Positions 1 to 64,000 of a stretch of 64,000 nt of DNA are shown here, piece after piece (within the stretch, counting starts at the first letter, position 1; each line of letters opens with the position of its first letter). The notes under the pieces were generated by a model. The model worked only from the letters and a program-made list of their open reading frames with translations, searched no databases and was not told the origin of the DNA. A program made the position numbers and the translations under genes. This DNA is from Sipunculus nudus (Eukaryota > Annelida > Sipuncula > Golfingiida > Sipunculidae): the NCBI GenBank assembly GCA_026874595.1, contig CM049317.1, positions 39,952,401-40,016,400 on the forward strand, in the 5' to 3' direction.

Positions 1-1737
1 AATGTTGAACCATGTCTAAAAAAAATTTAAAATATTCTTGACATTTGGTCATATAGGAATCTTAGCGTACTTGGAAAAATCACAATACTGAAAACATATG
101 GTTTATCACAATTAACATATCTACTTTCAGTACTGCCTGCTCCAGATAAACAATTTCTTAATAGGCTTGAAAAGTTAATGTTCAAATTCATCTGGTCAAA
201 TAAAATTGACATAATAAATGAAAAACATTAATAGCACCATATAAATCTGGAGGTTTAAAAATGATAGATATACAAACATTTATAGTAAGTCTCAAGATAT
301 CTTGGGTCAAAAGGCTATTAGAAAAGAATCCTAATTCTGAATGGAGAAAATATGTAGTCACAATGGTCAAAGGAGGGTCATTTCTGTTTAAAGGTAATCT
401 GACCGTGAAAGACCTATTCCTGTATTTTAATCATACCAACCTATTTTGGAAAGAGGTTTTTCAGTCCTGGTGTTCATTTAATTTCACTCCGCCAGATACA
501 GAGAATGATATCATCAATCAACCAATTTGGCTGAATTCACATATCAGGGTTGATAACAAACCCATTTTCTACAAACACTGGTATGAAGCAGGTATTACCA
601 AGTTAGGTGATCTACTTGTAATTGACAGGAAAGGAAACAGATTCATCAGATATGATGATTTGCAACATATAGTAGACACAAACATTAACATTTTGCAATA
701 TATTGGGGTACTGAATGCTATCCCTCAGAAGTGGAAAGAGATCATTATAAGCAGTGATGGCTCATATAGTGATAACAGTAAAGTGATTCAGCTATTAAAA
801 TTCAATAAAATATCAAAAGTGGTGTACAGGGACCTAATTAAATCGGTTTTTGCTGAACCAAGGGTCGCTTGTAACAAATGGGCAAGAGATTTAAATATAT
901 CTGCAGAGGTCAACCAAATTTTTGAATCCTTCACAGAAATACTAAAGTTGACAACCTCAAATGACTTAAGAATGTTTCAGTTTTCTTCATTACAAAGGAT
1001 TTTGTCTACTGATAGGTTTTTATATTTAATTAAAATCAAAGACTCTGATCTCTGTACATTTTGCCAAAACCATTCTGAATCACTTGTACATTTGTTTTGG
1101 AAATGCCAGATTTCTCAAGAATTTTGGGCAGACATAAATTTATGGCTGACACGTATGTTAAACAAATCCACTTTTAATAAAGAATTTAAGACAGTGATTT
1201 TGGGTAAAAATAATGAAAATGTGTTAAACTTGGTGTTAGTAATTCTTAAGCGATATATGTATGCATGTAGATGCAAAGAAACAAATCCCAGATATACTGA
1301 AGCAATCCAGCAAGTAAAGAAAATATGTTATTTGGAAAAATGTATTGCACAGCAAAATAATTGTTTAGAAAGACATAACGAAAAATGGAAGGGGTTTTCC
1401 TTCCACTGGTGATTATTAGTGGTTGTTTATATCTAGGTATCAAACTTTGAAAGACAGATCAAGAGTGAATGTTAATTGACATGTGTATTAATTATGAGGA
1501 TTCTTTATGTGTGTGTGTCCTTTTCTTTTCTCTTGATATATTGGAACTTGCTGTAAAGCAGTAAATGTTAAGAAAGCTATCGTTTACTTTAAATGTTTAT
1601 ATAACTCCGTACAACATTCCGTGCGGGTCAAATACAGACTGATTGGTTTGTAATTGTCATCATATTTGTCTTTTTTGTACTTTGTCATGTATTGTATATG
1701 TTTTCGTCTTTGTAAAAAAAAAAAAAAAAAAAAAAAA
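1..1737 (+). mobile_element. 3' end of an L1/Tx1-like non-LTR retrotransposon with poly(A)
   Basis: An RT C-terminal region is visible: SVLGKITILKTYGLSQLTYL and FKFIWSNK in frame 2 upstream of about 220, then SGGLKMID onward in frame 3. The 261-1412 segment is uninterrupted and carries a zf-RVT-type zinc knuckle, CTFCQNHSESLVHLFWKC (C-x2-C-x8-H-x4-C). A one-base loss in an A run near 219-223 breaks the frame, so this copy is dead there. After the stop at 1410 comes a ~300 bp 3' UTR and a run of 24 A (1714-1737). The element is cut by the window edge on the left. It sits in a family D repeat; a copy of that repeat without it is at 27351-27380. Confidence 0.9.
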
Positions 1738-2515
1738 CTTGAATTATCAACATCTGAGGATAATTAATGTGTGAGATTTAAGAATTTGGCCCAGGGGTTT
1801 TTGAGAAGAAGATCTTTGTAGCCCCTGAGCTAAAATGGGCTGTTATGACATATGACTAAATTCAGCTTCCCATAACTTAGCCAAAAGTTACTGAAAAGAG
1901 ACCATTTGAACAAACTTCAGAAAGCACTACCCTAGGATCATTTCTGTGCGATATTAAACATTTTGGTTATATGGTTTCAGAGAAGAAGTTTTTTGTAGAC
2001 CTCAGTGTGATACAGGCACTGATGACCCTGTACAAAAAAGGCCAATGCAGGTGGCGCCACCAATACCTAAATTTCAGATATGACCTTTGTGACCAACATT
2101 GGCATAAAATTAGGTGATGATAGCTACAGCCGTTTCTGAGATTTAAATTTTAATATGCTTTTTTGCACAGTTAACAAAGTTCAACCTCCTGTATCTCGGC
2201 CAAAAATCTCCAAACTGGAACCATTCGAACAATTTTGAGAAAGATTGTTTTAGGGATCATTTCTGTGAAATATTAGACAATTTGGCTGGACAGTTTTCAG
2301 AGAAGAAGATTTTTAAAGCTTTTTTAGCTTTTTCCCTGTAAAATCTAAGAAAATGCAGTTAGAAAAAAAAAAAATCCGATATAGTTTTTTGGATGACTGA
2401 TTTTTTGCAAAAATATTGGTGATGCTAGCTCCTGCCATTTTTGAGACAGCTATGGTTAATGTACAGACGACGCATGACGCCGCACCATTGCATAAGCTCA
2501 CAGGTTCGCTAAAAA
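1738..2515 (+). repeat. Family D element, 3' part
   Basis: This is collinear with 27367-29138, 50040-50612 and 6660-7125. It carries one ggtggcgccacc palindrome near 2051 and ends with cataagctcacaggttcgct followed by A's. The string CACAGGTTCGC at the end is the inverse of GCGAACCTGTG in the family D 5' end (4454, 47849), which is the basis for pairing this tail with that head. No protein is encoded. The poly(A) stretch near 2364-2373 is the uninterrupted equivalent of the site where a family C element is inserted at 27977. Confidence 0.7.
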
Positions 2516-2925
2516 GACCTCGAGTGATATATTAGGACCCAACTCTTTCAGGATTTAGTCATCGTTTCCGGAATTTCTTCTACTTTATTTGCATTGTCGA
2601 CATTCACACAGCGCGTCGTTACTTTCAGTTCCCAACAAATTTAATGTGCATCCACCGACATGCAGACACTGCAGAGATTACATGATTTAGGGAAAGTGTA
2701 CAGCAGAGGAAAATACCATAATAATTAGAGATGAACTGGCGCGCAACTTTTGAGTCCCCTTTCACACCGCCAAAACTTGTGAATGCGCGTCTTCTGATTC
2801 AAATTTATTCTGTGTTGTCTGCATTGAAAATACCCTGCAGGTGCCCCCCATGATCATGAGACCAACAGTAGTCTGAACATGCAGATGATGTCTGTAATGC
2901 AGTTAAATAAGGGAACAAGCTTTTA
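2516..2925. repeat. Duplicated ~410 bp segment of unknown nature (copy 1)
   Basis: It is highly similar to 37804-38225: both contain gtttccggaatttcttctac, gtcgacaa/attcacacagcgcg, cgtcgttactttcagttccc and cagcagaggaaaataccata. It is richer in CpG than the flanks. No open frame is shared by both copies, so it looks like a duplicated non-coding piece or an old captured exon. In both places it adjoins a family A or D boundary. Confidence 0.6.
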
Positions 2926-3881
2926 ACAAGTGACGCATGGGTCATGACACTCAGCCGACTGACATGTTGACAATATGTCCTTGCACAGACAACTGATTAA
3001 GATAATGTATGTGGCATCATTGTTCATGTATATTAGCTTAATTTCATCAAGACCCATAAGCACAACAAATTTGATGACAATCCAACCAGCCTTTCCTGAG
3101 GGATCTGGCAATTTGTCTGTATTTTGCATTATTTCTGAGGTGCTCAAACATACCCCAAAACTCTGAGAATATAGGTCACTGTGACCCAATTTCAGGTTTC
3201 TGGGGAGAACTTTTGAGGAACTCTCAAGATATCAAGTTAGAAGATTCTGGGCCCCATGGTTATGATTTGTGTCCTCCTTCGGTATCAAATTTTCAATTAT
3301 TCTGAGGGGTGCTTATAAGCCCCATAGCTCAGAAAATATGGGTAAGAGAGATCTTAATTCACTTTCCAAGGAGACTTTTCACAGATCTCCCTGGATGTCA
3401 AGTTTGATGATTCTAGGACCAATGGTTACAATCTGAGCCCTGTTCAGGGACGACCGCATCTTTGAAGGTCTCATAAATAGAGAAAAAAAAAGGTATTCAA
3501 ATTTTTTAAAAATTTAGTTGGTGCCACCAGTCCGCAAAAACTGATGAAACACTCCATGATGAATATGCATGCAAAGAATCAGGGTGATCAATGCAATAGT
3601 TGTTCAGATAATGGAGCTTTTGTGTCAAATGTTTAGTTATTCTGGGAGGTACTTCTAAAAACCCATAGCTCCGAGGATATAGGTAACAGAGACCTAACTT
3701 CAGGTTTCCATGGAGTTTTTTGTGGACCTCCCAGGATGTCAATAAAGAAGATTCCAGGTCAAATAGTTATGATTTGTGCCCTGTTAACGGACAGATGGCC
3801 GGATGGTCCGACGGCAGGACAGACAACGGACACAGGGTGATCGCTGTAGCTCAGATGACTTACAGTCAACTGAGCTAAAAA
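2926..3881 (+). mobile_element. Family A Helentron-like element beside CCT5 exon
   Basis: The 5' end ACAAGTGACGCATGGGTCA carries the family A 5' palindrome (consensus GACCCATGGGTC, here decayed at one base), followed by the subterminal motif ctcagccgac. The body has imperfect ~330 bp repeats with a decayed ggtggcgccacc motif. Near the 3' end is a GGAC/GACA-rich microsatellite (3784-3836). The 3' hairpin is 3847-3877 (arms TAGCTCAGATGACT and AGTCAACTGAGCTA) followed by A's. No open frame of note. Non-autonomous. Confidence 0.75.
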
Positions 3882-3900
3882 CTTACATTAAACCACTCAC

Positions 3901-4081
3901 CATTTGTGCTCTTTTGTAAACAGTCAATACCCAGACGTGGGTTACTGTCTTTGACCTGTGATGATTTAACTTCTGCTAGGGTATGTATTGCCGGCAAGCC
4001 AGAATTCTCTGCCAGTGCCAACGGTATACTCTCCAAAGCTTCAGAGAAAGCTCGCACAGCATACTGCTCCAATGTGGAGAT
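3901..4081 (-). CDS. CCT5: CCT5 exon, C-terminal equatorial domain (60 codons + 1 nt)
   Basis: The reverse strand encodes [20 protein letters not shown], then LALAENSG and [11 protein letters not shown]. This is the C-terminal equatorial domain of CCT5. The acceptor is acatctcag before ATC; the donor is AATG/gtgagt, giving 181 nt and phase 1, as expected if the next exon completes a Gly or Asp codon. The exon opens with Ile-Ser where other CCT5 proteins, as I remember them, have Cys-Pro. The 3' hairpin of a family A element ends about 20 bp past the donor, and the acceptor side is part of a 62-bp tandem duplication. The final exon (about 40 residues) was not found in 1-3900. Confidence 0.94.
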
Positions 4082-4180
4082 CTGAGATGTAAAAAAATAA
4101 GGAGATTTAAAACATGGGCAGTATACTGCAATGGTGTAGACATGAGATGTCAAAAAATTAAGGAGATTGAGCATGGACAG
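4057..4180 (+). repeat. 62-bp tandem duplication across the CCT5 3' splice site
   Basis: Positions 4057-4118 and 4119-4180 align with a few mismatches and small indels. Both run from cag-atactgc through gagatgt, an A-rich stretch, taaggagatt and catgg to cag. The left copy contains the first ~25 coding bases of the exon plus its acceptor and polypyrimidine tract. The right copy lies further upstream in the intron (gene sense) and has a similar tract. Confidence 0.85.
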
Positions 4181-4230
4181 CAGGGCCATATTAAAAAAAA
4201 AATTTGTTTCCTGTTCACAGGGTGAGCTAA

Positions 4231-4453
4231 ACAAGGGACCCATGGGTCACTGTGCTCAGCTGAAGCTGACCTTGAAGGTAACAAGTGGCCCATGGGCCAT
4301 GATGCTCAGCTGAATTCAAGGAACTTTGAACAAGACCAAAAAGACTGCCAGAGTGCAAAGAAATCATGAATTTTGTGAATAGTCCTTAGAAATGGGTTAC
4401 AGTGGGCTTTTTGACAGATGACCACTTCATTTGAAGGTCTCATAAATAGAAAA
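4231..4453 (+). mobile_element. Two staggered family A 5' ends (fragments)
   Basis: One 5' end, acaagggacccatgggtcac, begins at 4231. A second, acaagtggcccatgggccat, begins 50 bp further at 4281. Both carry the 5' palindrome (GACCCATGGGTC and GGCCCATGGGCC) and gctcagctga. They are cut off by the family D head at 4454. The same arrangement (head, gaagt/ctgacc, aaggta) begins at 62161. Confidence 0.65.
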
Positions 4454-7125
4454 ACAAGGCCTACAGGCCTAATGCGAACCTGTGCATTGGGAAATACACA
4501 AGGTATAATGCTTCAATGCTGGACCATTACTTCCCATGTATATGAACAATGCAGGTACTAAAAATTTTGAATAAGAAACAATTACACAAACATCACTGCT
4601 GAAATTCTGGCATGGGTGCACACAACACAACTAGGGACCCATGGGTCTCAACGCTCAGCAGAATTTGTCTATAAGGATATTTTTAAAGAAATTTTTCAGA
4701 ATGACAGTCCTGTGACCTTAACCAATGACCTTGTGACCAAAAAATCTTAGAACTTAATATCCTTGAACTTGCAGCATTAGGATTATTGTAACAATCTTTT
4801 AAAAAGTGACCTTGACCTCTGACCAGATAACCTATAATTCTACAGGTTTCCTTACTTTAGGCAAGTAAGCCATGTGTGAACGTTGGGAAGTTCAGGATGA
4901 AAAGTTTGATTTACAGTGCATCCACAATCTTTTTAAAGATGTGGCTCCTGTGACCTTCAACTTAGATCGCTGGACCCTGGTAATCAAAATGAATTTACTT
5001 ATGTGGTTGGTCATTATTAAATCAAGTTTGAAGCCAGTTTTTATTTTTAGTAAATAAATAGAAAAATATTTGTTAAAATAGAAAAATACAGTCGGCGCCA
5101 CCATGTTTCAGGAACTGACAAAACTAGTCATGGTCAATATTCAAGGCAAGATTCATTACAAACCATGCATTAATTATCAAGATATTGGAGGTTTTCTTAC
5201 TCTTCTGGGGGGTACTTTCAAGCCCCGTAGCTCAAAGGATATAGGTCGCAGTGATCTAATTTCAGGTTTTCAAGGAGATTTTTTATTGACCTCCCTGGAT
5301 TATCACTCAGAAGTTTCTAGGACCAGCTGTTACGATTAGTGCCCTGCTAATGGACGGCCAGATATCCATATGGACGACGGACAAAGCGCCATTCCTACAC
5401 CTCAGTTGACTTACAGTCAGCTGAGCTAAAAATGATTGTAGCTTGCACCACCAGTCTTGTATACAACAAAGCTATAAGAGATATATACATATGCTCAAGT
5501 TCAGACTGATATATCAAACCCCTCCTGAGTGATAAGCAGGGACACACTGTGCAAAAATTATTGTAGGTGGCACCACCAGTCTTGTATACGACAAAGCTAT
5601 TCGATAGGTATAAATATGCCCAATTTCAGGATGATATATCAAATCCCTTTATAGAAATAAGCAGGCACAAAAGTCACACATTGTGCAAAAGCAATTGTAG
5701 GTTGTGACACCTGTCTTGTGAACGAGAAACCCATCAAAGACGCATAGACAGGTCAAAATATCAGGCCAATACATCAAACTTACCTTAAGTCTGATGCATG
5801 GGGCTGACCAAGCTTAGGTGAGAAAGGCAGTTACCCCGAGTGAACTGTGACAAATTTGCTTGCTCAGGCTACTGCACTGAGTGAACTCATGACCTGCACC
5901 TGGCTGGACTGGGTGAACTTTTGACCTGTACCTGGCTGCACTGAGTGAACTCTTGACCTGTTGCCTAATCTGACACAGTTGGCAGTCTGTCAAAGCTATA
6001 AATAGACTGGCTCCACATGCAGCCCTGAGAGACATGACACCCATGAGGTGATCACATGGTGCCCATAAAGTGTTCACATGTCACCCGTGAGGTGATCACA
6101 TGACTTGTGCTTGGCTGCACTGATTGAATTCTTGACCTATATCTGGCTGCACTGAATGAACTCTTAATCTTTTGCCAAATCTTAATCAGTTGGCAGTTTC
6201 TCAACCTATTTAAAGATACAGACACAATCTTGGCCTGTTGGTAAATCTGTTTACACATACTGAAAGACTTTGGCTAAAATGCATTTTTCAAGCTGACATA
6301 TTCATAAACTTTTTATCAAAATATCATGAATAATAAAAGATGCAGTCCTTTCATTGTTACAGGTCCAATAATTCTGCCAAAAATCATTCAAGTAAACTTT
6401 AACAAAGGCCACCTACAAATAATTTTTGTGCAAAATTACAGAAGTTATAATTGAAACAATAATTTTGTAGAAGAACAGTTTTACAGTCCTCAGTTTGAAA
6501 TAGACATAATAATGGCCATAAGACCAACATAAGCTTTTCTGATATGATTGAAAGAACCATGATCTGGGATAATTCTTTTGAAAAATTGAACGATTCAAAT
6601 TGACAGTTTCATCATAAACATTTTAAGCTGAGAGAGGCTAAAATTATGAGGTTTTTGCCCATAAAAAAAACAGGTCAATGTAGGTGGCACCACAAAATCT
6701 GCAACTTCAAATATGAGCCATGTGACCAACATTTGCACAAAACGTGGTAATCCAAGCTTCTGTCATATCTGAGATTCCTATGTCAGTATGCTTACTTGGC
6801 CAAATGACTGTTCAAATTCATGTTACTCCAATAAAATTCATCAAATGCAAACCATTTGAACAAACTTGTGAGGGCTTGCCTCTGGGATCATATCTGTAAA
6901 ATATTGAACAATTTGGCTGGACCATTTATGAGAAGAAGACTTTTAAAGGTTTTTCAGCTTTTTCCCTATAAAATCTAAGTAAATGCAGATAGCAAAAAAA
7001 TAAGCTGAATCCCACAACATTTGATATGTGACAGATTATTGCATAAAATCTGGGGATGGTAGCTCCTGCTACTTCTGGGAAATTATGGGTTAATGTACAG
7101 ATGACCAATGACCCCGTACAAAAAA
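4454..7125 (+). mobile_element. Family D element interrupted by a family A insertion
   Basis: The 5' end reads ACAAGGCCTACAGGCC (hairpin arms GGCCT and AGGCC), then aatgcgaacctgtgca. The head stops at 4629 after gcacacaacacaa, where an A element is inserted (4630-5431). The body then continues with ~110-180 bp repeats based on a ggtggcaccacc motif and on cctggctgcactgagtgaac. The D tail region (6660-7120) is cut by another A 5' end at 7126. No coding capacity seen. Confidence 0.6.
4630..5431 (+). mobile_element. Family A element (actaggg subfamily)
   Basis: The 5' end is actagggacccatgggtc followed by gctcagc. The body contains tgaccttgacctctgacc-like repeats and a decayed cggcgccacc palindrome near 5095. 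The 3' hairpin is 5401-5428 (ctcagttgact and agtcagctgag arms) ending in gctaaaaa. The same subfamily begins at 56130. Confidence 0.7.
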
Positions 7126-8460
7126 ACAAGGGACCCATGGGTCACAGCGCTCAGCTGATCATGATTGGACTATAAATGTATCACCGTTGTGATACTATAT
7201 TGAGTAGATAAAGCTTATGAATATCATGGTCATGTTGGGCTTTTATAAAGGAATATAATGTAATATGTGAGTAAATCATAAATGATATAACCTGACTGAT
7301 GGATTAATATGGAGTAAAATATAGTGGCTTATTTTTTATTTATTTGGGAGGGGTAAAAAAAAGCAATTTATTTGAGCAAATATGAATGCAATGACAGTAA
7401 ACTAAGCAGTGGTATAATGATGATAAGGCTATTTGTTGAAGGATCTATAGTGTATGGAAAACTGCAAGATTTCAATTTGACAAATACAAGGTTATGATTA
7501 CTATGCTGATGAGGGGATTAATGAATTTGTGACTGTATTACATGATATCTTGACAAGATCGGTCTTGACAAGGTACATTATTTTGATGCCCCTCACGTCT
7601 ACATATTACACAATATTGACATAACTTCTGGCATGTACATAGGTACCTATGGACAAATGGTCAACAGTACTGAACCACCTGGAAGGTTAAAATCTTAAAA
7701 ATATGATGAAATGTAGATAAGGTTTGAGAGGAAGAGGTAATCTGGGCCATGGTTGGTTGATATGATTGAAGAAAATGTTGCAAATAATATTTGAAATCTG
7801 ACCATGCCTTTCCATTGGTTACCTTTTTGATAACAGTTTACACATTTGTCTGATGAGATCCAATTTATTTGGTAAACCTTTTTTATCAATTTTATGATAT
7901 GTATACAGTTGTGATAACGTCCTCCACTCCACAGGTGCAATGACTTGATTGGGGGGGGGGGGGGGGGGGGGGGTTGCTGTGTTATGATCAGAGTTAAAAC
8001 GCCTCTGTCTCTCTGTAGATATTTTCTTTAATTATTAAATTTTATGCTATAGCCAAAGAACTATTGTTCACAGTGCCAAGGAGCAAAGCCTCAGTGGGAT
8101 GAAGAAGGGGATGGTGAGAGTTACAACACCCTTGCATATACATACAGGATAAGAAATTTAATTCACCAGTGCTTATAAAAAAAAAAGATTATTCACGAAC
8201 ATTAAATATTTAAAACAGGCAGAAAAATGGAGAAACAAAGCAAATCATTTTTTTCCCCATTCTACTGAGCCAAGAAAAAAATAACAATATTAGCATTTAT
8301 TCCTTTTTTTCATTACATAATTTTAATTCAGGTTTACGAATGTTACTATAAATTTACAGTATAACATACATGTGACTGTGAATATTTCAGTTGATTCACA
8401 TTTCTTAATTGCATCAACACTTATAGCTAATGTATCTAGTTTATACTCAGTTTAAACTCA
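7126..8460 (+). repeat. Family A 5' end plus unassigned repeat with poly(G)
   Basis: A family A 5' end (acaagggacccatgggtcac) starts at 7126, and no matching 3' hairpin follows before 9420. The stretch 7700-8000 is similar to 62220-62480 (gaggaagaggtaat, ggccatg-ttggtt-atatgattg). It contains a 23-G run at 7951-7973. No coding region is seen. Confidence 0.5.
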
Positions 8461-8469
8461 GCAACAACA

Positions 8470-9418
8470 GGTACTACAGACAGAGAGAGCATTTGGTATT
8501 ATTAAAACATTTCATAGAAAAAGTAGTCACTTAACAATGAAACAATTATTTTTTTTGTTTGATTGTTTAATTAAACCAATATTGCTGTATGGGTCTGAAT
8601 TATGGGGTTATGAGAGGAGTGAGATTATAGAAAGAGTTCAGTATAAATTTTGTAAATATGTCATGAAATTAAGTTCATCTACATCTAATTTAGCTGTATT
8701 AGGGGAATGTGGTAGATATCCATTGTATGTTAATCAAGTAATCAAATGTATTCAGTACTGGGTTAAATTAATCAGATATTCAGATTCTAGGTACCCAAAG
8801 CACATTTTACAATATGTTGTATAAAATGGATGAAAAGGGAAACATAACATGGGCAACACAAATTAAACATATACTTTTTAGTGCAGGATTTGGATATGTA
8901 TGGATGGCACAAGATGTAGGGGACTCAAATTTATTTATACAAGGATTAAAATTAAGAATAAGGGATATGGTTATGCAAAACTGGTATAGTGATGTTAAGA
9001 AAAGTAGTAAATTTGAACTATAAAGTAGTTTGAAATCAATGATTACTTTAGAAAAATTTCTTATTTGTGTACCAAATAAAAAATATAGACAGGCATTAGC
9101 TCAATTAAGATGCTCAAATCATAACTTGCTAATAGAGAAGTGTAGACACATTAATATGGATAAAGAAGAGAGAGTATGTCAGTATTGTATTAACTATGGT
9201 ATAAATGAGATAGAAGATGAATATCACTTTTTGTTAAGATGTTTAATGTATGATTTAAGAGAAACATATTTGAACAAAACATGTCATAATGCATCAATTG
9301 AAAATTTGTTACATATACTTAAGTCTGACAATAAAATAGAGATTTGTAAATTAGCAGCATACACTTACCATGCCTTAGGAAGAGGGAAGCAACTATTTAG
9401 GTATAAAGTCAGTAATTA
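8470..9418 (+). pseudogene. Non-LTR retrotransposon RT C-terminal pseudogene
   Basis: Three frame pieces form one RT C-terminus. The first (to about 8820) has QTERAFGIIKTF and LIKPILLYGSELWG. The second (about 8814-9020) has GNITWATQIKHILFSAGFGY and MVMQNWYSDV. The third (9024-9419) has YRQALAQLRCSNHNLLIEKC, CQYC and EDEYHFLLRC. The frame shifts near 8820 and a TAA at 9021 replaces what is normally a sense codon, so it is inactive. The left part of the element is missing. No poly(A) is seen; a family B element begins at 9420. The clade is uncertain (jockey/CR1/L2 superfamily). Confidence 0.85.
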
Positions 9419-9589
9419 AACTAGACATTTCTTGGCACCGCAGGTGCTAGAGTATCCCCAGACATAGTAGGCCCCCCCCTTTAAGAATAGACCCCCATTT
9501 TTAGCAGCATATACTGACACTTGGCATATTTATTGTTTCTTCCATCTAACAATCCACCATCTTGTTGAAGATGTTGGTCCTGTGACCTT

Positions 9590-10675
9590 GATCTTTTTAA
9601 AGATGTGTCTTGTGACCTTGACCTTTGACCTCATGACCCCAAAATCAATTCGGGTCTTGATTTTCCAAAGGGACATATGCAAGTCAAGTTTGAAATCTAT
9701 ACATCAATAAAGCAGGAATTATCATCCAGAAACTAATTTTTGGACAGATGGCTCCTGTGACCTTCACCTTTGACCATGTGACCTCAAAATTTATAGTGTT
9801 CTTCCTCTCTTGGCAGGAGAACTATATGTGCAAGATGAAAGATCTGAGATAAAATGTTTGGCTGAAAATGGATCCACATCTTTTTAAAGATGTGTCCTGT
9901 GACCTTGACCTTAGACCTCATGACCCCAAAATCAATTTTGGTCTTGCTTTTCCAATGGGACATATACAAGTCAAGTTTGAAATCCATACATCAATAAAAG
10001 CAGGAATTATCATCCAGAAACTAATTTTTGGACAGATGGCTCCTGTGACCTTCACCTTTGACCTTGTGACCTCAAAACTGATAGGGTTCTTCCTCTCTTG
10101 GTAGGTGAACTATATGTGCAAGATGAAATTTCTGAGATGAAATGTTTGGCTGAAAATGCATCCACAATCTTTTTAAAGATGTGTCCTGTGACCTTGACCT
10201 TTGACCTCATGACCCCAAAATCAATTTGGGTCTTGATTTTCCAATGGGACATATACAAGTCAAGTTTGAAATCCATACATCAATAAAAGCAGGAATTATC
10301 ATCCAGGAACTAATTTTTGGACAGATGGCTCCTGTGACCTTCACCTTTGACCTTGTGACCTCAAAACTGACAGGGGTCTTCCTCTATTGGCAGATGACTC
10401 ATATGTGCAAGATAAAAGGTCTGAGATGAAATGTTTGGCTGAAAATGCATCCACAATCTTTTTAAAGATGTGTCCTGTGACCTTGACCTTTGACCTCATG
10501 ACCCCAAAATCAATTGGAGTCTTGCTTTTTCAATGGGACATATATAAGTCAAGTTTGAAATCAAAACATCAATAAAAGCAGGAATTATCATCCAGAAACT
10601 AATTTTTGGACAGATAGCTCCTGTGGCCTTGACCTTTGACCTTGTGACCCCAAAATTTATATGGATCATCCACTA
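9590..10675 (+). repeat. Family B tandem array, ~288-bp units, about four copies
   Basis: Phase markers gatgtgtcctgtgacc recur at about 9890, 10178 and 10467. Each unit contains cctgtgaccttgacctttga, catacatcaataaaagcagg and cagatggctcctgtgacctt. Short open frames here repeat the same peptides (e.g. KFEIHTSIKAGIIIQ) in every unit and on both strands. That reflects the repeat, not coding selection. Confidence 0.85.
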
Positions 10676-10676
10676 T

Positions 10677-12776
10677 AGGGGATTCTTAATATTCCTCATG
10701 AATAATTAATCAGCTAGCGAAAGCGAGGCTAACTGGGAATAACAGGGAGCACGTGCTCACTCACCATGGCTATGTACAGCAACACAGACCTGTCAGTTGT
10801 TCCATTTATCCACTTCAAATTTGTGGATGCTTACAAACAAATTTTGTTAAAAGCATCTGGAAAGAAGTATAAATCCAAAGGAATCTGCTGCTATGAGCAC
10901 AATGTGAACCCAACTTGTAAGGGAGGTACTTTCCAGTGACTCTTAACATAATAAAGTTAAAGACCCTTGGGCTCACAATCTACTTGGCTCTACAGTCTAG
11001 GCTAGCTATGAATCAAACCACAGGATGCCATTAATTGCCCGAGGTCAATTAAAATTTCAAGATATACAAGTGTCGGGCACAGGTGCTGACTGATACACAT
11101 TCCAGACGGCACAGAATGAGGTGGTCTGTGCATGGTTCCTCTGATTGTGTACATTAATACTAAGTTTCTTGTTTCATGTACAGTAGGCACCGAGAGACAC
11201 ACACACCAAAACACTTTCGGCAGTACGCTGCTTATACTGCCATTATGAAGTCATTAACTTAATAAAGACTTATAAAGCATAAATGAAACATGTCTGTGTG
11301 ATTGTTAAAAGTGTCCTGATATGAAATTATGAAATGTTTTCTATTCACAAGCCTATTAAAAATATAGATGTAGGTATGCTGTATCTGGCACCAATAGAAA
11401 ATACACTGTATTTTTAGGGGCATAACCAACACATAGCTGTCAAGTGAAACACTATGTCACAGGTCATTTAAAAAAAATATATCGCTCCTCATTAGATAGT
11501 GATATGGTGAGTTCCTGGGCATGGCAAGGATTATATTAGTGCATGGGCAGAAACAGAATTTTATAAATGACACCTTTTTCCCGCAAGACTTTACATAATT
11601 TGAGAAAAATATATATAAAAATATGTAAGGTATGAATTATGGAATAATATATATTCATTTTAATTAATGCTCAACACTTCAACAGCTCCACACCTTTTAA
11701 CTCAGGTGAGTTCCTTCAAAAATTCTTTATAAATCGAATATGAAAAGTAATGTGTCATATACTAAAACTTCATATTTGTTATGAATAAAGAGTTAAAATA
11801 TACTGACGGCGTGTCCTACAGCTGTGTGACATAAACTGCATTGACAAACAATGGAAACGGTGACACAAGAATTGCATGAGTTAAATATTCTTTAAATTGC
11901 AGTGGGTCTAGGCTGGTCATGTGGGGATATATCTATAATTGTTTCGCAATCATGTAATTTAAGGGCCTTAAAGATATCCACAGATGCCATCTTAGAGGGC
12001 CTCAAGTAAAAATGAGATAAAATGATGACATTAAGTTTTGGTAATATAAAATGTAAGCCCCTTCAACCAATTGAGAGACATACCAATGTATCTATTATCT
12101 ATAAACCAGTGAGGGGATCAATGCTTGGCTGGTAAAAACTATATGCAGATCTTTGCTAAATGTCACCATCAAGTTAAATATGTTGGTAGTCTTCTATCAT
12201 TATTTATTTATGTTATATATTTATTTTAATAAAGTACAATTAATTGCATGTGTATGGACACAGATTTTGTGAAACAGCACAGTATTTTAAAATATCTTGA
12301 CATGTACATAATAAAGGTAAGGCAAAACCAAATGAGGGCATGGACCATGTAAAAATGATATTTTAATATGTGCCTTTATAAATTGATACAGATCATTAAA
12401 AATCATTGTTCTAAAAGGGTTGTTCATTTACTTAATTCTATGAACAAATATAACAAACAGCAGACCAAACCAGGAACATATGAACACACAATCACAAAGA
12501 GTCCCTCATCCAGATGTATGAATTAATTAGTAATTTCCACTGTTTCTTTCTACCTGGATCACTTATGAAAACTAATGAAAAATCAAATCTGATGTCCAAT
12601 TAGTAAATGAGTAGCATGAAGGAACAGAATAGGCTGTGACACGACCTGCCTTGCTGAGCTTAACTGTATCAGCACGTGTTACTGCTGTGACAAGTGAGCA
12701 CGTGTCTTTGTTATTCCCCATTGGCCTCGCTTTGGCCTCTGGTATGTGTGGCATGCATAGAATTTAAGAGTCCCCT
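10677..12776. mobile_element. 2.1-kb TIR DNA transposon inserted in family B copy 1
   Basis: Family B copy 2 reads ccactattggcaag without a break (about 26070), while here ccactat is followed by 2100 bp and then attggcaag. The insert starts AGGGGATTCTTAA and ends TTAAGAGTCCCCT. The inverted similarity extends ~90 bp (AGCGAAAGCGAGG, GGGAATAACA and CACGTGCTCACT appear on both ends in inverse order). The AT on both sides is a 2-bp target duplication (TA also fits). No transposase is recognised, so it is probably non-autonomous. The superfamily is uncertain. The interior is otherwise featureless apart from the ORF at 10766. Confidence 0.88.
10766..10939 (+). CDS. 57-residue ORF inside the TIR transposon, unknown
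   Basis: The ATG is in a good context (tcaccATGG) just inside the left terminal repeat. The frame runs 57 codons to TGA. The peptide starts MAMYSNTDLSVV, has FKFVDAYKQILLKASGKKYK in the middle and two closely spaced Cys (GICCYEHN) plus NPTC near the end. I do not recognise the family. A possible donor (GAG/gtactt) precedes the stop, so it could be a first exon of a transposase or captured host exon. Composition is not simple-repeat-like. Coding status is unproven. Confidence 0.35.
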   Translation: MAMYSNTDLSVVPFIHFKFVDAYKQILLKASGKKYKSKGICCYEHNVNPTCKGGTFQ

Positions 12777-13805
12777 ATTGGCAAGTGAGCTATATATTCA
12801 AGATGGAAGACCTAGGATGAAAGTTTGGCTTAAAATGCATCCACAGTATCTTTTAAAATGCCAGTCCAGTGACCTTGACCTTTGACCTCATGACCCTAGA
12901 ACCTATAGGGTTCTTACTTTAGTGGTGGGCCATACACAAGTCATGTTTGAAATCCATATGGCTATCAACACTGGAGATATCATAAGAGGTGTGTGATTTT
13001 CACCATATATGGCAATATTCAAGGTCAAGGCCACTATCATAGGAAAGGTCATAACCCCAGTTTAAATAAACATCATCCCATAACCCATACCTATGTATAT
13101 GCATAATATAAAAGAAATTTGTCCATTAGTTTTTGACTTATAATGCTCACAGTACTGTAAGGTGGCAATTTTGAGGGTATTAAACGGCACGAAAACAAGT
13201 AAAGAATAATAGGTGGCGCCACCAGTTTCTGGAACATGACAACCCTATCCATGATCTTCCATCAAGTTGATTTTGGGATAAATCCATGCAAGATTTCTTG
13301 AGATAATAAAGAATTTGTGTGATTTTCCTCAAAATTGGACCTATTCAAGGTCAAGGACACTCTCCTAGTGAAGGTCATGACCTCATTTTAAATAGGCGTC
13401 GTCCTCTTACCCATATCTATACATATACCAAGTTTGGTAAAGTTCCGTGAAATATTTTTCGGGTTATCGCGCCAACAAGATTTATATGCGGCGGCGGCGG
13501 GGGGACCAGTATGAAAACATAGTATTCCCTGACTTTGTCTGGGGATACAATAAATACTCATATAATAATATTCCGATTATATATATTCTAGCACCAGATT
13601 ATCTCTGTTTAATGTTTAAAGTCTGCACATTAAATACAAGAATTCTGCTGAATATATGAATACTGTATTATTTAGTTTTTATACTGTAACGGTTCACTGA
13701 ACTGTAATAAAACTTGTTTTATATTTCCTTTAAGGATACATGCAGAGGTCAGATATGTCTAGCTATAATTTAAGTGTTTATATATTTTTCTGTTCATCTG
13801 TTTGT

Positions 13806-15799
13806 TGCTTGCCGGAAATCTTCGATTTCGGCAAGCATGTTGCTCAGTTGCGTATGTCTGTTTGTCTGTCTGTTTGTCTGTCTGTTTGTTTGTCTGCACT
13901 CTCCTGGCCACAATTTTGCCACAATCACCTTAAAACTTTCAGAGATGATGGAGAATTAAATTTCTAGGTGCCCTATTGTTTTTGGTTAAAATAGGTCAAA
14001 GGTCAAGGTCAAGGTCGTCAAAAATTCTCAAAACGGTTTTTTCTTCATATCTTTGTGACTATTAGTCGTATCTACTTCAACAATAGCTCATTTTAATCGT
14101 CATTCCAAGGCCTGTCATCTGGTGTGTGGCTGACTCAAATTTGCCGTAACCATGGTTACAAATTTTGGGGGAATAGTCATGATATTCGAATATAAGGGGT
14201 CTTATTTTTCTAACTTTGTCAGTTTTAAAGCTAGTGTGATCTAGTTTTTTGCATCAGGTAGCATTCAACTAGTACTACAAGATTTTATAACAAGTATTGC
14301 AGTATCTCGTGAAATATCTCGTGAATAGAGATATTTCGAGATTTCATTCATCTTGCGTCAAAGGCCACATTATTGCAGGAATCTTTCTGAAACTGACATA
14401 TTATAAGTCCTACACTAGTATCTCGAAATCGTTTTTTCATTTTTTGAATAGGGCCGCTAGGGGGCGCTGGATGCGAACCTCCCGAACATATCATATTTTG
14501 GCCATATCTCCAAAATTATAAGCCTCAATTACATAAACTATAGCTTATTTTCTTCCTCTGAGTTTTCTCCATAACCTAGTGTAGTCATCTGGTCTCAATT
14601 TTGTGACACTTTGTCAGTGTGTCTGTCTGTTTGTCAGTTGTCCTCAAATTCGCCTGCTTGCTCTTGCTTCTCACATATAGCATTCTAAAGGGCACAGTTT
14701 TGAAAGAATCCTTTTGAAACTATTACATCTTAAGTCTTACACTAATATCTCGAAACCAATTTTTCATTTTCCGGATATGGCCGCTAGGGGGCGCTGAACT
14801 CGAACCTCTCCCAACATATCATGCTTTGGCAATATCTCCAAAACTATAAACCTCAGTTACATAAACTGTAGCTTTTTTCTTCCTTTGAGTCTTCTCCATA
14901 ACCTAGAGTAGTCATCTGGACTCAATTTTGAGTCACTTTGTCAGTGTTTTCGTCTGTTTGTCAGTTGTCCTCAAATACGCCTGCTTGTTGGCTCTTGCGT
15001 CTCACATATAGCATTCTTTAGGCCACAGTTTTGACGGAATCCTTTTGAAACTATTACATCTTATGTCTTACACTAATATCTAGAAATAAGTTTTTCATTT
15101 TCCGGATATGGCCACTAGTGGGCGCTGCACACGACCCTCACACACATACCATTGTATTGGCCATATCTCTACACCCAAAGCCTCAGTTACATAAACTTTG
15201 GCTTATTTTCTTCCTTTGAGTCTTCTCCATAACCTGATTAAGGCATCTGGTTTCAATCTTCTGTCACTTTGTCAGTGTGTCCATCTGTTTGTCCGTTATC
15301 CTCAAAGTCGCCTGCTTGCTGGTTCTTACGCCTTACATATAGCATTCTACAGGCCACAGCTTTGACGGAATCCTTTTGAAACTGGGACATCTCATGGTAT
15401 ACACTAATAACGCATTTGTCGTCTTCGGAATATGTCTGCTAGAGGGCGCTACAGTCGAGCCTCCCTAGTATATCATTAATTCGCCATACCTCCAAAATTA
15501 TAAATCTAAATTACATAAATTATAACTCATTTTCTTCCTTTCAATCTTCTCAATCACCAGGTTATGTCATCTGGTGTCAATCTTGTCTCACAAAGTCAGT
15601 ATGTCTGTCTGTTCGTCTTTTGTTGTCAGCTTTGTCTGCTTGCCTGTTCTTTTGTCTCATACGTCATTCTACGGGCCACATATTCTCAGCAATGTCCCTA
15701 AGAGTCATTCCATTAATAGAAAACCGACAATATGTTCTGTCTGTCCGTCTGTGTTTCACTTCCGATTTCCGGCAAGCGTTCGACCTATGGTCGTCTAGT
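13806..15799 (-). mobile_element. Family F Helentron-like element, inverted orientation
   Basis: Read on the minus strand, the element begins ACTAGA (15799-15794), then hairpin CGACC-ATA-GGTCG, then subterminal GCTTGCCGGAAATC. It has four ~325-bp tandem units (14430-15600) and a GTCT/GTTT microsatellite (13855-13895, plus strand). It ends in a 3' hairpin, 13806-13837, whose arms are the same GCTTGCC-GAAATC sequence and its inverse. The 5' motif matches the hairpin arm over all 14 bases. No protein. It is the clear case here oriented in the same sense as CCT5. Confidence 0.8.
14451..15451 (+). promoter_or_regulatory. Four tandem CTCF-consensus-like sites
   Basis: The sites are at 14451-14469, 14778-14796, 15109-15127 and 15433-15451, about 325 bp apart, one per tandem unit of the family F element. 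The second reads TGGCCGCTAGGGGGCGCTG and the third TGGCCACTAGTGGGCGCTG. The animal CTCF core consensus, as I remember it, is TGGCCACCAGGGGGCGCTA. The first two are the closest; the fourth (tgtctgctagagggcgcta) is degraded. All share orientation. Binding is inferred only. Confidence 0.5.
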
Positions 15800-16250
15800 T
15801 TGTTTATTTATTTACATATTTTCTATTATATTCAATTATATATATATACTGGTAAATGTTAAATATTTTCAGGCAGATAACATGCATAGAACTTATATGC
15901 TCGCACAATTTATTTAAAGAAAATATGTGCATATGTTATTGTCAGCATTTATTTTGATAATTGTCAATTTGTTTGCATTCACTGTCTATTCATTTTTTTT
16001 TTTTCATTAAATGTTTAATTTTGTATTAAGTCAGTACAGATGTTTATGAGAATCTTTAGCAAGATTCAGTTAATTCTGCTTTATTTAGTTCTCTGTGTTT
16101 ATATTAAGTTTGTTCATTTAACAGACTGTATTCAGATCATTTTCATTCAGTTGTTAAATAAGAACTTGAATTATGTCAATCATGTTGGGAACTGTATGCC
16201 CTGTGGCTATTTTTCCTGAATAAAGTTCTGTTCTGTTATCTAGTTTATAG
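15800..16250 (+). repeat. Possible LINE 3' tail
   Basis: AT-rich sequence ending in cctgaataaagttctgttctgtt, which resembles the 3' UTR and polyadenylation region of an invertebrate non-LTR element. No coding part is recognisable upstream. A similar aataaagttctgt string is at 61881. Weak call. Confidence 0.35.
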
Positions 16251-16276
16251 TACCTGTCAACAGAATGGGATGGAGG

Positions 16277-16432
16277 GAGGAAGGGAGGCAATTGGGATGA
16301 GAGAGAGAGAGAAAAAGAGAGAAAGAAAGATGGAGAGAGAAAGAGAAAAAGCAGGGGGGGGGGGGGAGAGAGAGAGAGAGAGAGAGAGCTAGACTGCCAC
16401 AGAGAGAGACAAAGAGAGAGAGAAAGAGAGGC
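16277..16432 (+). repeat. (GA)n purine-rich microsatellite with a 13-G run
   Basis: Almost pure purines on the plus strand: gagaga and gaaaga units around 13 G at 16354-16366. The long open frames on the opposite strand (Ser/Leu/Pro-rich) are by-products of this composition. Confidence 0.9.
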
Positions 16433-17638
16433 TCTCTGGTAATTACTGCCTGACCCAGACACTCGCAGTGGCAGTAGGTCAGACCTGAAGGTGTTATGTA
16501 ACTGCCCAGTACACTGCATTTATACTGACCTGATGTAAACAATGAAGACATGGTACTTGGAAACTTGAATGAAATCTACAGTTTTTGATCAATTGGTTTC
16601 AAATTTCAGATTTTAACAGATGAAATACTAATGTGTACATGCTGTGAAAATTAAATCCACAGCACTAACAGGAAAAAATTGAATATTTATATTTTTTTAA
16701 ATGGTATCAGGAAAAAAGAAAAGTATTCTCAGCTATGAAACTAATACGTGTTAAAATTAATCCGAGGATCAAAACACCCAATATACTATACCAGGAGCAA
16801 ACTGGAGTTAGGAATGTCTAATTTTATGAACTGAAGTAAAGTATCAGCAATATAAATTTTGATTATTTAGCCAGTATCATGTAACAACTGATACAACCAT
16901 GAGTTATAAGTCAAACAAATTAAAATCTTTAATGAGCACTTGTCTGAGTAATATTTTAAATTTTTTACATATTTATTTATTTTTTAAAATTTTGTAATAA
17001 ATATAAACAACTAGTTAAACACCTGAAAAACCTGGAAATTTAGATTAATTTAATATAATCAACTGCATCCTTGTCTATCATTATCTTGCTTCATATAATC
17101 CCTAATAGTAAACAACAATTTATTGAAATTATTTATTTTTCATTTTTATGGTTGAAATGAAAAATACCCAATGATGACTGCATGGTGTCACTTGAAATAC
17201 AATTTTGGCCATCCATGGAAGATCCATAAATGATCAGTAATTGCAAGGTAATTCCCTGTAACTCATTAACTATGAATTCCTTTTCCATTTATTTTTTTAA
17301 GTTCTTATCATAAACCAAGAATTAAAAGAAAAAGTTTATTGTTATGTTTATTGCCTAAACAAATACTAGAGGAGGGGGTTGGACAGTTAGATCCAGCTGA
17401 AGCCACCAAAGAGCTGGCTGGCTGCAGAGTGCCTCGCTTCAAGCATGCATAATTGGCCTGAAAAGTCAATGTGGGGACATAAAGAGGGGCTTCAGTACAG
17501 CCTAGGTGTGATATGGTCTCATAAAAACTTTCATAAAAGCTAGTTTTTGATCAATTCCTTTTATAACTTCAGAATTTACAAGCTATAATTTTTACATGTG
17601 CAAGATATGAAAATTTAATCAACAGTGCTTACAGGGAA
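16433..17638 (+). repeat. Family A-long internal sequence (degenerate)
   Basis: Contains blocks shared with 40260-40380, 43190-43310 and 53580-54180: cttgaa-gaaatctacagttttt, gctgtgaaaattaaatcc, and gactgcatggtgtca near 17178. No termini of its own are seen. No gene. Confidence 0.5.
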
Positions 17639-17918
17639 ACAAGGGACCTATGGGTCACGGCGCTCAGCTGTTATATATGATAAAAAAATATGATTTAGAA
17701 AGAGGCACATGCTGGTTTTGTGTGGTAATAAGTATACGCTGTATTATGAGTTGTTGTTGTTAAGCTTATGTATGATTTTGATAGTACCTTTGGAGACAAA
17801 GAAGAGAATTGATTTCATTTATTTTATTAACAAATGGAGTACTATTGTCACACAGATTTTGACTTGGCCATATAACTTATAAGCAGAACATATAATATAA
17901 GAGTTTAACTATTTATTA

Positions 17919-20718
17919 AAGAAGTGACCCATGGGTCATGACGCTCAGCTGACAAGCATGACCTGTATTTAAAGCCTGATGGTTTACCATATGGTATCTG
18001 ACCATACTTGGAAGATGGAAGGTTTGGGATGAAAAGTCTGACTTGAAATGCATCCACAACTTTTTTCAAGAAGCTGGTCCTGTGACATTGACCTCTGACC
18101 CTTTGCAAGGAGATCTTTTTAGAACCTCTAAGACTGCACAGGGGTCATGTATCTAGTTCTTACAGTAACAATTTGTGTCCTGCTAACGGCCGGACGGCTG
18201 GCCGGACGGACAGACGGAAGGACGACGGACAAAGACCCATCGCTATAGCACAGCATGACTAAAAGTCAGCTGAGCTAAAAATCACTGAAACTGCACTGAC
18301 AAAAGGATTTCTAAGGTGGCTAACTGGCAGACATAATGGATTTCTGACAAGTCTGACATTTAATATCACACATCCTCCAATAAGAGACAAAACTTGTAGC
18401 ATATTCTCCAAAGGATGTTACAGTAATGAATGTCCAAAACAATTCAAAAGGCATTTTCAGGCCCTCATATTAGATTTATAGATATGCAAATGTAAAAAGT
18501 GCAAGTCCAATATTTTTTATTATCACTCTGCTTTTCAATGGGATCAGCAGGGTAGGTAAACTGCAAAACCTGAAAGAAAAGAAATGCAGAAAGCATGACT
18601 AAAGGTCTTGTAATAAAAAACAAGCATGACCTGCGACATCATGGGATGAGATTCACAACTTCCAGTCAGATTTTAAAGAACCAATTTGCGAATTTGTTGA
18701 AATTTTCTACGACAACAGAAATATATATCACCTATGTCTGGTTAAAACACAGTGAATTGATGGTCTGAGGATAATGTATGATTGTTTAGGTATCCAGAAC
18801 TATTCCCATATATTACTTGATACCTGTCAGTCTCAAAAGGAACACCAAAAGGGCAAATATAAGATCAAAATATATAGCAAAAAATCAAGGAAATCCATGC
18901 AAGAATTATTGAGAAACAGGTGCTTCTGTATGAATTTTTATTCAATATAAGCCAACTGTACTGCACTTTCATATATGATGATAATATTTATTAAGAAATA
19001 TTTGACCCAATCCTTTACAAGATTACATTAATATACGTCCGACTGCCTTCACTTTAACAGTTCTTGAGATAATATGATCAAAAGGAATTTAAAGATGGTT
19101 GCCTGGTGGCCATTTTGGACTTCTGACAGGTCTGAAATCAGACAACAACCATTCTCTGAATCGGACCAAAAATTGAAGGAAAATTACTGAAACTGCACTG
19201 AAAAAAAGGATTTCTAAGGTGGCTAACTGGCAGACATAATGGATTTCTGACAAGTCTGACATTTGATATCACACAGCCTCCAATAAGAGACCAAACTTTG
19301 GGCAAATTCTCCAAATGATGTTACAGTAATGAATGTCCAAAACAATTCAAAAGGCATGTTCAGGCGCTCATATCAGATTTACAGATATGCAAATGTAAAA
19401 GTGTAGGTCCAATAATTTTTATTATCACTCTGCTTTTCAATGGGGTCAGCAGGGTTGGTAAACTGCAAAACCTGAAAGAAAAGAAATGCAGAAAGCATGA
19501 CTAAGAGTCTTGTAATAAAATAAAGCCATCCTAAATCAAGTACACATCCACATATTATAAGAACAAACACTTGCTTTAAATGTGGTGATTTATATAAAAA
19601 TATTCAGATATCTAGGAAACTAAGTTTATTGCTATGATTCCATAAAATAAACTGCAAAATGTTCCCATCATCTTATAAATCAGTAGCTAAACCTTAATAC
19701 TATACTCTCATAGTGTTAATTCCTGGCTGAAGTATTCCAACAACAGTGTTTTGTTATGCAGTAATGAGGTACTTATCACTCAGCCTTATCACTTAATAGC
19801 CTGATACAAAAGGGAGTCATATGTCACCAGTGTCACTCACAATTACAGCCACACGGTGAGATGTACCAGCTGGAGTGCAAGCTTATATATACAAGAAAAA
19901 TAGAGATGGTCTACAAAATAAGTTGACCTGACCTATGCCCTTGGCCTTTTGCCCCATATCAACTGGATTCTTTCTAAATGATGGGTAACTACTAACCAAT
20001 TACATCTGGCCGGGTGTAATTACTTGGCAACCAATGAGTGAATAACTTAGACCTGCAACCTTTAACCTCCTGACCAGCTGACCTCAAAATCAATTAGTTA
20101 TTTCTTCATGCAAAAAGACCCATAAATATGAAGTTTGAATCACATTGAGTGATGCATAGATGTGGCATATGTAAAAGACTGAAGGTTTGGGTTGAACAGT
20201 TTCACTTGAAATATGTTCACAAGCATTTAGAACAATATTGTGACCTTGACCTTTGACCTTTTGAACTCAACATCTATAGGATTCTTCTCCCACTTAGTAG
20301 GTGAGCTATATGTGAAAGATCAAAGAATTGGGATGAAAGGTTTGAAAAGCCCGTGGTTCTGTGACCTTGACCTTTGACCTCAAAATAATTATGGTTCTTC
20401 CCCTGTTGGTAGGTGAGCTGTATGTGAAAGATGGAAGGTTTGGGATGAAAATTTTGGCTAAAAGAATTATTTCTGGGGGGTGCAAACACACCCCACAACT
20501 TTGAGAATATAGGTCGCAGTGACCTAATTTCAGGTTTGCAAGGAGATCTTTTTATAACCTCTAAGACTGCATAGGGTTCATGGCCCTAGCCCCATCAGTT
20601 ATGATTTGTGCCCTGCTAACGGACGGACGGCCGGCCTGCCGGACGGACGGACAGACGGAAGGACGACGGACAAAGACCCATCGCTATTGCCAAGCATTAC
20701 TGAAAGTCAGCTGAGCTA
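17919..20718 (+). mobile_element. Composite family A insertion inside a long A element
   Basis: Begins gaagtgacccatgggtcatg with gctcagctgac. One A 3' hairpin ends at 18277 and a second A-type 3' end (agtcagctgagctaaaaa) at 20718, each preceded by a dense GGAC/GACA microsatellite (18186-18232, 20618-20685). It is therefore two A elements or a partly duplicated one. Between them lie the 330-bp direct repeats listed separately. Confidence 0.6.
18280..19512 (+). repeat. 330-bp direct repeats, ~575 bp apart
   Basis: 18280-18608 and 19183-19512 are near identical: ctgaaactgcactga, ggatttctaaggtggctaac, cagacataatggatttctga, and gcagaaagcatgactaa. The spacer is a different sequence. No coding. Confidence 0.85.
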
Positions 20719-22335
20719 AAAAATTACAAATATTGTCCCAGATATAATTTTTATTAAAAATAATAAGAGAATCGTATGATTTTTAAAATGAAATATAACT
20801 GAAATGATTATTAAAATAATATTAAAGAATATATTCATGAATGGATTCATGAATACATTTGGAAACTATTTGCACTGGTATTCATATACTTTCATTTTTA
20901 CCTGAATTCCCATTCTTTATGCAAGAAATTTTACAATGGAGTACATATTCATATTCGTATTTAAATACAATTGCAAAGTATTCCCACCATGTCTGGTATT
21001 TATTCAGTTTTCACCAAACAATGGTGTTGAGAATCCAGAATGTACAAAATTCACACATTTAAATAATGATCATAAGTACCTGGTTTTATGGCTTTTATTT
21101 ATATTAAAAAAAATAAATGTGATATATTCATTTTGGACTAATTTCACATCAATGTACACACTAGATACAGTAGGAATCTAGATTAATATTATCAACTGCA
21201 TCTTTGTCTACCTTTAATTTCCTTCATATGATCCCTAATGATTAGTAATGAATAATATGATTTACTTTTTTATTATTAAGTTATTTGGAATACGTGACAT
21301 TCTATCCATCGATACAAGATTCTTATATCATCAGTAACTGCATGTTAATTCCCTATTATAATAAACTAACAAATTCCTTTTCTATTTTTCTTTAATTTGT
21401 TATTAAAAACCAATAAAAATTGATTAATTTATTGTTTATTGTTATATTGTTGGTTAAAACTACTAGATGAGTTGGGTTGGACACCTGGATCAACTGTGGC
21501 TGGCCATAAGCTGCCTGGCTGCCCCAGTATATGCCTCGCCTAAAGCGTGCATAATTTGCTGAAAGTTCAACAAAGTCAACATACAGGTGACTCAAGAGTG
21601 GCTGGAGAGAGCCAAGGTCTGACATGGTCTCATAAAAACATTAATAAAAGCTACAATTTTTGGCCAATTTCTTTCAGCATTCTAAACTAAAAAGCTGAAA
21701 TCCTTATGTGTGCATGATATGAAAATTATATAAACAGAGCTCACATGAAACAAAAGTGAAATGGTCAAAGTTGGGCAAAATTTAAGGTACTAATTTTATA
21801 TTTATACTAATAACTTATAAAATTTAAAAAATTCAGTATTAATTTTGGGTATTCAATTGAATCTTGATTAAGTTATATTACTTGAAAAAAAGTCCATAGC
21901 TATAACAAGTTTTGTGTTAAGTGATCAAATATCTTTCCTGATTTTTTACAAAATGCATTGTTCTGGCCCATAACTTTTTAAAATTATATAATACTGACTT
22001 AATATCTGGCATGTACATATATAGAGGAATATTTATGGTAAATATGAAGAAAACCAGATGAGTGGTTTTGATATTAGACAGTCCTGAAGAGTGAAAATAG
22101 ATTTCTAATAAAAAATTGAGGTTTTTCCTTAATATCTCGAAGGAACGAAGTCCGATTGACCCAATTTTCGGCATGGTAGGAGATTTTGGGGACATCTAAC
22201 TGTATGCCGAATTTCAGATTCGTAGGTCCAAACGGTGTCGAAACGTGCCAGTCTTACGAACGGACAGACAGACGGACGGAGAGACGGACAATGGACCAGG
22301 ACTATAGCTCAGATGACTTATAGTCAGCTGAGTTA

Positions 22336-22858
22336 AAAAACTGAAATATAAGTTAAAATATTAGAATTGTTGCAATCATTATATATCCAGGGTGTAGCTC
22401 ATTTTGGGTCATATTATGCATACACATATATTTTATTATTTTTATTTGAAAACACATGTTTAAACAGAATTTAAAAGAAATTGATGCCACAACATGGCAT
22501 CTACAAGATTATTTCTTGAATCACTATTTTGCACATTGGAGTTTTCAGTACATGCTTAATTTTATTCACTGAAATAAAATAAAAGATTCAGTAAATTAGA
22601 TGAAATAAAACATCTTTTCAAATAAAGTATACACACTGTTGGTTGAATGAGGGACAAACAAGATCATTGTGCTAATTACTATCTCAGCTTTAATTTATTA
22701 CTGGAATTAATAGTCAATTCCACACGTGGTGAAGTTTTTACTCTTCTGAAATAAGGAATTACTTATCCGATGAACATCCACACTTTCATAGCAATACACC
22801 ACTTTGTGGACACAATTAAATGTGTACTTTAATCATTGTAACCCTGGTGGTACAATAA
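22336..22858 (+). repeat. ~520 bp repeat, second copy at 52090-52640
   Basis: Shared blocks include aagttaaaatattagaatt, cattatatatccag, gaatttaaaagaaa-t-atgc, tatacacactgttggttgaa and gtaaccctggtggtacaata. No open frame. Identity unknown. Confidence 0.75.
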
Positions 22859-23025
22859 ACAAGGCCTTCATGCCTAATGCAAACCTGTGCAAAATTTAGG
22901 GGTATGAATGGAGGTTTTAATTTTTAAAATTTAATATTGATCCTGTATATCTACCTTAGTCATTATGATTTCAGCAAAATGGACGTTTCGGACCTGCAAG
23001 TTTCAGACTTTGACATTTTAAAACT

Positions 23026-23515
23026 AGAATATGGGTAGTCGACAACCGACTATGTGTATCCGCAGAAATCAGAGTGGCACGGGTGAAGTGAGGCATGGAT
23101 TAGGTGGCAAGGGGAATAGAGTGAGGTGTGTTGAATATTAGCATGGATGTCTGCAGCGTAAACATGAATGCAGGTGGTGCCACCTGTCATAAAATCAAGA
23201 AAATTGTCCAGGATGTATAAACCTGCAAAATTTCAGGTGAATAAGTCAAACCACTGCTGAGATATGAGTGATTTTATCCCAAGGCAGATGAACAGATGGA
23301 CGCTGTGCAAAAATGGTTGCAGGTGGCGCCACCATTTTTAGTGTATGTTATAAAGCTTTTCAAGGGCTACATTTGTGCAAAATCTTTAGCCTTATCGGTC
23401 AAACCGTTGCCGAGATATGTGGGTTTATGCGTGGAAACAGACGCACAAATGGACGCTGGGCAGAGAAGAAAGGTCAGAGGTCAACCAAAAATGAGGGCTA
23501 CCCGATATGTATAAA
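23026..23515 (+). mobile_element. Family E element, copy 1
   Basis: Begins actagaatatgggtagtcg, with a 5' hairpin TAGTCG-ACAAC-CGACTA, then gtgtatccgc. One body unit with two ggtggcgccacc-type palindromes (23172 decayed to ggtggtgccacc, 23324 intact). Ends near a ggctacccgatat string that partly mirrors the 5' end. The 3' hairpin is not clear. Copy 2 is at 48045. Confidence 0.55.
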
Positions 23516-24292
23516 CATGCCCAATTTTAGGCTGACGTATCAAATTCCTCTGTAGAAATAAGCAGGCGCACACACTGCAAAAGTCAATGTAGGTGGCACC
23601 ACCTGTCTTGTAAATGAGAATACCATCAAAGATTTACAGGCAGGTCAAAATATCAGTCCAATACATCAAACTTCTCCAGAGTTTGATGCACTGGGCTGAC
23701 AAGGCTCAGGTGAGTAAGGCAGTTGCCCCCGAGTGACCTGTGACTAATTGCTGCCTCAAGCTACTGCACTGAGTGAACTCTTGACCTGCACCTGGCTAAA
23801 CTGAGTGAACTTTTGACCTGTACCTGGCTGCACTGAGTTAACGCTTGACCTGTTGCATAATCTGACACAGCTGGCAGTCTGCCAAAGCTATAAATAGATT
23901 CAGGCTGAACTTTGGTGCCAAATATGATGCAGTGAGCAGTCTGCCAAAGCTATAAATAGAATGCAGCTACTGCACTGATTGAACTCTTGACCTATACCTT
24001 GCTGCACTTCTTCCAATCCTGGCACTGTGCCAAAACTATTTATAGAGCTGACATCATCTTGGCTAATGGCCAACATCAAGGCACTAGCAATCTGCCAATG
24101 ATAAACCAAGTCCTGTCATCTGTACATTAAAGTGGTCCCTACTTGAAATAACTTTGAAATTTATTTTCTGAATACAAAATGCTTTTCAGCTTTTTATAAA
24201 AAAAGAAATCATAATATATGTAAAATTATTACGGATGCATACTGAATGCAAAATTAAAATACAGATATATCTAATTGATGACAAATTCTTGA

Positions 24293-26842
24293 ACTAGACA
24301 TTTCTTGGCACCGCAGGTGCCAGAGTATCCCCAGACATAGTAGGCCCCCCTTTAAGAACAGACCCCCATTTTTAGCAGCATATACTGACACTTGGCATAT
24401 TTATTGTTTCTTCGATCTAACAATCCACAATCTTGTTGAAGATGTTGGTCCTGTGACCTTGACCTTTTTAAATATGTGTCCTGTGATCTTTACCTTTGAC
24501 CTCATGACCCCAAAATTAATTTTGGTCTTGCTTTTCCAATGGGACATATACAAGTCAAGTTTGAAATCCATACATCAATAAAAGCAGGAATTATCATCCA
24601 GAAACTAATTTTTGGACAGATGGCTCCTGTGACCTTCACCTTTGACCTCAAAATTGATAGGGGTTTTTCACTCTTGGCAGGTGAACTATATGTGCAAGAT
24701 GAAAGATCTGAGATGAATTGTTTGGCTGAAAATGCATCCACAATCTTTATAAAGATGTGTCCTGTGACCTTGACCTTTGACCTCATGACCCCAAAATCGA
24801 TTCGGGTCTTGCTTTTCCAATGGGTCAAATACAAGTCAAGTTTGAAATCCATACATCAATAAAAGAAGGAATTATCATCCAGAAACTAATTTTTGGACAG
24901 ATGGCTCCTGTGACCTTCACCTTTGACCTTGTGACCTCAAAATTGATAGGGTTCTTCCTCTATTGGCAGATGACTCATATGTGCAAGATAAAAGGTCTGA
25001 GATGAAATGTTTGGCTGAAAATGCATCCACAATCTTTTTAAAGATGTGTCCTGTGACCTTGACCTTTGACCTCATGACCCCAAAATCAATTCAGGTCTTG
25101 CTTTTCCAATGGGACATATACAAGTCAAGTTTGAAATCCATACATCAGTAAAAGAAGGAATTATCATCCAGAAACTAATCTTTGGACAGATGGCTCCTGT
25201 GACCTTCACCTTTGACCTTGTGACCTCAAAATTGATAGGGGTCTTCCTCTCTTAGTAGGTGAACTATATTTGCAAGATGAAAGATCTGAGATGAATTATT
25301 TGGCTGAAATTGCATCCACAACCTTTTTAAAGAGGTTTCCTGTGACCTTGACATTTGACCTCATGACCCCAAAATCAATTCGGGTCTTGCTTTTCCAATG
25401 GGTCAAATACAAGTCAAGTATGAAATCCATACATCAATAAAAGAAGGAATTATCATCCAGAAACTAATTTTTGAACAGATAGCTCCTGTGGCCTTGACCT
25501 TTGACCTTGTGACCCCAAAATTTATATGGATTATCCACAATTGGCAAGTGAGCTATATATTCAAGATGGAAGACCTGGGATGAAAGTTTGGCTTAAAATG
25601 CATCCACATCTTTTTAAAGATGTGTCCTGTGACCTTGACCTTTGACCTCATGACCCCAAAATCAATTTGGGTCTTGCTTTTCCAATGGGACATATACAAG
25701 TCAAGTTTGAAATCCATACATCAATAAAAGCAGGAATTATCATCCAGAAACTAATTTTTGGACAGATGGCTCCTGTGACCTTCACCTTTGACCTTGTGAC
25801 CTCAAAACCGATAGGGGTCTTCCTCTATTGGCTGATGACTTATATGTGCAAGATGAAAGGTCTGAGATGAAATGTTTGGCTGAAAATGAATCCACAATCT
25901 TTTTAAAGATGTGTCCTGTGACCTTGACCTTTGACCTCATGACCCCAAAATCAATTGGAGTTTTGCTCCAATAAAAGCAGGAATTATCATCCAGAAACTA
26001 ATTTTTGGACAGATAGCTCCTGTGGCCTTGACCTTTGACCTTGTGACCCCAAAATTTATATGGATCATCCACTATTGGCAAGTGAGCTATATATTCAAGA
26101 TGGAAGACCTGGGATGAAAGTTTGGCTTAAAATGCATCCACAGTATCTTTTAAAATGCCAGTCCAGTGACCTTGACCTTTGACCTCATGACCCTAGAACC
26201 TATAGGGTTCTTACTTTAGTGGTGGGCCATACATAAGTCATGTTTGAAATCCATATGGCTATCAACACTGGAGATATCATAAGAGGTGTGTGATTTTCAC
26301 CATATATGGCAATATTCAAGGTCAAGGCCACTATCATAGGAAAGGTCATGACCCCAATTTAAATAAACATCATCCAATAACCCATACCTATGTATATGCA
26401 TAATATAAAAGAAATCTGTCCATTAGTTTTTGACTTATAATGCTCACAGTACTGTAAGGTGGCAATTTTGGGGGTATTAAACGGCATGAAAACAAGTAAA
26501 GAATAATAGGTGGCGCCACCATTTTCTGGAACATGACAACCCTATCCATGATCTTCCATCAACTTGATTTTGGGATAAATCCATGCAAGATTTCTTGAGA
26601 TATTAAAGAATTTGTGTGATTTTCCCCAAAATTGGACCTATTCAAGGTCAGGGACACTCTCCTAATAAAGGTCATGACCTCATTTTAAATAGGCGTCGTC
26701 CTCTTACCCATATCTATACATATACCAAGTTTGATAAAATTCCGTGAAATATTTTTTGGGTTATCGCGCCAACAAGTTTTATATGCGGCGGCGGCGGGAC
26801 CGGTATGAAAACATAGTATCCCCCGACTTTGTCTGGGGATAC
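24293..26842 (+). mobile_element. Family B Helentron-like element, copy 2 (uninterrupted)
   Basis: ACTAGA at 24293, 5' hairpin TGGCACC-GCA-GGTGCCA, subterminal GTATCCCCAGACATAGT. Six ~288-bp tandem units run from 24440 to 26060. A B-specific 3' section follows with ggtggcgccacc near 26511, GGC repeats near 26787, and the 3' hairpin 26816-26842 (arms GTATCCCC and GGGGATAC, loop TTT). The outer arm actttgtctggggatac matches the inverse of the 5' motif at 16 of 17 bases. No transposase; non-autonomous. Confidence 0.82.
24440..26060 (+). repeat. Family B tandem array, ~288-bp units, about six copies
   Basis: Same unit as 9590-10675, with phase markers tgtgtcctgtga at about 24475, 24756, 25045, 25620 and 25908 and a variant at 25335. 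Each unit carries gtgaccttgacctttgacct, which contains a perfect AGGTCAAAGGTCA (DR1) on the opposite strand. Confidence 0.85.
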
Positions 26843-27976
26843 AATTAAGTTGAGTAGGGATACCAAAAATTTATAATTCACGTACAGTTGTCTTTATATA
26901 GCCACAGAGAGCTGAATATCCATGATTGTAACATTGTCTGGTATGATAAATAACTTTAATCATAAATCTAAATTTTTTTAAAAGCTTTTAAAAAAACTTT
27001 CTTGTCAATATTAACCAAAGATAACCTGAAATCTAAATGTCTAATGGCATGATGTAATAGATGCTGATAAACTGGTGCTAGGCTTGATGTAACAGCATCA
27101 CACAGCTAACATGTATGGTAAAATGACTCAATTCAATCTCCATAATTCAGCCAAAAATCATTCATGTGGAACCATTTATGACAATTATTATAAGAATTAT
27201 TGTAGGGATTATTCTTGTAAAATATTTAACAAACTGGCTTCAGTGGCATCAGTTGAAAAACGTTTCACAGGTTTATAACTCGTATAGGAAGATACAGCAA
27301 ATTGGCTAATTTCAGCTTCCCATAAATCAGCCAAAAAGCACTGAACCAAAACCATTTGAACAAACTTGAATTATCAATATCTGAGGATAATTAATGTGTG
27401 AGATTTAAGAATTTGGCCCAGTGGTTTTTGAGAAGAAGATCTTTGTATCCACTGAGCTAAAATGGGCTGTTATGGCATATGACTAAATTCAGCTTCCCAT
27501 AACTTAGCCAAAAGTCACTGAAAAGAGACCTTTTGAACAAACTTCAGAAAGCACTACCCTAGGATCATTTCTGTGTGATGTCAAACATTTTGGCCAATGG
27601 GTTTCAGAGAGGAAGTTTTTTGTAGCTTTCAGTGTGATACAGGCACTGATGACCCTGTACAAAAAAGGCTGATGCAGGTGGCGCCACCAATACCTGAATT
27701 TCAGATATGACCTATGTGACCAATATTGGCATAAAATTTGGTGATGATAGCTACAGCAGTTTTTGAGATATAAATTTTAATATGCTTTTTTGCACAGTTA
27801 ACAAAGTTCAACCTCCTGTAACTCGGCCAAAAATCTCCCAACTGGAACCATTCGAACAAACTCCAGAAATTATTTCTGTAAAATATTAGACAATTTGGCT
27901 GGGCAGTTTCGGAGAAGAAGATTTTTAAATCTTTTTTAGCTTTTTCCCTATAAAATCTAAGAAAATGCAGTTAGAA

Positions 27977-28973
27977 ACTAGATGTGTCGGAACGACACGA
28001 ATGCCTCGCCTTGGGCAAATTAGAAACATTTGTAAAATTTGGAAAATTTTTTAAGTTCAGGAGGTGTCGTATGGTCAAAAGTAGGTCAACAAGGGCAAAA
28101 TGCAAACTCGATCTGTAACGGGTCATTATCAAGCAACACACCAAAAATCATGCCAGTATATGAAGGCATTGTGAAAAAAAGTCCATACATGTGCATTTTC
28201 CATAAAAATTTCTGTCTTTCATGAAATTTTCTATGTTTAGGAGCCGTAAAACGGTCAAAAGTAGGTCAACCGGGATGAAACGCAAACTCGATCTGTAACT
28301 GTCATTAACTGCCCACACAAAAAAAATCAGGGTGGTATCTGCAGGCATTGAGGAGAAAAAGTCAGTACATATGCATTTGTTATGAAAATTTATATTTTTC
28401 ATGAAACTTTCTATGTTCAGGAGCAGTCAAATGGTCAAAAGTAGGTCAACTGAGACAAAACAAGAACTCGATCTGTAACTGGTCATTATCTGCCTACACA
28501 CCAAAAATCAAGCCCGTATCTGCAGGCACTGCGAAAAAAAGTCCATACATATGCACCTTTTATGAAATTTTCTATGTTAGAGCACCGTCAAACGGTCAAA
28601 AATAGGTCAACTGGGACAAAACGTGAACTTGATCTGTAACTGGTCATTATCTGCCCACACACCAAAAATCAGGCCAATATCTGCAGGTATTGTGAAGAAA
28701 AGTCTGTACAAGTGTATTTGTCATGAAAATATATATTTTACATGAAATTTTCTATGTTCAGGAGCCGTAAAACAGTCAAAAGTAGGTCAACCGGGACGAA
28801 ACGCGAACTTGATCTGTAACTGGGCTATATCTGCCCACACACCAAAAATCAGGCCAATATCTGCAGGCATTGCGAAAAAAAGTCCGTACAACTGTTTGAT
28901 TTAGGAATGACGGAAGGATGGAATGACGGACATGGGTAAAACTATATGCGCCGGCCACTTTGTGGCGGGGGCA
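27977..28973 (+). mobile_element. Family C Helentron-like element, copy 1
   Basis: ACTAGA at 27977, 5' hairpin GTGTCG-GAA-CGACAC, then atgcctcgcc. Five ~180-bp repeats carry ggtcaaaagtaggtcaac and cgatctgtaact. A gacgga-type microsatellite (28905-28930) precedes the 3' hairpin (ccggccac and gtggcggg arms, loop TTT). It lies in the poly(A) tract of a D tail; the empty equivalent is at about 2360. Confidence 0.8.
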
Positions 28974-29159
28974 TAAAAAAATAAACAAAATCCAATATAA
29001 TCTTTTGAATAACTGATTATTTGCAAAAAATTTAGTGATGCTAGCTCCTGAAGTTTTCAAGATAGCTATGGTTAACGTACCGACGATGCACGACGGACAA
29101 CGCCGCACCATCGCATAAGCTCACAAGTTCGCTAAAAATTTAAAATGTAGCACAGCCTA

Positions 29160-30056
29160 GAATAAGAATGAATAATAACATATTAACAATAATCATCTTG
29201 TTTATGCACCATCTAGTGGGGGGGGGGGGGAGTGCAGGGCAAAGGGGAAGCCTGCTGGTAGTGGCCAAGCTGAGCCAAGGCAAGCTGCCTGGGGTGGGTT
29301 ACATAATGCACCTGAAGGCTGTACTATTAGGTGGGCTAGATGTAAACAACACTTGACATGGTGTATGAAAACTTGAATAAAAGCTACCCTTTTCAATCAA
29401 TTCCTTTGTAATTTCAGGTTTTAAAAGATGTGTGAAAATTAAATCAACAGTGCTTACAGGGAAAAAACGTGCCATTGCCAAAGTTGGACAAAATTTAAGG
29501 TATTAATTTTTTATTTATGCTAATAACTTGAAAAATTTGCAAAATTCAGATCTAATTTTGGGTAAACAATTGAATCTTGATTAAATAAAGTTATATTCCT
29601 GAAAAAAGTCTCTAGCTTAAGCAATTCTCATGTTCGGTGAGTAAATATATTTCCTGATTTTTAAAAAAACTGCATTATATTTTGGCCCATAACTTCAAAA
29701 TAAGACCCAACACTGACCTAACTTTTTGTATGTTCATAGAAAATGTATGAAGAATATGAATACTAAATATGATCAAAAACAGATCAGTAGTTTTGATATT
29801 AGGCAGCCTTGAAGTGTAACAATGGCTTTTTCATGGAAAACGGAGGTTTTTCCTTAATATCTGAAAGGAACAAAGTCCTAATGACCCAATTTTCGGTATG
29901 GTAGGAGATTTTGGGGACATCTAATGGTATGCACAATTTGGGAATCTTAGGTCCAACGGTTTTAAAACGTGCCCTGTTAACGGCCGGCCGGACGACAGAC
30001 AAAGACCCACGACTATAGCTCAGATGACTTAAAAAGTCATATAGCTGAGCTAAAAA
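29160..30056 (+). repeat. Long family A, 3' half, with 13-G run and hairpin
   Basis: Collinear with 52640-53547 (tttatgcacca, poly(G), gtgcagggca, ccaaggcaagctgcctgggg). The G run is 29218-29230. A 3' hairpin lies at 30016-30052, with an extra internal palindrome (gacttaaaaagtc). No 5' end is visible, so this copy is truncated or is continued from another insertion. Confidence 0.65.
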
Positions 30057-30310
30057 TGGGCCTATGGTGTTATATATAAAAGTAACATTTCATAAACAAA
30101 TAATGTGTGATGGTAATTAAGTTTTCCAAGTTAAATATATGGCCATATGAGTTAAAAATTTATCCCACAAAGTTTGAACAATATTCCCAATTTAAATGCT
30201 AAAGTTTAAAGTTAACAGTGTTATTCACACCTTGGCCCCGCAAACTCTAAGAGATATAAATGAAATGCTACAAAGTATTTATATCTTCTTAAATCTTGTC
30301 AGTTAGCACG
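30057..30310. repeat. ~250 bp repeat, second copy at 57654-57902
   Basis: Shared blocks: gcctatgg, aaataatgtgtga-ggtaatta, ttaaatatatggccatatga, and gctacaaagtatttatatct. No coding. From 30311 to 30879 the sequence is intron without a recognised repeat; short open frames there are not convincing. Confidence 0.7.
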
Positions 30311-30879
30311 GTTGAACAGTAACACTGAGTCTTTCCAACAGAAGTCGCCATCAGTCTTCACCATAATTAATCTTATCAATTTTAATCTCGTAATGAGTGT
30401 TGTTATTGTTCAATGTTAACATTTTAAAGTGACAATTGGTATGCAAATAATTTTTACATTTTATATGAACATTGAAACTATACAATTTATACAATAATTC
30501 TGTAACTACGAAGGATATTCCCTCTGTGGTGTGCTTTATATCCTATTATCACTATGGTGTGCTGTGTCTGGGCAGGCTGTATTCTCACAGTTCATTTCAG
30601 ATAAACCATCTATATATGGCCGCACAGCGAGTTCAGAAAAAAAGTCCAGATTTTCAAATTTTAGATTCTTTTTAAGGCCACAGCAATAGAAAGGGGATCT
30701 ACTGTGTGCATATCAACTACGCGAATTAATGGAAATGACCTAGTTAAAACTTTACAAAGCCATTTTTGCAGACTACACATATGGACTACAGATACAGACT
30801 ATGCACTTAAAGGGAAACCACCTTAAGCCCTTCAACCAGTTTCCCTTATGCTACACACACAGAAATATGTGACTGGTAC

Positions 30880-31017
30880 CTTGTCTGCTGCCTTGCTGAC
30901 AGCCAGAGAACAGGCCACTTCTGCTGCACCACCCCCGTACACGATGCGGTTGTCACGCACCAGGTTTCTGATGACACACAGAGCATCATGGATGCTTCTC
31001 TTGGCCTCTTCAATTAT
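30880..31017 (-). CDS. CCT5: CCT5 exon with catalytic Asp and GGGAAE motif (46 codons)
   Basis: The reverse strand encodes [19 protein letters not shown], then [13 protein letters not shown] and ends SKAADK. The Asp of the HDAL motif corresponds to the ATP-hydrolysis aspartate of chaperonins (GroEL D398). GGGAAE contributes to the nucleotide pocket of the equatorial domain. The acceptor is ttttgacag before ATA and the donor is AAG/gtacc; 138 nt, phase 0. A family A element starts only about 20 bp upstream of the acceptor, at 31038, so the intron's branch-point region lies inside or at the edge of a transposon. Confidence 0.96.
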
Positions 31018-31037
31018 CTGTCAAAATTACAAACACA

Positions 31038-31809
31038 ACAAGTGACCCATGGGTCATGACGCTCAGCCGACTGACATGTTGACAATATGTCCTTGTATAG
31101 GGAACTAATTAAGTTATGGTGGGTGGCATCATCATTCATGTAAATAAGATTAAGTTAATTAAGATACATATGCACACCAAATTTATGACAATCCATTCAC
31201 CCATTCCTGAGGAATCTCACAATTTGTGTGTATTTTGCATCAAATCTGGGGTGCTCAAACATGCCTCAAGTTGGAAAAAAAGTTACAGACACCTATAATT
31301 TCAACTTTGCAAGGAGACTTTTCATGGACCTTCCAGGATGTCAAGTTGAAAGATTCTAGGTCCAGTCATTACGATGTGTGCCCTGTTAACAGATGACAGC
31401 ATCTTTTAAGGTCTCAAAAATTGAAAAAAATACAGTTGGCGCCGCCAACAGTCTGTACAAACTGATGAAACACTCCTTGATCAACATCCATGCAAAGAAA
31501 CATGGTGATCAATGCATTAGATTTTCAGATAATTGAGCTTTTGTATCAAATTTTCCATTATTCTTCTGGGGGGGGGGGGGGGGGTACTTCAGAGCCCCAT
31601 GGCTGCGAGGTTTTTGGGTAACAAAGACCTATTTTCAGGTTTCAAAGGAGATTTTTCATGGACCTCCCTAGATGTGAAGTTAGAAGATTCCAGTACCAGC
31701 GGTCACTATTTGTGCCTGGTCAATGGAAGGACAGACTGACAGACAGACGGACGGACCATGGACAAAGAGTGATCACTAAAGCTCAAATGACTTTCAGCCA
31801 GCTGGGCTA
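31038..31809 (+). mobile_element. Family A element filling the 1.07-kb CCT5 intron
   Basis: 5' end acaagtgacccatgggtcat at 31038, gctcagccgact, internal tggcgccgcca palindrome near 31438, 17-G run at 31568-31584, GACA/GGAC microsatellite (31735-31757), and decayed 3' hairpin ending at 31809 (gctcaaatgac and agccagctgggcta). It occupies about 70% of the intron between CCT5 exons 32091-32276 and 30880-31017. Confidence 0.75.
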
Positions 31810-32090
31810 AAGAATCATGACTGATTTTTTTAATATAAAAAAAAAAACTTTTTTTCAGGACCAACAAATTCTGCACCCAATTCTCCATTTCAGAATATAA
31901 GTCACATGACTATTGTGCAGATGCACTTTGGTGACACCGGCTCCAGCATTTCTGAGATTGTATGGGTTTACATAAAAGAGCCAAACCATTGCATAAATTC
32001 ATTGATTCACAAAAAATAAATGTAAGCCTACTGAATGATCATTTTTGATCATGTGTGACAGCAGCAAATCAGATGATTAACAAAATTTAC

Positions 32091-32276
32091 CATTTTGTTT
32101 CCTCCACGAATAAAGATGGTGACAGCTCTTGAGTTGTGGCACTCTTCAATGACTAACATGCGGTCCCGTGTGGTACCAAATGACAGCTCCTTGACAATGC
32201 CAGCTTTACCCAGTTTCTCTGCTGTCAGTTCCTCAAATCTTGGTACAATACGGCCTCCAGTGGCAATAGCAATCAA
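32091..32276 (-). CDS. CCT5: CCT5 exon, apical to intermediate domain (62 codons)
   Basis: The reverse strand encodes [14 protein letters not shown], then [26 protein letters not shown] and [13 protein letters not shown]. The GGRIVPRF and FIRGGN blocks are hallmarks of group II chaperonins where the apical domain returns to the intermediate domain. The acceptor is atag before TTG and the donor is ATG/gtaaat; 186 nt, phase 0. It joins GGPEIE upstream to the next exon's IIEEAKRS. The intron after it is the shortest in the window, about 1.07 kb, and about 770 bp of that is one family A element. Confidence 0.96.
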
Positions 32277-32415
32277 CTATAATACAAAATACAGCTCATA
32301 CATAATCCATTAATTAATATACTCTGTCCTATCAAATGCATTCTGGTAAGAATCCTTAACACAAAAATATTCTTCAAACCAAGAAATATCATCTACATGA
32401 GCCTAGGCTTTCTAT

Positions 32416-33338
32416 ACAAGGGACCCTTAGGTCACAGAGCTCAGCTGAATTTTGTTAAACTGAAGCAAAATGCAAATGATGCTGTTGCTGTCTGCCTCCT
32501 CTGATATCTCGTGATTGCCCCCCTGAGCACATTGGTGGCCAAACGACCCACAGCTTGGCTTGTAGGCATCTTTGTCTTTGACTCCAATCAAAATTTTACC
32601 CCTAGGAAGCGCCCAGGGAGTGGGTCTCAGACCATTCCAAACATGGGGTACTCAAAGGGCTTAACACATCTTCAGTCAGACAGTCAGCAAAATATACAAA
32701 TTTTTATTGTTAATGCTTTTTTTTAAATATTAGCATTTGAACAGCTAAAAATATAGGTAAAACGGCCTGTTATCTGGTGATAATCAAGTACTCTATGTCC
32801 AACCATTAATAACAAGATGGTGTTGGACTATTGTCCAAAGCTATCCGAGATTTACAGATATGCATAATTTCATGCTGATATATTTAATCCCTCCCGAGAA
32901 ATAAGCAGGGACATACTCTGTGCAAAAGTCACTGTAGATGGCAACACCAATCTTGTGTATCAGAAAGCCATCAAAGATGCAAACATGCACTGGGCTGACC
33001 AAGCTCAGCTATGGAAGGCAGTTGCTCCTCAAATGACCCGTAACTAATGAACTCTTGACCTGCACCTGGCTGTACAGACTGAACTCTTGACCTGTTGCCT
33101 GATCTGATACAGCTGGCAGTCTGCCAAATAGATACAGACTGAAACTTTGCCTGTTGCCAAATCTGAAATAGTTGGCAGTCTGATAGTTTCATCATAACAC
33201 ATTTTAACCTTGAAGAGGCTAAAAATATGATTTTTTTTCTCCGTAAAGCAGGTCGATGTTTTTGAGACAGCATAGGTGAATGTACAGCAGATTGCGGACA
33301 GATAAAGCAGTGCCATCGCAAAGCACCCAAGTATGCTA
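32416..33338 (+). repeat. Family A 5' end, then family D/E-like fragments
   Basis: acaagggacccttaggtcac at 32416 is a decayed A 5' end. From 32870 the sequence matches D body repeats (gataagcagggaca, ctggctg-actgaac). It ends at 33338 with a decayed D tail (tgccatcgcaaagc, gtatgcta), directly joined to the next A 5' end. No coding. Confidence 0.5.
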
Positions 33339-34200
33339 ACAAGTGACCCATGGGTCATGACGCTCAGCCAACTGACATGTTGACAATATGTCCTTGCACA
33401 ATTCCATTAAGATAATATAGGTGGCTTTATTGTTCATGTATATTAGCTTAAGTTCATCAAGACCCATAAGCACAACAAATTTGATTACAATCCAACCAAC
33501 CTTTCCTGAGGAATCCAGCAACTTGTGTGTATTTTGCATTATTTCTGGGGTGCTCAAACACATCCCAAAACCCTGAGAATATAGGTCACAGTGACCAAAT
33601 TTCAGGTTTCTGGGGAGAACTTTTGAGGAACTCTCAAGATATCAAGTTAGAAGATTCTGGGCCCAATGGTTATGATTTGTGTCCTACTTTGGTATCAAAT
33701 TTTCATTTATTCTGAGGGGTGCTTATAAGCCCCATAGCTCAGAAAATACAGGTAACAGAGACCTAATTTCAGGTTTCCAAGGAGACTTTTCATGGACCTC
33801 CCTGGATTTTAAGTTAGAAGATTTCAGGTCCAATGGTTATGATTTGTGCCCTGCTTGGTATCAAATATTTTATTAAGCAGAGAATATGGGTAACAGAGAC
33901 CTAATTTCAAGTTTCCAAGGATATTTTTCACAGACCTCCCTGAATGTCAAGTTAGAAGATTCTAGTACCAATGGTTTCAATTTGTGCCTTGTTAACGGAT
34001 AACCTCATCTTTGAAGGTCTATAGAGGCCTATAGTCTGCAGAAACTTATGAAACACTCCATGATCAATATCCATGCAAAGAATCATGGTGATCAATGCAT
34101 TAGTTGTTCAGATACTTGAGCTTTTGTATCAAATTTTTCATTATTCTGGAGGTTACATCAATGCTGGAGCATTACTTCTCATGTATATGAACGATGCAAT
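33339..34200 (+). mobile_element. Family A element (no 3' hairpin found)
   Basis: 5' end acaagtgacccatgggtcat at 33339, very similar to 2926 and 31038 through gactgacatgttgacaatat. About three internal ~160-330 bp repeats (tcaagttagaagattc, gtaacagagacctaatttca). It fades into a D-like string (caatgctggagcattacttc) at about 34150, and the 3' end is missing. Confidence 0.6.
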
Positions 34201-36253
34201 TGCAATTTAAAAAAGTAAGACCTTTTTAAGACTTTGTAAGACCTTTTTTTCGTGAAAAATAAGACCATTTTCTCATGGTAAATAAAAACCCTTTATAAAT
34301 TATATTCGTTTTAATACCCATCCAAATTTCAAATGACACATAAATAAATAAATAGGCCTTCATTTACATGCCCGTATATTCTATACTCTTTTGCCGGCTG
34401 TTGCCGTATACTTATACAGATATGTCTTTACAAGTGGAGTTCATTCCTGTAGGCCTATATTATACATGGCAAAGCATGCATCTTTTTATCCATAAATCTG
34501 TCAATTAAGTTTTCCATATCTATAAACAGCGTTCAATGTTGTAACTTGACTTCTGCAGTCCCACAATTGCCAGGCCCCACTTTCTCCCTAGGCACTTCAT
34601 TTTCCCGCCTAAATCAAAGAATACATGCAAGCCAGTCAAACATTTTCATGGACGTGTTCGGATAACTTCCTTCACTCGAGTTCGGAGAATATCCGAAAAA
34701 AAACAAAAAACAATGCAGCGGTAAATATGATATGATGGCATATTCTCTGACGCATTACCGTAAGGTGTAAGCCGCGAGAGTGACCAGTTTCCACTTTGAA
34801 ACCCTTGGATATCCTGCTGTATTAGCGCAGGTATCCCCGCCAAAGAGCGAGGTATTTGTAAAGAGACCAAGTGAGCTTGTACGTTCCAAAATTCACGGGG
34901 ATACGTTTAGATAAATGTACTTGGAAGACACTGACATCGTTTACATTGGGCAGACCGTAATATGTGGGCAAAACATGTTCTTAAATGCGAGAGCAATGGG
35001 ATAAAAATTAATTTACGATCAACAAAATATAGATTTCTTGATCTTCATGTATATTTTTGAAATACCTCTGTATTAGCACGATCAACTGCAAAAACCACGT
35101 GTCCCCTATAAGAGTGAGACATTTGTAAAGAGAGCAGGTGTGCTTGGACGTTCAAAAATTTACGGGGAAACGTTTGGAAAAATGCAGTTGGATGACACTG
35201 ACATCGTTTGCATTTGGCAGACCGTATAATACGTGGGCAAAATGAGTTCTGATATATAAGAGAGCAATATGATAAAAATATAATTTACGATAAAAAATAG
35301 ATTTCTTGATGGTCATGCATATTTTGCAAATACCGAGTTTATGATACATGCAGTATTTGGTGATATAGCCTATAGGCCCATAATTGCTGACACCGATATA
35401 TATGCTCCTTCCCCGTTGCATACGTAGGCACAATACATAATTAAAAATGTTCTAATTCAAATGCATTTATTGGCATACGGAAATTAGATGTGCATCTGCT
35501 GTGCAATTATAGCCCGTTATTTCAATGCTCAAATATTTCGAACATATTTTACAGACTTATAACTTGCTATATAAATTCAGTGTAAGCTCACCGATCTAGG
35601 CCTATACACAAAATGGTAACACCGTTGTACTTTCTTCTTGCGTTCCACTTTTTCAAAGCAGCCTGAAGTAGCTCGTACTTAAATGCCGTAAATTTGACAA
35701 AATATGATTCACTGTAGCAGATTTTAAGTCATCCATTAATTAAATTAATTAAACAATGGTCATATGTGCCCAAAAAGATGTCATTGACCACAAAGGCGGT
35801 AAATTTGTCAACGATATATTTCACAAGACTGTCGACGTAAATATTCAAATGTATTAACTTCTAATGGGACAAACTTTCAAACCCCATCGATATCGTTCCT
35901 GGAAAAATTGAGCTCACAGGTATGTCACCAAGCAGGACAAGCCTAAAATATGCAGAGTTACAGAAAACGCACGTCAGTTCATGCCATATTCTGGTTTTCA
36001 GGGTTATAATAATGCTGGCTGGTTTAGAAATCACTGATGCATCTTCTGTACACCAACTCACACACAAATATTTATTTCAACTTCCAGTTTCAAGCACGTG
36101 TCCAAATAGACCTATTACGCTTTAAAACACCTTTTAACGGTCCTTGCCCAGCTATATCCTGATGTGCCTGAGTCAAGCAAAAAAAATTAACTTTTTACTA
36201 TTCACACATGAACCTGCATATACATGAACCTGCATAGCAAGCATGAAACTGAA
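34201..36253. repeat. Intronic stretch with a diverged ~268-bp tandem duplication
   Basis: 34831-35098 and 35099-35345 are diverged tandem copies (atttgtaaagaga, gacactgacatcgttt, gcagaccgta, atagatttcttgat). Around them the sequence is non-repetitive within the window and relatively rich in CpG near 34640-34830. Scattered open frames (e.g. minus strand 34646-34870) show no recognisable protein. A gtaagaccttt-type simple repeat is at 34215-34270. Confidence 0.6.
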
Positions 36254-37799
36254 ACTAGTGGCCCATGGGCCATGACACTCAGCTGAATTCAAGAATTGTT
36301 GAATTTGATTACAAGATGGAGAGATCCAAGTTCTAATATACATGCTAACTTTCAGCTCAATACATTGAGCCACTCCTGAGATATCGGCTGTTATCTAAAA
36401 GACACGAAGATTCAGACTGCCTAGAAAGGGTTGCAGGTGGTGCCACCTGTCTTTGTTATGCACAACTACATAGGTGAGGGAACAACTATGCCGGGTTACA
36501 GAAGATTAGTCCAAGGGTCTCAGAGGAGTTCTCCAGAAACAAACACTGTTTTTGTATCACATTTTTAATTATTTTGGGGTACTCAAATTTTGAACCTGAT
36601 AGCTCAGAGGATATGGGTAACAGAGACCTAATTTCAGATTTCCATGAAGACTTTTCATGGAGCTCCCTAGATGTCAAGTATGAAGATTCTAGGTCAAGTG
36701 GTTATGATTTGTGCCCTGTTACAAGATAACGCTTTATTTGAAAGTCTTAAAATGAGAAAAAAATGCAAACATATTAAAAAAAATAGGTGGCGCCACCAGT
36801 CTGCAGGAACTGATGAAACACTCCATGATCAATATGAATGCAAAAAATCACGGCCATCAGTACATTAGTTATTCAGATACTGCAGCTTTTGTATCACATT
36901 TTTAATTATTCTTAGTATTTACAAGCCCCATAGCTCGAAGGATATGGGTAACAGAGACCTAATTTCAGGTTTCCATAGAGACTTTTCATGGACCTCTCTT
37001 GATGTCAAGTTAGAAGAGTCCAGGTCCAGCGGTTATGTTTTGTGCCCTGTTAACAGATGACAGCTTCTTTGAAGGTCTCGAATATATAGAAAAAAAATCG
37101 TAAAATTGAAAAAAAATACAGGTGGCGCCACCAGTCTGCAGGAAGTGATGGAACATCCCATGATCAATATTCATGCAAAGAATCATGATGACCAATGCAG
37201 TAGTTATTCAGATACTTGAGCTTTTGTATCATATTTTGCATTATTCTGGGGGGGTACTTTGGAGCCCCATAGCTCAAAGGTTATGGGTAACAGAGACCTA
37301 ATTTCAGGTTTCCACAGAGACTTTTCATGAGCCTCCCCTCAGGTCAAGTGAGAACATTCTAGGTCCAGTCGTTACGATTTGTGCCCTGTTAACAGATGAT
37401 CACATCTTAAGAGGTCTCAAAAATAGAGAAAAAAATTCGTAAAAATAGAAAAAATACAGGTGGCGCCACCAGACTGCAGAAACTGATGAAACACTCCATG
37501 ATCAATATCCATGCAAAAAATCATGGTGATCACTGCATTAGTTGTTCAGATAATTGAGCTTTTGTATCAAATTTTCCATTATTCTGGGGGGGGGGGGGTA
37601 CTTCGGAGCCCCATAGCTCGAAGAATAAGGGTAACAGAGACCTAATTTCAGGTTTCCAAGGAGATTTTTCATGAACTTCCTAGGATGTCAAGTTACAAGA
37701 TTCTAGGTCCAGCAGTTACAGTTTGTGCCCTGTTAACAGCCGGACGGCCGGACAAAGAGTGATCGCTATAGCTCAGATGACTTACAGTCAGGTGAGCTA
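36254..37799 (+). mobile_element. Family A element with three ~336-bp tandem units
   Basis: 5' end actagtggcccatgggccat at 36254. Tandem units are marked by ggtggcgccacc at about 36785, 37122 and 37457 (period 335-337) and by gtaacagagacctaatttca. A 13-G run lies at 37586-37598 and the 3' hairpin at 37769-37799 after a short GGAC tract. This is the cleanest example of the family A internal array. Confidence 0.75.
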
Positions 37800-37803
37800 A
37801 AAA

Positions 37804-38496
37804 AAGATGCTCAAGTGATTTTTTAGGGTCAAACTCTTTCATGATTAAGTCATAGTTTCCGGAATTTCTTCTACTTTGTTTGCAATGTCGACAAACACAG
37901 CGCGTCGTTACTTTCAGTTCCCAACAAAGTGAATGCGCATCTACCGACATGCAATACCTGCAGAGAATTTACATGATTTAGGGAAAGTGTACAGCAGAGG
38001 AAAATACCATAATAACTGGAGATGAACTGGGGCACAACTTTCGAGTCCCCTTTCACACCACCGAAACTTGTGAATGCGTGTGTTCTGATTCGCATTTATT
38101 CTGAGTTGTCCGCACTGAAAATACTCCGCATGTGCCCCCATGGTCATGAGACCCACAGTAGTCTGAACGTGCAGATGATGTCTCACATGCAGTTAAATAC
38201 GGGAACAAGCTTTGAAAAATTAGTTACTTTCATGTGAATGGTATCCAATTATTTGCCTCTTTCTAAAATTATTTCAGTTTCTGTGATTCAAAAAGTAAGA
38301 CTTGTAAGACCTAGCTTCTAAAATGTAAGAAAAGTAAGACTTTTTAAGGCCTTATTTTTGCAAAATGAAAAGTAAGACTTTGTAAGACTTTGTAAGACCG
38401 CGCACGAACCCTGTGCAAGTACTAAACATTTTGAATAAGAAACAATTACACAAACATCACTGCTGAAATTCTGGCATGGGTGCACACAACACAAAA
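37804..38496. repeat. Copy 2 of the ~410 bp duplicated segment, then D fragment
   Basis: 37804-38225 matches 2516-2925. It is followed by gtaagactttgtaagact simple repeats (38290-38400, also at 34215) and a D fragment ending ggtgcacacaacacaaa at 38495, where a long A element starts. Open frames on both strands are not shared with copy 1. Confidence 0.6.
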
Positions 38497-40977
38497 ACAA
38501 GGGACCTATGGGTCACGACGCTCAGCTGTTATATATGATAAAAAAATATTATTTAGAAATGAGGCACATGCTGGTTTTGTGTGGTAATAAATATAAGCTG
38601 TATTATGAGTTGTTGCTGTTTAGCTTATGTATGATTTTGATAGTACCTTTGGAGACAGGGAAGAGGATTGATTTCATTTATTTTATTAACAAATGGAGTA
38701 CTATTGTCACACAGATTTTGACTTGGCCATATAACTTATAAGCAGAATATATAATATAAGGGTTTAAAAATTACAAATATTGTCCCAAATATAATTTTTA
38801 TTAAAAATAATAAGAGAATCATATGATTTTTTAAAATGAAATATAACTGAAATGATTATTAAAATAATATTTAAATACAATTACAAAGTATTTGCACCAT
38901 GTCTGGTGTTTATTCAGTTTTCACCAAACAATGATGTTGAGAATCCAGAATATACAAAATTCACACATTTAAATAATGATCATAAGTACCTGGTTTTATG
39001 GCTTTTATTTATATTAAAAAATAACTGTAATAAATTCATTTTGGACTAATTTCACATCAATGTACACACTAGACACAGTAGGAATCTAGATTAATATTAT
39101 CAACTGCATCTTTGTCTATCATTAATTTCCTTCATATGATCCCTAATGATTAGTAATGAATGATATGATTTACTTCATTATCATTAAAATTGAACTGAAA
39201 TATACCATAGGTGACTGCATGGTGTTATTTGGAATACGTGACATTCTATCCATCGATACAAGATTCTTATATCATCAGTAACTGCAAGTTAATTTCCTGT
39301 TATTATAAACTAACAAATTCCTTTTCTATTTTTCTTTAATTTTTTATTAAAAACCAATAAAAATTTATTTATTGTTTATTGTTATGTTGTTGGTTAAAAC
39401 TACTAGATGAGTTGGGTTGGACACCTGGATCAACTGTGGCTGGCCATAAGCTGCCTGGATTCCCGTGTATGCCTCGCCTCAAGCATGCATAATTTGCTGA
39501 AAGTTCAACAAGGTCAACATACAGGTGACTCCAGAGTGGCTGGAGAGAGCCAAAGTCTGACAGGGTCTCATAAAAACATTAACAAAAGCTACAATTTTTG
39601 GCCAATTTCATTCAGCTTTCTAAACTTAAAAGCTGAAATCCTTATGTGTGCATGATATGAAAATTATATCAACAGTGCTCACAGGAAACAAACGTGCCAT
39701 GGTCAAAATTTGGCAAAATTTAAGTTACTAATTTTACATTTATACTAATAACTTATAAAATTTGAAAAATTCATAACTAATTTTGGGTATTCAATTGAAT
39801 CTTGATTAAATAATGTTACATCCCTGACAAAAATCTCTAGCTTCAGCAATCCCCTTGTTAAGGGAGTAAATATATTTCTTGATTTTTTTACAAAGTGCAT
39901 TATGTTTGGGCCCATAAATTAAAACAATTACGCAATACTGACATCATTCTGGCATGTGCATAGAGAATGAAAAATATGTATATTATTTATGATTAAAGTC
40001 AGATCAGTGGTTTTGATATTAGGCAGTCTTGAAGTGTAACAATGGGTTTTTAATGGAAAAATGAAGTTTTTCATTTATATCTTGAAGGTATTAAGTCCTA
40101 GTGACCAAATTCTTGGCATGGTAGGGGATTTCGGAGACATCTAACTGTATGCCGAATTTAAGAAACTAAGAGCTGAAGCTGGGGAGCTTAGCTCTAACAA
40201 ACTGCATAACACTAGCTTGATGTAAACTTGATGTGACATGGTGCTTGAAAACTTGAATAAAATCTACAGTTTTTGATCAACTGGTTTCAAATTTTTGGTG
40301 TTAACAGACAAAATGCAAACAAAAACATGCTGTGAAAATTAAATCCACAGTACTTACTGGATAAAAACGTGCCATGGTCAAACTTAGGCAAAATTTAAGG
40401 TACCAATTTTATATTTTTGCCAATATTTAAAAAATTTAACAGATTTTGATCTAATTTTTGGTATACAATTAAATTTTGATCAATTAAAGTTGTATTACTG
40501 AAAAAAAAGTCCCTACCTTTACACTTTTGGTCTTAAGTGACCAAATAGCTTTCCTGATTTTTTTACAAAGTCCATTATGTTTGGGCCCATAACCTTTTTA
40601 AATTAAATAATACTGACTTAATTTCTGGCATGTACATAGGAACTATATAGAGGAATATTTATGGTAAATATGAAGAAAACCAGATGAGTGGTTTTGATAT
40701 TAGGCAGTCCTGAAGTGTGAAAATAGATTTCTAATAAAAAAAATTGAGGTTTTTCCTTAATATATCGAAGGAACGAAGTCCTATTGACCCAATTTTCGGC
40801 ATGGTAGGAGATTTTTGGGACATCTAACTGTATGGCGAATTTCAGATTCGTAGGTCCAATGGTGTCGAAACATGCCAGTCTTACGGACGGACATCCGGAC
40901 GGCACGACGGACATCCGGACAGATGACGGACAATGGACCACGACTATAGCTCAGATGACTTATAGTCAGCTGAGCTA
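38497..40977 (+). mobile_element. Long family A element, copy 2 (about 2.5 kb)
   Basis: 5' end acaagggacctatgggtcac with gctcagctgttatatatg; collinear with 41286-43919 through gagttgttg, tacaaatattgtccc, gtttattcagttttcacc and tcaactgtggctggcc. The GGAC/ATCC microsatellite is 40880-40930 and the 3' hairpin 40947-40977 (arms TAGCTCAGATGACT and AGTCAGCTGAGCTA). The short recurring open frames (e.g. beginning MGHDAQLLYMIKKY) are shared by copies at 17.6, 41.3, 51.1 and 60.0 kb; similarity between copies explains them. Confidence 0.75.
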
Positions 40978-41285
40978 AAAATTGAGGTTTTTCCTTAATT
41001 TCTCAAAGGAACAAAGTCAAAAAGACCCAGTTTTTTGGCTTGGTAGGAGATCTTGGGGACATCTAACATTATGCCAACAACCTTGGGAGCATACAGAGCT
41101 GCACTGAATGACCAACAGTGACCACAGTGGACTGCTTGACAATGTACGGGAATACAACAAGAGCTTTAAAAAAATTTAATAACTAGCCTAATTTTGCAGC
41201 TTTTATTTTCAAATTTCAGATTTTAACAGATTAAATCCTTATTTGTACATGCTGTGAAAATTAGATCAACAGTACTTACAGGAAA
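40978..41285 (+). repeat. Family A fragment between two long A elements
   Basis: Starts attgaggtttttccttaatt directly after an A 3' end and ends acttacaggaaaac at the next A 5' end. It is the interior of a long A element, so both neighbours are nested in one older A copy. No gene. Confidence 0.6.
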
Positions 41286-43919
41286 ACAAGGGACCTATGG
41301 GTCACGACGCTCAGCTGTTATATATGATAAAAAAATATTATTTAGAAATGAGGCACATGCTGGTTTTGTGTGGTAATAAATATAAGCTGTATTATGAGTT
41401 GTTGTTGTTTAGCTTATGTATGATTTTGATAGTACCTTTGGAGACAGGGAAGAGGATTGATTTCATTTATTTTATTAACAATTAGAGTACTATTGTCACA
41501 CAGATTTTGACTTGGCCATATAGGTAACTTATAAGCAGAACATAAAATGTAAGAGTTTAACTATTCATTAAAAAAAATTACAAATATTGTCCCAAATATA
41601 ATTTTTATTTAAAATAATAAGAGAATCATATGATTTTTTAAAATGAAATATAACTGATATGAAATATAAAATAATATTAAAGAATATATTCATGAATGCA
41701 TTCATGAATACATTTTGAAAGTATTTGCACGAGTATTCATATACTTTCATTTTTACCTGAATTCCCATTCTTTATGCAAGAAATTTTATAATGGAGTACA
41801 TAATCATATTTGTATTTAAATACAATTACAAAGTATTCGCACCATGTCTGGTATTTATTCAGTTTTCACCAAACAATGATGTTGAGAATCCAGAATATAC
41901 AAAATTCACACATTTAAATAATGATCATAAGTACCTGGTTTTATGGCTTTTATTTATATTAAAAAATAACTGTAAAAAATTCATTTTGGACTAATTTCAC
42001 ATCAATGAACACACTAGACACAGTAGGAATCTAGATTAATATTATCAACTGCATCTTTGTCTATCATTAATTTCCTTCATATGATCCCTAATGATTAGTA
42101 ATGAATAATATGATTTACTTCTTTATCATTAAAATTGAACTGAAAAATGCCATAGGTGACTGCATGGTGTTATTTGGAATATGTGATATTCTACCCATCG
42201 ATACAAGATTCTTATATCATCAGTAACTGCAAGTTAATTTCCTGTTATTATAAACTAACAAATTCCTTTTCTATTTTTCTTTAATTTGTTATTAAAAACC
42301 AATAAAAATTTATTAATTTATTGTTTATTGTTATGTTGTTGGTTAAAACTACTAGATGAGTTGGGTTGGACACCTGGATCAACTGTGGCTGGCCATAAGC
42401 TGCCTGGATTCCTGTATGCCTCGCCTCAAGCGTGCATAATTTGATGAAAGGTCAACAAGGTCAACATACAGGTGACTCAAGAGGGGCTGGAGAGAGCCAA
42501 AGTCTGACAGGGTCTCATGAAAAACATTAATAAAAGCTACAATTTTTGGCCAATTTCTTTCAGCCTTCTAAACTTAAATGCTGAAATCCTTATGTGTGCA
42601 TGATATGAAAATTATATCAACAGTGCTCACGGGGAAACAAACGTGCCATGGTCACAGTTGGGCAAAATTTAAGGTACTAATTTTATATTTATACTAATAA
42701 CTTATAAAATTTGAAAAATTCAGAACTAATTTTGGGTATTCAATTGAATCTTGATTAAATAATGTTACATCCCTGACAAAAAAATCTCTAGCAATGCCCT
42801 TGTTAAGGGAGTAAATATATTTCTTGATTTTTTACAAAGTGCATTATGTTTGGGCCCATAACTTAAAACAATTACGCAATACTGACATCATTCTGGGATG
42901 TGCATAGAGAATAAAAAATATGTATATTGTTTATGATTAAAGTCAGATCAGTGGTTTTGATACTAGGCAGTCTTGAAGTGTAACAATGGGTTTTTAATGG
43001 AAAAATGAAGTTTTTCATTAATATCTCGAAGGAATTGTGTCCTAGTGACCAAATTCTTGGCATGGTAGGGGATTTTGGAGACATCTAACTGTATGTCGAA
43101 TTTAAGGAACTTAGAGCTGAAGCTGGGGAGCTGAGCTTTTGCAACCTGCATAACACTAGCTTGATGTAAACAATATGTTACATGGTGCTTGAAAACTTGA
43201 TTAAAATCTACAGTTTTTGATCAACTGGTTTCAAATTTTTGGTGTTAACGGTTGAAATGCTAACAAAAACATGCTGTGAAAATTAAATCCCCAGTACTTA
43301 CAGGAAAAAAAAACGTGCCATGGTCAAAGTTGGGCAAAATTTAAGGTACCAATTTTTTATTTTTATTAATATTTTAAAAAATTTAAAAGATTTTCATCTA
43401 ATTTTGGGTATACAATTTAATTTTGATCAATTAAAGTTATATTACTGGAAAAAAGGTCCATAGCTTTAACATTTTTTGTGTTAAGTGATCAAATATCTTT
43501 CCTGATTTTTTTACAAAATGCATTATGTTTGGGCCCAGAACTTTTTTAAATTAAATAATACAGACATAATTTCTTGCATGTACATAGGAACTATATAGAG
43601 GAATATTTATGGTAAATATGAGGAAAAACAGATGAGTGGTTTTGATATTAGGCAGTCCTAAAGTGTGAAAATAGGTTTTTAATAAAAAATAGAGGTTTTT
43701 CCTTAATTTCTCAAAGGGACGAAGTTGCAAAGACCCATTTTTTGGCTTGGTAGGAGATCTTGGGGACATCTAACATTATGCCAAATTTTGGATTCCTAGG
43801 TCTTACGGTTTCAAAACGTGCCACATCTACGGACGGACGGACGGACGGACGGACAGACGGACGGACGATGGACAATGGACCACGACTATAGCTCAGATGA
43901 CTTATAGTCAGCTGAGCTA
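41286..43919 (+). mobile_element. Long family A element, copy 3 (about 2.6 kb)
   Basis: Same structure as 38497-40977. The GGAC microsatellite is 43826-43868 and the 3' hairpin 43889-43919, followed by aaaacgtgccatgg, which is A interior, so it too is nested. No protein coding seen. Confidence 0.75.
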
Positions 43920-45872
43920 AAAACGTGCCATGGTCTAAGTTGGGCAAAATTTAAGGTACCAATTTTTTTTTTGGTTAATATTTTAAAAAATTTAACAGAT
44001 TTTGATCTAATTTTGGGTATACAATTTAATTTTGATAATTTAAAGATATATTACTGGAAAAAAAGTTAATAGCTTTAACATGTTTTGTGTTAAGTGATCA
44101 AATATCTTTCCTGATTTTTTACAAGATGCATTATGTTTGGGCCCATAACTTTTTTAAATTATATAATACAGACATAATTTCTGGCATGTACATAGGAACT
44201 ATATAGAGGAATATTTATGGTAAATATGAGGAAAAACAGATGAGTGGTTTCGATATTAGGCAGTCCTGAAGTGTGAAAATAGGTTTTTAATAAACTAGAT
44301 GTGTCGTAACGACACGAATGCCCCCGCCTTGGGCAAATTAGAAACATTTGTAAAATTTGGAAAATTTTTTAAGTTCAGGAGGTGTCATATGGTCAAAAGT
44401 AGGTCAACAATCTGTAACTGGTCATTATCTGCCTACACACCAAAAATCAGGCCCATATCTGCAGGCACTGCGAAAAAAAGTCCATACATGTGCACTTTTT
44501 TATGAAATTTTCTATGTGAGAGCACTGCCAAAGGGTCAAAAATAGGTCAACTGGGGCAAACTGCGAACTCCATCTGTAACTGGTCATTATCTGCCAACAC
44601 ACCAAAAATCAGGCCAATATCTGCAGGCACTGAGAAAAAAAAACGTACATGTGTATTTGTCATGAAATTTCATATTTTTCATGAAATTTTCTATGTTCAG
44701 GAGCCGTAAAACGGTCAAAAAAAGGGCAACCAGGACGAAATGCGAACTCGATCTGTAACTGGTCTATATCTGCTCACACACCAAATATCAGGCCAATATC
44801 TGCAGGCATTGCGAAAAAAAGTCAGTTCATGTGTATCTGTCATGAATATTTCTTTTTTTTCATGAAATTTTCTAAGTTTAAGAGCCGTAAAACGGTCAAA
44901 AGTAGGTCAACCAGGACGAAACGCGAACTCGATCTGTAACTGGTCTATATCTGCAGGCATTGCGAAAAAAAGTCCGTACAACTGTTTCATTTCGGAATGA
45001 CGGAATGACGGAATGACGGAAGGGTAAAACTATATGCCCCGGCCACTTTGTGGCGGGGGCATAAAAATTGAGGTTTTTCCTTAATTTCTCAAAGGAAAGA
45101 AGTCGCAAAGACCCAGTTTTCGGCTTGGTAGGAGATCTTGGGGACATCTAACATTATGCTTAATTTTGGATTCCTAGGTCTTATGGTTTCAAAACGTGCC
45201 ACATCTACGGACGGACGGACAGACAGATGGACAGACGGACGACGGACAATGGACCACGACTATAGCTCAGATGACTTATAGTCAGCTGAGCTAAAAATTG
45301 CATTATATTTGGGCCCATAACTTCAAAATAAAACCCAATACTGACCTAATTTTTGGTATGTTCATAGAAAATGTATGGAAGAATATGAATACTAAATATG
45401 ACCAAGAACAGATATTAGGCAGCCTTGAAGTGTAACAATGGCTTTTTTATGGAAAACGGAGGTTTTTCCTTAATATCTCAAAGGAACGAAGTCCTAATGA
45501 CCCAATTTTCGGTACGGTAGGAGATTTTTGGAACATCTAATGATATGTAAAATTTTGGATTTGTAGGTCCAACGGTTTTAAAACGTGCCCTGTTAACGGC
45601 CGGACGGACGACGGACAAAGGACCACGACTATAGCTCAGATGACTTATAGTCAGCTGAGCTAAAAATTGAGGTTTTCCCTTAATTTCTCAAACGAACGAA
45701 GTCGTTAAGACCCAGTTTTCGGCTTGGTAGGAGATCTTGGGGACATCTAACATTATGCTGAATTTTGGATTCCTAGGTCTTACAGTTTCAAAACGTGCCA
45801 CATCTACTGACGGACGGACGACGGTCAATGGACCACGACTATAGCTCAGATGACTTATAGTCAGCTGAGCTA
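43920..45872 (+). repeat. Stack of truncated family A 3' ends with a nested family C
   Basis: Three A 3' hairpins occur in a row at 45263-45293, 45632-45662 and 45842-45872, each preceded by GGAC repeats and joined to A interior sequence (aattgaggttt at 45661, aattgcattatattt at 45293). A family C copy interrupts at 44294-45066. This is best explained by repeated insertion of A elements into A elements. Confidence 0.65.
44294..45066 (+). mobile_element. Family C Helentron-like element, copy 2
   Basis: ACTAGATGTGTCGTAACGAC at 44294 gives the 5' hairpin GTGTCG-TAA-CGACAC, then ATGCCCCCGCC. Four ~180-bp units (ggtcaaaagtaggtcaac at about 44393, 44537, 44717, 44897). The outer arm of the 3' hairpin reads gtggcgggggcat; its inverse contains the whole 5' motif ATGCCCCCGCC. 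Inserted in aataggtttttaataaa/aattgagg of a long A element; the empty form is at about 43675-43700. Confidence 0.82.
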
Positions 45873-46293
45873 AAAACACCTGGGAATTATCTAAATTCTC
45901 GATTTATTTTCTGTATCTGCTTTAGTTGTCCTGGAATAAAGGATTTTTTGTTAAAAATTAAAATTAATTTAAAATTCTTATATATTCAAACCTATTCCTC
46001 GGAAACAAAAGTTTATTATCACCAAACTATAGAGAATTTTCTTAGCTTTCAGAAAATGTATACTTTAGGGGGTATTAAAGCATTAGATTGTTCCATGCAA
46101 AGGAAAAACTGAAACAAAGTCAGGTCAGGTGGGGGGACCAGTCCTGCCACCTTAACGTACAGACGATGCCACACCATTAAATAAGCACATGAATTATAGT
46201 CAGCTGAGCTAAAACTGGGGGGGGGGGGGGGAGGGCACTTTATAAGGCTGGGGAACTTATTATGTTAAATATGGTATTACTGGCATGAAATAC
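45873..46293. repeat. CCT5 intron remnant with a 15-G run
   Basis: AT-rich sequence, a short A 3' end fragment (tatagtcagctgagctaaaa, ~46190) directly followed by 15 G (46217-46231). Nothing else is recognised up to the CCT5 donor at 46293. Confidence 0.5.
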
Positions 46294-46413
46294 CTCAATT
46301 TCTGGTCCTCCCACCCAGCGGACAGCAGGCAGTTGTTTCTGTAGGAGGAGATGATTTGCTTCATCATCAAACCCCCACTGACAGATCACAAGGTTGGCTC
46401 CTGTATCTTTTAC
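46294..46413 (-). CDS. CCT5: CCT5 exon, apical domain (40 codons)
   Basis: The reverse strand encodes [25 protein letters not shown], then [13 protein letters not shown], which is near-identical to animal CCT5 in the apical domain. The acceptor is tgttgacag before GTA and the donor is GAG/gtattt. The exon is 120 nt, phase 0 on both sides, so it joins VQQ of the upstream exon to VKDTG. It is short and its frame is closed by a stop soon outside the borders, so a simple length filter misses it. A family A element begins about 120 bp upstream in gene sense (46533). Confidence 0.95.
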
Positions 46414-46532
46414 CTGTCAACACATGTTAACACAATACAGTTAGTTGAGCTACAAATTTAATCAATAATAATTATAAATATGCAAAATGTAGAGCTTGGG
46501 ATCCATTACTTGAAAATTTAAGTTGATTCAGA

Positions 46533-47623
46533 ATAAGTGACCCATGGGTCATGACACTTAGCGGAATCTGACATAACATGTAATGCATTCATTGATTATT
46601 GATGTAACGATCTCAGTGAAAAATATTTGTCAAGGAACCTTGAAAAATGGGGCAGGCTTCCAGAGTGCTCAAAATCATGACTTTTACCCATAGTCCTTAG
46701 AAAATAGGTAATAGCAACCTCATTTAAGATTTCCAAGAACCAGGAACTCCTTAGAGGCTGAGTTAAAAGTTTTTAAGTCAAATCATGTTCTTTTACTTAG
46801 CTCACAGAATATAGGTCACAGTGACCTTATTTTGGATGTCCTACAAAACATTGCAATAACCTCTATTACATTAAGAAAGACATTTCTAGATCAACCAATT
46901 AAGATTTGTGACCTGTCTGGCTTTCTGGGTGCTCAAACTTAGGTTTTTTGCCTGCATTTCACAGAATATAAGTCACTGTGTCCTTATTTCAGGATTCAAG
47001 AAGACTGGCCAAGGACCTCCCTGGATGTTATATTAGAAGGTTCCTGGTCCACCAATAAAGTTTTGTGCCCTGCCTGATTGTCTTGGTGCTCATAATCATA
47101 TTTTTAGCCAGTCCCTTGCAGAATTTGGGTGGCGATGACCAAGTTTCATATTTCCAAGGAGATCTGGCTGGAACTCTTGCTGGATGTTGTGTCAGATGAT
47201 TCTACGCCTAATGGTTACAATTTGTGCCCTGTCTGACAGGGTGCTCAAAATCATGTTTTTGGGCATCAGCTTGCAGGATAGAGGTTGCCATGACCCAATT
47301 TCACATTTCCAAGGAGATTTTGACAAGGCTTTCCTGGATGTAATGTTAGAAGTTTCTAGCTCAAACAGGTACAAGTTGTGCCTTATCTGACAGCTAAAAT
47401 CATGTTTTAGTCAGTAACTTACAGAATATAGGTCAGGTTTATTATAGTTCCAGGTTTCCAAGAAAATGTGCCCAGAACTTCCCCTGATGTTGCATCAGAA
47501 GATTCTAGGTCTTATGGTTACAATTTAAGTCCATCTGACTTTCAGGGTGCTCAAATAATGTTTTTTTTTATATATATAGCTCGCAGAAGATAGGTCATGG
47601 TCACCTTATTTCATGTTTCCAAG
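46533..47623 (+). mobile_element. Family A element, diverged, no 3' end
   Basis: 5' end ataagtgacccatgggtcat at 46533. It contains about six degenerate units of ~130-150 bp around cagaatataggtcac, tttccaagga and tagaagattctaggtc. It breaks off at tttccaagga where a LINE fragment begins (47624). Confidence 0.6.
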
Positions 47624-47847
47624 GACAAACATCTAGGAATCATCCTTAGCCATAATTGCAAGTGGCAAGAACACATAAACTACATTGCAGCAGAAGCAAT
47701 GAACAAACTTTTAATCTTAAGCAAATTAAAATATCTCCTAGATAGAACAACCTTACAAAATATATATTTTTCATTAATCAGACCTCTCTAAGAATATGGA
47801 AACATCTTATCGAGCAACTGTACCCAGGAACAAGACCAGACACTTGA
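47624..47847 (+). pseudogene. Jockey-like LINE RT fragment (left half)
   Basis: Encodes KHLGIILSHNCKWQEHINYI, LLILSKLKYLLDR and NIYFSLIRPL, a stop, then EYGNILSSNC. This is the region just after the RT fingers/palm in jockey-like non-LTR elements. It is cut cleanly at the D 5' end (47849). The C-terminal part of a similar element is at 54774. Confidence 0.8.
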
Positions 47848-48044
47848 AACAAGGCCTACAGGCCTAATGCGACCCTGTGCAACGAGATTACACCAGGTAT
47901 AATGCTTCAATGCTGGACCATTACTTTTCAAGAACATGTGTAACATGTATATGAACAGAACAAGTACTAAACACTTAGAACAAGAAACAATTAAACAAAC
48001 ATCACTGCTGAAATTCTAGCATGGGTGCACACAACACAAAACCT

Positions 48045-49640
48045 AGAATACGGGTAGTCAACAAGCGACTACTTGTATCCGCAAAATAAGAGTGGGACGG
48101 GTGAAGTGAGGCATGGATTGAGTGGCATGGGTAAATAGTGTCAGGTGTGTTGCATAATAGCCTGGATGTCTGCAGCCGAAATGTGTATGTCAGTTGTGCA
48201 ACCTACCACAAAATCCAGAAAGCTGTCCAAGATGTGTAAACATGCAAAATTTTATGCAGACAAGTCAAACCACTACTGAGATATAAGTGATTTTAGCCCA
48301 CGGCAGACAAACAGACTGACGCTGTGCAAAAATGGAGGCAGGTGGCGCCACCACTTTTGTTTATGATTAAGAGATATGTGAGATCTATACACATGCAAAA
48401 TTTCAGGGGGATATGTCAAACCAGTCCTGAAATATAAGCCTGAATGTCTGCAGCGTATACATAAATGTAGGTGGCGCCACCTGCCACAAAATCGAGAAAG
48501 CTATCCAAGAGTTATAAACCTGCAAAATTTTAGGCAGATATGTCAAACCACTTCCGAGATATGAGTGATTTTATCCCACGGCAAACAGACAGACACTGTG
48601 CAAAAATGATTGCAGGTGGCGCCACCACTTTTCCGTATGATAAAGAGCTATGTGAGATCTATACACATGCAAAATTTTTGCCCAATCGGTCAAATGGTTC
48701 CAGAGATATGAGCTTGGATGTCTGCAGAGTAAATGTAAATGTAGGTGGCGCAACCTGTCATAAAATCGAGATGTCAAGGATGTAAAATACCTGCAAAATT
48801 TCAGGTGGAAAAGTCAAACCACTGCTGAGATATGAGTGATTTTAACCTAAGGCAGATGTACAGATGGATGCTGTGCATAAATGGTTGCAGGTGGCACCAC
48901 CAGTTTTGCCTATGATGAAGAGCTATGTGAGAACTATACACATGCAAAATTTTGGCCTTATCGGTCAAACTGTTCCCAAGATATGAGCTTGGATGTCTGC
49001 AGAGTAAATGTGAATGTAGGTGGCACCACCTGTCATAAAATCGAGAATCCTGTCCATGATGTATAAACCTGCAAAATTTCAGGTGGATAAGTCAAGCCAT
49101 TGGGGAGATATGAGCGATTTTATCCCAAGGCAGATGAACAGATGGATGCTGTGCATAAATGGTTGCAGGTGGCGCCACCAGTTTTGCCTATGATGAAGAG
49201 CTATGCGAGATCTATACACATGCAAAATTTTGGCCCAATCGGTCAAACTGTTCCTGAGATATGAGCTTAGATGTCTGCAGAGTAAATGTGAATGTAGGTG
49301 GCGCCACCTGTCATAAAATTAAGAAAGCTGTCCAGGATGTATAAACCTGCAAAATTTCAGGTGGATAAGTCAAACCACTGCTGAGATATGAGTAATATTA
49401 TCCGAAGGCAGATGAACAGATGGACGCTTTGCAAAAATGGTTGCAGGTGGCGCCACCATTTTTAGTGTATGTTATAAAGCTATCAAAGGGCTACATTTGT
49501 GCAAAATTTTTTTAGCCTGATCGGTCAAACGGTTCCCGGGATATGTGGGTTTATGTGTGGAAACAGACGCACAAATGGACGCTGGGCAGCAAGGAAAGGT
49601 CAGAGGTCAACAAAAAACGAGGGTGCAGCAGTTCACATGT
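48045..49640 (+). mobile_element. Family E element, copy 2, with ~276-bp tandem array
   Basis: Begins cctagaatacgggtagtc (ACTAGA changed to CCTAGA), 5' hairpin GTAGTC and GACTAC. Five units recur at about 48183, 48459, 48735, 49009 and 49289. Each has two ggtggcgccacc-type palindromes plus ctgctgagatatgagtgatt and agctatgtgagatctataca. It degenerates after aggtcagaggtcaac at 49605; the 3' hairpin is not found. Confidence 0.65.
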
Positions 49641-49740
49641 GACCTGATGATAAACCCAATTCGCTTAAAATGCAAACCAAGTTTTTTCAAACAGTTGAAA
49701 GATATAGTTCCAATAATCTGGGAATTCTGCACTAAACATT

Positions 49741-49794
49741 GTGTCTAGACGTCTAGACGCTGTGTCTAGACGTCTAGACACATTGTCTAGACAC
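49741..49794. repeat. GTCTAGAC palindrome cluster
   Basis: Five copies of the 8-bp palindrome GTCTAGAC occur within 54 bp. Positions 49761-49782 form a 22-bp perfect palindrome whose core is GTCTAGACGTCTAGAC. It lies between the E remnant and the D tail. Confidence 0.95.
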
Positions 49795-51063
49795 CCCCCT
49801 AGAGCCAGGTCAGTTGCCACGGTGATGTCTGGACCCCACCTGTTTGTACTGAGTGACCTCTTGACTTGGCTGCTGAAACTCAGTATGAAGTCAAATCTGT
49901 TTTCAAATACAGAAAGCCTGTTTCAATTGGCTACAATGCTTTTTTAAAACTGTATTTACCCAATCTATTCTTATAAAACTGGCAGAACCCTACCATAGAA
50001 TAATTCTTGTAAAGTTTAAACCAATCAGCTGAACAGTTTCATCATAAATCAGTGTATAAGCTAGAAGAGTTAAAAATTAAGTTTTCGCTTGTAAAAAACA
50101 CATCAATGTAGGTGGCGCCACCAATACCTCAAAATCAGATATGACATATGTGACAAACATTGGTATAAAATTTGGTCATTATAGCTCTAGCCGTTTCTGA
50201 GATTTTAATTTTAGTGTGCTTTTTTGGACAGATGACTAAGTACAACCTTCTGTAACTCGGCCAAAAATCTCCGAACTGGAACCATTCGAACAAACTTGAG
50301 AGAGATTGTTCCAGGGATCATATCTGTGAAATATTGGAAAATTTGGCTGGACAGTTTCAGAGAAGATTTTTAAAGGTTTTTAAGCTTATTCTCTATAAAA
50401 TCTAAATTAACACAGATACCCAATAATAAGTTCAAGGGCACCAAGTTTCACATGTGACGAATTCTTACACATAATTTGGAGCTGCTAACTCCGACAGTTT
50501 CTGACTTACAGCCATGGACTGCGGAAAGCCAGCCCTGGACGGTTGACGGCGGACGGCTGACGACTGATCAACGACGCTGCGCCATCGCATAAGCTCACAG
50601 GTTCGCTAAAAACATTATATTCGCTTTTGAATACTTTCACATCACTGTCAAGACACTTATGACAATTATTAACATTATAGACATCATAATGAGAACTTGT
50701 CTTTAAGACCTGATTTTTTTATCAGATTTTAAAAATTTTATTTTTTTTTAAATTTGTATCAGAAAAAAAAAAGAAAATAATCTCTACTACAAAACTAATA
50801 CATGTGTTTAAAATAACCAAAGGATCAAAACAAACCAATATTTTATACAAGGAGCAAACTGGAGTTGGGAATGTTTAATTTCATTAACTGAAATAAAGTT
50901 ATCAGAAATATAAATTTTGATTATTTACCCAGTATCATGTAACAGCTGATACAGCCATGAGTCTGAATGTTATTATTCAAACATATTGACATCTTTAATG
51001 AGCATTTGAGTAATTTTTTTTTAATTTTTGACATATTTAATTTTTTTTAAATTTTGTAATAAA

Positions 51064-53547
51064 ACAAGGGACCCATGGGTCATGGCACTCAGCTGTTATA
51101 TATGATAAAAAAATATGATTTTGAAATGAGGAACATGCTGGTTTTGTGTGGTAATAAATATAAGCTGTATTATGAATTGTTGGTGTTTAGCTTATGTATG
51201 ATTTTGATGGTTTCTTTGGAGACAGGGAAGAGACTGATTTCTTTTTTTTTTATTAACAAATGGAGTGCTAATGTCATACAGATTTTGACTTAGCCATATA
51301 ACTGATAAGCAGCACATATAAGATAAGAGTTTAACTATTATTAAAATTTAATAACAAATATTGTGCCAAATATAATTTTTATTAAAAATAATAAGAGAAT
51401 CATATGATTTTTTTAAAGTAAAATATAACTGAAATGATTATTAAAATAATATTATAGAATATATTCATGAATGCATTCATGAATACATTTTGAAAGTATT
51501 TCCACAGGTATTCATATACTTTCATTTTTACCTGAATTCCATTCTTATGCAAGAAATTTTATAATGGAGTACATATTCATATTCATATTCAAATACATTT
51601 GCAAAGTATTCACACCATGTCTGGTATTTATTCAGTTTTAGCCAAACAATGATGTTGAGAATCCAAAATATAAACAAAGGACCCATGGGTCACGGCGCCC
51701 AGCTTAAGTTTGAAATTTTTGCAAATGCAAAATATGAAAAATATTCTATTGTAATGTTTTTCATTTATATAAGCATATGAGAAGCTAAGTGGAAAGGGGC
51801 CCTCCTACTTGGTTATAGTAAAGTTCTAAATATATGATTGGAAACTAATACTCTGACAAGACTGTCATGAAGAAAAACAGTAAAAGTTTTGAGATACTAT
51901 GATGCAAATGAAAAATTTACAGATGGACAGGCAAGTGGTCAGAATGGACTAATACCTTTATTTCACTTTCGAGGGAATAATGCATTTAAGTTTATATATA
52001 AGCCTATTTTTTGGCATATCCACTTTTTCCATTAATAGATTTTATCTGATTCATTTTTTTTATTTACAAGTTTTATAAATTTGTAATAAAAAAACTGAAT
52101 ATATAAGTTAAAATATTAGAATTCTAAGTTGCAATCATTATATATCCAGAGTGTAGCTCATATTGGGTCATATTATGCATATACATATATTTTATTATTT
52201 TTAAATCAAATGTTTAAACTGAATTTAAAAGAAAATAATGCCACAACATGACATCTACAAGATTATTCCTTGAATCCCTGTTAAAAGGTTTTGCACATTG
52301 GAGTTTTCAGTACATGCTTTATTTTATTCACCGAAATAAAATAAAAGATTCAGTAAATTTGATAAAATAAAAACATCTTTTCAAATAAAGTATACACACT
52401 GTTGGTTGAATGAGGGACAAACAATATCATTATGCTTATTACAATCTCAGCTATAAATTATTACTGGAATTAATAGTCAATTTCACACCTGGTGAAGTTT
52501 TACTCTTTTGAAGTAAAGCATTACTTATCTGATGAACATCCACACTTTCATAGCAATACATCACTTTGTGGACACAATTAAATGTGCACTTTAATCATTG
52601 TAACCCTGGTGGTACAATACAAAATCTAAAATGTAGCATAGCCAAGAATAAAATAAAATACAGAAAATTATAACATTCATCTAGTTTATGCACCAGCTGG
52701 GGGGGGGGGGGGGGGAGTGCAGGGCAGAGGGGAAGCCTGCTAGTAGTGGCCAAGCTGAGCCAAGGCAAGCTGCCTGGGGTGGGTTACATAATGCCAGTGA
52801 AGGCTGTACTACTAGGTGGGCTAGATGTTAACAACACTTGACATGGTGTATGAAAACTTGAATAAAAGCTACTCTTTTCAATCAATTCCTTTGAAATTTC
52901 AGATTTTAAAAGATTAAATCCTTATGTATATATGCTGTGAAAATTAAATCAACAGTGCTTACAGGGAAAAAATGTGCCATTGCCAAAGTTGGACAAAATT
53001 TAAGGTATTAATTTTTTATTTATGCTAATAACTTGAAAAATTTGCAAAATTCAGATCTAATTTATGGTAAACAATTGAATCTTGATTAAATAAAGTTATA
53101 TTCCTGAAAAAAAGTCTCCAGCTTCAGCAATTCTCATGTTAAGTGAGCAAATATATTTCCTGATTTTTAAAAAACTGCATTATATTTAGGCTTATAACTT
53201 CAAAACAATACCCAATACTGACCTTATTTTTGGTAAAATAAATGTATGGAAGAATATGAATACTAAATATGATCAAAAACAGAGCAGTGGTTTTGATATT
53301 AGGCAGCCTTAAAGTGTAACAATGGCTTTTTTCATGGAAAATGGAGGTTTTTCCTTAATATCTGGAAGGAATGAAGCCATAATGACCCAATTTTCGGTAT
53401 GGAAGGAGATTTTGGAAACATCTAATGGTATGCAGAATTTTGGATTCGTAGGTCCAACGGTTTTAAAACGTGCCCTGTTAACGGCCAGACGCACGACGGA
53501 CAAAGGACCACGACTATAGCTCAGATGACTTATAGTCAGCTGAGCTA
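51064..53547 (+). mobile_element. Long family A element, copy 4, possibly nested
   Basis: 5' end acaagggacccatgggtcat at 51064, gctgttatatatg. A second A-type 5' end (acaaaggacccatgggtcac) lies at 51674. The ~520 bp repeat (52090-52640), 17-G run (52699-52715) and A-long interior follow. The 3' hairpin is 53517-53547. Confidence 0.65.
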
Positions 53548-54768
53548 AAAAACCCAACAAATTAAAACACCTGGAAAAGACCTGGAAATTTAGAATATTT
53601 AATATGATCAAAGCATCCTTGTCTATCATTAAATTGCTTCACATAATCCCTAATAGTAAACAATTTTATTTAATTATTTATTTTTCATTTTTATGATTGA
53701 AATTAAAAAATACCCAATGGAGACTGCATGGTGTCATTTGAAATATATTTTCAGCAATCCATGAAAGATCCATAAAACATCAGTAACTGCAAGGTCCCTG
53801 TTACTCATTAACCATAACATTCCTTTTCCGTTTATTTTTCTTAAAGTTGTTATTGTAAGCCAATATTTTTTTAAAATTATTGTTTATTGTTATGTTTTTG
53901 GCCAAACAATTACAAGAGGATGGGGGTTGAATAGCTATATCCAGCTGAGGCCACCCAAGAGCTGGCTTGCTGCAGTATATGCCTCTCTTCAAGCATGAAA
54001 GGTCAATATGGGGACATATAGAGGGGCTTCAGTACAACCTAGGTGTGACATGGTCTCATAAAAAATGTAATAAAAGCTACAGTCTTAAGTCAATTCCTTT
54101 CAAATTTCAGAATTTAGAAGCTGAAATCCTTACGTGTGCATGATATGAAAATTAAACCAACAGTACTTACAGGGAAAAAACCTGCCATGCCCAAATTTGG
54201 GCAAAATTTTAGGTACTGATTTCATATTTATGCGAATAACTATAAAATTTGAAAAATTCAGACCTAATTTTCTGTATACAATTGAATCTTGATTAAATAG
54301 AGTTGTATCCCTGAAAAGAAGTCTCTAGCTTCAGCCATTCTTATGTTAAGTGAGTTAATATATTTCCTGATTTTTTATGAGGTGCATTATGTTCCAGCCC
54401 ATAATTTCAATAAATTATGCAATACTGACGTAATTTTTGGTATGTACATAGAAAATGAATGGAAGAATATGCATATTGACTATGATTAAAATCAGATCAG
54501 TGGTTTTGATATTATGCAGTCTTATAGTGTAACAATGGTTTTTTTAATGGAAAATGGAGGTTTTTCCTTAATATCTCGGAGGAACAAAGTCCTAATGACC
54601 CAATTTTCGGTATGGTAGGAGATTTTGGGGACATCTGACTGTATGCCGAATTTCGGATTCGTAGGTCTAATGGTTTCAAAACATGCCAGTTTAATGGACG
54701 GGCGGATGGACAGCCGACGGACAAAGGACCACGACTATAGCTCAGATGACTTATGGTCAGCTGAGCTA
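53548..54768 (+). repeat. Long family A 3' half with hairpin
   Basis: A-long interior (gactgcatggtgtcat, tccagctgaggccacc, gctgaaatcctta) ending in a GGAC-type tract and the hairpin 54738-54768 (one change: atggtcag). It adjoins the LINE fragment at 54774 directly. Confidence 0.6.
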
Positions 54769-54773
54769 AAAAT

Positions 54774-55450
54774 CTGCTCTGAGAACTAAAACACCTAGGT
54801 ACTACAACTCAGGAACCAGAAAATCACAAATAATCCATGCACGCATTAGAATGAAATGTAGTGATCTAAATTATCACATGTACACAAGACATATTAGCGA
54901 CACCAAAAAATGTCAATGTGGCCACCCATCAGAAGATCCTAACCACTACCTACTGTAATGCCACCTCTATAACTCCACTATGAAAACATAGTAAAACCTA
55001 GTAATACCCCATTAAAAGTTCTACTTTTTGGCGACCCAAAAATATATGACAAATCAAACAAGGAAATATTCCAATCGACAGTACACTTTATTGAAAACTC
55101 AAACAGATTCTAACACAAAATGATTTGACGTTCTTGACAAACTCATCCCACACCCACCAAAACTCTCTCTCTCCTCTCAACTGGCACCTTACACTTTCCA
55201 AATCACAACTAAAAACATAGTCATTATGCTATCCACATCTTCCATGATACTTCAGTCATCAATATGTTACCATCACACCCCTCCTGCCATGCATCAGAAA
55301 ATTATCACTTTAGAATTCAGGAGCGAGCTTCATAAGCTTTAAGTAGCTTGTGCTCAATCTATTGATACACGTTTATATTTATATATGTGCTTAGGTAGAA
55401 TACCACATGAATGTACTTACTATGTATTGTGTCAATAAATCATTCAAAAT
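54774..55450 (+). pseudogene. Jockey-like LINE C-terminus and 3' UTR (right half)
   Basis: Encodes LRTKTPRYYNSGTRKSQIIH, RIRMKCSDLNYH and a C-terminal zinc knuckle CQCGHPSEDPNHYLL, then a stop and CHLY. A 3' UTR follows (cgagcttcataagctttaag, tgtgtcaataaatcattc), ending near a D tail fragment (aagctcacaggtt at 55451). It may be the other half of the element at 47624, the gap being filled by D, E and A insertions. About 60-100 codons between the halves are missing. Confidence 0.75.
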
Positions 55451-55730
55451 AAGCTCACAGGTTAGATAACAAGGGGCAAGGATCTTGAACAGTACCTGCT
55501 AAATGCTGGAAACATATGGCATAAGGTGATGTTTATAATATCCCTAGACCTCTTCATGAGCCCATTTTAAAAGGACAAATACATGCAAAGTGTGCAGAAT
55601 TGTAAGTAAAACAATCAACTTGCTTCATAGTTATCCATAACCCTGCATAACTTGCATGCAATGTAAAGGAATATAAATTGCATGAATCTGAACAAAATAC
55701 CCAGGGCCGCCATTTCTTAGCCTTGCTTAC

Positions 55731-55880
55731 CTGCTGTACCATGGTCTCAAACTTCTCCCGCTCATATTCACGAAGCTTCTTATAGTCTTCTACAGAGGTT
55801 ACATCCAACTTGTGTTTTGTCTTAGGTTTTGGAGGTTCAAAGGGGCATGTAAGGATTGCCATCCTGGCATCTTTAACTTG
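55731..55880 (-). CDS. CCT5: CCT5 exon, start of apical domain (50 codons)
   Basis: The reverse strand reads [10 protein letters not shown] then [17 protein letters not shown] and ends ETMVQQ. This is the epsilon-subunit signature at the beginning of the apical, substrate-binding domain, including the DVTSVEDY segment leading into the helical protrusion. The acceptor is ttctttgcag before CAA and the donor is CAG/gtaagc, both strong. Length is 150 nt, phase 0 at both ends. The open frame continues past the donor for a few codons into intron; that extension is not coding. It is the most 5' exon of the gene in the window. Confidence 0.96.
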
Positions 55881-56129
55881 CTGCAAAGAAAAACAAACAT
55901 TTCAATGCCTCTACAAAACCTATTACCTCCCATTCTAAACTAGATGGACTTGCATTTGCATATGCCATGGACCTCATCTAGTGCAACTCTAAGGAAAACT
56001 TCATAGGAAGTTGCAATAAGGAGCAAGTCTTACTTTCACTGTAATGTGACACTGAGCAAAAAGGTGACATAAAAAAGGACCTGTGGGTCATGGCGTTTGG
56101 CTGGAATTGATTATAATAATATTTTTATA
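55881..56129. other. CCT5 intron, nothing recognised
   Basis: Apparently unique intron sequence with one decayed A-like 5' end at about 56077 (aaggacctgtgggtcatggc). No gene seen. Confidence 0.5.
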
Positions 56130-57350
56130 ACTAGGGACCCATGGGTCTCGGCGCTCAGCTGGATTTTTTAAAAGAAATTTTTCAGAATGACAGTCCTGTG
56201 ACCTTAACCAATGACCTTGTGACCAAAATATCTTAGAACTTGATATCCTTGAACCTGCAGCATTTTGATAATTGTAACAATCTTTTAAAAAGTGACCTTG
56301 ACCTCTAATCAGGTAACCTCAAAATCAACAGATTTCCTCACTTTGGGCAAGTAAGCCATGTGTGAAAGATGGAAATTTTGGGATAAAAAGATCAGTGCAT
56401 CCACAAACTAATATGTGAATGGATCGGCCCTGTGATCTTGACCTTTGACCCTTTAACCCCAAAATTGAATAGAATCTTCCCCTATTAGCAGGTTAGCAAT
56501 ATCTTGAAGATGGAAGGTTTCTGATGAAAAGTTAGGCTTGAAATGCAAATACATTCTTTTTAAAGAAATGGGTCCTGTGACCTTGACCTTTGGACCCCAA
56601 AACTGACATGGTTCTTACTTTAGTGGTAATCCATATATAAGTCAAGTTCTGCTTCTGTGGCTCTGGGGTAGAGTGCAGGACTCAAAGCAGGGGGATCAAG
56701 AGTTCGAATCTCAGCCAAGACAGTGAGATTTTTCACAGTCGGCCCCCACCCAGGGTGAGTGTTCTGCAGCCTTAATGGGGAGACTGTGCCCATCAGTCAT
56801 GTTTCACTCACAAACGAGTGCGCCTTCCGGGGGTTCCTCGGTGTTATGACCCAGTCATGGGGATGACACCCCCAGGGCTGGCAGGAGTGGTATACCGAAC
56901 CTGGCTGACGCCAGGAAAAATTGGATATAAGCCCCCGTCACGTGGTCCGAAACCAGACTGGAACTCTGCAGATGTACATATACTTAGTTAAGCAAAGCAT
57001 TAAAAAAATGGAGGTGGTTTCCTCCACCAAAAAATTTATTAAGCTCTCTCCATACTGGCATGTCAGCTGTATGCACAAGATGGAAAGTTTGGGATGAAAA
57101 GCTTGGCTTAAAATGCAGCCATAATCTTTTTCAAATAAGTGAGTCCTGTGACATTGACCTTAGACCTTGTGACCCAAAAATCATATAGGTTCTTGCTTAA
57201 GTGGTGGGCCATATGCAAGTCAAGTTTGAAATCCATGTGTCAATCCAACATGGAGTTATCATCTAGAAAAAAATTTGTGTGGATGGACAGGTGGACAGAC
57301 AATCAGACAGACAGCTAGACAGACTGACAGGGTGATTTCTATAGGGCATC
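56130..57350 (+). mobile_element. Family A element (actaggg subfamily) hosting a SINE
   Basis: 5' end actagggacccatgggtctc at 56130, gctcagctgg; collinear with 4630 (cagaatgacagtcctgtgac). It contains gaccttgacctttgacc repeats and is interrupted by a tRNA-derived SINE at 56651. It ends in a degraded GACA tract (57290-57335) with no good hairpin. Confidence 0.65.
56651..57008 (+). mobile_element. tRNA-derived SINE, about 350 bp
   Basis: The tRNA-like head has an A box tggctctggggtagag (56658-56673) and a B box agttcgaatc (56701-56710) at the usual distance. The unrelated body includes gtgttatgacccagtcatgg and tgacacccccagggctgg, and the 3' end is aaaaaaa. The surrounding family A repeat is broken at exactly this point (the uninterrupted form continues gtcaagtttgaaatccat). 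The tRNA of origin is not determined. Confidence 0.8.
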
Positions 57351-57441
57351 CACTTTTGATCAATAAGCAAACCAGATTTTATGACACTAGATGTAATCAC
57401 TGCTGAGAATACTGACATGATTGTTGTCATTTAAGAGTAAA

Positions 57442-58270
57442 ACAAGGGACCCATGGGTCACATCGCTCAGCTGAATTTTGGAAAATATTAGTAACTGTAA
57501 AAGTAAATATTTTTATTTCTTTTGGTTATTCATGTACATTATCATTAGAAAAGCTATGAGTATGAAAAAATGGCCCTGCTAAAATGAAACTCTGTGTAAA
57601 TTATAGAATAATGGACATGAGCTAAACCATTAAGTGATGCACAAAGGGAACAAATAGGCCTATGGTAAGTGTTATATAAAAGTAACATTCATATACAAAT
57701 AATGTGTGAAGGTAATTAAGTTTTCAAAAGTTAAATATATGGCCATATGAGTTAAAACTTAATCCCACAAAGTTTGACCAATATTCCTAATTTTAATACT
57801 AAGTTAACAGTGTTATTCACACCTAGGCCCCACCAACTTTAAGAGGTATGAAACGAAATGCTACAAAGTATTTATATCTTCTTAAACCTTGTCAGTTAGC
57901 ACTTACATTAGATCCTACTATTTTATCACATTTGAATATTAGGATTAAATTCCTGAAATTTTTTTCTTTAAAAAAATAAAAATTTTCCAAGTCTCATCAA
58001 AAAGAATTTATTTAACATTAAAATTATAAGATTCATCTTGTTTATTAGTCCTGTGTATTGAAGGGGTAGGTGGGGGGGGGGGGGGGGGGCAACTGCTCGT
58101 TGCTGAAAATAATGTTAATTTTATGATTCATCTAGTTCATAGTACAGGTCTGTCGACAGAATGGGTCTGCCTGGGGGGGGGGGGGGGGGGGGGGGGGGGG
58201 AGGGAAAAGCCTGATCAAGCTCAACTTAGTGGAGAGCGGGCTTGCCCTAGTGATGAGATTGTATAACATT
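57442..58270 (+). repeat. Family A 5' end, ~250 bp repeat and two poly(G) runs
   Basis: acaagggacccatgggtcac starts at 57442; the second copy of the 30057 repeat is 57654-57902; G runs are 58072-58089 (18) and 58173-58200 (28). No coding. Confidence 0.6.
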
Positions 58271-59161
58271 ATGCCAACAGCCTAGAGAGCTGCACTGAAT
58301 GACCTACAGTGACTAAAATGGACTGCTTGACAATGCAAGGGAATACAACAAGAGCCTCCGAAAAATTCAATAACTACCCCAATTTTGCAGCTTTTATTTT
58401 CAAATTTCAGATTTTAACAGATTAAATCCTTATGTGCACATGCTGTGAAAATTATATCCACAGTACTTACAGGAAAAAAATGTGCCGTGGCCATAGTTGG
58501 GCAAAATTTAAGGTACCAATTTTTTATTTTGCTAATATTTAAAAAAATTTAAAAGATTTTGATCAAATTTTGGGTATACAATTTAATTTTTACAAATTAA
58601 TTAAAGATATATTACTGGAAAAATGTCCATAGCTTTAAAATGTTTTGTGTTAAGTGATCAAATATCTTTCCTGATTTTTTACAAAATGCATTATGTTTGA
58701 GCCCATAATTTTTGCAAATCATATAACACAGACCTAATTTCTGGCATGTACATAGGAACTATATAGAGGAATATTTATGGTAATTATGAGGAAGAACAGG
58801 TGAGTGGTTTCGTAATTAGGCTGTCCTGAAATGTGAAAATAGGTTTTTAATAAAAAATGGACTTTTTTCCTTAATTTCTCAAAGGAACAAAGTCGCAGAG
58901 ACCCAGTTTTCAGCCTGGTAGGAGATCTTGGGGACTTCTAACATTATGCCAACAGCCTTGGGAGCATAGAGAGCTGCACTGAATGACCTACAGTGACCAA
59001 AGTGGACTGCTTGACAATGTAAGGGAATACAACAAGAGCCTCCAAAAAAATTTAATAACTAGCCTAATTTTGCAGATTTTATTTTCAAATTTCAGATTTT
59101 AACAGATTAAATCATTATGTGTACATGCTGTGAAAATTAAATCCACGGTACTTACAAGAAA
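58271..59161 (+). repeat. Long family A interior (truncated)
   Basis: Two partial copies of the A-long interior are joined (gaatgacctacagtgac at 58297 and 58982, gctgtgaaaattaaatcc). No 3' hairpin. It resembles 40980-41285. Confidence 0.55.
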
Positions 59162-60170
59162 ACAAGTGACCAATAAGTCATGACGCTCAGCTGACTGGGA
59201 CAAGATTTGGCAAAAGGAAATTTTATCATCTGAATGGTAGTATATAGCCATTCAACTGAAGCATCAGATTAACCAACAGGCCAAAATTTTGTCTGTATTT
59301 ATATATCTCAAAAATAGAGAAAAAATGCGTTAAAAATACAGGTGGCTCCACCAGTCTGCAGAAACTAATAAAAAGACTTAATGGTCAATATGCATGCAAA
59401 GAATCATGGTGATCTTTGCATTAGTTGTTCAGATACTTCGGTTTTTGTATCAAATTTTCCATTATTCTGAGGGATACTTCAGAGTCCTATAGCTTGAAGG
59501 ATATGGGTAACAGAGACCTAATTTCAGGTTTCCAAAGACACTTTTCCTGGGCCTCCTTGCAGGACAAGAATGAAGATTCTAGGTCCAGTTATTACAATTT
59601 GTGCCATGTAAACAGATGACAGCATCCTTGAAGGTCTCAAAAATAGAGAAAAAAATTCGTAAAAATAAAAAAAAATACAGGTGGCGACACCAGCCTGCAG
59701 AAACTGATGAAACACTCCATAATCAATATCCATGCAAAGAATCATGGTGATCTCTGCATTAGTTGTTCAGATACTTTAGCTTTTGTATCAAATTTTCCAT
59801 TATTCTGAAGGATACTTTGGAGGATATGGGAAACAGAGACCTAATTTCAGGTTTCCACAGGCACTTTTCATGGGCCTCCTTGCATGACAAGAATGAAGAT
59901 TCTTGGTCCAGTTGTTACAATTTGTACCCTGTTGACAGATGACCACATCTTTAAAGATCTCAAAAATAGAGAACAAGGGACCTATGGGTCACGGCGCTCA
60001 GCTGTTATATAGGATAAAAAAATATGATTTAGAAATGAGGCACATGCTGGTTTTGTGTGGTAATAAATATAAGCTGTTTTATGAGTTGTTGTTGTTTAGC
60101 TTATGTATGATTTTGATAGTACCTATGGAGACAGAGGACTTATTTCATTTATTTTATTAACAAATGGAGT
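59162..60170 (+). mobile_element. Family A elements, two nested 5' ends, no 3' end
   Basis: 5' end acaagtgaccaataagtcat at 59162 with ~343-bp tandem units (decayed ggtggcgccacc at 59342 and 59683). It is interrupted at 59973 by a long-A 5' end (acaagggacctatgggtcac) that stops at about 60170. Confidence 0.6.
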
Positions 60171-60198
60171 CTGTGTTTCCACCTGGAGTTTTTGTTTT

Positions 60199-60265
60199 TT
60201 AGCCACTGTGGCTAAAGGGTGTCTGATTTTTTTAGCCACACCAAATTAACTTTAGCCACACATTT
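60199..60265 (+). repeat. TTAGCCAC hairpin and repeats
   Basis: TTAGCCAC-T-GTGGCTAA (60199-60215) is a perfect hairpin. It is followed by two more direct ttagccaca copies at about 60233 and 60251. Function unknown. Confidence 0.7.
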
Positions 60266-60420
60266 GGCGACAATTTTGTCTGACTGAATGACACTCGTGT
60301 GGTAAACATGCTTGGTTTTCAACAAATGCCATTGAATTAAACCATCTATCAGACAATGTTCAGCATTCTGCACAAGATAAACAAATTTGTTTCTGCATTT
60401 TAGCAAAGTAAATGTTCAAA

Positions 60421-62160
60421 GAAAAAAAAAACAATAAATAGATTTTATTACTGTTTTGGCAAATTGCAGATGAAAAATAAAAGCACAACACCTGGTGAAA
60501 ATGGTTTAAAGAAATAAGAATTAAAAATGAAAATTACTTTCTGTTAAACATATTATATTTTAGGCATTGTAAACACTGTATAAATTAACTGTAAACCTTT
60601 CTCTGTTCCCTTTTCATTTGTCATAAAAAAATTACTTCGTTGAAAAAAACTTTATACCAACATATGACCTCCTGTTGAAAATTCCTTGGTTGCACAAGAG
60701 TAGATGTAAATGATGTTCTTATTTAATTTTTTATTTTTATTGTATGATATATGTATTTATGGAACTAGGGGACTGAGGCCTTATATTTCTTAATAAATAT
60801 TTCATTCATGTAAAATTCATGGTTTGCTTGGAGGAATGTGCAAAGTAACATCCATCCCGGTACACTTGTATCAAGAACCATAATCCGGTATGCCCGCAAA
60901 AATCACATGCATGGGTGGACGGTCATTTATTCACGAGTGGATTCGTCAGCTGAGAAAGCAGTTTTGCGCAACAGCTTTTATTACGCCGGGTTTATACTCC
61001 ATAGAAAGCGCATAAATATTTAAAATGTTTCACTGGAGAAATAAGCAGCTCCCTGGCTAACAACATGGCCTATGCCGCGAATGTCTGACAGCCGTAACGC
61101 TTCTATGAACTGACATGAGATCTATAGTTCGTAATGTACGTCGCCCGAAAATTTGCATTTCCCGTTTGGCAATATTAATGGCCCGCTTGTATGCACGGTA
61201 GCTTGTCGGCAATATTCGGAAAGAGCGCCGTCTTGGCCTATGCAAATGAGTTGAAATGAACCAATGACAGGACGTGTTATCAATTCGGGTACATGTGTAC
61301 CCGTATTCGTTCTGACACTTAAACTGAAGCTGGGGCGTTTGCAGGAGTAAAAACGAACGATTAAATGAAAGTTTGACTGTCATTTAACAAAAAGTTTAAC
61401 GCAAATTTGGCGGTAACATATGGTAATCATAGTTTTTTATGGGGGGAGGGTACTTATTTATAACGGCGGTAAAAAATGAGAGCATAATTTTATGCTACAA
61501 CGGCGATGTCAAATTCTATGAGGGCAGCGCGCCGATGTACTTCTAATGTAAAAATAAAAAAGATGTATGAATTATTATACTTTTCCAACAATGTTTAAGC
61601 CCTGTTTTGCTGCATAGATGGTCACCTACAGGAAGTGAATCCGGAAGCGAAGAAACTTTAGGGCATGTCCAAACTTTCCCCGCGTACCACATGGCCACAG
61701 CTGGCGATCTAGTTGCATATAATTATAGACCGCCTGGCCATTGGATTTTCATATCCAGACATCGTTATGTATGGTTATTTTACTGTTTGTTAAAGTCAAC
61801 AGAGGGCAGTTATAATCATGAATTAACATTTTCTTAGTTACTGTGTATGAAAAAGTATATGTCTTTCATGAGTCTTGAGTGTAATAAAGTTCTGTGTTCT
61901 GAGTTAAAAAGTCAGGATGACCTCAGACCCCTAGAAAGCTGGCCTGGTTTTGTCAGAAACATCCATCCCGTGTATCTGTTTCATGGCTCGCAAAAGACGT
62001 GAACCGAGAAGCCATATTCCATCTTCACTTGTAGAGAAAATTCTTTAAATTAAATCGGCTGCATATAAATACATCGTTATTGTTTTGCCTGTTACAATCT
62101 TTATGTTCTCACAACAAAATTGGTTCGAGCTTGTGTACCACACATGATCGCAGTCCAAAA
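60421..62160. other. Largely non-repeat stretch, CpG-richer at 60840-61560
   Basis: No internal copy of this sequence was noticed in the window. 60840-61560 has many CpGs (ccgcgaatg, cgtcgcccg, gagcgccgtc), a tatgcaaat octamer at 61241 and ccaatgac at 61260. Open frames on both strands (e.g. 61057-61383 minus) show no recognisable domain. It could be an old regulatory or exonic remnant. aataaagttctgtg at 61881 resembles a polyadenylation region. A function is not supported. Confidence 0.3.
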
Positions 62161-63320
62161 ACAAGGGACCTATGGGTCACTATGCTCAGCTGAAGTTAAC
62201 CTTGAAGGTAAAAATCCAAAATAATATCAAATGGAGATGCTGTGTAAGAGGAAGAGGTAATAAAGGCCATGATTGGTTTATATGATTGGTTTGTATTGAT
62301 GAGCAAGAAATTGTTGCAAATAATATTTTGTGACCTAACCATGTGTTTCCTAATGTTGAAATTGAAGCATGTGAGCAGTCTGTGAACAAATGATCTGTAA
62401 TATTACCATGATCATTGGTTGGCTTTTTGATTAACTGTTGACATTTCAGTAGTTTACACATTTGTTCAATTGAATCTATTTTTTGAATAATATATATTAT
62501 TAAATATAAATTTATGTTTTTTAATGAAATTTATACAGTTGAAATATAACTAATTAACAACATAAAACAGGGCAAACAAAGCCTGATCTCAAATTCTGCT
62601 GAGGCAGGAAAATAATGAACAAATGTTTGTATTAAATCCTCATTTTTTATTACATCAATTTTTTTATTATAAGTTTATATTTCTATACATTTCCAATTTA
62701 AAATATATATCCAAATATAAAAGTTGATTCATAATTCTTAATTGCATCATCATAAATCTCAATCTTGTCAGATAACACCACATCATGCATACAAATGTTT
62801 ATTTATTTTTTACCACAAAAATATATCTTTTAAATCTGCAAAACAATAAATATCTTAAAATAATACTTCATTTAGATTTCACAATTTTTAAATGTGTCTT
62901 TATTTATCCATAATGTGCTTCATATTTTATAAATTTAAGCATACTGATGGGTTCAATTATATTTGTTAAAATCATTTAAAAGAAAATTGATTTCTTTAAA
63001 AATGCCACATTACACAACATTGCATCTTCTGGATTACACCTTGAATTACCTTTTCAAGGAAAGTTTTTGCATATCGGAGTGGAAACAGCATTACAATGAA
63101 GGAGATACAGTGAAAACAATAACAATTACTGCATAACACTTGGTGGGTTGGGTTTGCAGGGGGGGGGGGGGGGTGATTGGGATGGTGAAATGAGAATAAC
63201 TGTACACCTGTCACAGCAGGGGATCTCCCCCAGTGACTGTTAGAATTCAGAAACCCTGGCATAGCTGACTTCCATTGACCTGGAGTGGGACCCTGCATCT
63301 GTAATCTGTAATCAAAGCAA
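62161..63320 (+). repeat. Family A 5' end and AT-rich repeat with 15-G run
   Basis: acaagggacctatgggtcac at 62161; 62220-62480 is similar to 7700-7940; very AT-rich to 63000; the G run is 63159-63173. No gene. Confidence 0.5.
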
Positions 63321-64000
63321 ATGACTACAACAGAGCCTCAAGAAAAAAAATCAATAACTAGCCTAATTTTCAAGCTTTTATTTTCAAATTTCAGATTTAA
63401 ACAAATTAAATATTTATGTTTACATGCTGTGAAAATTAAATCAATGGTACTAACAGAAAAAAAACGTGCCATGGTCAAAGTTGGGCAAAATTTAAGGTAC
63501 TGATTTTATTTTTATGCGAATAACTTAAAAAATTTAAAAAATTCAGATCTAATTTTGGGTGAAAAATTTAATCTTAATTAAACATAGTTATATACTTGGG
63601 AAAATAGACTCTAGTTTCAAAATTTTTCATGTTAAGTGAGTAAATATTTTTCCTAATTTTTTACAAAGTCCATTATGTTTGGGCCCATAACTTAAAGAAT
63701 TTATACTTGACAGACTTAATTTCTGGCATGTACATAGAAACTATATAGAGGAATATTTATGGTAAATATGAGGAAAAACAGATGAGTGGTTTTGATATTA
63801 GGCAGTCCTGAAGTGTGAAAATAGGTTTTTAATAAAAAAATGAGGTTTTTCCTTAATTTCTCAAAGGAATGAAGTCGCAAAGACACAGTTTTCGGCTTGG
63901 TAGGAGATCTTGGGGACATCTAACATTATGCTGAATTTTGGATTCCTAGGTCTTACGGTTTCAAAACGTGCCACATCTACGGACGGACGGACGGACGGAC
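63321..64000 (+). mobile_element. Long family A 3' half, cut by window end
   Basis: Same interior as 43310-43870 (acgtgccatggtcaaagttg, ggtaggagatcttggggaca), ending inside the GGAC microsatellite. The 3' hairpin should follow just beyond the edge. Confidence 0.7.

Follow-up and report, generated by a model that had tools for sequence, protein, structure and literature searches.

A Helentron-type terminal layout shared by several element families in the genome of Sipunculus nudus

Introduction

What kind of transposable element underlies the terminal layout that recurs, with different sequences, in a 64-kb window of the Sipunculus nudus genome (the whole stretch of DNA analysed here, 64,000 nucleotides), and which of its two ends is the 5' end? 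The original prediction had proposed a Helentron-like architecture shared by four families, with ACTAGA or ACAAGG and an immediately adjacent hairpin at the 5' end, and had considered this hairpin a novelty.

Results

One terminal layout is common to families A, B, C and F within the window (Table 1). ACTAGA followed by a hairpin starts at 9420 (B1), 24293 (B2), 27977 (C1), 44294 (C2) and, on the minus strand, at 15799 (F), and ACAAGG with GACCCATGGGTC characterizes the A type, e.g. at 4231 and 51064. Inverse matches of the subterminal motif were found as predicted in element C2 (11/11) and in F (14/14), but family B displayed 13 nt of exact match, the announced 16/17 not being reproduced, and family A 10 nt instead of the claimed 11/11. 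The 3' motif of element C1 is degenerate and does not pass the exact 10-mer test. Furthermore, one pair is broken in the 3' hairpin of B1, and the A hairpins are eroded, as the innermost pair is absent in 7 of 29 distinct ends. The 3' stem of F was paired in 40 of 40 cells across 8 distinct ends, with changes on both sides in three of its five pairs, each in one sequence. The A copies at 38497..40981 and 41286..43923 are about 95 % alike in repeat families D10 and D19.

Table 1. Elements and element ends in the window, with 5' and 3' given in the published Helentron convention
Element	Position	Strand	Features	Ends
B1, HINE	9420..13548	-	5' palindromic subTIR GTATCCCCAGAC.., 289-bp tandem units, 3' subTIR, hairpin, ..TCTAGT	read
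F, HINE	13807..15799	+	5' GCTTGCCGGAAATC palindrome, GTCT microsatellite, about 331-bp units, 3' subTIR, hairpin CGACC-TAT-GGTCG, TCTAGT	read
B2, second B copy	24293..26842	-	7-bp 3' stem intact	read
C1, HINE	27977..28974	-	about 180-bp units; sits inside another repeat; ends read	
A copy, HINE	38497..40981	-	TTTTTAGCTCAGCTGA.. to ..GACCCATAGGTCCCTTGT	both read
Second A copy, HINE	41286..43923	-	same type	both read
C2, HINE	44294..45062	-	nested in sequence repeated in A copies; subTIR 11/11; ends read	
Three tandem A 5' ends (45260, 45629, 45839)	45260..45876	-	45629 and 45839 form a 210-bp tandem pair	

The predicted excess of paired 5' and 3' motifs over a shuffled control was confirmed across families: six complete pairs, each consisting of an end motif, an adjacent stem of at least 5 bp and, at a distance of 200-5000 nt, a subTIR partner in inverted orientation, were present in the window, compared with a mean of 0.51 and a maximum of 3 in 100 dinucleotide shuffles, in a test that was not blind, as the end motif was picked once the families had been seen. 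End motifs on both strands numbered 47 (shuffle mean 38.0), and those with an adjacent stem of at least 5 bp numbered 17 (shuffle mean 4.42). Read backwards as a control, the end motif gave 49 occurrences in the window, 5 of them with a stem, and 1 pair. Genome-wide, the exact 3'-end patterns occur 13,819 (A), 1447 (B), 2036 (C) and 1163 (F) times, and none of the four occurs even once when read backwards.

Searches with joined flanks retrieved uninterrupted insertion sites. For B1, 36 of the 40 matches listed cover query positions 1-4 to 215-220, and for C1 the junction is spanned in all 40 matches listed. Both elements inserted at A|A, which corresponds to T|T on the complementary strand, and caused no target duplication, the junction letters having been read in four uninterrupted sites, two of them for B1. 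Since the A-runs at these empty sites comprise 3 (B1) or 8 (C1) nucleotides, each insertion has brought in a single A and no duplicated letters. For element C2, uninterrupted paralogues lie at 43680, 22112 and 40740, and the junction count is ambiguous because one of the three has 8 A instead of 6. Insertion into TT without target duplication is a Helentron/HINE trait; the A/T insertion of canonical Helitrons (Helitron1) was not found for B1 and C1.

Coding copies with the same ends, which the original prediction suggested searching for, turned up for families A and F, but none was found for B and C. In the A-type copy on C17, two A 5' ends (288 and 1012) and one A 3' end (15144-15176) share a strand with a 2342-aa Rep/PIF1/endonuclease frame, in which Pfam recognizes Helitron_like_N, PIF1, a herpes-tegument-like peptidase and Exo_endo_phos, the latter at 23.1 bits and hence below the cut-off of 24.5. 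On the 3' side, three of four further copies sampled align with C17 at about 99 %, and their homology ends 1-2 nt beyond the A 3' end, where the flanks are unrelated. The 5' terminus is fixed by two copies only, C17 and C10, and, A ends being dense here, what looks like an element end in any one copy could belong to a neighbouring HINE. The F-type coding pair resides on two chromosomes (C4 and C8), with frames of 2229 and 2250 aa between F ends that contain Helitron_like_N, OTU, PIF1 and Exo_endo_phos (E 6.9e-11 and 6.7e-12). Within 33 kb, C4 has a single F3-like end and a single F5-like end; the homology between both copies begins 5 nt outside F3 in each and stops 14 nt outside F5 in C4, and on the 5' side of the C8 copy F5 ends follow one another in tandem, so that its outer terminus is not unique. 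Thus, an end-sharing partner encoding Rep, PIF1 helicase and an AP-type endonuclease, as is typical of Helentrons, was found for A and F only, with the C17 endonuclease domain just below cut-off.

In the 8 coding regions examined, out of 143 Helitron_like_N matches listed, no coding element was bounded on either side by a pair of B, C or E ends, and no element ends were found for the coding regions C11, C13a, C8b and C13b. Exo_endo_phos scored above cut-off in C13a, and a regular expression for HUH had a match in C17 and in C7 and none in C4 or C13a. A candidate pair in C11 (hairpin at 12210, 11-nt partner at 509) was dropped as the homology between C11 and C13a continues upstream of 509. In the C7 coding region, a 5' end of C type 4 kb beyond the frame was assigned to an independent insertion. 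Two copies of C7 share an A 3' end 1.4 kb beyond the frame and fixed no boundary, as they are 98 % alike past this end.

Discussion

Families A, B, C and F, together with a fifth family, E, are almost certainly Helentrons, mostly in their non-coding form (HINEs). Read on the opposite strand, their layout is the published Helentron/HINE anatomy, namely a palindromic 5' subTIR, a 3' subTIR, a hairpin and the terminus ..TCTAGT|T or ..CTTGT|T; both the subterminal repeats in inverted orientation, of which the 5' one is palindromic, and the 3' hairpin near the terminus are Helentron/HINE traits. According to PMC4067079, PMC7492417 and PMC5148889, convention assigns a hairpin with a CTAG-like end to the 3' end, and recognizes the palindromic 5' subTIR in the hairpin that has the subterminal motif as its outer arm. 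The predicted Helentron-like nature was therefore right, but its 5' and 3' ends have to be exchanged, and the supposedly novel 5' hairpin next to ACTAGA is the standard 3' hairpin of Helentrons seen on the other strand. As the shared layout is a known Helentron signature, which also settles the strand question, it does not warrant further work as a novel kind of terminus.

The reading as a new terminal type, with a hairpin added at the 5' end, nevertheless has one observation in its favor, as the F-type gene is inverted and, in both copies, reads from the ACTAGA end, in accordance with the direction originally predicted. A-type genes, however, run the other way, from 5' to 3' in the published Helentron convention, so that the coding elements of A and F are opposite in gene direction relative to their ends; moreover, the published layout comprises the same two ends with swapped roles, and inverted genes within the superfamily are already described in PMC5148889. 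A new terminal type is thus very improbable, and Helitron2 or canonical Helitrons, although marginally more credible, are likewise most unlikely. The Helitron2 signature likewise includes an asymmetric inverted repeat and a hairpin at either end, and CTAG resembles the canonical 3' CTRR (PMC5148889 and PMC4067079). Against this, Exo_endo_phos is fused to the helicase, above cut-off in the F-type frames and C13a and just below in C17, and insertion occurred in TT, not AT. The first argument bears on families with a coding partner; B, C and E, for which none is known, may still be of this kind. The canonical reading was rejected on the grounds of TT insertion and the endonuclease-fused helicase. 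Least probable of all, to the point of being negligible, are cut-and-paste MITEs with short terminal inverted repeats and a DDE transposase: short inverted repeats do lie near both ends, and similarly shaped bivalve elements were first named MITEs (PMC7492417), but the repeats are subterminal and asymmetric, B1 and C1 lack target duplications, and the coding copies bounded by A or F ends specify Rep, PIF1 and endonuclease. Empty sites and coding copies largely refute this reading.

Among known systems, the HINE/DINE-1-like elements of PMC4067079 share with the Helentrons described here a palindromic 5' subTIR with inverted 3' subTIR and 3' stem-loop, a tandem or microsatellite middle, and TT insertion without duplication but with variable terminal T number. 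In the mites published there, 2-4 nt separate the subTIRs from the 5' end, and 8-35 nt separate the 3' palindrome from the 3' end, compared with roughly 6-14 nt for the 3' hairpin here; the CTAGT terminus of four of our five families is a further difference. Cg_HINE of Crassostrea gigas, likened by description (PMC7492417), resembles them in its 5' subTIR with complementary IR, satellite-like units, GTCY/GTCC microsatellite, 3' subTIR with palindrome, and many families of the same plan in one genome. Fusarium FoHeli/Helitron2 elements have hairpins at both ends, an asymmetric inverted repeat and, in some subgroups, an inverted transposase gene, but differ in end letters and target and in being described without an endonuclease domain (PMC5148889). 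S. nudus thus adds one more genome, with two families of the same plan that have coding partners and differ in gene direction relative to the ends, and this contrast between A and F offers a useful comparison for what defines the two ends.

From published Helitron/Helentron models we infer every enzymatic step of a possible mechanism: a Rep/PIF1-helicase/endonuclease protein, presumably from the A- and F-type coding copies that would move these HINEs, may nick at the palindromic 5' end, whereupon the strand would be peeled off until the 3' hairpin adjoining CTAG(T) or CTTG(T) terminates the process, and the single strand would be inserted at TT with no duplication of the target.

Adjacent elements of different families often point in the same direction, a tendency that is weak beyond the window and one 1.2-Mb region; no report of local co-orientation of Helitrons was found among the search listings of the open-licence literature. 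It is conceivable, though rather doubtful, that Helentron insertion is locally strand-selective: if the intermediate, being single-stranded, went into one given strand of a target under replication, independent families with different ends would be aligned across tens of kilobases and across 1.2 Mb at one chromosome start, and the direction of a Helentron would reflect that of the local fork. Such a pattern could also arise by local duplication or by insertion into older copies already oriented alike. An orientation prediction for chromosome ends, set beforehand, was not borne out: of 11 pieces taken, 5 were without a recognised end, and 4 of the 6 informative ones agreed (starts of C7 and C10, ends of C4 and C13), whereas the starts of C2 and C4 disagreed, three further '+' A ends at the start of chromosome C2 also running against it. 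Two rare A variants, present in 13 and 14 places only, were uninformative on orientation. Should co-orientation survive proper controls, target-strand choice by rolling-circle transposons would become testable from sequence alone.

Terminal architecture

A motif and hairpin search of the window found the element ends where the original prediction had placed them, in families A, B, C and F of mostly non-coding Helentron derivatives (HINEs). Read on the strand opposite to that of the prediction, each element carries a palindrome at its extreme 5' end, adjoined in A, C and F by a GTCC/GTCT-type microsatellite, and further on, in this order, tandem units, an inverted copy of that 5' motif, then a hairpin and the terminal letters, with T next. 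When folded, the 5' ends of the four families form a single long stem apiece, which a mismatch breaks in A, B and C. The claim that one plan is kept across unrelated sequences holds for the architecture, but not as a new discovery, since such a plan belongs to the definition of the superfamily. A hairpin and TCTAGT end also marks a fifth family, E.

Features of the elements in the window and in the A-type coding copy C17
Feature	Position	Strand	5' palindrome	Terminal letters
Family A			GCTCAGCTGACT..AGTCATCTGAGC	CCTTGT/CACTTGT
Family B, element B1	9420-13548	-	GTATCCCCAGAC-AAA-GTC.GGGGATAC	TCTAGT
Family F, element F	13807-15799	+	GCTTGCCGGAAATCTTCGATTTCGGCAAGC	TCTAGT
Family C, element C1	27977-28974	-	ATGCCCCCGCCACAAAGTGGCCGGGGCAT	TCTAGT
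Family C, element C2	44294-45062	-	ATGCCCCCGCCACAAAGTGGCCGGGGCAT	TCTAGT
Family E	23023 and 48042	-		TCTAGT
Tandem A 5' ends	45260-45876
B1 left flank	9000-9419
Repeat hosting element C1	about 27140-29140
C17, A-type 5' ends	288 and 1012
C17, 2342-aa open frame	7127-14152
C17, A-type 3' end	15144-15176
C17, E-type 3' end (locus L011)	6325

The shuffled control proposed for the paired ends, run on the window with an end motif picked once the families had been seen, spoke for the prediction, as 100 dinucleotide shuffles gave a mean of 0.51 complete layouts and a maximum of 3 against 6 in the window itself. The end motif read backwards yielded one complete layout, and a count over the whole genome (1.43 Gb; 153 contigs, 17 of them large) gave between 1163 and 13,819 occurrences for each exact end pattern and 0 for the backward versions. 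The 3' stem of F is paired in 40/40 cells (10 ends, 8 distinct), an invariance that is in part by construction because a stem-fixing pattern had been used to retrieve 5 of these 10 loci; both sides had changed at 3 of its 5 pairs, in one sequence for each. Among 29 distinct A ends, both sides had changed at one pair, in 2 sequences, and the innermost pair is missing in 7.

Insertion sites

Joined across element C1, the flanks matched sequence spanning the junction at all 40 listed places (40 scored of 1565 first-look candidates), and for element B1 36 of 40 listed matches cover almost the entire query, the remaining 4 including the window's own left flank. Two uninterrupted loci were read for each element: the A-run is 3 at the B1 site against 2+2 around the element, and 8 at the C1 site against 2+7, so each insertion adds one A without target duplication. 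On the strand of the element both insertions are at TT, the target given for Helentrons in the literature. For C2 the A count is ambiguous, since its in-window paralogues have 6, 6 and 8 A against 2+5 around the element. The sequence hosting C1 is itself another high-copy repeat; at its right end, TTTTTAGCGAACTTGTGAGC looks like one more 5' end of Helentron type. By eye, the left flank of B1 looks as if it codes for the C-terminal portion of a LINE-type repeat, and it has uninterrupted copies elsewhere in the genome.

Orientation of neighbouring elements

Ends of different Helentron families mostly share one direction in the window: the minus strand holds 47 of the 50 recognised ends, which span 2926-62161, namely 22 3' and 14 5' ends of family A, one weak match to the F 5' end, and all listed 3' and 5' ends of B, C and E bar one weak match to the B 5' end. 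This match, which coincides with the 3' subterminal inverted repeat of B1 itself, and both ends of F make up the three plus-strand ends. A prediction on orientation at chromosome ends had been set in advance; of 11 pieces fetched, 6 were informative and 4 of those agreed with it, which lends no support.

On contig C1 only Helentron-family ends were compared, from the first 100 places per pattern and with 63.3-67.7 Mb excluded owing to segmental duplication. In its first 1.17 Mb (0.06-1.17 Mb), the ends listed for A, B, C and F number 52, every one of them on the minus strand. Pairs of ends from different families less than 30 kb apart, which are not mutually independent, have the same direction among listed ends in 39/39 cases at 0-1.2 Mb and 11/11 at 1.2-5.24 Mb; beyond 5.24 Mb, with family A represented by one variant only, listed ends agree in 14/19 pairs (shuffle p 0.035), in 19/34 at 50 kb (p 0.30) and in 38/63 at 100 kb (p 0.06).

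Coding copies

Helitron_like_N matches lie at at least 143 genome places (150 of 195 candidates scored), and among the eight regions examined, coding Rep-helicase copies with matching ends, as the original prediction had called for, were found for the A type (C17) and the F type (C4, C8). In C17 the 5' ends, the frame and the 3' end share one strand, and the frame encodes Helitron_like_N, PIF1 and a herpes-tegument-like peptidase, with Exo_endo_phos slightly below the cut-off (23.1 against 24.5 bits). Its 5' part was located in four more copies, 96-99% alike. Three of four sampled copies align on the 3' side at 98.8-99.0% and stop at 15177-15178, where unrelated flanks begin; the fourth, L028, gave no alignment. 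The A-type copies of C10, C5 and contig C1 were read at their sides only. Only C17 and C10 reach a 5' terminus; in the other three sampled copies the tandem repeats run on without reaching one. In region C7, an A-type 3' end lies 1.4 kb beyond the frame and Exo_endo_phos_2 matches weakly in one of two fragments tested.

The F-type regions C4 and C8 have in common an ORF, at 93% identity, plus over 20 kb of sequence surrounding it; both frames encode Helitron_like_N, OTU, PIF1 and Exo_endo_phos, all above cut-off. C4 has exactly one F 3'-like and one F 5'-like end within 33 kb, and the homology starts 5 nt outside the former and stops 14 nt outside the latter, limits that fall in A-rich flanks of similar look. 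On C8 it starts at the region's own F 3' end; the outer end on the other side is not unique, because several F 5' ends in series and separate F copies lie there. The F-type gene runs antisense to the direction from 5' palindrome to 3' hairpin, and the A-type gene the opposite way; inversion of this kind is an already known phenomenon, described in PMC5148889 for FoHeli4/5, one Danio and one D. ananassae Helentron and a Chlamydomonas Helitron2.

Most likely, to judge from Helitron/Helentron models in the literature, the coding copies would supply a Rep-helicase-endonuclease acting on the common end structures, and the HINEs would travel with it. The sequences demonstrate the ends, the TT site, the absence of duplication at B1 and C1 and the coding partners for A and F; all enzymatic steps are inferred.

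Tandem A 5' ends ahead of a single 3' end occur both in the window and in the C17 copy (L019 with L011/L012), as though the 5' terminus belonged to a repeat unit. The C17 coding element also contains an E-type 3' end, and the stretch neighbouring it is common to four further copies.
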